From: Candidatus Parvarchaeota archaeon
GTDB lineage: Archaea; Nanobdellota; Nanobdellia; CSSed11-243R1
Reading direction: 5' to 3'
Length of the DNA stretch: 36,496 nucleotides
Assembly (NCBI GenBank): GCA_015522785.1
Contig: WALP01000011.1
Location: 1-36,496, forward strand
The notes beneath the pieces are model-generated. The model was given only the letters and a program-made list of their open reading frames with translations, was not told where the DNA came from and did not search any database. The translations under genes were made by a program, and so were the position numbers. Positions 1 through 36,496 of the stretch are shown in pieces. Each line of letters starts with the position of its first letter. The stretch's first letter is position 1.

Positions 1-132
1 GGTATATATAAAGTAGATATAAATGAATTGACTAATGAAATAAAGGATGACTTTAAGAAACAACATCAAATGTATAAAAATTTGATTTTAGAATTAAGGG
101 AAAGAATTTATTCAATCGGAGATAGTGCATAA
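1..132 (+). CDS. C-terminal end of an unknown protein (5' truncated)
   Basis: An open frame runs in from the window edge and ends at TAA 130-132, giving 43 residues with no start. The visible tail is charged and probably helical, ending in RIYSIGDSA. No family can be named from this piece. The next gene starts 12 bases after its stop, with a GGAAGTG ribosome-binding site directly behind the stop, so the two are probably co-transcribed. Confidence 0.6.
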   Translation, partial: GIYKVDINELTNEIKDDFKKQHQMYKNLILELRERIYSIGDSA

Positions 133-144
133 GGAAGTGCAAAA

Positions 145-1155
145 ATGGAATCAAAACCACTTTCATCTATGTCAGAATCAGAATTAGAAAGAGAAATTAG
201 TGAGAGAGCTTCTTTCTTAATAGCATATAATAAAACTCCTTCTCCCTTAGAGATATTAACAAACAAAGAAGAGCTAGACAAACTTCGTAGATATGCAGAT
301 ATAATCAACAGTCGCATATATGAACACAAACATGATGATGAATTATATCCTGATGTATTAACTGTTGAAATGCCAGAGTTAACTAAAGATTTCCTGGATA
401 AGGTAGAAATAATAGAAGAACAAGGAGTCGATAAATTATCACAGGCGGAGGGATTACTAAGAATGATGAACCTTTTATATACTGATGAAGAAGCAACTTC
501 TTTAGTTACAAAAATTTCAGAAAGATTTGAAAAGCTTAAATATAAGATAAACACATTACCTGCTGAAATAGAATTAGCTAGAGCGGGTATTAAAGCTATA
601 ACAAATGTATACATCGAAGTGTATGTTTCAAAAAATGAATGGACCGACATATTGGGAGGAGATTACTCCGTGGTATTTGTTGAAGATGATGTATTAATTT
701 GGCGTGATTTATATTCTGGAAATGAGCTAAAGATTTATCCGGAAGAAAATGGGATTGAACACTCTTTTATAATTCCAGTGCCGATACAAGATCACTTAAT
801 GGCCTTTGCAGACATAGTTGATGCCAAAGGGGTACCAATGAAAGACGAGAGGATTGGAGTCCCGAAAATTGAGACGCAGGATGAAAACCTTGTTAGGAAA
901 CTACAATCGCTTACAAGAGAAGATTACAAAAGAATTTTGTCATCTAAAGAATTTCGGAAATTTATTGACTTGTACCCAACATTCTCATCTAAGGAGCCTA
1001 AAAAGAGTGCCCTACACGCAGCAAGAGTGATAAGATATGATTATAGGAATTATGAGGTATTAGAAGAACAAATTAGAGATTATCACACAAAACAACATAA
1101 AAAATACGAAAGGCTCAAAAAGAAGCTAAAGAAGATGATTCTCGAAGACAAATAA
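145..1155 (+). CDS. Unknown protein, 336 aa
   Basis: I do not recognise this protein. It starts at ATG 145 behind GGAAGTG at 134-140 and follows the preceding partial gene closely. There is no signal peptide or membrane segment, so it is probably cytoplasmic. The N-terminal 160 residues are acidic and helical. A middle part around residues 165-240 looks like beta-strands (for example YSVVFVEDDVLIWRDL). The C-terminal 60 residues are rich in Lys and Arg and end in a strongly basic helix (KKYERLKKKLKKMI), which could bind nucleic acid; that is inference from charge only. Together with the next gene it forms a block with lower GC content than polX. A mobile or plasmid-derived origin is possible, but no integrase or repeat supports it. 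Confidence 0.7.
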   Translation: MESKPLSSMSESELEREISERASFLIAYNKTPSPLEILTNKEELDKLRRYADIINSRIYEHKHDDELYPDVLTVEMPELTKDFLDKVEIIEEQGVDKLSQAEGLLRMMNLLYTDEEATSLVTKISERFEKLKYKINTLPAEIELARAGIKAITNVYIEVYVSKNEWTDILGGDYSVVFVEDDVLIWRDLYSGNELKIYPEENGIEHSFIIPVPIQDHLMAFADIVDAKGVPMKDERIGVPKIETQDENLVRKLQSLTREDYKRILSSKEFRKFIDLYPTFSSKEPKKSALHAARVIRYDYRNYEVLEEQIRDYHTKQHKKYERLKKKLKKMILEDK

Positions 1156-1184
1156 AATCTTAAAAATCATTTAATGGGGATATC

Positions 1185-1871
1185 ATGCTAAGTGAAGAGG
1201 AAGCAAAGGAAATAATAGAAATTATCAACAATCATGTTAGGGATATAGGGCTCGAGTGGATGCTGGAGGACAGACCTTCACACGACCGCTGGTATAAGAT
1301 GATAAAAAATGAGAAAGTGCGTTTATATATGCAGGCAAATTATGGGATACACATTGGGATAATTTATGACCTTAAAGAAAAAAATTTTGAGTATAGTATT
1401 CATTACAACTACTTACGGGAAGACAATGCAGCAGTTTGGAGATATGTGATTGGCGCCAAAGAAGTAAAGAGGAAGGAGTTTGTATTTGATGACATGCACG
1501 CTGCAAAAAAATACATGATGTATACTTTCTTAAAGACCGGCGAGTATCGGATGAGAGAACTCTCAGAAAAAGAAGATGAGGACTTAAGAAAGGCTATACG
1601 AACGATAGGATTTGCTGTCGAACCAAACGAAGAATTCAGCAAAGAATTAAACAACTTCGCAGAGAATCTAAAAAAATATGGTGTGACCCCAGAAGAATTC
1701 ATACATTCCTACAAAATCCAAAATGACACATTCAAATCATCGATTGAATCCTTAAGAAGAAAGTTGTATGCGCCTAAAGAACTGTGGGGGCTCCAAATGA
1801 TAAAACCAGAGGGTATTGAAAGAGATGTAGAAAGAGAACTTGAAAGAAGACGTTCATATTATAACAATTAA
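1185..1871 (+). CDS. Unknown protein, 228 aa
   Basis: Not recognised. The start at ATG 1185 is preceded by GGGGA at 1176-1180, so it is translated from a ribosome-binding site, and it lies 29 bases after the gene before it. The protein is soluble, with no signal or membrane segment. The first 120 residues alternate strands and helices with many aromatic residues (IHYNYLREDNAAVWRYVIGA); the last 110 are helical and charged, ending in a run of Arg and Glu (ERDVERELERRRSYYNN). The acidic-basic heptad-like tail could be a short coiled coil. The two-gene neighbourhood with the 336-aa protein suggests a joint function that the sequence does not reveal. Confidence 0.7.
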   Translation: MLSEEEAKEIIEIINNHVRDIGLEWMLEDRPSHDRWYKMIKNEKVRLYMQANYGIHIGIIYDLKEKNFEYSIHYNYLREDNAAVWRYVIGAKEVKRKEFVFDDMHAAKKYMMYTFLKTGEYRMRELSEKEDEDLRKAIRTIGFAVEPNEEFSKELNNFAENLKKYGVTPEEFIHSYKIQNDTFKSSIESLRRKLYAPKELWGLQMIKPEGIERDVERELERRRSYYNN

Positions 1872-1920
1872 ACAAAAGCGATTTAGAAAATATTTAATTC
1901 TTGAAGCGCCTTGAAAAAGC

Positions 1921-3630
1921 ATGAAAAACCAGGAGATTGCGAACATATTTTACGCGATGGCAGATATTCTCGAGATAAAAAACGTCGCGTGGAAGCCGAA
2001 TGCTTACAGGAAAGCGGCGCGCTCAATAGAATCTATGTCGGAAGACATTGAAAGAATCTACAAGAAAGAAGGAATGAATGGACTCAAAAAAATTCCAGGG
2101 GTCGGGGAAGATATAGCTAAAAAAATCGAGGAGTATTTGCTTACGGGAAAAATAAAAAAATACAATGAGCTGAAAAAAAGTATCCCCATTGATGTCGAGG
2201 GGCTGATGAGCATAGAGGGAATTGGCCCAAAGACAATAAAAATTCTTTACCAAAAATTAAAAGTCAAAAATTTGAAGGACTTGGAAAAAGCTGTGAAGTC
2301 AGGAAAGCTTAGAAGTCTACCGCGATTTGGAGAAAAGTCCGAAGAAAACATCTTAAAATCACTAGAATTCGCTAAAAAATCAGGGGGGCGAAAACCCCTC
2401 GGATACGCGCTCCCCATAGCCGAAGAAATAATTTCAAACTTAAAAACACTTAAAGAGATAAACCAAATTCAGCTTTGTGGCTCGACGGCAAGAAGAAAAG
2501 AAACTGTCGGCGACTTGGACATTCTTGCAACGACAAAATCCCCGAAAAAAGTCATGGACATTTTCACATCAATGGAAAACGTCAAAAGAATCGTTGTAAA
2601 GGGGCCTACGAAATCCACTATTGTGTATGGCGACATTCAAGTGGACTTGAGGGTTGTTGATTCAAAAAGCTTCGGCTCCGCCGTTCAGTATTTTATTGGC
2701 TCAAAGGAACACAACATCGCAGTCAGAAAAATTGCAATATCAAAAGGATACAAATTAAGCGAGTACGGGCTTTTCAAGGGAAACAAAAGGGTAGCGGGGG
2801 CAAAGGAAGAAACAATTTACAAAAAACTCGGGATGGACTGGATTCCATATGAATTAAGGGAGAATAGAGGAGAGATAGAGGCGGCGCAAAAGCACAAACT
2901 CCCCAAACTGGTGGAACTTAAAGACATGCGCGCAGATCTCCAGATGCACACCACCTACAGCGACGGCGCCAACAGCGTTTACGAGATGGGCTTAACCTCA
3001 AAAAGAAACAGACTGAAGTATATTGCAATAACAGACCATATAGGACTTAAAATTGCAAACAGTATGACGCTGAAAGCAATCAAGAAGCAGAGAAAAGAAA
3101 TTAATGCGGCAAACGCGAAGCTGAAAAATTTCAAAATCCTGCAGGGCGCGGAAGTGGACATAAAGCTTGACGGCACTCTCGCGGCAAGCAAAAAAATGCT
3201 CAGCGAACTTGATATAGTCCTCGGGGCAATACACGTTGGATTAAAAAGAAGCAAAAAAGAGCAGACAAAAAGAATGATATCCGCCATTGAAAGCGGATAC
3301 GTCAACATAATAGCACATCCAACGGGGAGAATTATCAACATGAGACAGGGGTACGAACTTGACCGGGATAAAATATTCGAAGCGGCTTTGAGGAACAACG
3401 TCGCCCTTGAGATAAACGCATTCCCGACAAGGATGGACTTAAACGACGTCCACGCACGAGCTGCAAAGGAAGCAGGAGTCATGCTGTCGATAGGAACGGA
3501 TTCCCACTCGAAAGAGCATTTGAAGTTTCTTAAACTGGGAGTTTATACCGCAAGGCGGGCTTGGTGCGAAAAGAACAACATAATCAACACTCTTCCTTTG
3601 AGCAAGCTCAAGAAAAAACTCAATATATGA
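1921..3630 (+). CDS. polX: Family X DNA polymerase with PHP domain (PolX)
   Basis: This is a gap-filling DNA polymerase with a PHP metal-dependent exonuclease/phosphodiesterase domain, acting in base excision repair. Residues 1-155 hold two helix-hairpin-helix motifs (IPGVGEDIA 58-66 and IEGIGPKTI 98-106). The nucleotidyltransferase palm follows, with GS 187-188 and the acidic triad D198, D200 and D242. The C-terminal PHP domain runs from about 335, with DLQMHTTYSDG at 339-349, H373, E411, H438, H466 and DSH 527-529. The first PHP ligand position is Gln rather than His, a variant I believe occurs in other PolX proteins. Length (569 aa) is normal. A TATA-like box at 1889-1897 lies about 28 bases before the ATG with no Shine-Dalgarno sequence, so the mRNA is probably leaderless. 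Confidence 0.95.
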   Translation: MKNQEIANIFYAMADILEIKNVAWKPNAYRKAARSIESMSEDIERIYKKEGMNGLKKIPGVGEDIAKKIEEYLLTGKIKKYNELKKSIPIDVEGLMSIEGIGPKTIKILYQKLKVKNLKDLEKAVKSGKLRSLPRFGEKSEENILKSLEFAKKSGGRKPLGYALPIAEEIISNLKTLKEINQIQLCGSTARRKETVGDLDILATTKSPKKVMDIFTSMENVKRIVVKGPTKSTIVYGDIQVDLRVVDSKSFGSAVQYFIGSKEHNIAVRKIAISKGYKLSEYGLFKGNKRVAGAKEETIYKKLGMDWIPYELRENRGEIEAAQKHKLPKLVELKDMRADLQMHTTYSDGANSVYEMGLTSKRNRLKYIAITDHIGLKIANSMTLKAIKKQRKEINAANAKLKNFKILQGAEVDIKLDGTLAASKKMLSELDIVLGAIHVGLKRSKKEQTKRMISAIESGYVNIIAHPTGRIINMRQGYELDRDKIFEAALRNNVALEINAFPTRMDLNDVHARAAKEAGVMLSIGTDSHSKEHLKFLKLGVYTARRAWCEKNNIINTLPLSKLKKKLNI

Positions 3631-3669
3631 AACAATAAAAACTTAAAAGAAAGATAACTTCTACTAGTT

Positions 3670-4500
3670 ATGCCTGCAAATTTACCTATTGAATATTATA
3701 AACTGGAAGAGGAATACGGCGGAACCACAAGACGCGAAGACAAGCTCAAGCTTCTTGAAAAGATGCTTTCTGTAATTCCAAAACATAAGGGCACGCAGAA
3801 AGTAATCGGAGAAATACGCCTAAAGATATCGCGTTTAAAAAAGGAAGCCGAACGCGAGGCGAAAAGGAAGAAAGGGAGCAGACGAAAAGGAATCAAAAAA
3901 GAAGGTGCTGCGCAGGTTTGCCTAATTGGGCTGCCAAACTCCGGAAAGTCGTATATATTAAACAAACTATGCAACAAAAATATTGCATCAACCGACTTGC
4001 CTTTCGAAACCGCATCCCCTGAAGTCGGGATGCTCGATATAGATGGGGTACAGATACAACTAATTGAAATTCCATCAGTTTACCCAGGATTTTACAAGAA
4101 GCGCGGTGAGGAGAGAGGGTTAATATCCAACTCCGACTTGGCGTGCATACTTATCAGCACGGACAAGGATTTGGAGTTCATAAAAAAAGAAGTCCCACTT
4201 CATGTTGATTACATCGTTGCGAACTCAAAAAACCTCAAAAAACTAAAGGAGGATATATGGAAAAAACTGAAGATGATAAAAGTTTACACGAAAGAGCCGG
4301 GGAAACCACCTGAAAAAAGACCTGTCGCACTAAAGAAAGGTTCCACAATAGAAAAAGTCGGGAAGACAATTCATAAAGATTTTATCAAAAAATTCAAGTA
4401 CGCGAAAGTTTTCAGAAAAAAAGCGAAGGTAAAGGAAAGAAAAGTGGGATTAAACTTTGTTCTTGAAGATGGGGACATAGTTGAATTCCACACGTCATAG
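3670..4500 (+). CDS. Small TGS-domain GTPase of the OBG/DRG type, degenerate G motifs
   Basis: Residues 1-80 form a basic helical region, 81-190 a reduced P-loop GTPase core, and 203-276 a TGS domain (IKVYTKEPGKPP to GDIVEFH). The Walker A motif GLPNSGKS is intact at 87-94. The usual DxPG of G3 is IEIPS (132-136) followed by YPG, and the NKxD of G4 is replaced by ANSKN at 184-188, so guanine specificity may be lost. At 276 aa it is about 90 residues shorter than typical archaeal DRG proteins. DRG relatives act on ribosomes or translation. The TATA-like box at 3640-3649 lies 25 bases before the ATG. Bud32 follows after 8 bases, so the two translation-related genes probably share a transcript. 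Confidence 0.85.
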   Translation: MPANLPIEYYKLEEEYGGTTRREDKLKLLEKMLSVIPKHKGTQKVIGEIRLKISRLKKEAEREAKRKKGSRRKGIKKEGAAQVCLIGLPNSGKSYILNKLCNKNIASTDLPFETASPEVGMLDIDGVQIQLIEIPSVYPGFYKKRGEERGLISNSDLACILISTDKDLEFIKKEVPLHVDYIVANSKNLKKLKEDIWKKLKMIKVYTKEPGKPPEKRPVALKKGSTIEKVGKTIHKDFIKKFKYAKVFRKKAKVKERKVGLNFVLEDGDIVEFHTS

Positions 4501-4508
4501 GTGAAGAA

Positions 4509-5117
4509 ATGAATTATATATCCAAGGGCGCGGAAGCAATTTTGTACAAAAATGGCAATAAACTCATAAAAAAGAGAATCAAGAAGGGTTACAGAATAAA
4601 AGAAATTGACGAAAAACTGCGGAGAGAAAGAACAAACAGAGAAGTACGACTGCTTACTGAAGCCAAAAGAAACGGAATAAACGTACCTGCCGTCATTGAA
4701 AAGGATATTAAAGAAGCAAAAATTATCATGGAATTTATAGATGGGAACACATTGAGGGATGTATTTGACAAACTGGATAAAACCACTTTCAAAAAAGTGT
4801 GCAGTGAAATTGGAGAATTTATAACAAAACTTCACGAAAAGGGGATTGTCCACGGCGACTTGACAACTTCAAATATGATTCTAAGAAATGAAACGCTTTA
4901 CTTCATAGATTTTGGGCTTGGTAAGTTCTCAAAGAAAGTCGAGGACTTCGCGGTTGACCTGCACTTACTCAAGGAGGCTCTCGTTGCAAAGCACAACAAA
5001 ATCAGCGAAAAGGCATTTAGCGAAATAATAAAAAATTACAATCCATCTCAAAAAGAAAAAATTTTAAGGAGGCTAAATGAAATAGAAAAAAGGGGAAGAT
5101 ATTCAAAAAGAGATTAA
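4509..5117 (+). CDS. bud32: KEOPS complex kinase/ATPase Bud32
   Basis: Bud32 is the small atypical kinase of the KEOPS complex, which with Kae1 makes the t6A37 modification of ANN-decoding tRNAs. The sequence shows GAEAILY at 7-13 in the glycine-loop position, the Bud32 signature around GYRIKEIDEKLRRERT (27-42), the catalytic loop HGDLTTSN at 115-122 and DFG at 134-136. Length (202 aa) fits stand-alone archaeal Bud32 rather than a Kae1-Bud32 fusion, and no kae1 lies in the window. It starts 8 bases after the TGS protein with GGTGA around 4500-4504. Its stop overlaps the stop of the convergent large surface protein by four bases (TTAA). Confidence 0.95.
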   Translation: MNYISKGAEAILYKNGNKLIKKRIKKGYRIKEIDEKLRRERTNREVRLLTEAKRNGINVPAVIEKDIKEAKIIMEFIDGNTLRDVFDKLDKTTFKKVCSEIGEFITKLHEKGIVHGDLTTSNMILRNETLYFIDFGLGKFSKKVEDFAVDLHLLKEALVAKHNKISEKAFSEIIKNYNPSQKEKILRRLNEIEKRGRYSKRD

Positions 5118-7891
5118 ATTTTGAACTCTTCATCTAAAAATTTGTCTATGTCCCCAATGGTACCTGTCTTTGCTTCATTCGTCGATGTTCCGGATTCATC
5201 TGAATTTTTCTTATGCTCAGTTGATGGTTTTGGGAAAACGACTTTTGGAAGTTTTATTTTAGGCGCATAAAAGAATATAAATAAAACAACAGCAATTAGT
5301 ATGATTACTCCAGCAACTATCTCTAAATTATCATTAGTGGATTGCTCTGTAGTTGTGTTATCTGCTGGCTGAACTCCGATATCAACTAAATTTGTGGTAT
5401 TTGTATGCGTAATGTTTGATTGATTTTTAATTTCTGCTGCACCGATTACAAATTCTGAAAATCCAGGTGTAAATGATTTGTAATAATACTCATCTCCATC
5501 TCGCCTCAAAAATGAAGTGTTAAGTGCATTCCATTTTCCACCATGATATCTAAACAACCTAATATTCCCATAGGAAACATTGTTGCTATCAAGCCAATTT
5601 TTAGAAACTTCAAATGTTACATTTGCACCACTCACAGTTGCATCTGTAATCCCATCAAGGCTAAACTCAACTGACTGATATACCTTGCCGTCAAATTCAG
5701 CGATTGTTTCATTTGTCTTATTTATCTTAATCGTAAATTTTGTAACATTACTGCTAAGCTTAATCTCCAACCCTTTTATCTCCAAATCATCCCTTGAGAT
5801 ATTGAATTTTACTTTCTCCCCAGGATTGAATATTGTATTTGAATATATATCTGAGAATGTATTATTCAACGGCGCTCCGCCGCTAGTAGTGGTTTCCCCA
5901 TCATCTCCACTCGAGCAATCTGAAGCGCAAGAGGTGGAATTTTCCCACGAACTACAAACGCCATCTCCACAGTATCTAATCGTAAGTGAAATTGGGTCTT
6001 GGAGTGGTGACCATAAATATGATGCACTCAATTTCAACACTAGTGTTGTATTCTTGTCAACACAGCTGACAAAAGTCAAATTAGTTGAGTTTCCGACATC
6101 AAGGTCGGTAACGTTTTCCTCATCAACAAGAGTGTTTCCATTATATAATCCGACAGTCGCGTTCCCGGAAGAAAAGCCGTTGTTGATTACAGTTGCATTT
6201 ATTTCAACACAATCTCCGCTCTTTAATTCAGATACATTCGTGACATGTGAAATTGCAAAGTCAGGGTTGCTTACTGCAACTATTTTAATAGTGTCATTGT
6301 CGTGAGAACAGTAATACCCATTGTAATCACTTAAATTTCTATCCCAACAGAAACTATTCAAACTTCCACCAGGACCTAACCCAACGGGTGAAAACGAAAA
6401 ATTGGAATCTCCGCTACGCTGTATGTAAAATGACCAATAAGACAAATTTTTACCAGCGCAGTATCCATCAATACAACTCAACATGAAACCCCAATTGCTG
6501 TCAAATGAACCGTTTATACTAAATCCTGCACCTTGTAACGCTGTCTTTCCGTCATCCAACACTATGTTATTTGAACCTTTAGATATTGAACTTCCATTTG
6601 GGTAGACAATCAAAACTGAAACATTCGCATTATGATATGTCATCCCCAAAATATAGAAATTGCCATCAGTGGAACCTTCCAGCACTTCTCCAACACCATC
6701 TCCAAGAGCATCGTAAAAAACTGGCGCTGATGTCCCTTTTATATCAAACTGTTTAATTAAATTGCCATCACTGTAATTGTAAAGGTAAGATTTATTGTCA
6801 TGGTCCTCAAACAAAACCTCAAGACGCCCATCATTGTCAATGTCCATTACCATCGGGACAGAAGCAACATAGCTATCAGCTGCAAATTCTCTTATTTTTT
6901 CCAAAGTTGAGCCATTAAGCTCAAGCAGATACACTTTTTTCTCTTGGTTGTTGTTCCAATCCCCAACACCAAATAAGATGTCAGTGTTTCCATCTCCGTC
7001 AAAGTCATTAACATCAATACCCATCTGTATTGGTTCAGTAGAATAACTGGCGATAATATTTAAATTGCCGTCATAAACTTTCAATCCTTTGCCGGTTCCT
7101 AAAAATATTTTATTATCATAAACCGCTGGAGCTGCCTTGACATAACCATCCACTGTGATATTTTTCACGACATAACCGCTCTTGTTAATTAAATACAACC
7201 ACCCATTGTTTCCCCAATTTGAATCCGTTACTCCCACAACAATGTTCTCGCCAATCTTGGCAAACGGAGACATAACAGCACCGGGCAAGAAGTGTTTAGT
7301 GTTATTATAAATAATCTTACCACCAGTCAAATTCTCACCAGTTGTCGCATTCAAAACAAGAAATGGAGAATCTGCACCATCCAAACCAAAATACAAAACA
7401 CCATCCAAAATTAACGGAGATGTGTCAATCGAACTGTTAAATGTTTTCTCCCAAACAATTTGCCCATCATTTATATCAAAAGCATAAAAATGAGCCGGTG
7501 ATAATAAATCGCCTGTTGTCCAATTAAGTGTCGCGTCATTTCCTATAAAAACTAGCTCATCATAAAACACCGGCTGAGACATTGAATAATTCAATAAATC
7601 TTTACTCCACAAAATGGAATTATCACTTAAGTTTATCGCAAAAATTTTCCCACTGCCACAGTTAGTATTTACAACTGCTATTGGAGTCCCAGTAACATTT
7701 GTTATTACTGGAGATGATTGGATTGGACATCCCAATGAGATATTACTTATTTGTTCCAAATCAAATAATCTCCCATTTTGTCCAACTATGAAAGTTCTAT
7801 TTTCGCTTCCGCCAAACATTGTCCAGTCCGCATTCGCGATTCCAATTGATATTATGAATACAATCATCAATGTCCAAAACTTATTTGCCAT
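5114..7891 (-). CDS. Large secreted beta-propeller (PQQ/FG-GAP-like) protein with C-terminal membrane anchor
   Basis: I place the start at ATG 7891 (925 aa) because it opens a clear signal peptide (MANKFWTLMIVFIISIGIAN, then ADW) and a TATA box at about 7915-7924 lies 25-30 bases upstream. Residues 22-415 form an outer-surface beta-propeller with PQQ-like blades (ILWSKDLL, QIVWEKTF) and calcium-type loops (DVNDFDGDGNTDILFG 293-308; DIDNDGRLEVLFED 350-363). Residues 543-636 resemble a CARDB domain. A Cys-rich CGDGVC motif sits at 641-646. Residues 680-818 resemble a PGF-pre-PGF domain ending PGFSEFVIGA. A membrane helix at 857-876 and a basic tail anchor it. It carries many N-glycosylation sequons. 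The likely role is a cell-surface binding or adhesion protein; the ligand is unknown. Confidence 0.85.
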   Translation of the reverse strand: MANKFWTLMIVFIISIGIANADWTMFGGSENRTFIVGQNGRLFDLEQISNISLGCPIQSSPVITNVTGTPIAVVNTNCGSGKIFAINLSDNSILWSKDLLNYSMSQPVFYDELVFIGNDATLNWTTGDLLSPAHFYAFDINDGQIVWEKTFNSSIDTSPLILDGVLYFGLDGADSPFLVLNATTGENLTGGKIIYNNTKHFLPGAVMSPFAKIGENIVVGVTDSNWGNNGWLYLINKSGYVVKNITVDGYVKAAPAVYDNKIFLGTGKGLKVYDGNLNIIASYSTEPIQMGIDVNDFDGDGNTDILFGVGDWNNNQEKKVYLLELNGSTLEKIREFAADSYVASVPMVMDIDNDGRLEVLFEDHDNKSYLYNYSDGNLIKQFDIKGTSAPVFYDALGDGVGEVLEGSTDGNFYILGMTYHNANVSVLIVYPNGSSISKGSNNIVLDDGKTALQGAGFSINGSFDSNWGFMLSCIDGYCAGKNLSYWSFYIQRSGDSNFSFSPVGLGPGGSLNSFCWDRNLSDYNGYYCSHDNDTIKIVAVSNPDFAISHVTNVSELKSGDCVEINATVINNGFSSGNATVGLYNGNTLVDEENVTDLDVGNSTNLTFVSCVDKNTTLVLKLSASYLWSPLQDPISLTIRYCGDGVCSSWENSTSCASDCSSGDDGETTTSGGAPLNNTFSDIYSNTIFNPGEKVKFNISRDDLEIKGLEIKLSSNVTKFTIKINKTNETIAEFDGKVYQSVEFSLDGITDATVSGANVTFEVSKNWLDSNNVSYGNIRLFRYHGGKWNALNTSFLRRDGDEYYYKSFTPGFSEFVIGAAEIKNQSNITHTNTTNLVDIGVQPADNTTTEQSTNDNLEIVAGVIILIAVVLFIFFYAPKIKLPKVVFPKPSTEHKKNSDESGTSTNEAKTGTIGDIDKFLDEEFKI

Positions 7892-7914
7892 AGAATTTTC
7901 TAAATCATAAGTGG

Positions 7915-7924
7915 TATATAAATT
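7915..7924 (-). promoter_or_regulatory. TATA box of the surface propeller gene
   Basis: On the minus strand the sequence AATTTATATA lies about 25-30 bases before ATG 7891. There is no Shine-Dalgarno sequence between it and the start, which fits a leaderless transcript and supports choosing 7891 over the longer open frame. Confidence 0.5.
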
Positions 7925-7996
7925 GTTATGCCCAATATATGGTATAACAATATATTGAGTTAGAGTACTACTAAATGCAAATATAAAAATCAAAAG

Positions 7997-8070
7997 CTTT
8001 AAAAAGAAAACAAAGTTGCAGATATTATCTAACAAGACATGTTCCGTGTATGCGAAACATGATCGGGTGG
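7997..8070 (+). promoter_or_regulatory. Promoter and leader hairpin of the uS15-eS1 operon
   Basis: A TATA-like CTTTAAAAA at 7997-8005 would set transcription near 8027, leaving a leader of about 50 bases. Inside it, 8038-8046 (CATGTTCCG) pairs with 8053-8061 (CGAAACATG) through a six-base loop, with one C-A mismatch. The ribosome-binding site GGGTGG follows at 8065-8070, only four bases after the stem, and ATG is at 8076. Most solitary genes here look leaderless, so a structured leader before a ribosomal protein operon may be a control site; that is inference. Confidence 0.5.
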
Positions 8071-8075
8071 ATTAA

Positions 8076-8531
8076 ATGGCAAGAATGCATTCAAGAAAAA
8101 GAGGGAAAAGTGGTTCAACAAATTCGGTTAGCAAGGTCGCTCCAAGATGGGTAAAATATAAATCGGATGAAGTTGAAAAACTTGTGGTAAAGCTATCAAA
8201 AGAAGGAAAGAGCACTTCAGAGATAGGCATAATTTTAAGAGATTCTTATGGTATCCCAAATGTAAAAATTATAACTAACAAAAAAATAAATAAAATTTTA
8301 GAGGGAAACAATTTAATTTCAAATGTTCCCGAAGACTTGAGGAATTTAATGACAAGAGTAATTGCAGTTATGAAACATCTCGAAAAGAATAGAAAAGATA
8401 AAACTGCAAAAAGGGGGCTTCAATTGACAGAATCAAAAATAAGAAGACTTGTAAAATATTACAAAAATTCAGGAAGACTCCCGAAAGAATGGAAATATTC
8501 GAGGGATAAAATAAACTTGTTACTAAAGTGA
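8076..8531 (+). CDS. rps15: 30S ribosomal protein uS15
   Basis: This is the small-subunit ribosomal protein uS15 (archaeal S15P/eukaryotic S13 type), a primary binder of 16S rRNA in the platform. The N-terminal MARMHSRKRGKSGS and PRWVKY are typical of the archaeal and eukaryotic extension. The C-terminal core contains the conserved helices with NLMTRVIAVMKHLEKN and KDKTAKRGLQ. Length (151 aa) is normal. The ribosome-binding site GGGTGG is 5 bases before the ATG. eS1 follows after six bases, forming a two-gene ribosomal operon. A leader hairpin directly upstream is described separately. Confidence 0.97.
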   Translation: MARMHSRKRGKSGSTNSVSKVAPRWVKYKSDEVEKLVVKLSKEGKSTSEIGIILRDSYGIPNVKIITNKKINKILEGNNLISNVPEDLRNLMTRVIAVMKHLEKNRKDKTAKRGLQLTESKIRRLVKYYKNSGRLPKEWKYSRDKINLLLK

Positions 8532-8537
8532 TGATAA

Positions 8538-9143
8538 ATGGCAAAGAGGGCACCAACAAAAAGAAAAATGAAAAAGGGAAAGACTTGGTTTAAGATACAT
8601 GCTCCAAAAATTTTTAACGAAAAAGAGATTGGAGAAACAATAGCAAAAGATGAACAAGCCGTGCTCGGCAGAACTATAAAATTTCCATTTTCTGAAATTA
8701 GTGGCGACATAACACGACACAATATCTATGTAAAACTAAAAATTGAAAAGGTAACAGGGGAACATGCTTACACAACAATTGTTTCTTATGAACTCTCAAA
8801 GCCGTACTTGCAGAGAGTTGTACGAAGACGCACTACAAAAGTTGATGTAGTGAAGAATATACCTCTAAAAGATGGAAAAAAATATAGGATTAAAGTTGTA
8901 GCTGTCACTCTTCACAAAACAAAGTCATCTCAAAGAGCTAGTGTTATAAATGATATAAGAACTGAAATAGAAAACACAGTAAAGCAGTATGATTTTGATG
9001 GTTTAATTGCAGCGCTTTCGATAGGGAAATTACAAAGAGAGATACAAAAGAAGATAAGCAAGACGTATCCATTAAGGTTCTTAGAAGTTAGAAAAGTCGA
9101 ACGTCTTAAGGAAAAGAAAGAAGCTGTAACCAATAAAGATTAA
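8538..9143 (+). CDS. rps3ae: 30S ribosomal protein eS1 (S3Ae)
   Basis: eS1 is an archaeal/eukaryotic small-subunit protein near the mRNA exit. Family features are the basic N-terminus, WFKIHAPKIFNEKEIGET at 17-34, GRTIKFPFSEISGD at 44-57, and the YLQRVVRRRTTKVD segment. Length is 201 aa, as expected. The gene lies six bases after rps15 and shares its transcript; ATGATAAATGG gives little spacing for its own ribosome-binding site, so translational coupling is likely. The stop is two bases from the convergent taw1 stop. Confidence 0.96.
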   Translation: MAKRAPTKRKMKKGKTWFKIHAPKIFNEKEIGETIAKDEQAVLGRTIKFPFSEISGDITRHNIYVKLKIEKVTGEHAYTTIVSYELSKPYLQRVVRRRTTKVDVVKNIPLKDGKKYRIKVVAVTLHKTKSSQRASVINDIRTEIENTVKQYDFDGLIAALSIGKLQREIQKKISKTYPLRFLEVRKVERLKEKKEAVTNKD

Positions 9144-9145
9144 AC

Positions 9146-10090
9146 TTAATTTGTGACTTTACGTTTTTCTTCTGGCAAATTGCTTAACAAAACAACTCTA
9201 CTTGGCTTGTGTTCGTCCACAACAGGCATTCCAAGATGTTTGCTTATTTCATTGGCAAATTCAACAATTTCTTCGTGGGTGGGCATGTATTCCAATCCCA
9301 ATCTCTTTCTTGCAGAGCCAACTGACATATACCCCTTAGCTTCTACAAAATCTGGCTTCGCCTTTTTGATTAATTCCGCATATTTTTCAGGATTTTTCAT
9401 ATTAATTCCTTTAACAAGAGTAAGACGAATAACCTTTCGCGTGTTTAATTTCGGCAGAAGCTCCAGTGTTTTCATAAGCCTTTCCCATCCGTCCGAAAAG
9501 TTTGGATGGCATAGATTTAAACATGTCTCCTTATCGGGCGCTGCAAGTGTCACATAAAGCTGAGTCGGCAAAGGATTCAGCTTTTCAAGTCTTTCAGGAA
9601 GAGTTCCATTTGTCACAAGAAAAGTTGTCATACCTCTTCTATGAAATTCTGCTATCAGTTCGCCTAACCTTGGGTATATTGTTGGCTCGCCGGCAAGAGA
9701 AATAGCGACTTGTGTTGGATTTTGTGCTTCTTCCCACTTTTTCATGTTGACATCCGCTCCGGGAAATCCAGAAAGCAGTTTTCTCTGCGCCTTAATCATT
9801 TCATCAACAATGAACTTCGGTTCGTCCCATCCTTCTAATTCAGGGTTTTGATATCTCCCAAGACGCCAGCAAAAATCGCAATTTTGGGTGCACCAATTAA
9901 TAACAGGTGTACATTGAAGACACCTGTGGGATTCTATCCCATAAAATTTCTGCTTGTAGCAAACACCTCTATTGTGAAGGGAATTTTTTGTCCATCCGCA
10001 AAGTTTTACGGCAGAATGATTTCCAGCCAGTCCATAGTGCTGCCTAATGAAAAGCTTTTTCTGCGCTTCCGTTAATCTTGCGAGAACCAT
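9146..10090 (-). CDS. taw1: tRNA 4-demethylwyosine synthase Taw1 (TYW1), radical SAM
   Basis: Taw1 condenses pyruvate carbons onto N1-methylguanosine-37 of tRNA-Phe to build the wyosine tricycle. The start is ATG 10090; a longer frame would need a TTG start and overlaps a TATA-like box at about 10110-10118. With this start the radical-SAM cysteines are C67, C71 and C74 (CTQNCDFC). A second cluster set is C31, C44 and C57, with the same 13-13-10 spacing that I recall for the Methanocaldococcus enzyme. SLAGEPTIYP is the SAM-binding GE-type motif. Length 314 aa is normal. No Trm5 or Taw2 lies in the window. Confidence 0.95.
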   Translation of the reverse strand: MVLARLTEAQKKLFIRQHYGLAGNHSAVKLCGWTKNSLHNRGVCYKQKFYGIESHRCLQCTPVINWCTQNCDFCWRLGRYQNPELEGWDEPKFIVDEMIKAQRKLLSGFPGADVNMKKWEEAQNPTQVAISLAGEPTIYPRLGELIAEFHRRGMTTFLVTNGTLPERLEKLNPLPTQLYVTLAAPDKETCLNLCHPNFSDGWERLMKTLELLPKLNTRKVIRLTLVKGINMKNPEKYAELIKKAKPDFVEAKGYMSVGSARKRLGLEYMPTHEEIVEFANEISKHLGMPVVDEHKPSRVVLLSNLPEEKRKVTN

Positions 10091-10188
10091 AATGGAATAT
10101 GAATTATTGAAGTTTAAAAAGTTAATCAAATACCTCAAAATAGTAATATTTAAATTAAATTATATCCTCACTAGCTAGGGGTGATTTT

Positions 10189-10740
10189 ATGGATGATGCA
10201 AATAAAGATGATTGGATTACTAATGAATGCGGTAGGGGCACAAATGTCCTTTTAAGAACTCCAGAGTATTATACGAGTGCGTCTTATGAAGTTGCAATGG
10301 AATTTCTGGAGAAAGGACTAAAAGCTGGAGAGCTTGCAATTTGGATTACTGACGACCCTAAGGAGGAATTAATAAGAAAACCAATAAGGGAACTTCAAGA
10401 GAGTTACAATCAATTTTCATGTATAACTACAGATAAGAATGTCATAAAAGAATTAAAAGAGATAACTTCTCAATCTGGTAAGCCGTATAGAATTGTATTT
10501 TCAGATTCATACAAAATAAATGGATCCAAAACAGATGAATCTATCCCACTTGAAAAACTTGCAGGGAAAATAGATGAAAATCTCATTGAAGAACTTACAC
10601 AAAAAGTAAAGGAAGATAACGCAATCGGAATTTACACACTAGATGACAAATTTCCTTTTGATTGGATAGGAATTTATATGAATCATATCTGGGAATTCGA
10701 ACAACCAAAAAGGTCAGGAACTAGGATATTATATCATTAA
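10189..10740 (+). CDS. MEDS-like / RecA-fold sensory domain protein
   Basis: Tentative assignment. The 183-aa protein resembles MEDS-type domains, which are degenerate RecA/KaiC-like folds in archaeal signalling proteins: GTNVLLRTPEYY at 18-29, then a helix FLEKGLKAGELAIWITDDP at 39-57 matching the usual 'FL..GL..GE..l.i' pattern. I see no Walker A motif, so it is unlikely to be an ATPase. It has no signal peptide. A ribosome-binding site GGGGTGAT lies at about 10178-10185, and an AT-rich TATA-like stretch (AATATTTAAATT) lies near 10144-10157. It ends nine bases before pyrE, so it is probably co-transcribed with it; a link to nucleotide status would be speculation. Confidence 0.6.
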   Translation: MDDANKDDWITNECGRGTNVLLRTPEYYTSASYEVAMEFLEKGLKAGELAIWITDDPKEELIRKPIRELQESYNQFSCITTDKNVIKELKEITSQSGKPYRIVFSDSYKINGSKTDESIPLEKLAGKIDENLIEELTQKVKEDNAIGIYTLDDKFPFDWIGIYMNHIWEFEQPKRSGTRILYH

Positions 10741-10749
10741 AGATGTGAA

Positions 10750-11358
10750 GTGTCAAAAATGTTTGAGAAAGAAAAATTGTTGTTTGAAATTTTAGATTGT
10801 GTTGAATTTGATTGGTTCAAATTGGCAAGCGGAAGAGTTAGCCCATACAAAATTGACATTGACCCGCTAACAGCATACGAATCAAAACTAAAATTCTTGG
10901 CGGAACAGATGCGCGGGTTCTCAACTCACAGCGGATTCAAGCCTGATTACTTCGTTGGCGTTCCCTCCGGGACAACAATGCTCGCAAGGGAGATGACAAG
11001 ACAAATAAATTATATACCATCTGAAGAAAAAAAGATTGTCTGGAGAGAAAAAGGCAACTTGAGATACAAGGGTCCAATAGAAAAAGGAGATAAAGTCGTT
11101 GTTGTAGAAGATGTAGTAACCACGGGAAAATCTCTTGAAGATGAAGTGCAAAAGCTAAAATTTGAAGGGATAGATGTGATTGGTGTAATTGCCATCGTTG
11201 ACAGATTTGAAAGAAACAAGGAATTTGAATTTCCATACAACTATGCTATAGGAATTGACGAGCTTTTCGGTGTTCTTGAAAGGCAGAACAAAATTCCTGA
11301 AGATTACAAGGAGAAGTTAGATGACTACACAAAACTAAACACACGCAAGGTCGCATAA
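10750..11358 (+). CDS. pyrE: Orotate phosphoribosyltransferase
   Basis: PyrE joins orotate to PRPP, giving orotidine 5'-phosphate in pyrimidine synthesis. The PRPP loop VVVVEDVVTTGKS is at 116-128 and the family N-terminal motif FKLASGRVSPYKIDID at 23-38. VGVPSGTTMLAR at 69-80 is the second conserved loop. Length is 202 aa. The frame begins with GTG 10750, with an alternative ATG at 10759; the spacing to GATGTGAAG slightly favours the internal ATG, and the choice changes only three residues. It sits directly behind the MEDS-like gene. The stop at 11356-11358 is followed at once by the TATA box of tRNA-Gly. Confidence 0.88.
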   Translation: MSKMFEKEKLLFEILDCVEFDWFKLASGRVSPYKIDIDPLTAYESKLKFLAEQMRGFSTHSGFKPDYFVGVPSGTTMLAREMTRQINYIPSEEKKIVWREKGNLRYKGPIEKGDKVVVVEDVVTTGKSLEDEVQKLKFEGIDVIGVIAIVDRFERNKEFEFPYNYAIGIDELFGVLERQNKIPEDYKEKLDDYTKLNTRKVA

Positions 11359-11370
11359 CCTTTATAAATT
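11359..11370 (+). promoter_or_regulatory. TATA box of tRNA-Gly
   Basis: CTTTATAAATT lies about 26 bases before the first base of the tRNA at 11394, the normal archaeal distance to a transcription start. It begins directly behind the pyrE stop codon. Confidence 0.6.
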
Positions 11371-11393
11371 TCCTTTCTCATTCTAAAAATAGT

Positions 11394-11519
11394 GCGCCGG
11401 TAGTCTAGAAACCCTTTCTTAAAAGAAAGCGTTTACGGAAAGAACTGAGAAGGGGTGGGCAATGGTTAGGATAGGGCGTTGCCAACGCTCTGACCCGGGT
11501 TCAAATCCCGGCCGGCGCA
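11394..11519 (+). tRNA. tRNA-Gly(GCC) with an intron in the D-loop
   Basis: Acceptor stem GCGCCGG 11394-11400 pairs with CCGGCGC 11512-11518, and A11519 is the discriminator. D-stem GTCT 11403-11406 pairs with GGAT 11469-11472. Anticodon stem GGGCG 11474-11478 pairs with CGCTC 11486-11490, with anticodon GCC at 11481-11483. The T-arm is CCGGG/CCCGG around TTCAAAT. The gene is 126 bases long, and removing 54 bases (11409-11462) leaves a standard 72-base tRNA with D-loop AGTGGTTA. An intron between positions 15 and 16 is non-canonical; most archaeal tRNA introns sit at 37/38. The gene carries no CCA. Confidence 0.93.
11409..11462 (+). other. tRNA-Gly intron, D-loop position 15/16, 54 nt
   Basis: Cutting after AG 11407-11408 and after AA 11461-11462 restores a normal D-loop. 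Exon GTCT 11403-11406 pairs with intron GGGC 11457-11460 as the central helix. The inner helix can pair 11411-11420 with 11447-11456 over ten pairs including G-T. The 3' bulge is AAT; the 5' bulge is four bases (AGAA), so this is a relaxed bulge-helix-bulge. An alternative internal hairpin is CTTTCTT/AAGAAAG-like at 11414-11429. The body matches the tRNA-Arg anticodon intron over CCCTTTCTT, AAAGAAAGCG and CGGAAAGAA. Confidence 0.8.
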
Positions 11520-11579
11520 TTTTAGAAAACAATATTAAGATGAACAATGTTTAATGACTAATAAAAATGAGGTGTTATA

Positions 11580-11861
11580 ATGGTGGAAGTAACAGTCAGG
11601 GTTTGTGACATATGCAAAGAAAGGCTTGCAGTAGGAAAGTGTCCAATCTGTGGAAGAGATGTCTGCAAGCAGTGCACACAGGCGTTCAGCTTGGAGCTCG
11701 GAATGAAGTGGAGAGGTCCTTCTATTGAAGTCTTCAGGGAAAACATTTGCATTGATTGCGCCAAAAAACTTGAAGGAAAATCCAAAGATATAATAATGGA
11801 ATTAAGCAAAAAGTTACAACCTGAGATAAAAGAAATGCTTAAGGCATACGCCAAGGAATAA
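11580..11861 (+). CDS. Small eight-cysteine zinc-binding protein
   Basis: A 93-aa cytoplasmic protein with four CxxC pairs: C9/C12, C21/C24, C29/C32 and C57/C60. This arrangement should bind two zinc ions, in a B-box, LIM or RING-like cross-brace. The remainder is a helix (KSKDIIMELSKKLQPEIKEMLKAY). It starts at ATG 11580 behind GAGGTG at 11569-11574. It is followed after one base by a small membrane protein, so the pair is an operon between two tRNA genes. The family and function are unknown to me; a role in protein or nucleic-acid contacts is only a guess. Confidence 0.75.
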   Translation: MVEVTVRVCDICKERLAVGKCPICGRDVCKQCTQAFSLELGMKWRGPSIEVFRENICIDCAKKLEGKSKDIIMELSKKLQPEIKEMLKAYAKE

Positions 11862-11862
11862 A

Positions 11863-12141
11863 ATGTCAGCAAGTGAGTTTATTTATTATACTTTATTAAA
11901 ACATGGCAAAATAATCATAGCTATAGTTGGATTTATGATTGCAATCATTGTCTTTATGTACACCCAAAATTTCGGCATGAAAGTTGATGAAACAACACAA
12001 TATTCATTGGTACAATGCGACTACGATTCTGACTGCTTTGAACACTGCGGCGAGTGTGTATCAATAAAAGACTCAAGATTTTGTGAAGATAATGAATCAA
12101 TACACTGTGCCTGTATAAATAATACTTGTTCGGTATCGTAA
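11863..12141 (+). CDS. Small single-pass membrane protein with eight-Cys outer domain
   Basis: A 92-aa protein with one membrane helix at about 17-33 (IIIAIVGFMIAIIVFMY) and a short exported domain with eight cysteines (C52, C58, C62, C65, C74, C82, C84, C89) followed by the C-terminus. An even number of closely spaced Cys suggests a disulfide-knotted domain outside the cell, similar in pattern to the CxxxxxC...CxxxC modules common in archaeal surface proteins. The start at ATG 11863 is one base past the stop of the zinc protein, indicating coupling. No family is recognised. Confidence 0.7.
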   Translation: MSASEFIYYTLLKHGKIIIAIVGFMIAIIVFMYTQNFGMKVDETTQYSLVQCDYDSDCFEHCGECVSIKDSRFCEDNESIHCACINNTCSVS

Positions 12142-12189
12142 TCCTTTTAAAACAAATGTTTCTTTACTTTTTGTGGGCCCGTGGTCTAG

Positions 12190-12237
12190 CGCATCTTTCT
12201 TTGGGAAAGAAAGCTGCACCAAAGAAATTGCGGACAA
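12190..12237 (+). other. tRNA-Val intron 1, D-loop position 15/16, 48 nt
   Basis: Same insertion point and flanking exon bases as in tRNA-Gly (GTCTAG before, TGGTTA after). The central helix is exon GTCT 12184-12187 with intron GGAC 12232-12235; bulges are AG|C and AA|T, a good three-base pair of bulges. The inner helix is GCA 12191-12193 with TGC 12229-12231. It contains a perfect 8-bp hairpin CTTTCTTT 12195-12202 with AAAGAAAG 12206-12213. The 18 bases 12208-12225 are identical to the minus strand of 27321-27338. Confidence 0.82.
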
Positions 12238-12281
12238 TGGTTATGACGTCCGCCTTACACGCGGGAGGTCCCCAGTTCAAA

Positions 12282-12347
12282 TACACTTTCTCTCTTTGAA
12301 AGAGAGAACCTGTGCTAAGAGAGAATCTCTTGGCGAGTGTTTGAGAG
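12282..12347 (+). other. tRNA-Val intron 2, T-loop position 59/60, 66 nt
   Basis: Removal restores TTCAAAT. The T-stem is the outer helix, TTCA 12276-12279 with TGAG 12342-12345 the central helix, and ACACT 12283-12287 with AGTGT 12336-12340 the inner helix. Two hairpins follow: 12288-12296 with 12300-12308, and 12314-12322 with 12326-12334. One extra base (T12341) lies between the inner and central helices. The same fold, length and extra base occur in the T-loop intron of tRNA-Arg(CCU). Confidence 0.85.
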
Positions 12348-12414
12348 TCTGGGCGGGCCCATTCTAGTATTCTTTATAAAGTAGTAATTATTTTCTAAGT
12401 TGGGGTGCTATAAC

Positions 12415-14331
12415 TTGTCGGAAAAAAAATTAACAGAGATATATATCCACGCGTGCGAATGGAGCTCAATTAAATTTCCTCAGCTCGCGAATAGGGATAC
12501 AAAGGTTACAAATGAACTAAAAAAATCCCTAAAATTCTTAAAGTGGGGTATAGAACCCCACGAGGTTATAACCCTAAGCAGATTGGTTTTAATTGTAACT
12601 GCAGTTATAGCCATCCTTATAAATATAGTGTATCTCCTTAATTTCTCTCCTTCGATAATAATTCTATCAACAAACGCAGTAGTACCTTTCTTATTCGCAT
12701 ATCTTATAACAGAATATCCGAAAAACGAAGCCGCCCTCGAAAGAATTGATGCTATTGGAAGCGCCCCAACGGTGTTAACCCAAATTGTAATCTTCCTAAA
12801 GCAAAACCCCAACTTGGAAAGGGCTTTGCAGTTCGTGACAAAATACTCAGAAGGAAGAATCTCAAAAGAACTGAAAGAAGTGCTATGGAAATGTATGATG
12901 GGGCAAAAAACAAGCATAAAGGAAGCATTAATCTCACTGGCACAACAATGGGGGGAATACTTAGTTGACCTAAAAAGAAGTTTGTACTTGATTGTTGCAT
13001 CAGTATCTGAAAGAAATGAGGTAAAAAGAAATCAATCACTTGACAGAGCACTGAAAATCTCCCTCGATGGGTTAATTAACAAAATAAAAGAATATGCTAA
13101 TAATCTTTATTTGCCCACATTATTCCTTTTCAGTTTCGGCACAGTACTTCCATTGGTCATAATCTCACTTCTCCCAATATTTTCATTTTTAGGAGGAGAG
13201 TTTTCATCCCCTCTACAGATGTTTTTAATATTAACTGTTTCCATTGTTGTAATTTATTTTTACTCAAACAAGATAATTTCTAAGAGACCACCATCATTTG
13301 CGAGCATAAAATTGCCGAAAGATTTAAGCATTTACCCCAAAGCAAATCACTTGAAGATAAAAGTAGGTAAAAGAGATATTGAATTTCCGGCACTGCCATA
13401 CTTGATTCTAACCTTCCTTGTGATAGGCTTTCCGGGAATATTTTACTTATTAAGTGAAACATCTTTCGTAAAATTAATACCCAACACCTTCACAAACATA
13501 TTAAACAGTTTCAATACTCTTACCTTAATTTGGGCATTTGGAATTGTAATTGCAGTTTATTCCTATGGAACATCATGGTATAAAAAGGAAATCAGAAAAA
13601 AAATAAAACGCCTTGAAATTGAGGCAGTGGATGGATTCTACCAGTTGGCAAGCAGAATAGATGAGGGGCGCTCCCCTGAAGAAGCAATTAAATTTGTGGG
13701 GGAAAGCATGCCAAATACAGAATTTGGTAAGTTAATGAAAAAGACATACAATACACTCAGAAGCAGGCACACAACTCTTGAAAAAGCATTGTTTGACGAA
13801 GAGTATGGCACACTAAATAACGTGTACTCAAAAAATGTAAAACTCATGTTCAGGGTTTTCTTGACTTCTCTTAAGAAAGGAGTCAGCAATAGTGCCCAAA
13901 TGCTTTTCACAATTTCGAACCATTATGACCAACTTAACAGAACAGAAGAAAAGCTAAAATCCACCCTAAAGAACGCATTGTCAATGATGAGAACAACAGC
14001 AAGCATATTTGCTCCCATGATAACAGGATTAGTTATCACATTACAACAGCTAATACAAAATGGATTGAAAAGCGTAAATGAAGGATTAAATGGGATGGGG
14101 TATTTGAATCTGTCCTTTTTGACAACCCCAAATTTCAGCGTCGAAATACTGCAGTTAATTTCAGGCATATACATGATTTTACTAGCGTGGTTATTAATCA
14201 GATATGTGTCTTTATTGGAATATGGGAAAGATGAAGTTATGTTAAAAACAGAATTGGCACAAAATGTTCCAATTGCTCTTTTCATCTTCACACTGACATT
14301 GATAGGTAGTAGAATTGTATTGGGGGCATAA
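12415..14331 (+). CDS. TadC/FlaJ-like archaeal pilus platform protein
   Basis: A polytopic membrane protein (638 aa) of the type II secretion F / TadC / FlaJ family, the inner-membrane platform of archaeal type IV pili. Two T2SF-like repeats are seen: helical cytoplasmic parts around residues 115-225 and 395-530 (for example DGFYQLASRIDEGRSPEEA), each between pairs of membrane helices (about 57-75, 82-100, 231-258, 267-283, and further ones at the C-terminal end). I choose TTG 12415 because GGGGTG at 12403-12407 is at proper spacing; an in-frame TTG at 12400 would precede that site. A TATA-like TCTTTATAAAG at 12371-12381 lies upstream. It heads a cluster of pilin-like genes with no ATPase nearby. 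Confidence 0.88.
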   Translation: MSEKKLTEIYIHACEWSSIKFPQLANRDTKVTNELKKSLKFLKWGIEPHEVITLSRLVLIVTAVIAILINIVYLLNFSPSIIILSTNAVVPFLFAYLITEYPKNEAALERIDAIGSAPTVLTQIVIFLKQNPNLERALQFVTKYSEGRISKELKEVLWKCMMGQKTSIKEALISLAQQWGEYLVDLKRSLYLIVASVSERNEVKRNQSLDRALKISLDGLINKIKEYANNLYLPTLFLFSFGTVLPLVIISLLPIFSFLGGEFSSPLQMFLILTVSIVVIYFYSNKIISKRPPSFASIKLPKDLSIYPKANHLKIKVGKRDIEFPALPYLILTFLVIGFPGIFYLLSETSFVKLIPNTFTNILNSFNTLTLIWAFGIVIAVYSYGTSWYKKEIRKKIKRLEIEAVDGFYQLASRIDEGRSPEEAIKFVGESMPNTEFGKLMKKTYNTLRSRHTTLEKALFDEEYGTLNNVYSKNVKLMFRVFLTSLKKGVSNSAQMLFTISNHYDQLNRTEEKLKSTLKNALSMMRTTASIFAPMITGLVITLQQLIQNGLKSVNEGLNGMGYLNLSFLTTPNFSVEILQLISGIYMILLAWLLIRYVSLLEYGKDEVMLKTELAQNVPIALFIFTLTLIGSRIVLGA

Positions 14332-14363
14332 AAGTTTATAAGTCAAATATAATTTTAAAGAAT

Positions 14364-14371
14364 AAGGAGGT
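14364..14371 (+). promoter_or_regulatory. Strong Shine-Dalgarno site of the first pilin gene
   Basis: AAGGAGGT at 14364-14371 is the best ribosome-binding site in the window, seven bases before ATG 14378. A TATA-like AATTTTAAAG at 14351-14360 is too close to drive this leader, but GTTTATAAG near 14334-14342 could. Strong translation fits a major pilin. Confidence 0.6.
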
Positions 14372-14377
14372 TTTAAG

Positions 14378-14887
14378 ATGAGATTGAACAAAAGGGGTGT
14401 AGAAGCATTACCTTTAAGGTATATCATAATTGCCCTTGTGGCAGCACTTGTAATTGGTATAGCATTGCAGTTTACTGGAATTTTAAAAAGCGGAACGATA
14501 AACACAGCTACAAAGATAAATGACACTTTGGCACAAAAGACGACATGCGAGCTTGATGAGGAAGCACCTGTTATAAGCGACTGGAATGTTAATTGTAATG
14601 CAACAACAGATATTGTCAATATCACTTCAGTAAAGGTAACTGATGACTGCGGTGTTGAATGGGTAAAAGTAGAGTTGAAAAATTCGACAAATGACTTCAA
14701 CGGACTTGCGGATTTAAAGATAAAATCAACAGATGACAACACATGGGATGGGATATATAATTTCACAGATGCATCAAGTGTTACAAAAACATATGACATA
14801 CAATCAGGAGACATTGTTGTGATTTGGGCTAAAGACAAGGCAAATGCTGAAAATTACGCAGTTGAAGAAACAGTGACATGTCAATGA
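14378..14887 (+). CDS. Type IV pilin-like protein, candidate major pilin
   Basis: The N-terminus MRLNKRGVEALPLRYIIIAL is a class III (prepilin) signal: a short basic leader, cleavage expected after Gly7, then a hydrophobic helix (residues 8-33) that both anchors and packs the filament. The rest (169 aa in all) is an exported beta-rich domain with four cysteines and a DDCGVEWVKVEL segment typical of Ig-like folds. It has its own strong ribosome-binding site and a TATA-like box, unlike the overlapping genes after it, so it is probably the most expressed subunit. It follows the TadC-like gene by 46 bases. Confidence 0.75.
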   Translation: MRLNKRGVEALPLRYIIIALVAALVIGIALQFTGILKSGTINTATKINDTLAQKTTCELDEEAPVISDWNVNCNATTDIVNITSVKVTDDCGVEWVKVELKNSTNDFNGLADLKIKSTDDNTWDGIYNFTDASSVTKTYDIQSGDIVVIWAKDKANAENYAVEETVTCQ

Positions 14888-15330
14888 TGTCAAAAAAAGG
14901 TGTTGAATCCTTTCCGTTTTTTTTATTTTTGTCGCTTTTGATAGCGGCGTTCGTGCTCACAATAGGGTTTTATCAAGTAGATGCTTTTTCGGAATTCTCG
15001 CACAGGCGCGAGTTCACAAACAGTTATACAAATATGATAAACACTATTAAAAACATGCGGGCAACATCGGATGAGGGCTCATTCACAAGAGTCCACTTAA
15101 AAGTCCCGCAAGGATACAACATCACTTTTTTATCGGGCGATGATAGGGCATTAATACACGGACCAAACTTAAATCTAAACAACTCTCTTGGATTTAACAT
15201 TGTAAACTTGACAGACAAATATGGAAATTTCAAAGAAAACCTAACCCTAAAAAGTGGAGAATATCAAATTGTGATATACTATGGAAATCCAACTGGGGAA
15301 AATGAACCACTTGAAATTTTCTTCAAATAA
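14884..15330 (+). CDS. Pilin-like minor subunit
   Basis: Overlaps the preceding gene by ATGA, so it is translationally coupled; an earlier ATG at 14878 and a later one at 14887 are alternatives. The N-terminus is SKKGVESFPFFLFLSLLIAAF: a short basic leader, Gly cleavage site, then a hydrophobic helix, as in archaeal prepilins. The exported part is about 110 residues (VHLKVPQGYNITFLSGDDRA) ending in an apparent beta-sandwich edge. No specific subfamily is recognised. It is probably a minor or tip pilin. Confidence 0.72.
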   Translation: MMSKKGVESFPFFLFLSLLIAAFVLTIGFYQVDAFSEFSHRREFTNSYTNMINTIKNMRATSDEGSFTRVHLKVPQGYNITFLSGDDRALIHGPNLNLNNSLGFNIVNLTDKYGNFKENLTLKSGEYQIVIYYGNPTGENEPLEIFFK

Positions 15331-15712
15331 GAAGGGAGTAGTTAGTTTTGTATTCTCCAAATTTACATTAATCATATTTGCAATAATCGTCGCGTCTGCA
15401 TTGTTCTTTGTTTTGATAATCGAGAAAGACATCCAACAAACAGACAGCACGGCTAAAGAAGCGGAAGGGATTGCTAACGTAATAGATATGGTATCCGCAT
15501 CTGAATTTAATGTTTGGAAGATATATACAAGCGACAGTGAGTATACAATTTCTTTTGGAAATCACTCGCTTACACTTTATCATGATGGAAGACACATAAC
15601 GAAAGGACTGTTGTTTCCGATAAACGCGACTGCATCCGACAATGATATTTCTGTCAAATGTTTGAATGTGACAAAACATGACGGAGAAATGGTGATTAAA
15701 AAATGCCAGTAG
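15302..15712 (+). CDS. Pilin-like minor subunit
   Basis: The start is uncertain: ATG 15302 follows GGGG at 15295-15298 and gives a 12-residue leader MNHLKFSSNKKG before the hydrophobic helix VVSFVFSKFTLIIFAIIVAS; ATG 15281 would lengthen the leader by seven residues. Either way the gene overlaps its predecessor. KKGVVSF matches the prepilin cleavage pattern of the neighbouring genes. The exported domain is about 85 residues, with two cysteines near the end (CLNVTKHDGEMVIKKCQ) likely to form a disulfide. Confidence 0.7.
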   Translation: MNHLKFSSNKKGVVSFVFSKFTLIIFAIIVASALFFVLIIEKDIQQTDSTAKEAEGIANVIDMVSASEFNVWKIYTSDSEYTISFGNHSLTLYHDGRHITKGLLFPINATASDNDISVKCLNVTKHDGEMVIKKCQ

Positions 15713-16110
15713 GGGAAAATATTGCTGTTTTAATTCCTTTGTCAATAATTTTAACAGTGACACTGCTCTTTGTTTTCTCGTTATTCATACAGTTCTCAGA
15801 ACGGATGGATATAGTGAAGATGTCCCAAACCTCCCTTAATGTTGGAGAGTATGTGATAAATGATGAATTTCATTATAAAAACGGAATTGCGCTTCCGGAA
15901 AACCACTGGGGATGCGGAAAAATTTCGGAGCTGAACATAACTTCCAACTACAAAGTCAAGATAAATATAACTAATTTGGAAACTGGGAGGTGGTGGTGCT
16001 GGGGAAATGTTGACGGCGCCGATAAAGTCGTAGTAAATTCCTTACCCACATTAATAATCAAAGGAGAAAATGTTTCTCTTGCAAAGGTGAGTATAATTGT
16101 TGGAAAGTAA
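15703..16110 (+). CDS. Pilin-like or pilus accessory membrane protein
   Basis: Starts at ATG 15703, overlapping the previous stop by ten bases. It has one hydrophobic N-terminal helix (IAVLIPLSIILTVTLLFVFSLFI) but lacks the basic KKG leader; MPVGENI might be a minimal cleavage site after Gly4. The exported part contains WGCGKISELNITSNYKVKIN and a tryptophan-rich WWCWGNVDG segment. At 135 aa it matches the size of the other small subunits in this operon. The divergent leader leaves it uncertain whether it is processed by the prepilin peptidase. Confidence 0.68.
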   Translation: MPVGENIAVLIPLSIILTVTLLFVFSLFIQFSERMDIVKMSQTSLNVGEYVINDEFHYKNGIALPENHWGCGKISELNITSNYKVKINITNLETGRWWCWGNVDGADKVVVNSLPTLIIKGENVSLAKVSIIVGK

Positions 16111-16606
16111 AAAATCACAGGGAGTGCTAATTGACTTGATTTTGTTAGTCCTTATTGTAAGCATATTTGCGGTTTTCCTAAGCCAGCACCTAAACCAGCA
16201 ATCAATAAATACGGCGTCGCTCCGCTCTCAAAGTGCATTCACGCAAAAACTTTTGATTTCGACATTGGAGTACAAGCTAGAGGATAATACAACAATCGCA
16301 TCTTCAATTGAAATGAGTTACTGTGGTAAGGATATAAGCACGGAAGAAAACATCAAATCCACAATAACCGCTTTGAACAAACCAAATTATCATTACATTT
16401 TTATTGCTTATCCAAACGGCAAAACTGCGCACGCGACTGCCGTGTGCGATGATTATGTGTCACAGGAGTATGGTTGCTGTGTAAAGACGGACAAAGTTAA
16501 CATAGCCACAGTTAACTTGTCCCTGCCAAGCGGATGCAATTACAATTATATTTTAGTCACTCTGGGCGTCTGGCCGGACTCGATGGAGGTGGACAAGTGT
16601 GACTAA
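16097..16606 (+). CDS. Pilin-like minor subunit (TTG start)
   Basis: The frame opens with TTG 16097 (or TTG 16100), placed six bases after GGTGAG at 16086-16091, and overlaps the gene before it by 14 bases. The leader ESKKSQG precedes the hydrophobic helix VLIDLILLVLIVSIFAVFL. The exported domain (about 130 aa) has six cysteines, including an adjacent CC pair (YGCCVKTD), implying disulfide stabilisation. The organisation is the same as the other pilin-like genes. Confidence 0.7.
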   Translation: MLESKKSQGVLIDLILLVLIVSIFAVFLSQHLNQQSINTASLRSQSAFTQKLLISTLEYKLEDNTTIASSIEMSYCGKDISTEENIKSTITALNKPNYHYIFIAYPNGKTAHATAVCDDYVSQEYGCCVKTDKVNIATVNLSLPSGCNYNYILVTLGVWPDSMEVDKCD

Positions 16607-17033
16607 GAAAGGATTTATGGTAAGTCCAGTAGTGTTCATCGCATTGTTTTTCATAGCAATAGCATTTTCATATTACGCGTCAAGCATCGATAACAAAATG
16701 GCTTACAGTATCAAAGAGGTGTCTTCAATAGAAAAAGGAAATTTTGACATACAAAAAAAGCAGCTTGTTATGGAAACCTTTGCCGAGGCGGCGACATACA
16801 AGTGCTCGCAGGATTTTCCCTATCCCTGCAACAAAACGGATTTGGAAAACTGCGTTGAGGGTGATTTAAATTCTACATTCGGAGATTTCAACTGGGAGTT
16901 TAAACTATCCGGCGACGAAGTGATTAAAATTGAGCTTTATCTTCCGCAGATTAAGGCAACAAATATAAACATGACATCAGATATAATATACATTGAGAAA
17001 AGTGTAGATAAAAACTTCGTTAATTGGTGTTGA
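16599..17033 (+). CDS. Pilin-like minor subunit (GTG start)
   Basis: GTG 16599 lies behind GGAGGTGG (16585-16592) and overlaps the previous stop by eight bases. The N-terminus MTKKGFMVSPVVFIALFFIA has the KKG leader and a hydrophobic helix. The exported domain of about 115 residues contains four cysteines (CSQDFPYPC, C, and C-terminal WC). It is the last pilin-like gene; a 50-aa coiled-coil protein follows after two bases. Confidence 0.72.
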   Translation: MTKKGFMVSPVVFIALFFIAIAFSYYASSIDNKMAYSIKEVSSIEKGNFDIQKKQLVMETFAEAATYKCSQDFPYPCNKTDLENCVEGDLNSTFGDFNWEFKLSGDEVIKIELYLPQIKATNINMTSDIIYIEKSVDKNFVNWC

Positions 17034-17035
17034 AA

Positions 17036-17188
17036 ATGTTCGGGAAAGACAATGAAAAAATAAAAATGCTTGAAAAAATGGTTGGCGCGCTAAGCAGGAG
17101 CATCGACGACATAACGGCGGAAGTCAATGTCCTGAGAAACGAAGTCGAAGAGCTGAAAAAACAGCTCAGGAAGAAAAAGAAAAAATAA
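17036..17188 (+). CDS. Small 50-aa coiled-coil protein at the end of the pilus operon
   Basis: A short frame from ATG 17036 to TAA 17188 encodes a soluble protein: MFGKDNEKIKMLEKMVGALS, then a heptad-like helix (residues 20-44, SIDDITAEVNVLRNEVEELK) and a run of Lys. It begins two bases after the last pilin-like stop and ends exactly where the convergent nth stop begins. Codon use matches the neighbours and the heptads keep Leu, Ile and Val in a/d positions, which supports a real gene despite its size. It may be a cytoplasmic pilus accessory; the function is unknown. Confidence 0.65.
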   Translation: MFGKDNEKIKMLEKMVGALSRSIDDITAEVNVLRNEVEELKKQLRKKKKK

Positions 17189-17830
17189 TTAATTCTCTTT
17201 TTTGTAATAATCACACCATCTTCTTATCGGGCAAATTTCGCACTGCGGGTTTCTTGCCTTGCAGATGTTGCGCCCGTGAAGTACAAAAAGCTTGTTGAAG
17301 TTCAGCCAGTATTTTTTTGGAACAACCTTCAAAAGCGCCTGCTCCGTCTTTAACGGCGTCCTCTCGCTGACAATCCCTATTCTGTTGACCACGCGGAAAA
17401 CGTGAGTGTCCACCGCAATTCCTTCCGCCTTCTTGAAGCCGTGCGACAAGACGACATTCGCGGTTTTTCTGCCGACTCCCGGAAGTTTCACAAGTTCCTC
17501 TATAGAGTCGGGGACTTTCCCGTTGTATTTGTCCACAAGAATTTTTGAAAGCTTTTTTATGTTCCTCGCCTTTACTTTGTAGAAAACGCCCCTCTTCACG
17601 AGTTTTTCAAGTTCCCTTATTGGCGCCCTGGCGATTTCCGCGGGCGTCTTGTATTTTGAGAAAAGCAGCTTCGCGGCGGCAACGGCATTGTCGTCGGTGT
17701 TTCTTGCGGAAAGAATTGTCCTAATCAAAAGCTTGAACTTCGAAGGGTTTCCCCTGACAACTGGAGGCAGCTTGTATCCCATGTATTGTTTTTCCAAAGA
17801 TGAAATTATTTTGTCAATTGGCTTTCCCAC
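17189..17830 (-). CDS. nth: Endonuclease III (DNA glycosylase/AP lyase)
   Basis: Nth removes oxidised pyrimidines and cuts at the abasic site in base excision repair. The HhH motif LPGVGRKTANVV is at 116-127 with catalytic K122, and the catalytic Asp is D141 in VDTHVFRV. The C-terminal [4Fe-4S] ligands are C190, C197, C200 and C206, with the classical CX6CX2CX5C spacing. Length (213 aa) is standard. It faces a divergent endonuclease IV gene across only 37 bases, so initiating glycosylase and AP endonuclease are co-located. Confidence 0.96.
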   Translation of the reverse strand: MGKPIDKIISSLEKQYMGYKLPPVVRGNPSKFKLLIRTILSARNTDDNAVAAAKLLFSKYKTPAEIARAPIRELEKLVKRGVFYKVKARNIKKLSKILVDKYNGKVPDSIEELVKLPGVGRKTANVVLSHGFKKAEGIAVDTHVFRVVNRIGIVSERTPLKTEQALLKVVPKKYWLNFNKLFVLHGRNICKARNPQCEICPIRRWCDYYKKEN

Positions 17831-17867
17831 AGATAACTATTAAACAGAGTATTATTTAAAACTACTC
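17831..17867. promoter_or_regulatory. Compact divergent promoter between nth and nfo
   Basis: The 37-base gap holds ATTTAAAAC near 17851-17859 and CTATTAAAC at 17837-17845. The first is about 23-25 bases from the nth start on the minus strand, and the second about 26 bases from the nfo start on the plus strand, so the two promoters interleave. No ribosome-binding site is visible for either gene, so both mRNAs look leaderless. Confidence 0.45.
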
Positions 17868-18698
17868 ATGAAATTCGGAACGGCGGGCATACCCTTCAAC
17901 GCAAAAGACACCCTTGACGGGATAAGAAAAGTCAAAGAGATGGGGCTGGACGCCATGGAGCTCGAGTTCGTTTACGGCGTCAACCTCAAGGAAGAAAAAG
18001 CAATAGAAGCAAAAAAGGTTTCAAGAAAAGAAAAAATCACGCTAACAGCGCACGCGCCTTATTTCATAAACCTGAACTCCAATGAAAAAGCAAAGCTCGA
18101 GGCGAGCAAAAACAGGATTTTCAAGGCGGCAAAGGTTGCACACCTCGCGGGAGCAATCGGTGTCGTGTTCCATCCGGGATTTTACATGAAAGAAGACAAG
18201 GAAAAAGTTTACCTGAAAATAAAAGAAAATCTGAAAGAAATTCTGCAAAAAATGAAAAGGAATGACATTGACATAATGCTCCGCCCCGAAGTCATGGGAA
18301 AGCAAACCCAGTTTGGGACAGTTGAGGAACTGCTGAAGCTGAGCTCCGAGCTTGACAACGTTATGCCCTGCATAGACTTCGCGCACTGGCACGCAAGGAC
18401 AAAAAAATACAATTCCTATGACGAGTTCTCTGAAGTGCTCTCGCTGGTTGAAAAGCATCTCGGCAAGAACGGACTGAAAAAAATGCACATGCACGTTTCC
18501 GGAATAAACTACGGCGACAAGGGAGAAAAAAATCACCTGAACCTGAAAGAATCAGACTTCAACTACAAGGAACTTCTTAAAGCGCTTGCGGATTTCAAGG
18601 CTGACGGAATTATAATAAATGAAAGCCCTAACAACGGCATGGTTGGCGGAGACGCACAGCTGCTAAAAAAAGAATGGAAAAAATTAGCGCTTATGTAA
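17868..18698 (+). CDS. nfo: Endonuclease IV-like AP endonuclease (TIM barrel)
   Basis: A TIM-barrel metal-dependent AP endonuclease of the Nfo / xylose-isomerase-like superfamily, which cuts 5' of abasic sites. Metal-ligand motifs appear in family order: AHAPYFINL (H62), FHPGFY (H102), RPEVMGK (E141), CIDFAHWHA (D170, H173), MHMHVSG (H207, H209), KNHLNL (H223) and INESP. Length (276 aa) matches family members. It is divergent to nth, forming a repair pair. Its end overlaps the convergent trxB end by 15 bases. Confidence 0.9.
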   Translation: MKFGTAGIPFNAKDTLDGIRKVKEMGLDAMELEFVYGVNLKEEKAIEAKKVSRKEKITLTAHAPYFINLNSNEKAKLEASKNRIFKAAKVAHLAGAIGVVFHPGFYMKEDKEKVYLKIKENLKEILQKMKRNDIDIMLRPEVMGKQTQFGTVEELLKLSSELDNVMPCIDFAHWHARTKKYNSYDEFSEVLSLVEKHLGKNGLKKMHMHVSGINYGDKGEKNHLNLKESDFNYKELLKALADFKADGIIINESPNNGMVGGDAQLLKKEWKKLALM

Positions 18699-19610
18699 AT
18701 ACTCAAAGGCACACATCACTGCCACCGCACCTTCCGCCGCTCCTGTAATTGCCTGCTTGGGGAACGGGTCGTCGACAATGTCGCCCGCTGCATAAATTCC
18801 CTCCACGCTGGTTTCGGCGCGCCTGTTTATCTTTATGTGCCCCTTCGCGTCAAGTTCAATTCCAATCGGCTTGAGAAGGGTGTCGTTTGGAACGCTCCCT
18901 ATCTCGACAAAAACACCCTGAAGTGGAAGCTCATTTGAACCGTTGTATTCCCTGTCCAGAATTACAGATATAACAACATTTCCGTTTCCCTTTATTTCCT
19001 TGACATTTGCGTTGTTGATAATTTCAATTTTTCCTTCTTCTATTTTCTTAGCCACCGCTTCCATGTTAAGCGGCTCTGGGTGGATTTGCTCCCCCCTGTA
19101 AATTATGTAAACCTTTGAAGCGTACTGCGTCAAGAGAAGCGCTTCCTTTGCGGCGGCATCGCTTCCGCCGATAACTGAAACCGTCCTGCCCGTGAACAAC
19201 GCCCCGTCGCAAGTTGCACAGTAACTAACGCCGTGATTTAAATACTCCTTCTCTCCAGGTATATTGAGTTTGCGCCTCTCCATACCAATCGCTATTAAAA
19301 CTGTTTTTGCCTCGTATTCCTTTCCGCCTTTTGTAATTACATTAAAAGTTCCATCTTCCTTCTTATCTATCTTGACTACTTCGTCGTCCACGATTTCCGT
19401 GCCTAGGGAAACCGCGTGCTTTTCAAGCTTTTCCATTAAATCCATTCCAGAAATCTTTATTTCTCCCGGCCAGTTCTCAACCAAATGAGTCAATGCCAAG
19501 AGCCCGTGCCTTTCCCTTGTTATGACTAAATTTGACATCTTGTACCTATTAGCGTATATCGCCGCAGAAAGTCCGGCGGGTCCTCCACCAATTATAACTA
19601 TATCATACAT
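18684..19610 (-). CDS. trxB: Thioredoxin reductase-like flavoprotein
   Basis: A 308-aa low-molecular-weight disulfide reductase. FAD binding is at GGGPAGLSA (8-16), the redox-active pair at CATCDG (C131, C134), and the nucleotide-binding loop at GGSDAA (148-153). The usual NADPH-specificity motif HRRxxxR is replaced by YRGEQIHPEP at 171-180, so the electron donor may not be NADPH; archaeal relatives using other donors are known. A ribosome-binding site GGGGTGATG lies before the ATG. It shares an AT-rich intergenic region (19640-19670) with the divergent glutamate dehydrogenase. Confidence 0.92.
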   Translation of the reverse strand: MYDIVIIGGGPAGLSAAIYANRYKMSNLVITRERHGLLALTHLVENWPGEIKISGMDLMEKLEKHAVSLGTEIVDDEVVKIDKKEDGTFNVITKGGKEYEAKTVLIAIGMERRKLNIPGEKEYLNHGVSYCATCDGALFTGRTVSVIGGSDAAAKEALLLTQYASKVYIIYRGEQIHPEPLNMEAVAKKIEEGKIEIINNANVKEIKGNGNVVISVILDREYNGSNELPLQGVFVEIGSVPNDTLLKPIGIELDAKGHIKINRRAETSVEGIYAAGDIVDDPFPKQAITGAAEGAVAVMCAFEYLHKR

Positions 19611-19699
19611 ATATCATCACCCCGTTATCTGAAAAGAGCAATATTTTTAAATATATATTATTTACTCTTACTATCCTATTAAAAAGGGGGCGATTTTAA

Positions 19700-20938
19700 A
19701 TGGAAAATCCATTCTTAAATGCACAAAAGCAAATTGAAAAAACAGCTGAAAAATTGAAGCTCGACAAAGACATAGTCGAAACTCTCAAGGAGCCCATGAA
19801 AATTTTGCAGGTAAGAATTCCTGTGAAAATGGACGACGGCTCTATAAAAATATTCACAGGATTTAGAGTTCAATATAACAATGCTCGCGGCCCAACAAAG
19901 GGAGGAATAAGATACCATCCAAAAGAAAGCATAGACACCGTAAAGGCGCTTGCCGCGTGGATGACTTGGAAATGTTCCATCGCCGACATACCTTTCGGCG
20001 GAGCAAAGGGAGGGGTAATCTGCAACCCAAAGGAGATGAGCCAAGGAGAACTTGAAAGATTAAGCCGTGGATACATAAGAAAAATAGCAGATATAATCGG
20101 ACCCGACAGGGATATCCCTGCTCCAGATGTTTACACAAATCCGCAGATAATGGCGTGGATGCTCAACGAGTACGAAACAATTGTCAGAAAAAATGTTCCG
20201 GCAGTCATAACCGGGAAACCTCTTGAACTCGGCGGAAGCAAGGGAAGAACAAAGGCGACAGGGTTCGGCGTCGCCATAAACATAAGGGAAGCCGCAAAGA
20301 AAATCGGGCTTGACTTGAACGGCGCGAAAGTTGCCATACAGGGATTCGGAAACGTCGGAATGTACGCTGCAAAATCTCTTGAGGAAATGGGCGCAAAGAT
20401 AATCGCTCTCTCGGATTCAAAAGGAGGGATTTATAATCAGAATGGTATTTCTGTTGAGGACGCGCTCAAGCACAAGAAAGAAACAGGTGCTTTAAATGGA
20501 CTCGAAGGAACAAAAGAAATTACAAACGAAGAGTTGCTCGAACTTGAATGCGATGTATTGGTTCCGGCGGCATTGGAAAACCAAATCACAAAGGAAAACG
20601 CCGGTGAGATAAAAGCAAAGATAATCGCGGAAGCCGCAAACGGACCCACAACTCCTGACGCGGACGAGATTTTGTACAAAAATGACAAATTTTTGATTCC
20701 GGATATTTTATGCAACGCGGGCGGAGTCATTGTAAGTTACTTCGAGTGGATACAGAATAGAACCGGCGACTACTGGACTGAAGAGGACGTCGACAAGAAG
20801 CTGGATGAAAAGCTGACTCTTGCCTTTTCGCAAATGGCGGAAATAGCCGAAAAAGAAAAAGTAGACAACAGGACAGCGGCATATATGATTGCAATGAAAA
20901 GAGTCGTAGACGCAATGAAACTAAAGGGTGAAATTTAG
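19700..20938 (+). CDS. gdhA: Glutamate dehydrogenase
   Basis: Interconverts glutamate and 2-oxoglutarate plus ammonia. Catalytic region GGAKGGV at 100-106 with K103, the substrate lysine near K91, and GGIRYHP at 68-74. The Rossmann domain has GFGNVG at 215-220. Length (412 aa) is that of hexameric archaeal enzymes. The start ATG 19700 has GGGGGCGAT at 19686-19694. The stop overlaps the convergent small protein's stop by four bases. Coenzyme preference (NAD or NADP) cannot be settled by eye. Confidence 0.96.
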
Positions 20939-21204
20939 CTGATTTCACATCTGTATTTTAAATCTTCGGGCGGGACGCCGTCGTTGTATTTTTTTATTTC
21001 TCCCTGAAAAACTTTGAACATGTCCTTGACAAACTTTAACTTCACCTGATTTTGTCTTGTTTCCAAAATTTTGACTTCATAAATTTCCAGCTCGCTTTCA
21101 AGCTTCGCCTTTAGCTCTTCTGCCTTCAGGGAAGTCTCGACTAAAAATATATTATTATTTTTCTCCAAAATTTTACAGTATTTTTTTAGAATTTCTTCTA
21201 TCAT
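20935..21204 (-). CDS. Small unknown protein coupled to phosphoglycerate mutase
   Basis: An 89-aa protein starting [13 protein letters not shown] at ATG 21204, whose ATG overlaps the apgM stop as ATGA; a longer frame would read back into apgM and is unlikely. It alternates helix, strand, helix and strand ([20 protein letters not shown], then [18 protein letters not shown]). The pattern suggests a small alpha/beta domain, and I do not recognise the family. It is probably translated by coupling from apgM, and it meets gdhA tail-to-tail with a four-base overlap. Confidence 0.7.
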
Positions 21205-22499
21205 TTTTTCACTAATTTCACAATATAGTTCATCAGATTCTTTCCGACAATTTTTCCCAAAGTGCCACTTGCACATGCCTTCTCCGTGAAATGTGGGATG
21301 TTATCCGGCGGGAGTCCACTCCCAAAAATGGTTATTGGAACTGGGTCGTCCGTGTGTATACCTTTTTCGGTTGAGGTTGTGTGGTCACATGTGACAACAA
21401 TTATCGTGTTCGTCAAGTCAATATTCTTCAAAAGCGGGCGAAAGAAATACTCATCAATCGTCTCAATGGATTTAACTTTGCCCTCAATGTCTCTCATGTG
21501 CGAATATGCGTCCGGTCCCTTCAAGTGAACATAAAAGGCATCATAAAAATTAATGTTTTTAAGCAAAGTCAACACTCGTATAGTCATATCTCTCCTCGCA
21601 TCATCTGTCAACGGAGGTATAGGGATAATGTCCATGCCGACGACTTGCGAGATTCCTCTTTCGACTGGCATATCCACAAACGACGCCCAGCGAAGTCCAT
21701 ATTCATCATTTATCCTGCTTACTTTTGGAAGCTTCGTGCCCGCATCCCGGACTAGAATAATATTTGCCGGAGGTTTCCCCTCTTCAATTCTTTTTTTGTT
21801 GATTGGATGAGTTTCAAGAACAATTCTGCTTTTTTCTATGAACTCATTAACCAAACGAGCTGAGAACATTGCATCTTTACTATTCTCTATAGGCACACAC
21901 TTTTGCAGTTTAAGAATTGGCTCATGGAGCGCCTCGCTTAAAGGAATTGATTTTATCGTTCCGTCTCTGCTCCAAGTAATGTCAAAGAAATGAAGTTTGT
22001 AAGTCGGATGTGTGTTGCTTATTTTTGGGGAAAGTTTTTCTTTTGATTTGATAACAAGAGCCCCTCTGTATCCTGCAGTTGCTTTGAATTCATACTCCGC
22101 GCCAGTGAGAGAAACATACTGGTTAATTGCCGTTTCGAGTTCCTTTGCTTCTTTTGTCGAAATGCCTCCTGCTCTCACATTTAAGATGTTATCATCTTTC
22201 ACCGTGGCGAAATTGCATCTTAGCGCGAGGTCTCCGTCTTTAAACGGAACTCCCCCTCCGATAGATTCCAATGGGCCTCTTCCAGTGTAAACTTTGAATA
22301 CATCATATCCTAACAAAGAAAGAACAGCCTCATCGCTTTCCGGCGGAATAGGTAAAACTTTCACAACACCATTCAACCCATTTCTAGCCAAAAAGTCAAT
22401 GTTTGGAATATTTGCTTTTTCAAATGCAGTCTTGAAATTTATATCTTTATTTGGCGTGTCTGCTCCACCATCAATGACAACAAACAGCAATTTTTTCAT
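21201..22499 (-). CDS. apgM: 2,3-bisphosphoglycerate-independent phosphoglycerate mutase, archaeal type
   Basis: ApgM interconverts 3- and 2-phosphoglycerate in glycolysis and gluconeogenesis, belonging to the alkaline phosphatase superfamily. Metal and catalytic motifs are VVIDGGAD (7-14), PPESDEAVLSLLGYD (nucleophile Ser region, about 52-66), and YTGRGPLE. The C-terminal metal site shows VTCDHTTSTEKGIHTDDPVP. Length (432 aa) is close to the archaeal norm. A TATA-like box around 22513-22531 lies before the ATG. The downstream 89-aa gene is coupled to it. Confidence 0.95.
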   Translation of the reverse strand: MKKLLFVVIDGGADTPNKDINFKTAFEKANIPNIDFLARNGLNGVVKVLPIPPESDEAVLSLLGYDVFKVYTGRGPLESIGGGVPFKDGDLALRCNFATVKDDNILNVRAGGISTKEAKELETAINQYVSLTGAEYEFKATAGYRGALVIKSKEKLSPKISNTHPTYKLHFFDITWSRDGTIKSIPLSEALHEPILKLQKCVPIENSKDAMFSARLVNEFIEKSRIVLETHPINKKRIEEGKPPANIILVRDAGTKLPKVSRINDEYGLRWASFVDMPVERGISQVVGMDIIPIPPLTDDARRDMTIRVLTLLKNINFYDAFYVHLKGPDAYSHMRDIEGKVKSIETIDEYFFRPLLKNIDLTNTIIVVTCDHTTSTEKGIHTDDPVPITIFGSGLPPDNIPHFTEKACASGTLGKIVGKNLMNYIVKLVKK

Positions 22500-22542
22500 G
22501 GATTGTGTAAAGATTTAAAACAAATTAAAGCTTTTCATTTTC

Positions 22543-23487
22543 ATGAAAATAACCCTTGTGGTGATTGCATTCACTATTTTAATATTCGGACTTCAATTAA
22601 CAGGCATGGTTGGAAACTCATTTGAATTTATGCCCACCACATTTGAAAGTCATCCTTATTCTATTATAACATCAATATTTTTGCACGCGAATGTCAATCA
22701 TATATTACTCAACATGGTGGGGTTATTGATATTCGGATTGATTGTCGAAAGCGAACTTGATTGGAAAAGGTGGATTTTGCTTTATATAACATCAGGTGTC
22801 ATCGGCAATATAGGGTATATGCTTGTTGGAAACCCCTTCATCCCGGCAATAGGCGCAAGCGGAGCGATTTTTGGATTAATGGGTGCCGCGGCAGTATTAA
22901 AGCCAAAACAAATAATTTTTACCCAGTTTGGCCCTTTCCCTATGTGGATTGCGGCAATTCTCTGGGGGATAACGGAAGTCATTTCATTTTTCGGTGTGGA
23001 CAACATCGCACAATCAGCGCACATATTCGGGCTTGTTGGAGGGATTATTATATTGCTTATGTACAAAAGGAATTTCAATTTAAAGGAATTAACTGCTCTT
23101 TTTGGGATAATACTCATCATACCCATAATAATTGGAATTTATCTCCCACACGAGCTTAAGGCACAAACATTTGACTGCCCAATTATAAACAAGAATGAAG
23201 ATGTAAATTTTAAAGAATATATCTTTAACTGCAACAACTCAAAAATCTTGAGCATAGCCTACCCTGCGAACTCTAAGGTAAAAGTTTCCGAGTATTACAC
23301 GAGGTTCCCTAATTTAGCGGAAGAATTCTACAAAGAAACTGGGGGTATTAATTGCAACGCGAAATTGACAAACTTCAACACAAACGGAAGCGAAACTTAT
23401 GCTAAAGGAAAAATATGCAATTCAAGTTTTTATGCCAGCGCCAAAAATGTGGGATACTCACGCATAGAAATTGTGAGGATTCAATGA
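22543..23487 (+). CDS. Rhomboid intramembrane serine protease with C-terminal exported or soluble domain
   Basis: A six-helix rhomboid protease with the catalytic pair S106 (GASG, 104-107) and H160 (QSAHIFGLVGG). The HANVNHILLNM segment (49-59) is the conserved oxyanion region of helix 2. Six membrane helices fill residues 5-175 and a seventh lies at about 185-201. The last 110 residues are non-membrane, with Cys residues at DCP, NCNN, NCNA and ICNS, an extension not found in minimal rhomboids. Two further genes nearby encode exported proteins, which are possible substrates (inference). A TATA-like ATTTAAAAC at 22513-22521 lies 26 bases before the ATG. Confidence 0.9.
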   Translation: MKITLVVIAFTILIFGLQLTGMVGNSFEFMPTTFESHPYSIITSIFLHANVNHILLNMVGLLIFGLIVESELDWKRWILLYITSGVIGNIGYMLVGNPFIPAIGASGAIFGLMGAAAVLKPKQIIFTQFGPFPMWIAAILWGITEVISFFGVDNIAQSAHIFGLVGGIIILLMYKRNFNLKELTALFGIILIIPIIIGIYLPHELKAQTFDCPIINKNEDVNFKEYIFNCNNSKILSIAYPANSKVKVSEYYTRFPNLAEEFYKETGGINCNAKLTNFNTNGSETYAKGKICNSSFYASAKNVGYSRIEIVRIQ

Positions 23488-24677
23488 GCTAACTTTTCGA
23501 GCTTTTTCATATAAGCATTATGATTATATCTCCATTTACAACTAAGAGGGTCAAACAATTTTGGGTAATCTAATCCAAACCTTTCCTCTGTCCAAAACTT
23601 CTTGGAGTAATTAAAATCATTAATGAATACTTGCGGTTTTGAACGCGCGAATTCAAGGCATGTACCCATGATGTTCACAATATGTTTATTGTTTGTAACT
23701 ATGTAAATCAAAACCTCTTTTTGGGAGTTATCCTTAGGAAGTGAAATGTTCATGTGAACTGCGCTTTTTGATAATTTTCTCGTTAGACTTACTACATCTT
23801 CCAAATGTTTTAATTTCATATACACATACACCATTGAGATATTGTGTGCAGTATAAACCATGTCATAAATCACTCTAATCTGCTGGACAAAATCAGGATT
23901 ATTTTTTAGTTGTCTAAGTATTTGCTGAACGGCAAAAACGCCGCGTCCATCGGTAGGGTTTTTATTAAATTTATCTAAATAATTTGTCCACACCTTGTTT
24001 CCCAGCTTACGCTTTATTTCTCTCCAAACCCCAATCGAAGAAATATGTTTTCTATAATATTCTAACATAACAGGCACCAGAAATGGATTCTTTCTAACAG
24101 CTGGATGTATCTCTTTTGCAGGTATATAATTTATATTCTTTTCAAGCAATCTTATGAAGTATTCATTGTCTTTTTCTGTAATCTCATCAAAAGTTATGAT
24201 ACCGTTTTTAATAATTTTATGAAATGGGGAAAATAAAAATGTCGCTGCCTTGGAGTTCATTAATATATAATCATCAATTATTCCTAACTCTTTAGCTCTT
24301 TTCCAAAATTTACTAAATCTCCCTTCATTTCCAAATGGGATGGTGTAATAACCAACAAATGCATGTTCATATCTAGAGAAACTCATAACCTTATCAATGT
24401 ACATATCATAAGGAATTATATCAAAAATTTTTTCATCCCTAACCCCAAATAATATCACAACTGAATAATCCAATCCAAGTGAGTCATATTTTGGCGACGG
24501 GAAGTATTGAAATCCTTTTGTTTTCAAAAAATTAATCCACCTTCTAATAGTTCTATCAGTAACACGAAATTTAAATTTTGAAAGATGAGATGATGCATCT
24601 ATTGAATTCAAATATGATTGTTCTCTCGTAAGTAAATAAATAAATTTCAATAATTTATCATCAAAATGGTCTATCAT
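23481..24677 (-). CDS. HTH-domain regulator-like protein, unknown family
   Basis: A 398-aa protein with an N-terminal helix-turn-helix (residues 1-58: DASSHLSKFKFRVTDRTIRRWINFLKTKG read in two parts; the recognition helix is around VTDRTIRRWINFL), followed by a large domain of unknown type. YSVVILFGVRDEKIF and HAFVGYYTIPFG resemble the alternating strands seen in Lrp-type ligand domains, but the length is much greater than Lrp. The rest is helical and basic. It has no membrane segment. It is divergent to a secreted protein gene and convergent to the rhomboid with seven bases of overlap. I call it a candidate transcription regulator, no more. Confidence 0.6.
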   Translation of the reverse strand: MIDHFDDKLLKFIYLLTREQSYLNSIDASSHLSKFKFRVTDRTIRRWINFLKTKGFQYFPSPKYDSLGLDYSVVILFGVRDEKIFDIIPYDMYIDKVMSFSRYEHAFVGYYTIPFGNEGRFSKFWKRAKELGIIDDYILMNSKAATFLFSPFHKIIKNGIITFDEITEKDNEYFIRLLEKNINYIPAKEIHPAVRKNPFLVPVMLEYYRKHISSIGVWREIKRKLGNKVWTNYLDKFNKNPTDGRGVFAVQQILRQLKNNPDFVQQIRVIYDMVYTAHNISMVYVYMKLKHLEDVVSLTRKLSKSAVHMNISLPKDNSQKEVLIYIVTNNKHIVNIMGTCLEFARSKPQVFINDFNYSKKFWTEERFGLDYPKLFDPLSCKWRYNHNAYMKKLEKLAH

Positions 24678-24776
24678 CCCATAATTAAAAAGAAGAGATG
24701 TAATATAAATTTTTGGACAAAGATTGACGTTTTATTTCCACATATTTTAAATAAAGAGTGTTGTGTTAATTTTAGC

Positions 24777-25526
24777 ATGAAATCAAAAATTTTTATCATA
24801 GGAATTGTTTTGATGTTAAGCTTGGCTGCAGCAAACGCAGCTGAGTTTATATGTGACGCAACAGGATTAAGCAATCCTGTAATAGTACCAGAGTCGACAG
24901 ACAGTGCATGGGTATTACCATTAAAGTTCAGTCAAATACCATTGATTATCCCATTCGACGGAAGTCCGCTGATAACACCTGAAAACGACAGTGCAATATT
25001 TGTGATTCCTTTTGATGGATCTAGACCAACGCTTCACTTTGTGGAAACAATAATTACATTGCCTATGAGGATAGTAGATGATGTAAAAGTAATTAAAAAC
25101 TGTGACGTCATCTTCGTTCCAATTAACAACGAAACAGAGATAATAAAATTAGCGCACAATTATGTAACTCTACCGCATGGTAAAGATTTAGCGCCGATAC
25201 TTGGAGTATCCACAGAACAAGTAAACATGGACCACGCTATAATAATCCCCGTTCATGGATTAGCAGATGAGCCTTTAATCGTTGAGTTAGAAGGAAACAA
25301 AACATTTGTCTCATTAGAAGGTGGAGGTGGAGGGATATACCTTCAATCCGGAGAGAACCCAACAATTTTAGAGGGAGACTTAAGAGTTACGGATTCATTG
25401 ATAACATATATCGGATATACTTCTACGCCGATGTTTGTGCACTTACAGGATTCGGGGGTGATGTCCATAGGTGATTTAACCAATGAACTAAGTAGTATCC
25501 GTACATGCTGTGCAACAGAAGAGTAA
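24777..25526 (+). CDS. Secreted protein of unknown function with repeated IPFDGS-like motif
   Basis: The start is ATG 24777, which opens a signal peptide (MKSKIFIIGIVLMLSLAAAN, then AAEF); a longer frame from 24666 lacks a signal at its start. A TATA-like TATTTTAAAT at 24743-24752 sits about 28 bases upstream. The mature protein (about 228 aa) is rich in Pro, Val and Ile, with an approximate repeat: IIPFDGSPLITP, VIPFDGSRPTLH, IIPVHGLADEPLIV. The pattern suggests repeated beta-hairpins or a small propeller. Cysteines occur near both ends (one in ICDAT, two in the terminal TCC). No anchor is visible at the C-terminus. Confidence 0.7.
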   Translation: MKSKIFIIGIVLMLSLAAANAAEFICDATGLSNPVIVPESTDSAWVLPLKFSQIPLIIPFDGSPLITPENDSAIFVIPFDGSRPTLHFVETIITLPMRIVDDVKVIKNCDVIFVPINNETEIIKLAHNYVTLPHGKDLAPILGVSTEQVNMDHAIIIPVHGLADEPLIVELEGNKTFVSLEGGGGGIYLQSGENPTILEGDLRVTDSLITYIGYTSTPMFVHLQDSGVMSIGDLTNELSSIRTCCATEE

Positions 25527-25545
25527 GATTTTATTATTTCTTTTT

Positions 25546-27030
25546 TTATTTTGAAAGATTTCTTTCAATTATTCTTTCACTTTTATAAGATTCAACTGGT
25601 GGAACGGGGTAATCTCCATTTATGCACCCGTAACAGCGGTTGTCGCCGAGCACCTTTTTTAGCCCTTCAATAGAAAGGTATGTCAAAGAGTCAGCGCCGA
25701 TAAATTCTCTTATTTCATCAATGTTCATCCTGCTTGCTATTAATTCCTCTTCTGTCGGCATATCAATCCCCAAATGACAGGGATGTGCTATAGGTGGACT
25801 CGCAACTATGAAATGGACTTCTGTCGCCCCCGCATCTCTCAACATATCTACTATTGTCTTTGAAGTGTTTCCTCTAACAATTGAATCATCAACAATTCCA
25901 ATTGAATACCCATCAACCGCACTTTTAATAGGAATCAATTTTGATTTAACCAAATCTTTTCTTTTTCCGGGAGCAATAAAGGTCCTCATCGAATATCTAT
26001 TCTTATCAAACACCTCAAAGTACTGCTTACCTAAAATTCTGGCCAAAGAATTTGCTGCAGGGCGTGACGTATCCGGAACGGGCGCAATTCTGTCTATTCT
26101 CCTAACAACTTCCGGCGCATCTTGAAGCATCTCCTCCCCAAGAACCTCGCCAAGTCGGATTCTCTTGTCATATACGCATACTGGATTTCTATTTCCAGAA
26201 TTATCAGCTTCAAAATTGACTATTGAACTCGGACGGGCAAAGTAGACTTCTTCAAACATGCAGTTCGCGCGCTGTTCTTCAACAACAGTTCTAATTTCCA
26301 TCTCAAGTGTTCCTTCCGGTATGAACGCTACCTGTCCTCCTCTCAAGCTGCCGGCAAATTCATATCCTATCTTACTCAATGCCACGCTTTCGGAAGCAAA
26401 AGCTATGCTCCCATCTTCCTTTCTTCCCATGACAAGCGGGCGTATCGCATAAGGGTCCCTAAATGCAAGAAAGCCGACGTCTCTTATGATTGTCAATGCG
26501 GAATAACTTCCTTTAAGTTTGTTCATTATATTTTTCACGCCTTCAAACAAGATTTCCTTTGTTATTTCGCCAGAATTTGTCAAACGGGAAACTTCCTCCG
26601 CAAGCAATAAATTGACAACTTCCACATCGCACTCTGACTTAAAATACCTCCTTTCAGTTATAAGCTCATTTCTAAGTTCAGAAATATTTGCGATGTTACC
26701 ATTATGTACCATAGCAAAACCTGGCGTGCTCGCGTATGTCGGCTGAGCATCCCTTCTCCTTTCCGATTCAGTTGTCCTACCAATTGTAGGGTACCTAACT
26801 TGTCCTATCCCCACGGTTGGGGTTATCCCCTCAAGAATATTTTCAAGCTTAGAGGGAGTTATTTCATTTGAAATCAATCCAATACCTTTAATCATCCTAT
26901 AATCTCTCTTTGATGAGTCATAAAGAAAAAACCCGGCAGAATCTTGTCCCCTATGTTGAAGTTCCCATAATCCACTGTATAAATCCATAGAAATATCTTC
27001 TTTGCTTATTAAACCAATCACCCCGCACAT
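25546..27030 (-). CDS. purF: Amidophosphoribosyltransferase
   Basis: PurF catalyses the first step of purine synthesis (PRPP plus glutamine to phosphoribosylamine). The start MCGVIGL places the N-terminal nucleophile Cys2 directly after the initiator, with no propeptide. The glutaminase domain has LQHRGQDSAGF at 24-34, and the PRPP loop is GIVDDSIVRGNTS at 378-390. Cysteines at 257, 418, 466 and 469 fit the metal-cluster ligands seen in Bacillus-type enzymes. Length is 494 aa. A TATA-like TATATATA at 27050-27060 lies 26 bases before the ATG, so the mRNA is probably leaderless. Confidence 0.96.
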   Translation of the reverse strand: MCGVIGLISKEDISMDLYSGLWELQHRGQDSAGFFLYDSSKRDYRMIKGIGLISNEITPSKLENILEGITPTVGIGQVRYPTIGRTTESERRRDAQPTYASTPGFAMVHNGNIANISELRNELITERRYFKSECDVEVVNLLLAEEVSRLTNSGEITKEILFEGVKNIMNKLKGSYSALTIIRDVGFLAFRDPYAIRPLVMGRKEDGSIAFASESVALSKIGYEFAGSLRGGQVAFIPEGTLEMEIRTVVEEQRANCMFEEVYFARPSSIVNFEADNSGNRNPVCVYDKRIRLGEVLGEEMLQDAPEVVRRIDRIAPVPDTSRPAANSLARILGKQYFEVFDKNRYSMRTFIAPGKRKDLVKSKLIPIKSAVDGYSIGIVDDSIVRGNTSKTIVDMLRDAGATEVHFIVASPPIAHPCHLGIDMPTEEELIASRMNIDEIREFIGADSLTYLSIEGLKKVLGDNRCYGCINGDYPVPPVESYKSERIIERNLSK

Positions 27031-27122
27031 GTAATAAAAAACATATCCTCTGTATATATATTTTTCGTCACTTTCGAGGTATGCAAATCAACATTTATAA
27101 ATCAACTTCTACTTTCAATTTC

Positions 27123-27196
27123 GGGCCCGTAGTTTAGCTTGGATAGAACATAAGGTTGCGGACCTTATAACTCGGGTTCAAATCCCGACGGGCCCT
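27123..27196 (+). tRNA. tRNA-Arg(GCG), no intron
   Basis: Acceptor stem GGGCCCG 27123-27129 pairs with CGGGCCC 27189-27195, with discriminator T27196. D-stem GTTT 27132-27135 pairs with GAAC 27146-27149. Anticodon stem TAAGG 27151-27155 pairs with CCTTA 27163-27167, with anticodon GCG at 27158-27160. T-arm TCGGG/CCCGA encloses TTCAAAT. A20 follows the GG of the D-loop, as in arginine tRNAs. TATA box CATTTATAA at 27092-27100 lies 27 bases upstream. It is uninterrupted, but intron-like hairpin elements begin five bases after it. Confidence 0.95.
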
Positions 27197-27200
27197 TTCA

Positions 27201-27245
27201 ATCTTTTCTTTATGAAAGAAACATATACGGAAGAAAATGTTTTTC
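27201..27245 (+). repeat. Free-standing intron-like element E1 (type I)
   Basis: Directly behind tRNA-Arg(GCG). A hairpin TTCTTT/AAAGAA at 27206-27220 is followed by TATACGGAAGAAAATG, which resembles the body of the tRNA-Gly intron (TTTACGGAAAGAACTG) and of the tRNA-Arg anticodon intron (GGCGGAAAGAA). AACAT 27220-27224 can pair with ATGTT 27237-27241. It is in the same direction as the tRNA. It could be a former intron or a trailer structure. The match is partial. Confidence 0.45.
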
Positions 27246-27292
27246 TCTTGGTCCAGCTTCTCTTTTCTAAAGAAAAGGTGGTTCTTTTGCTA
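27246..27292 (-). repeat. Free-standing intron-like element E2 (type II, inverted)
   Basis: On the minus strand it reads ACCACCTTTTC, hairpin, GAAGCTGGACCAAGAG. The hairpin is CTTTTC 27262-27267 with GAAAAG 27272-27277. It has the same layout as E3 and E4: a CACC start, a pyrimidine/purine hairpin, then CTG-ACC-AAGAG. It lies head-to-tail with E3, so the two form a small tandem array. Confidence 0.55.
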
Positions 27293-27299
27293 AAGCTTT

Positions 27300-27366
27300 T
27301 CTTTCTAAGAGAAGGTTTTCTCTTTGGTGCAGCTTTCTCTTTTTAAGAGAAAGGTGCTACGAAAGA
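27300..27366 (-). repeat. Free-standing intron-like element E3 (type II, inverted)
   Basis: The minus strand begins AGCACCTTTCTCTT (27358 downward), identical over 14 bases to the start of the T-loop intron of tRNA-Arg(CCU) at 32769. After the hairpin AAGAGAAAG it continues CTGCACC then AAAGAGAAAAC, again matching that intron. The first hairpin is nine pairs, 27333-27341 with 27345-27353. The second is AAGAGAA 27307-27313 with TTCTCTT 27318-27324. Bases 27321-27338 equal the reverse complement of tRNA-Val intron 1 bases 12208-12225. The end abuts the TATA box of the next gene. Confidence 0.7.
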
Positions 27367-27396
27367 TTTATTAAAGGTGTTATTTTAATTAACTAC

Positions 27397-27684
27397 ATGG
27401 GTGCTAAAAAAGATCTTTATACTTTCTTCCTACGCAAGAAACCAGTTAAGATACTTGTTAGCTTAGCGAAGGACCATAAGCTTAGATATGCATCAGTTCT
27501 AGCCAAAGAGGTTGACTGCACATATTCTCACACAGTTAGAATCCTAAAAACAATGGAAGAACACAAACTTGTCGAGTTCGACAAAAAGGGAAGACTAAAA
27601 ACCCTTAAACTTACTCCTCTCGGCTCGGAGATAGCAGAACATCTCTCAAAGGCAATGAGATTGTTCAAAAAGGCAGAAAAATAA
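27397..27684 (+). CDS. Small winged-helix DNA-binding protein
   Basis: A 95-aa stand-alone winged helix. Helices at residues 13-24 and 29-38 lead into the recognition helix CTYSHTVRILKTMEEHKLV (residues 40-58), and the wing is EFDKKGRLKTLKLTPLG (59-75), as in MarR/ArsR-like archaeal regulators. There is no ligand domain. A TATA-like ATTTATTAAAG at 27366-27376 lies 27 bases before the ATG and overlaps the end of element E3. It ends exactly where the convergent second winged-helix gene ends, so two HTH proteins face each other. Confidence 0.85.
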   Translation: MGAKKDLYTFFLRKKPVKILVSLAKDHKLRYASVLAKEVDCTYSHTVRILKTMEEHKLVEFDKKGRLKTLKLTPLGSEIAEHLSKAMRLFKKAEK

Positions 27685-28122
27685 TCACAACTTGTCTATC
27701 TGGAAAGCATATTCTTTGATTCTCCCAAAAGTCGGCTCGACAATAAATTTCTTGATTTCATCAAGCAATTCGCTAAGTTTCATAAACTCCTTAATGCGGT
27801 ATTTTGTGCCAATTCTCTCAACAATGCCTATTTTCTCAATCCGCAGCAGCTGACGGCGTATGTTAGAAGATGCCACACCTTTACTTCGCAACTCCTTTGT
27901 TTTGCTTTCAATTTCCTTAGAAGTCAAAAATATCTTCTTCTTGCTCGCCTCTAGCAGCACACTAAATATATCAACAATCACATCTCTTGAATCTCCCGGC
28001 TGTAAGAGCCCTAGTGAAATACAAAGCTTCCTTACAAGCTCATTTTTATTCTCATTTGTCGGGCGCTCAAATTTTCTAAGAATAATCTCTGAAATTGGCA
28101 CATCCTTGAACACTTTACCCAT
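27685..28122 (-). CDS. Winged-helix domain protein, 145 aa
   Basis: I choose ATG 28122 (MGKVFKDVPISEIILRKFE) since upstream sequence in this frame is the antisense of the GalT-like gene. The N-terminal half is helical (residues 20-60, NELVRKLCISLGLLQPGDSR). A winged helix is at 55-112, with TSKEIESKTKELRSKGVASS and recognition helix NIRRQLLRIEKIGIVERIG followed by the wing KYRIKEF. The C-terminal helix carries FIVEPTFGRIKEYAFQIDKL. The protein is conserved-looking and unnamed; it probably regulates transcription. It is divergent to the GalT-like operon and may control it. Confidence 0.75.
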   Translation of the reverse strand: MGKVFKDVPISEIILRKFERPTNENKNELVRKLCISLGLLQPGDSRDVIVDIFSVLLEASKKKIFLTSKEIESKTKELRSKGVASSNIRRQLLRIEKIGIVERIGTKYRIKEFMKLSELLDEIKKFIVEPTFGRIKEYAFQIDKL

Positions 28123-28137
28123 AGAATATTTAAATGA

Positions 28138-28154
28138 GGGGTATTTTATAAACT
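28138..28154. promoter_or_regulatory. Shared divergent TATA region (winged-helix gene / GalT-like operon)
   Basis: The near-palindromic ATTTTATAAAC at 28143-28153 lies about 25 bases from ATG 28122 on the minus strand and about 19 bases from ATG 28166 on the plus strand. With a 43-base gap between starts, one box or two overlapping ones must serve both genes. A regulator bound here would affect both. Confidence 0.4.
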
Positions 28155-28165
28155 TTGGATAAACT

Positions 28166-29080
28166 ATGCAAAACGAACTTAGGAAATCATATGATATCAA
28201 AAATTGGTCATTAATATCTGAAATAGAGCCTTCTTCTGTAGGGTGTTCATTATGCCCAGGTTCTGAAGAGAAGACAGAGGAAACATTTAGAATTGAAGAC
28301 AACAAAGGAAGATGGATAGTAAGGAGTATAGTTGACCCATACCCATTTACCCATCCTTCAAAATTCAAGATAAGTGAAAGCGAGAAGTTATTCACTGCTA
28401 TCAAGGCGCATGGATGGAGTGAAGTGGTAATAGAAACACGCGACCACACAAGGGAATTCCACGAGCTTACATCTGAGGAAATAAAAAATGTACTCACAGT
28501 ATATAAAAACAGAGTAAACGCATTAAGAAAACGAGAAAATGTTGAGTTTATTGGAATATTAAAAGACAATATGAATATTGAGTTTGAACATTCATACTCA
28601 AAAATTTTTACTCTCCCTATTGTTCCAGAATCAATAAAAGAAAAAATAAACACATTTAATGATTACCAGTACAAAACAGAAAAATGTATCTATTGTGATA
28701 TCGCAAAAAAAGAAGAAAAAGGCCCGCGGCATATATTGAGCAATGACAGTTTTATTGCATTTGCACCATTTTCCCAAACAGAAAACTTTGAAGTATTGGT
28801 AGTACCAAAAAAGCATCACACATGCATAAACGAACTGAACGAATTTGAGATATTCAACCTCGCAGAAATTCTTAAAAACCTACTAACCCGATTGAAAGCA
28901 GCAATTAATCCATTTAAGTATGGAATTGTATTTTACTTGCGCCCAAATAAAGAAAAAGATTTTCACTTCCATATAAAGATATTCCAAAAAACATTTCACA
29001 GCACATTGGATGAAGGCTACGGAATTTATTTGAGCAAACTCTCTCCGGAAAGTGTGGCAAAAATTTTGAGGGGAAAATAA
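28166..29080 (+). CDS. GalT-like nucleotidyltransferase-fold protein, catalytic His replaced
   Basis: The fold is that of galactose-1-phosphate uridylyltransferase (HIT superfamily). The zinc pair C27/C30 (CSLC), WIVRSIVDPYPF at 50-61, GWSEVVIETRDH at 83-94, a second CxxC at 174-177 and the C-terminal HFHI at 267-270 all align with the family. At the active site the usual HPHxQ is HSYSK at 142-146: the nucleophilic second His is Tyr and the Gln is Lys. Uridylyl transfer by the classical route is therefore unlikely. It may be a phosphorylase, AMP-type hydrolase or binding protein. Two coiled-coil genes follow with no gap, so it probably works with them. Confidence 0.8.
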   Translation: MQNELRKSYDIKNWSLISEIEPSSVGCSLCPGSEEKTEETFRIEDNKGRWIVRSIVDPYPFTHPSKFKISESEKLFTAIKAHGWSEVVIETRDHTREFHELTSEEIKNVLTVYKNRVNALRKRENVEFIGILKDNMNIEFEHSYSKIFTLPIVPESIKEKINTFNDYQYKTEKCIYCDIAKKEEKGPRHILSNDSFIAFAPFSQTENFEVLVVPKKHHTCINELNEFEIFNLAEILKNLLTRLKAAINPFKYGIVFYLRPNKEKDFHFHIKIFQKTFHSTLDEGYGIYLSKLSPESVAKILRGK

Positions 29081-29749
29081 ATGGTATCTAAAAGTGACAC
29101 GGAAATAATCCTAAAGGAATTTCATGACATAAAAAAGAATATGCTTCCTTTGATGGAAGAGATAAAAAACCTGAAAAGAATAAAGACAGAACTTGAAAAA
29201 ACACGAAAAGAGCAGGATGTTAGAATTAGAAAATTAGAGATAGAACTAAGAAGCTCAAAGAAGAGAGAAAATTCCAAAGAGGTTATCGCACTAAAGAACG
29301 AAATTGAGAAGCTGTCAAGAGAATCAAAACTACTGGATAGAATTGTAAGTTCTAATAAAAATGTCATCTCCAAACTTCAAGATAATGATAAAAAAATAGC
29401 GGATGAAATAAACAAACACAAGAAAGTTATGAATATTATAAGAAAAGACATAAACAAATTGCCGAATATTGAGAAATCAGCAGATAAAGAGTATGAAAAA
29501 TTGGCAGATAAAATAAAAACAATTGAAAGCGGCATAAAAAATAACAGAGAGAGGATATCCAAGCTGGAAAGTAATGATGAAAAGATAATAAAGGAGATAA
29601 AGGAACATGTTTCCGCGATAACATCCTTAAAAGAGTCCATACAGCAACTTGAAAGTCACATCAAAAAAATTGAAGATAATCTAGAAAGAATAAATATAAA
29701 AGTAAATGATACCTCTAAATTAATTAGTGATATTGAGAAGGTGTTATAA
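29081..29749 (+). CDS. Long coiled-coil protein, 222 aa
   Basis: Begins at the base after the GalT-like stop and overlaps the next gene by one base (TAATG). Nearly the whole length is charged alpha-helix with heptads (for example IKNLKRIKTELEKTRKEQDV and RISKLESNDEKIIKEIKEHV). There is no signal, membrane segment or nucleotide-binding motif, so it is a cytoplasmic rod. Lys and Glu dominate. Archaeal proteins of this type act as scaffolds, or in archaella (FlaC/D-like) and chromosome organisation, but no specific similarity can be claimed from the sequence. Confidence 0.75.
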   Translation: MVSKSDTEIILKEFHDIKKNMLPLMEEIKNLKRIKTELEKTRKEQDVRIRKLEIELRSSKKRENSKEVIALKNEIEKLSRESKLLDRIVSSNKNVISKLQDNDKKIADEINKHKKVMNIIRKDINKLPNIEKSADKEYEKLADKIKTIESGIKNNRERISKLESNDEKIIKEIKEHVSAITSLKESIQQLESHIKKIEDNLERINIKVNDTSKLISDIEKVL

Positions 29750-30693
29750 TGGATTTGCCAAACAAACTCGCATCCCTTAAGGATAAACTGGATGATGTTG
29801 AAAACAGAGTAGGATTGCTCGAAAAGGAAATAAAAAAGACAGTTGACGTAATCTCCTCCTTAGGAGGTAAAGAGGTAGAAATAGAAAAACTTTCAAAAAG
29901 GATAGATGAAGAATCATCCACAAACAAAACAAAAATCAAAAATATAGAAGAAAAAGTAGAGGAAAAGTTAAACTCTATATTTAAGGATATAGAAAAAGTC
30001 GAAGAGTGGCTAAAGGAAAATGAAGAAAAGAAAGAAAAAGAATTGAATAAAAAGTTAAGTAAACTTGCCACAAAGGAAGAAGTCGAAGAAATCGCATCAA
30101 AGTTCTCTAAAATTGACAAATCTTTAAAAGAAAAAATAGAACATATCGACGCAGCGATAGAAAGAATCAAAAGAACGGACGAAAAGCTAAAAGAAACTGA
30201 CAAAAAATTGGCTGAGACTGACAAAAGACTAGCAAGTATAAAGGTATTACAGGAAAGCTTCGGAAAGTTAAAGATGGATATCGCAGCCACAGAAGGGGAG
30301 CTTGAAAGTAGGATTAATGAAATTACTAAAAAAATAGAAACTCTCCAACTGAGTGTTGGTAAATACCCTTCCCCCAAAGAGCTGGCAGACAGGGATTTAG
30401 AACTTGCGGAAAAGATACGCAACATAGAAAGCAGGCTCGGTCCAGATTTTGAGGTAGTTCTTGATGGATTCAAGAAGATAAAGCACACCTTCGCAAAAAA
30501 AGAAGACTTTGAAAATGCAATCGAAGAATTAAACGAAAGAATTTCATCAATGGAATCAAAAATCGAGGCGGAAGACAGCACAGCTGAAATAGCAGAACTC
30601 AAAAAGGACCTTGAGGTATTAAAACAGCAAGTCATAACAACGCAGGATGCAATTGTGGAATTAAATGCGTTTATACGCCAGAAGATGTCATAG
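29749..30693 (+). CDS. Long coiled-coil protein, 314 aa
   Basis: The second rod protein, translationally coupled to the first (ATG 29749 overlaps TAA 29747-29749). Residues 1-200 are continuous heptads (LASLKDKLDDVENRVGLLEK). A break with Pro residues (KYPSPKELADRDLELAEK) is at about 205-222, and a segment LGPDFEVVLDGFKKIKHTFA near 232-252 could be a small folded module before a final coiled-coil (255-314). The paired rods suggest a hetero-oligomeric filament or scaffold with the GalT-like protein. No family is recognised. Confidence 0.75.
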   Translation: MDLPNKLASLKDKLDDVENRVGLLEKEIKKTVDVISSLGGKEVEIEKLSKRIDEESSTNKTKIKNIEEKVEEKLNSIFKDIEKVEEWLKENEEKKEKELNKKLSKLATKEEVEEIASKFSKIDKSLKEKIEHIDAAIERIKRTDEKLKETDKKLAETDKRLASIKVLQESFGKLKMDIAATEGELESRINEITKKIETLQLSVGKYPSPKELADRDLELAEKIRNIESRLGPDFEVVLDGFKKIKHTFAKKEDFENAIEELNERISSMESKIEAEDSTAEIAELKKDLEVLKQQVITTQDAIVELNAFIRQKMS

Positions 30694-30730
30694 TAAATGA
30701 TATAAATTCTTCAACTTTTTATTGTTCATA

Positions 30731-32008
30731 ATGATAAGTGAAAAAGTCCCAATAAAAGATGCATTTAACCTAAAAGAGGTAGCATTAGCAGGATGGGTTG
30801 AGAATTATAGAGACTTAAAAAAAATAAAGTTTATAATTCTAAGAGACGGCAGCGGAACACTTCAGGTAACCCTCCCAAAATCAAAGGTTTCAGAAGAAGT
30901 ATTCTCCGTCGAGCCAAGCCAAGAGTCATACATTTATGTCAAGGGAACAATGGTGGATAATAAAGAGGCACGTGGCGGAAAAGAGCTTATCCCGTCCGAA
31001 ATAAAAATTTTGTCAGCCGCAGAATCTCCACTTCCAATAGACATATCCGGAAAGATAGAAACAGACTTAAGTAAGAGAATGGACTGGAGGTTCATAGACA
31101 TACGAAATCCAAAAACAAATTCAATTTTCAGGCTACAAAGTAAGATTATCAACATCCTATCAAGATTTTGCGAAAGAAATAATTTTGTGAGGATAAACAC
31201 ATCAAAACTTGTAGGAGTTCCAACCGAAGGAGGCACGGAGTATTTTGAAGTTAGTTATTTTGACAGGAAAGCATATCTGGCACAGTCGCCGCAGTTTTAC
31301 AAAGAACTTGCTCTAAGCGGCGGACTTGAAAAAGTTTATGAGATTGGAAATGTCTATAGGGCTGAGCTTCATCACACAGTCAGGCACTTATGTGAATATG
31401 ACTCATTTGATGTGGAGTGGATTACAGATTCGCTCAATGACTTGATGGATTTTGAGGAGAAAATGCTGAAAAACTTGTTCGAACAAATAAAGGACGAAAG
31501 CGCGATCAAAAAATTCAGCGTAAGTCTTGATTTCCCAAATGAGATTCCGAGAATAAAATTTGAAGACGCAAAGAAAATTGTCGAGGAGATGGGTGTCCAA
31601 ACTGAAGATGGCGACTTGACCCACGCAGGCGAAAAGGCACTTTGCGAGTGGGCTAAAAGAGAACACAACTCGGATTTTGTTTTCCTCACACATTTCCCGT
31701 TCAAGCACAAAGTATTCTATGCAAAAAAAGATGGAAAAGATTCTCTCTCATTTGACTTACTTTACAAAGGCATGGAAATAACCACAGGCGGACTGCGTGA
31801 GGAAAATTTTGAAAAACGAAAAGCACAGATGATTGAAAAGGGACTTAATCCCGATACATTTGACCACCTAAGGTTTTTTAAGTATGGTATACCACCACAC
31901 GGCGGATTTGCAATAGGAATTGAAAGACTGACAATGAACATCCTCAATTTAGAAAATATAAGAGAAGCGAGTTTGACGCCAAGAGACCCAGAACGGCTTA
32001 CTCCTTAA
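30731..32008 (+). CDS. aspS: Aspartyl-tRNA synthetase (class II, archaeal type)
   Basis: Charges tRNA with aspartate. An N-terminal OB-fold anticodon domain contains GWVENYRDLKKIKFIILRDG. The class II core carries VPTEGGTEYFEV, LAQSPQFYKE, motif 2 (VYRAELHHTVRHLCEYDSFD) and motif 3 (HGGFAIGIERL). The ATG at 30731 is preferred to TTG 30722 because a TATA-like ATATAAAT at 30700-30707 lies 25-30 bases upstream. Length about 425 aa. Whether it is discriminating (Asp only) or also charges tRNA-Asn cannot be told; no GatCAB or AsnRS is in the window. Its last 11 bases overlap the convergent gene. Confidence 0.93.
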   Translation: MISEKVPIKDAFNLKEVALAGWVENYRDLKKIKFIILRDGSGTLQVTLPKSKVSEEVFSVEPSQESYIYVKGTMVDNKEARGGKELIPSEIKILSAAESPLPIDISGKIETDLSKRMDWRFIDIRNPKTNSIFRLQSKIINILSRFCERNNFVRINTSKLVGVPTEGGTEYFEVSYFDRKAYLAQSPQFYKELALSGGLEKVYEIGNVYRAELHHTVRHLCEYDSFDVEWITDSLNDLMDFEEKMLKNLFEQIKDESAIKKFSVSLDFPNEIPRIKFEDAKKIVEEMGVQTEDGDLTHAGEKALCEWAKREHNSDFVFLTHFPFKHKVFYAKKDGKDSLSFDLLYKGMEITTGGLREENFEKRKAQMIEKGLNPDTFDHLRFFKYGIPPHGGFAIGIERLTMNILNLENIREASLTPRDPERLTP

Positions 32009-32600
32009 TGGTTCTCGCGTCCACAATCCAACATCCATCCTTATTGGCAATCACAGGATTCAAATCCATTTCTTTTATATCAAGTTTCGACACATCAACA
32101 AGAAGATTTACTAACTCTTTCAACGAAACACCTTCATCAGCCAAAAGCGGCTTTGATTTTATCTCGCCAATCATTTCCTTAGCATCTTTTTCACTTATTG
32201 GACAAACCCTGAAAACAGCGTCGTTTATTATCTCTGCAAGGCTTCCTCCGCTACCGAAAAGAATTACTCTTCCAAAGGTTTTATCCTGCTTCAAACCAAT
32301 AATTAACTCTACACCATTAATTTGTTTCTGGACAACAAGTCCGTCAAAAGAAATCCCTTTAGATTCTAATGCTGAAACCATCTTCTTACTCAGTGTCTTC
32401 AAATCAGTTACGTTATGAATATTTGTAAGCACCCCACCTACTTTCTTCTTGTGTATCTGAAGCGGAACTTTCAAGACAACTGGATATCCTATCTTGTTGG
32501 CCAAGTCTATTGCCTCGCTTACGGATTCCGCGAAGCCATAATCTGCTATTTTAAAACCTTTTTTTTCAAGAAATTCAAAGTTGTGAAGCAGTTCCCTCAT
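31998..32600 (-). CDS. ATP-grasp subunit like ADP-forming acyl-CoA synthetase beta
   Basis: Resembles the beta (ATP-grasp) subunit of ADP-forming acetyl-CoA synthetase, which makes ATP from acetyl-CoA plus ADP and phosphate. Motifs are GYPVVLKV, HKKKVGGV (usually HKSDVGGV), ELIIGLKQDKTFGRVILFGS, the catalytic GGSLAEIINDAVFR loop and LNPVIANKDG. The start is ATG 32600; the 32633 frame would extend into the promoter. A TATA-like ATTTTAAAA lies at 32621-32629. At 200 aa it is slightly shorter than typical (about 230), lacking part of the N-terminal end. No alpha subunit lies adjacent, so the partner must be elsewhere. Confidence 0.88.
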   Translation of the reverse strand: MRELLHNFEFLEKKGFKIADYGFAESVSEAIDLANKIGYPVVLKVPLQIHKKKVGGVLTNIHNVTDLKTLSKKMVSALESKGISFDGLVVQKQINGVELIIGLKQDKTFGRVILFGSGGSLAEIINDAVFRVCPISEKDAKEMIGEIKSKPLLADEGVSLKELVNLLVDVSKLDIKEMDLNPVIANKDGCWIVDARTIKE

Positions 32601-32620
32601 GCAAATAAATAAAATGTCAA

Positions 32621-32630
32621 ATTTTAAAAA
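32621..32630. promoter_or_regulatory. Bidirectional TATA between ATP-grasp gene and tRNA-Arg(CCU)
   Basis: ATTTTAAAAA is palindromic at its core. Its centre is about 26 bases from ATG 32600 (minus) and about 29 bases from the tRNA start at 32655 (plus), the right distance for both. One box may serve a protein gene and a tRNA. Confidence 0.5.
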
Positions 32631-32693
32631 CAATTGCCTTTTAGCATATCTTAAGGGCCCGTAGCTCAGATTGGATAGAGCACTTGCCTCCTA

Positions 32694-32746
32694 CAGCCCT
32701 TTCTTATAAAGAAAGCGCTGGCGGAAAGAAAAATCCGCATCGGGTA
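32694..32746 (+). other. tRNA-Arg(CCT) intron 1, position 37/38, 53 nt
   Basis: In the canonical position: the anticodon stem is the outer helix, 3' bulge TA|A. The central helix is weak (CTC with GGG including a G-T pair, then a mismatch). The body has hairpin CTTTCTT 32699-32705 with AAGAAAG 32709-32715, extended by CAGC 32694-32697 with GCTG 32717-32720, and a second hairpin GCGGA 32721-32725 with TCCGC 32734-32738. It shares CCCTTTCTT, AAAGAAAGCG and CGGAAAGAA with the tRNA-Gly D-loop intron. Confidence 0.83.
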
Positions 32747-32768
32747 AGCAAGGGGTCGTGGGTTCAAA

Positions 32769-32834
32769 AGCACCTTTCTCTTTTAAAAAAGAGAAACGTG
32801 CACGAAAGAGAAAACTTTCGTGGGTGCATGAGTG
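32769..32834 (+). other. tRNA-Arg(CCT) intron 2, T-loop position 59/60, 66 nt
   Basis: Exactly as long as the tRNA-Val T-loop intron and with the same fold. TTCA 32763-32766 pairs with TGAG 32829-32832 (central), and GCACC 32770-32774 with GGTGC 32823-32827 (inner). Hairpin 1 is 32775-32783 with 32788-32796, hairpin 2 is 32801-32808 with 32815-32822. One extra base (A32828) again lies between the inner and central helices. Bulges are AA|A and TG|T. Its first 14 bases match the minus strand of element E3. Confidence 0.86.
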
Positions 32835-32879
32835 TCCCACCGGGCCCTCTTATAATTTCTTCAATAACATCTAGAGTCA

Positions 32880-32945
32880 CCAATAAATTCTTTCTTTTGA
32901 TGCAGCTTTTCTTTCTTGAAAAGAAAGAAAAGGTGCTTCTATTGG
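32880..32945 (-). repeat. Free-standing intron-like element E4 (type II, inverted)
   Basis: On the minus strand it reads AGAAGCACCTTTTCTTTC, hairpin (CTTTTCTTTCTT / AAGAAAGAAAAG, 32906-32931 region), then CTGCATCAAAAGAAAG. The layout is the same as E3 (GCACC, hairpin, CTGCACCAAAG). A closing 6-bp stem CCAATA 32880-32885 / TATTGG 32940-32945 brackets it. It lies 31 bases after tRNA-Arg(CCT), as E1-E3 lie after the other tRNA-Arg, so both Arg tRNA genes carry these elements downstream. Confidence 0.6.
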
Positions 32946-32957
32946 ATTATCCAATAG
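32939..32957 (+). promoter_or_regulatory. 19-bp perfect palindrome upstream of the HTH surface protein gene
   Basis: CTATTGGAT and ATCCAATAG are exact inverted repeats around one T. The palindrome ends directly before the TATA-like TTTTTAAG at 32959-32966, in the BRE region, and 30 bases before ATG 32987. It could be an operator for the winged-helix gene downstream. As RNA it is an 8-bp hairpin followed by a short T run, so a terminator for the tRNA or E4 transcript is the alternative. Confidence 0.5.
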
Positions 32958-32986
32958 ATTTTTAAGCATATATTTTGTAGCGTATA

Positions 32987-35900
32987 ATGGTGGTACCATC
33001 AAAAAAATAAAGAGTTATTTAGATATAATTAGAGCTTTTTCTAAATTAGATAGGTGGTATTCTATAAAAGAAATTCAAAACAAACTTAAACTGTCATATG
33101 AACCCACTCACAGACATCTTAACTCGTTAGTCAAAGAGAATCATCTGATAAGAAAGAAAATTGGAAAAAGAACATTATACAAACTTAACCTCAAAAACCC
33201 AAAAACAGTGAAGTCTTTGGAATTAATTGGCGTCAAGAAAAAAGTTACTGATAATGTAATTAAAAAAGAAATAATTAAAGGAAAAAGACACCCGCTGTTA
33301 CCTTTTGTTTCAATTATTTTGTTGCTAGCCACAATAGCTTTAATCAGCATGCAACCTTCCCTTGAATGGTTTGTAACTTCATCAGGCAATATTGTAAGTC
33401 ATTCTGACAATGTCATCATAAACGCCACTTCTTCAAAATATTTTGTCTGGACTCCTCAAAGTAGAGAAGATGGTTACTTAGCATCTTTAAAAGTCACCGG
33501 TGAATTTAGCGGCAGTGGGAGCGCAAGGATATCTCTTGAGGATAATAATGGAAATAGATATCTTATAGGGAGCACAAACAGCCCAATCGGAAACAATAGC
33601 GTAACTGGGTATTTAATAAAAGGAAGTAAATCCTCTATGCAAAAGGTAGAAGCAATTAAATCAACATCTGAAAGTAAATTGGGTGCAAAAAAAGTTTTAA
33701 TACCCATTCCAAAAAAAGTTTTGCCATTCGTGAGCCTATGTGAAGAAACATGTGACTTAGCAGACAAAAAGATGAACTACTCCTCTTACAAGCTGTTTTT
33801 GGAGGTGAATGGCAGCGGTAAAGTTGTGATAAATCAAATCGATTACTCATATATACTATTAAAAACAAGTAACTTATCTAAAACTGAAAACACAACAAAT
33901 ATGTCAAACAATACAAAAGTGTATCATAAAATAAGAGATGACAAAAATTTCGACGTAGATATATCATCCACAAAATGGATTGACAACAATTTTGTCATAA
34001 CATTCAGCCAAAACGCAAATACAAGCGAGCCATTTTTTGTTATTGGCAACGTAACTTATGGGTTCAGCAAGAACCCTGCACCTCCGAATGAAAATATAAC
34101 ATTGACAATTTATGACTGGAATGGAAGCAAATTTTATCTCCAAGTTGGAAACCATTCTGAAATTTTCGTATTTGAAATGCCACAAATAAAGACAATTAAC
34201 AACACAAACATCACTACAAACGAAAATACAACAAATGAAACATATAATATATCATCATCAAACATCTCCCTTGTTAACATAGCTGGAAAACCACTAAATG
34301 CCAAAATAATAGTGCAGAACACATCAATTAAGGGAGAGTTCACAACAATGGGTATTGGTATCCTTAAAAGAAATGTTACTATTATCCCACAAGATGTACC
34401 TGTAAAAAGAATGAAACTTATTGGTGTAAATTTATTTGACAATCCAAAGATAGTTATTGACAAAATCAACAAAACAGGAAGGTTCTCAAAGATGTACATC
34501 ATTGATCCAACCAATACAAAATTTGAGAAAGCCGAGATAACATCAACAGCCGTCGGAAATGTTTTGTTCAAGTGTAAAACATGGAATAAGACAACTGAAA
34601 CATGCGACGACCCTTGCAACGGAACGAAGTGCAACATATCAAGATGGGAAAGAGTTATGAATATTACACCTGGGGAGAATTATACTTTCACAATGACTCC
34701 AGAAGACCCTGTGTATGCGGAGTACAACGCAACCACGGGTGCACCAAAATGCGAGAGCAGCACATCTCCATGTATTGCAAATTCAAGTTTGCTTAAATCA
34801 AGAGATAGTATAAATGTCCAAAGCGAACCAAACGCCCCGAACACAATTGATTCCTGTACAGATGGAAGCAGCGGAACTTATCAAACAGATGAATCAATTG
34901 AGAACATAACAGTTACCGACTTGAACGGTAGCACCTTCAATGGTGGGGATACAGTGCAAGTTGACGTTTGGGCGTACTGCTATAATGATGGTTCGAGTGA
35001 TAATATCAATTTTGTTTACACAAATAACACAGATTCTCCAAGCTGGAGGGTTGTTGGATATATCAACCCATGTCCTGCAGGTGGATTCCAAAAAGTCTCT
35101 AAAAACTTCACTCTTGATGATGTGAGAGGATATCACACAGTCAGAGCAATAATTCAGTATAGTGGTTCTACATCCACTACTTGCGGAATGGGGAATTATG
35201 ATGACAATGATGATTTGTCATTTTATGTAAAAAGCACGAATGTTCCGCCGGACAGCCTTTTCTTCGATGACTTCGAGTCGGGGAGCCTGTCGACAAAAAG
35301 CTGGGTTGTTGGAGGTGGAAGCAGCGCCAACTGGACGGCAGGAACAGGAAACCCCTATGAAGGAATCTACGATGCAGAAGCAACAAACACAGGCAGCGAC
35401 ACATATATGATTAATTCAATAAACACAAGCGAATACACCAATTTGACCATAACATTTTACAAGGAAGTTTCAATCGGCAGCGGCGCGAGTGCAGAGTTTA
35501 AGTTTGACTGGTACGATGGAAGCAGCTGGCATAATTTAGAGGACGACACATCAGATGACGGCGGTAATTATGTCAAGAAAACATTCACACTTCCCGCGGG
35601 CGCAGAGAACAATCCAAACTTCAAAATAAGATATATTTGCAACTCACAAGCAGGAGGTGGACTTTTTGGCGGAGACGGAATATGTTATTTGGATTATGTC
35701 ACTCTTATTGGGAAAGACACCTTCCCTCCGAAAGTAACCAAAGTCAGCCCGACAAACACGACATACACCACGAGTTCCATCTGGTTCAACGTAACCGCGA
35801 CGGACAGGAATGGTGTAGATTCATGCTGGTACTCACTTGATGGGAATTCCAATGTAACTTTGACAAAGGATGGTACCACCAGTTTCTCCAAGTTGTCAAC

Positions 35901-36496
35901 AGTTTCAGACGGAACCCATCAAGTGGTACTTTATTGTAACGACACAAGGAGCAACGTGAACACCACAAGCGCGACGTATTTCACCGTCGACACAACACCT
36001 CCACAATGGAACAGCCAGTCACAGAACGCAACAATAATCCCAACTGGCGGAAGCATTAAATTAAGTGCCCATTGGACAGATAATATCCAACTAAGCGGCG
36101 CGATATTGTCCACAAATGAAAGCGGAAGCTGGCAGAATATCACAACTTCATCATTAAGCGGAACAAGCGGATGGAACAATTTCACATGGAGCAACTCAAG
36201 TGTCACAAGCGGAACAACTGTCGCATGGAAGATTTACGCCAACGACACCGCCGGGAATTACAATATAACCAATACAATGACATTCAAGGTTGAAGACACA
36301 TGTATCGTCAGCTTGAACACCAGCACAATCAACTTCGGTACTGTAGCGCCTGGAGCAGACACTGGAGGCGTAAATCAGGCAGTTAATGTGACAAATGGCG
36401 GAAACACACAGGCAACAAGCACAACAATAAAAGGAAATGACTGGAGCGACGGCACACATACAATGCCTGTTGGACAAACAGAATGGAGCACAAGTA
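32987..36496 (+). CDS. Membrane-anchored winged-helix protein with giant ectodomain (3' truncated; frame break near start)
   Basis: A continuous frame (33001 to the window end, no stop) encodes a cytoplasmic winged helix (about residues 10-75, WYSIKEIQNKLKLSYEPTHR as the core), a basic linker, one membrane helix (about 104-122, LLPFVSIILLLATIALISM), then more than 1000 residues of exported, glycosylation-sequon-rich beta domains. These include Asn/Thr-rich linkers, a jelly-roll/MAM-like module near 35256-35715 (FFDDFESGSL), and Ig-like repeats (SSIWFNVTATDRNGVDSCWY). The only plausible start, ATG 32987 with a TATA 25 bases upstream, meets TAA at 33008 in its own frame; a -1 shift on AAAAAAA 33001-33007 joins MVVPSKK to the long frame. 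This could be a sequencing error, slippage or an unusual start. Residue numbers assume the shift. Confidence 0.8.

Follow-up and report, generated by a model that had tools for sequence, protein, structure and literature searches.

Nearly all tRNA genes of the archaeon studied here (a Candidatus Parvarchaeota archaeon) carry introns built on one short module, in which a pyrimidine arm (Y), a purine arm (R) and a purine tail (R') follow each other. We consider it rather probable, at roughly 0.6, that the body of most tRNA introns in the genus is a module with a triplex-type fold, that the module's basal stem S1 serves splicing by choosing between two partners, and that the introns have been copied between tRNA genes; this reading rests on sequence comparison. 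The window, i.e. the whole stretch of DNA that was analysed (36,496 nt, GCA_015522785.1 WALP01000011.1:1-36496), belongs to a genome of 578,669 bp (578 kb) with 36% GC, which is 69% complete and pieced together from stretches. It was compared with two congeners, G001 and G002, pieced together as well (about 1 kb of one G001 contig is absent). Orthologues between the three genomes were defined as reciprocal best hits, and median protein identity was 71-77%.

The module is about 45 nt long and reads, in order, S1 (3-4 nt), a mismatch, Y, a loop, R, S1', three nucleotides and R'. There are 77 copies in the window genome and 94 and 88 in the congeners, while third-order Markov shuffles give 5-7. 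Hairpins with perfect 8-nt arms and the pyrimidine arm first occur 55 times in the genome and 1-3 times in shuffles, and those that begin with the purine arm 3 times; chance, which the earlier note had named as a possible source of such hairpins, is thus excluded for hairpins and full modules alike. R and R' are separated by 8 nt in 136 of 259 modules and by 6 nt in 86 of 259, and among the 136 modules with 8-nt spacing the mismatch above S1 is C.C in 104 and T.C in 27. Class A corresponds to what had earlier been called type I and class B to type II; they differ in S1 length, basal pair and the trinucleotide preceding R' (ACG/GCG vs ACC). In class C, the third variant, the mismatch is 2x2 and R' is preceded by GCT/ACT. 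The earlier split does not hold, types I and II being versions of a single module, and the purine tail mirroring the hairpin arm had gone unnoticed. Both sets of flanking words that were said to be shared, with the hairpin, by introns and free segments do occur in the window. Its features are as follows.

11394..11518, + strand: tRNA-Gly(GCC) with one D-loop intron (intron-tolerant scan and direct reading)
11409..11444, + strand: Gly D-loop module, class A: S1 AAAC, C.C, Y CTTTCTT, R AAGAAAG, S1' GTTT, ACG, R' GAAAGAA
12175..12360, + strand: tRNA-Val(TAC) with D-loop and T-loop introns (intron-tolerant scan)
12191..12227, + strand: Val D-loop module, class B: GCA, T.C, arms CTTTCTTT/AAAGAAAG, TGC, ACC, tail AAAGAAA
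12283..12325, + strand: Val T-loop module, class C: ACA, 2x2 mismatch, arms TTCTCTCTT/AAGAGAGAA, TGT, GCT, tail AAGAGAGAA; a second hairpin comes after it
27123..27195, + strand: tRNA-Arg(GCG), intronless in the window genome (intron-tolerant scan and orthologue comparison)
27203..27237, + strand: E1, weak class A-like module, sense, 9 nt past tRNA-Arg(GCG) (hairpin and 6-nt mirror tail)
27241..27281, - strand: E2, class B, Y arm changed, R/R' mirroring retained (RNA fold z -2.7 and direct reading)
27282..27318, - strand: degenerate class B copy between E2 and E3, R/R' match, Y arm broken (direct reading)
27317..27357, - strand: E3, intact class B, arm CTTTCTCTT, tail AAAGAGAA (RNA fold z -5.4)
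32655..32847, + strand: tRNA-Arg(CCT) with anticodon-loop and T-loop introns (intron-tolerant scan)
32694..32730, + strand: Arg(CCT) anticodon-loop module, class A: CAGC, C.C, arms CTTTCTT/AAGAAAG, GCTG, GCG, tail GAAAGAA; accompanied by a second hairpin, GCGGA..TCCGC
32770..32814, + strand: Arg(CCT) T-loop module: GCAC, C.C, arms TTTCTCTTTT/AAAAGAGAAA, GTGC, ACG, tail AAAGAGAAAA; S1 has an alternative partner, the distal GGTGC beside the inferred 3' splice site
32888..32936, - strand: E4, module with 12-nt arms, downstream of tRNA-Arg(CCT) (RNA fold z -4.6)

All five introns noted earlier in tRNA-Gly, tRNA-Val and tRNA-Arg(CCT) are present, and one related family is indeed common to several tRNA introns and to free copies. 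Among the free segments E2-E4 are clear, whereas E1 is weak, being without an S1 stem and folding as RNA no better than shuffles (z -0.5). ARAGORN and Rfam at default cut-offs missed the Gly-GCC, Val-TAC and Arg-CCT genes of the window because these genes are interrupted, and Rfam at gathering and relaxed thresholds matched nothing other than tRNA in the window. The tRNA genes were located with a custom intron-tolerant scan, which misses some genes with other interruption points, and the counts of "free" modules given below consequently contain unannotated tRNA introns. In the three genomes the scan gave 24, 27 and 22 tRNAs with 45, 51 and 41 introns, and only 2, 3 and 2 tRNAs without any, a few calls in these counts being doubtful: some low-scoring ones with very long introns are false, and a score cut-off of 19 was used for the comparison of intron sites and for T-loop identity. 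The hairpin is contained in 41/45, 43/51 and 31/41 introns, respectively. Introns lie in the D, anticodon and T loops, with no more than three per tRNA.

What distinguishes the module from an ordinary hairpin is its tail. R' is the mirror image of R, that is the parallel complement of Y, in a fixed register, and the three tracts covary. When orientation was assigned from downstream purine content alone, the longest match between R' and mirrored R averaged 7.56 (mean arm length 8.3), compared to 5.93 +- 0.06 for permuted tails, with a maximum of 6.10 in 500 permutations. More than 25 different arm sequences, up to 11 nt long, obey this rule; mirrored tails accompany CTTTTCTT in 40/41 cases (without the basal nucleotide), CTTTTCTTT in 14/14, TTTCTCTTTT in 10/10 and TTCTCTCTTT in 7/7. 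Outside the genus, where the arms were not fixed by the search pattern, the mirror score is 7.28 vs 6.33 +- 0.14 for permuted tails (maximum 6.81), and the direct-copy score, 6.56, is below the permuted maximum of 6.72.

It might be assumed that the tail is rather an alternative Watson-Crick partner of Y and that the intron is an RNA switch toggling between two hairpins. S1 clearly has a second, distal partner, mirror-symmetric arms let the tail pair with Y and the loop (as in the MFE fold of the Val D intron), and the direct-copy score of R' to R is slightly over the permuted one (6.70 vs 5.75). However, the asymmetric arm CTTTTCTT, with its 40 mirrored tails, has a direct one in 10/41 cases, and the tails of TTTTTCTT, TTTCTTTT and CTTTTCTTTTT all mirror the arm and none copies it directly. 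We thus regard such a switch as very unlikely. For asymmetric arms, the mirror-versus-direct comparison rules out a tail that acts as a direct copy or a Watson-Crick switch.

As neither Watson-Crick pairing nor template switching can make a mirror repeat, a Y-R-R' fold-back triplex is the simplest reading, and we infer a Y:R duplex in which R' would lie as a third strand antiparallel to R. A single strand would fold back into a three-stranded R.R-Y helix with S1 holding its foot, and this compact fold may be what selection keeps; the three-way covariation is strong comparative evidence that a short nucleic acid has been selected for a triplex-type fold. The module has the sequence properties of a class II intrastrand triplex (order Y-R-R', R' mirroring R, tracts of 6-15 nt) and falls outside the ITxF search definition, which asks for both loops to be 1-6 nt, as its R-to-R' spacing is 8 or 6 nt with helix S1 in between. 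The opposite strand of the module is the pyrimidine-motif form, and that form is open to RNA.

The closest known elements are BoxC, PIT and TM_ECO of Proteobacteria, which are repeats of the class II purine-motif intrastrand triplex kind (Holder et al. 2015, PMC4666352). As in BoxC/PIT, Y-R-R' lies on one strand, R' mirrors R, and many dispersed copies are patchy between relatives. BoxC is rich in C and G, its tracts measuring 9 nt and its second loop 3 nt (PMC4666352), whereas the archaeal module has U/A-rich tracts that vary in length, contains the 3-4 bp stem S1 between R and R', and is located in tRNA and rRNA introns; the main text of the BoxC paper (PMC4666352) makes no mention of tRNA or introns. 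As far as could be found, there is no earlier report of a triplex-type module in archaeal introns.

Purine-motif triplexes reportedly form in DNA and not in RNA (Holder et al. 2015, PMC4666352, citing earlier work), which makes an R.R-Y helix at the RNA level doubtful. Also against an RNA fold, S1 is almost devoid of G.U pairs (0/264 in introns), which is unusual in an RNA-selected stem, though both G.U and A.C are too few in S1 to tell the folding strand. In standard folding some tails pair elsewhere (the Gly and Val D introns). A more far-reaching idea, namely that a purine-motif R.R-Y RNA helix is the core of mobile introns in tRNA, 16S and 23S genes of several phyla and is reused at mRNA and tRNA 3' ends, is tentative, and we consider it less likely than not.

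Judged by position and predicted anatomy, the introns are of the bulge-helix-bulge (BHB) type, built on a class II intrastrand-triplex-like module. Intron removal restores the cloverleaf of an otherwise complete tRNA gene, and in most introns S1 begins 1-3 nt past the inferred 5' splice site (splice sites are approximate). Pairing of S1-C(C) with a distal strand located after the tail exceeds the permuted maximum in the D (3.90 vs 3.81), anticodon (3.43 vs 3.26) and T loops (4.89 vs 4.56). In T-loop introns, exon TTCAA can pair with intron TTGAA and S1 with the distal GGTGC, which would form a BHB; in the D and anticodon loops a BHB is suggested by this pairing statistic. We propose that the 5' strand S1-C(C) may switch partners, pairing either with the near S1', in the module fold, or with the distal GG-containing strand by the 3' splice site; the latter pairing would yield a BHB, at which a single alpha-type splicing endonuclease would cut. 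The conserved mismatched C would be explained in this way, because it is paired in the BHB form. Each congener has one 176-aa alpha-type EndA gene whose product aligns over its full length to the M. jannaschii enzyme 1A79; none was found in the window genome, the assembly being 69% complete. Alpha4 enzymes usually go with canonical introns (PMC4090602), yet most predicted intron sites here are non-canonical despite the alpha-type enzyme of the congeners.

The 26 shared tRNAs hold 60 occupied intron sites, 38 of which are common to all congeners holding the tRNA and 22 polymorphic. On one hand, the shared sites and the A/G-rich composition would suit old vertical introns with ordinary hairpins and no third strand, their likeness being convergent low-complexity sequence. 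On the other hand, this is contradicted by the shuffles and permuted tails, by identical T-loop introns in different tRNAs and by different classes at one orthologous site, and we give it hardly any credence. Intron turnover and spread within genomes, as proposed in the earlier note, are borne out by filled and empty orthologous tRNAs and by T-loop introns 90-100% identical between different tRNAs. Syntenic Arg-GCG is intronless in the window genome and in G001 and has a T-loop intron with a module in G002. Across the three genomes, Pro-CGG has anticodon-loop and T-loop introns, an anticodon-loop intron, or none (syntenic), Pro-TGG has an anticodon-loop intron, none, or a D-loop intron (syntenic), and the Arg-CCT T-loop introns have three different arm types. 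Of the 41 T-loop introns, 23 share 90% identity or more with the T-loop intron of a different tRNA in the same genome, and one 66-nt intron is exactly identical in Gly-TCC, Glu-CTC and Asp-GTC. Such near-identity indicates recent copying or conversion, mostly between equivalent loops. The copying between tRNA genes might proceed by recombination or conversion, or by reverse splicing with reverse transcription.

Transposed tRNA introns of Thermoproteales, near-identical at several tRNA positions (Fujishima et al. 2010, as cited in PMC4090602), resemble those described here in recurring in different tRNAs and in turning over between related species; as far as that summary goes, the present introns differ in lineage, in an alpha4-like endonuclease instead of alpha2-beta2, and in their shared three-tract core. 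In Caldiarchaeum, a 1.8-kb element that bears a recombinase gene was held responsible for tRNA gene disruption (Sugahara et al. 2012, PMC3293823). Filled and empty intron alleles among close relatives are seen in both cases, but here short non-coding modules take the place of the recombinase-bearing element. The way in which archaeal tRNA genes acquire introns has long been a question. The module family brings to it a recognisable, countable core, which, together with clean filled/empty sites in orthologues and with introns that are nearly the same in different tRNAs, makes intron gain datable and testable.

The free copies were earlier taken for donors or decay products; that they are mainly decay products is not supported. 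Where both flanking genes are orthologous, a same-orientation module is present in 62/136 comparisons (an upper bound, as some intervals hold unannotated tRNAs and one partner may be counted several times), 56 of them with a different, still matched arm. E4 keeps its position downstream of tRNA-Arg(CCT) in 3/3 genomes, antisense and adjoining the conserved palindrome CTATTGGATTATCCAATAG; its arms measure 12, 10 and 10 nt, and its tails match each time. Since many copies are retained at the orthologous position, their arms altered together and their tails still matching, they look kept and mostly not decaying. Of the 112 intergenic copies, 24 are found no farther than 25 nt from the 3' end of a protein gene (3.4 expected; 16 sense, 8 antisense), and four tRNA genes without introns are followed by a sense copy at a distance of 8-12 nt. 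A role in 3'-end formation or protection is our guess.

Within tRNA introns of the three genomes, 109 modules are sense and 6 antisense; nearly all of the antisense ones belong to inverted pairs of 91-117 nt inside a single long intron, where they are the second arm. At pattern-hit loci all 54 tRNA-resident modules are sense and 0 antisense (30 in the two congeners, 24 in other groups), and the modules located in one 16S gene and in two 23S genes have the sense orientation too. The sense orientation of stand-alone intron modules favours an RNA-dependent filter or route, whereas tail-to-tail inverted pairs (spacing 32-36 nt) and a copy between CRISPR-like repeats (locus L116) favour movement at the DNA level. 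It is conceivable, though on balance unlikely, that the module is a BoxC/PIT-like or MITE-like mobile DNA element, forming a class II triplex in ssDNA and tolerated where a transcript splices or ends. The Y-R-R' order shared with BoxC/TM_ECO (PMC4666352), the lack of G.U preference in S1, the inverted pairs, the copies at L116 and free dispersed copies in Methanophagales and Methanosarcinales would agree with this. The almost strictly sense modules in tRNA and rRNA genes, however, speak against it, as do arms and S1 that vary instead of near-identical copies, and conservation at orthologous sites with three-way co-change. Although inverted tail-to-tail pairs exist, most copies are single, and neither target duplication nor transposase was identified.

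The triplex-type module that we favour as the intron body extends beyond the genus, and the view that one lineage is spreading here proved too narrow: the module is present in Aenigmatarchaeota, Micrarchaeota, Diapherotrites, Altiarchaeota and ANME-1, and in 16S/23S rRNA genes. The family ties archaeal introns to dispersed repeats of ANME-1 and to bacterial BoxC elements, hitherto without explanation. In Methanophagales and Methanosarcinales, 9-41 exact copies of class B were counted per record; they are free and often form tail-to-tail pairs, and a reversed-pattern control had 0 matches. Class-B occurrence is patchy, at 6/279 genomes in a phylum scan with one exact pattern, and a single exact arm undercounts. 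Two patterns found no match in viral contigs, so no viral carrier was seen. Among exact pattern matches in 84,980 genomes there was no record of Thermoproteota. In that set, an exact scan for one class-A sequence returned 58 stretches, from Aenigmatarchaeota, the two congeners, Altiarchaeota, Methanophagales (ANME-1), Methanosarcinales, Micrarchaeota, Diapherotrites and Burarchaeum; all are labelled archaea except L130, which is labelled Pseudomonadota, yet contains archaeal rRNA genes.

Inverted pairs of the ~45-nt module are arranged tail-to-tail in G000 and in the congener G002, with 33-34 nt separating the hairpins, and several of them lie inside T-loop introns of 91-92 nt that belong to different tRNAs.

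Sites of tail-to-tail inverted module pairs
G000, contig C30, 24824
G000, contig C26, 5111
G002, contig C10, 7395
G002, contig C14, 3816
G002, contig C16, 19494
G002, contig C11, 1757

The tRNA-Tyr genes of the congeners G001 (C6 25537) and G002 (C10 7035) both retain an ordinary 28-nt anticodon-loop intron devoid of the module; a module-bearing T-loop intron is also present in each, and it differs between the two. Adjoining E4, a free module copy in the window, is a perfect palindrome (32939-32957, CTATTGGATTATCCAATAG) which is kept in both congeners and is followed by a TATA-like stretch and then the next ORF.

Outside the window, two class-A copies in archaeon Yes46-13 (stretch L116, 1-420), each within its own ~150-bp unit, are flanked by CRISPR-like repeats (GTTTCAATCCTTGTTTTAGTGGATTAGCCT), as if inserted into an array. 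The module also occurs in the 23S gene of L130, a contig labelled Pseudomonadota and likely mis-binned, as its 16S, 23S and RNase P RNA genes are archaeal. In the ANME-1 record G281, a long ORF begins with an in-frame module (L268, ~1473-1560; MKTNLSLEKKALPKKQKAMIGIATAF...), which may therefore be translated, or else be an mRNA intron; the same record carries a class-B module repeated four times in tandem at 43-nt spacing (C93, 15886-16044).

Follow-up and report, generated by a model that had tools for sequence, protein, structure and literature searches.

Eukaryotic introners are mobile elements of small size that give rise to numerous new introns and duplicate their target sequence, and some repeats of the REP/MITE type are moved by Y1 transposases. 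Introners are mentioned in a passage of PMC11782384, and REPs have been described as short palindromic repeats (PMC3733652). Among Archaea, transposition of tRNA introns is known in the Thermoproteales from 2010 work cited in passages of PMC4033280 and PMC8450103, which also record heavy tRNA intron loads in this group, and in Caldiarchaeum mobile DNA has been tied to the disruption of tRNA genes (PMC3293823). Here we analysed a window of 36,496 nucleotides from a Candidatus Parvarchaeota archaeon (contig WALP01000011.1, assembly GCA_015522785.1), in which the spacer behind a tRNA-Arg(GCG) gene carries three hairpins, E1 to E3. We propose, with a probability of about 0.78, that in this array three copies of a mobile element of roughly 40 nt are lined up head to tail, and that copies of this element become tRNA introns when they are spliceable. 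The family is apparently non-autonomous.

The family is like that of the Thermoproteales, as presented in these passages, in that similar introns occupy several positions in different archaeal tRNAs and appear to have spread by movement. It differs by copies that also lie outside tRNA genes, by a mirror-tailed core, by target duplications and by its host, a small archaeon with a congener whose endonuclease is single-domain and of the M. jannaschii type. Introners are likewise short, mobile, intron-creating and target-duplicating, but they yield spliceosomal introns in protein genes, whereas the introns considered here are of the bulge-helix-bulge kind, lie in tRNA genes and have a different structure. 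REP/MITE repeats share the short size, the many copies, the hairpins, the extragenic location and the non-autonomous character; here, however, no Y1 transposase was detected in G000-G005, the target duplications are long, a third strand co-varies and some copies are intronic. As in Caldiarchaeum, tRNA intron gain and scattered tRNA fragments are linked to a mobile element, but the Caldiarchaeum element is 1.8 kb long and codes for a recombinase (PMC3293823), whereas the present family consists of dozens of non-coding copies of roughly 40 nt. A search of the open-access literature brought up no account of the element, of its mirror tail, of its copies between genes or of the duplicated targets.

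The tRNA-Arg(GCG) gene upstream of the array (27123..27196, plus strand) was recognised as intron-less by ARAGORN and by Rfam (RF00005, 63.6 bits), and the spacer behind it ends downstream at a winged-helix ORF starting at 27397. No ORF of at least 80 aa overlaps 27201-27366. In an Rfam scan of the window, tRNA was the sole match (rRNAs and SRP RNA were matched elsewhere in the genome), the element matching no known RNA family. The preliminary description had already reported an intron-less tRNA, a spacer without gene and three hairpins in 27201-27366; all of this was confirmed, with the amendment that the hairpins are all read on the minus strand. They follow one another head to tail over 27240-27357, antisense both to the tRNA and to the downstream ORF. 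E3 (27316..27357, minus strand), found by a structural descriptor and by a covariance model (E=1.1e-10), has the core GCA / C / CTTTCTCTT / AAA / AAGAGAAAG / C / TGC / ACC / AAAGAGAAAA. E2 (27282..27318, minus strand; descriptor with one arm mismatch allowed, model E=1e-4) reads AAA / C / CTTCTCTT / AGA / AAGAAAAG / C / TTT / AGC / AAAAGAA, its arm having one C·A mismatch, and E1 (27240..27281, minus strand; descriptor, model E=3.8e-10) reads CCA / C / CTTTTCTTT / AGA / AAAGAGAAG / C / TGG / ACC / AAGAGAAAAA. A possible degenerate fourth copy in the opposite orientation, CTTTTCTTTATGAAAGAAACATATACGGAAGAAAA, was seen by eye only at 27205..27238 on the plus strand; it was missed by both descriptor and covariance model, and a comparable decayed sequence lies beside another array, on C3.

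The copies share a common plan, in which a helix a/a' of 3-4 bp is followed by a C×C or U×C mismatch, a pyrimidine:purine helix (mostly 6-12 bp), a loop (2-4 nt), a linker (3 nt) and a purine tail R', the whole element measuring roughly 40 nt. A bulge-helix-bulge reading of E3 (GUAGC/GCUGC with ACC bulges) was rejected, the mismatch hairpin fitting all copies instead. The sequence of helix a/a' is free to vary while its pairing is kept (GCA/UGC, CCA/UGG, AAA/UUU, ACAC/GUGU and others). Over 19 aligned copies, pairing holds in 94.7% of the cells and covariation scores 0.632 versus 0.280 in shuffles, but as the copies were selected partly on pairing this number is not independent evidence for the structure; that evidence is the genome-wide excess over simulated sequence. 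Indeed, the descriptor found 56-58 copies on both strands of the 579-kb archaeal genome, against 0 and 1 matches in two Markov-1 simulations of one strand each, which places the similarity well above chance. Without other genomic copies and without a transcript from either strand, according to the preliminary description, only simple polypurine/polypyrimidine similarity would have been left. Such a chance likeness of low-complexity DNA can be regarded as already refuted: the arms are of low complexity and the 3'-half pattern alone does arise by chance in viral DNA (42 exact matches in viral contigs), but simulated genomes gave 0-1 matches per strand, each tail matches its own arm specifically, and the full structure was found in none of the 42 viral matches, so that viruses were also rejected as carriers.

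The specific match between tail and arm has a defined order. Although the descriptor demanded only that the tail R' be purine-rich, with no mirror match required, R' repeats the 3' arm in reverse order with an agreement of 99.1% in this genome, 98.7% in G002, 97.0% in part of G001 and 99.6% in other genera, whereas agreement in direct order reaches 87.6-92.2% in the same four sets. When tails were paired with the arms of other copies, the mirror values were never attained in 500 shuffles. Copy by copy, mirror was preferred to direct order by 28:0, 30:0, 19:1 and 11:0 in the four sets, the remainder being ties, and the non-tRNA copies alone gave 98.4% mirror agreement and a preference of 8:0. 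These counts overstate the number of separate events since copies related by descent are not independent, an effect that is limited by the agreement spanning several genera. Two other readings of the tail, direct repetition of the arm and pairing with the Y arm, were ruled out by the mirror test. Considering the three strands together, 1353 of 1370 three-way cells are T-A-A or C-G-G. Moreover, E3 and its ortholog in G002 (C9:48125) differ in arm length and sequence, and all three strands have changed together. A purine third strand running antiparallel along the purine arm would require just this mirror order. The covariation is therefore most simply read as a fold-back structure of three strands, which might take the form of a purine-motif triplex. 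Where the pyrimidine strand extends into the loop as CC, the tail extends as GG (11/11 cases), which a simple triplex does not require; the tail thus tracks the pyrimidine strand at least as closely as the purine arm, and the contacts of a simple triplex are not implied.

The covariance model found 60 copies in this genome, 77 in each of two congeners and 11-28 in three other genomes of the same family. Copies were present in 16 of the 38 genomes searched, the window's own included, and, under stricter filters, in 39 of 279 genomes of a phylum-wide sample. About 40 copies in this genome lie in tRNA genes (D-loop, anticodon loop or T-loop) and at least 17, classed by hand, lie outside them, among them copies in the 16S-23S rRNA spacer, beside the SRP RNA and at the beginning of a gene read as threonyl-tRNA synthetase-like (ThrRS-like). 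The copy of the 16S-23S spacer (G000 C28:43384-43419), which could affect rRNA processing, is accompanied by related hairpins directly 3' of the 16S rRNA gene. Within the window, a non-tRNA copy shared with G002 lies behind tRNA-Arg(CCT) (32888..32936, minus strand; descriptor, model E=9.3e-8). Between this copy and a plus-strand ORF, a near-perfect palindrome, TCTATTGGATAATCCAATAGA, occupies 32937-32962 and is partly shared with G002. Another variant, CCGCCTTCTT..AAGAAGGCAGGTTGCCAAGAA, was also observed within or close to the 5' parts of tRNAs (G000 C11:9500, C11:16700, C29:21600, C30:17760), with repeated tRNA 5' fragments alongside.

The preliminary description had related the array to tRNA introns, and rightly so, the same core being found in both. 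E3 shares with the T-loop intron of tRNA-Arg(CCT) the exact sequences AGCACCTTTCTCTT (27345-27358, minus strand; 32769-32782, plus strand) and AAGAGAAAAC (27315-27324, minus strand; 32806-32815, plus strand), and direct reading of the sequence bears out that 27321-27338 is the exact reverse complement of 12208-12225. The descriptor placed the core, always on the plus strand, as the D-loop intron of tRNA-Gly(GCC) (11409..11444), as the D-loop intron of tRNA-Val(TAC) (12191..12227) and within both the anticodon-loop intron (32694..32733) and the T-loop intron (32770..32814) of tRNA-Arg(CCT). Computed excision restores tRNA-Gly(gcc), and so does removal of both introns for tRNA-Val(tac), whose second intron is in the T-loop, and for tRNA-Arg(cct). 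Overall, once the element and a short tail are cut out in silico, ARAGORN recognises a restored tRNA for 22 of the 38 tRNA-located copies, many of the others lying in genes that hold additional introns, versus 1 of 17 other copies, which adjoins tRNA-Gly; excision of E1-E3 restores no tRNA. Near-identical T-loop introns, GCACTTTCTCTCTTTGAAAAGAGAGAACCTGCGCTAAGAGAGAAACTTGGCGAGTGTTTGAAAG, recur in several different tRNAs (G000 C29:42815, C28:40588 and others), as if copied between T-loops. Two elements placed head to head on opposite strands were also seen within each of two single tRNA introns (G000 C26:5106-5186 and C30:24819-24899).

The splicing motif itself was searched with a strict bulge-helix-bulge scan, which retained 7 of the 38 tRNA copies versus a control mean of 4.1, so that the support it lends to the splicing step is weak. 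Some introns do have canonical motifs, for example CCGG-AGA and CCGG-AAU in one intron of G002. One splicing endonuclease was detected in each of G001 and G002; that of G002 is single-domain and resembles the M. jannaschii enzyme, a type that is homotetrameric and said to cut canonical motifs only (PMC4033280). No strict motif was found in the 17 non-tRNA copies, E1-E3 included, which also spoke against the bulge-helix-bulge reading of E3. This result bears on one of the readings first offered for the array, that of ejected introns, according to which tRNA introns released by splicing as RNA, whether linear or circular, were reinserted between genes as DNA copies, E1-E3 being dead introns. The core common to non-tRNA copies and tRNA introns would fit, but the non-tRNA copies have this shared core only, generally without the 3' part of the intron needed for a full splice motif, target duplications abut the first base of the core and not a splice site, and a search of G000-G003 detected no reverse transcriptase. 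We consider ejected introns unlikely.

These target duplications were found by comparing the left flank of each copy with the sequence downstream, gaps of 0-8 being allowed between the left copy of the repeat and the element. A direct repeat scoring at least 14 was present for 9 of 204 copies, against 0.5 expected with flanks exchanged; target-site duplication, as found in mobile elements, is thus observed. The duplications are 14-29 nt long. The left copy reaches exactly to the first base of the element in each of the nine cases, whereas the right copy begins 0-91 nt past the tail, which indicates a precise 5' end and a variable 3' end. A 28-nt duplication in G024 lies at the start of a gene that reads as pilin-like, and one of 14 nt in G029 lies at the 5' end of a tRNA. 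Tandem arrays with a unit made of the element and its adjoining flank or duplication were found in G275 (L192:1501-1640, period about 48 nt) and in G006 (L085). A check for duplications at the edges of the present array had also been proposed; none was detectable around E1-E3, which counts against the mobile reading, and most copies show none, probably owing to age or reshaping.

Copies also differ between relatives at orthologous sites. At the array site, the spacer is short and empty in G004 and G005 (sister genus). It lacks an element in G003, where the anticodon loop of the tRNA carries one. G001 has a tRNA with a T-loop intron followed by one plus-strand element, and G002 has relatives of E3 and E2 plus others that are oppositely oriented. 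At another locus, a tRNA to which ARAGORN assigns the anticodon CAT carries a T-loop intron that G002 lacks at this position. At the start of the ThrRS-like gene (G000 C29:6111-6152, minus strand), an element is accompanied by a perfect 20-nt duplication, ATGAAATTACTTCAGTGGCA, which copies the start codon and is present as a single copy in G002. Copies are therefore present or absent at orthologous sites, as expected of a mobile element. Another of the initial readings, a structured RNA, was considered in the form of a functional RNA or a regulatory DNA element that is conserved downstream of the tRNA gene. It would agree with the sharing of E3 with G002 and the joint change of its three strands, yet it is very improbable for a site that is empty in G004 and G005, elementless in G003 and filled with copies differing in number and orientation in G001 and G002. 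Together, the turnover at orthologous sites and the exact-junction duplications argue for a mobile family over either ejected introns or a conserved local RNA. The third initial reading, a donor cassette, came closest, the array being a small pile-up of such a family.

A serious alternative, although we think it rather improbable, is that errors of host replication produced the copies and their flanking duplications without a dedicated enzyme: forks would stall at the hairpin, polymerases would switch templates and tandem duplications would result. Duplication lengths vary (14-29 nt) as polymerase template switching could produce, tandem repeats of duplication plus element exist, and known mobility enzymes were not detected in the nearest genomes: Y1 transposase (PF01797) and Cas1 (PF01867) in G000-G005, although copies abound there, and reverse transcriptase (PF00078, RVT_1) in G000-G004. 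These genomes are incomplete, and with G001 and G002 at about 91% the absence of these families is likely rather than certain. On the same grounds, we rejected as described movers an IS200/IS605- or REP-type element moved by Y1, a group II intron or other retroelement, and CRISPR/casposon-type integration. Against replication errors, none of the nine clear cases departs from an exact 5' junction, and one structure has been kept across dozens of dispersed copies despite sequence change; both observations favour a unit that replicates and is under selection.

We therefore retain the mobile family as the preferred reading. The element would insert at staggered or target-primed breaks, and the suggested three-stranded fold might be recognised during movement. 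Insertion at the end of a tRNA gene would leave the gene whole by virtue of the duplication, and copies placed outside tRNAs, such as E1-E3, would persist as non-intron copies. Inside a tRNA, a copy would be kept only where a bulge-helix-bulge arose from the core, the tail and the duplicated target; the splicing endonuclease would then remove it, turning the inserted copy into an intron. Whether these elements of roughly 40 nt constitute an undescribed class of mobile elements of small archaea, recognisable by three strands folded together, by target duplications of 14-29 nt and by a role as source of new tRNA introns (an archaeal equivalent of introners), is in our view an even bet; the mover would in that case be an undescribed or host-encoded mechanism.

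The gain of archaeal tRNA introns at odd positions is an open question, for which a 2014 review calls for snapshots of the insertion event (PMC4033280). The present family supplies such snapshots in its empty and filled orthologous sites, its target duplications and its copies in and outside tRNAs. Its co-varying purine tail is a structural signature that is directly testable in vitro and makes the family searchable. The family may thereby show how archaeal tRNAs gain introns.
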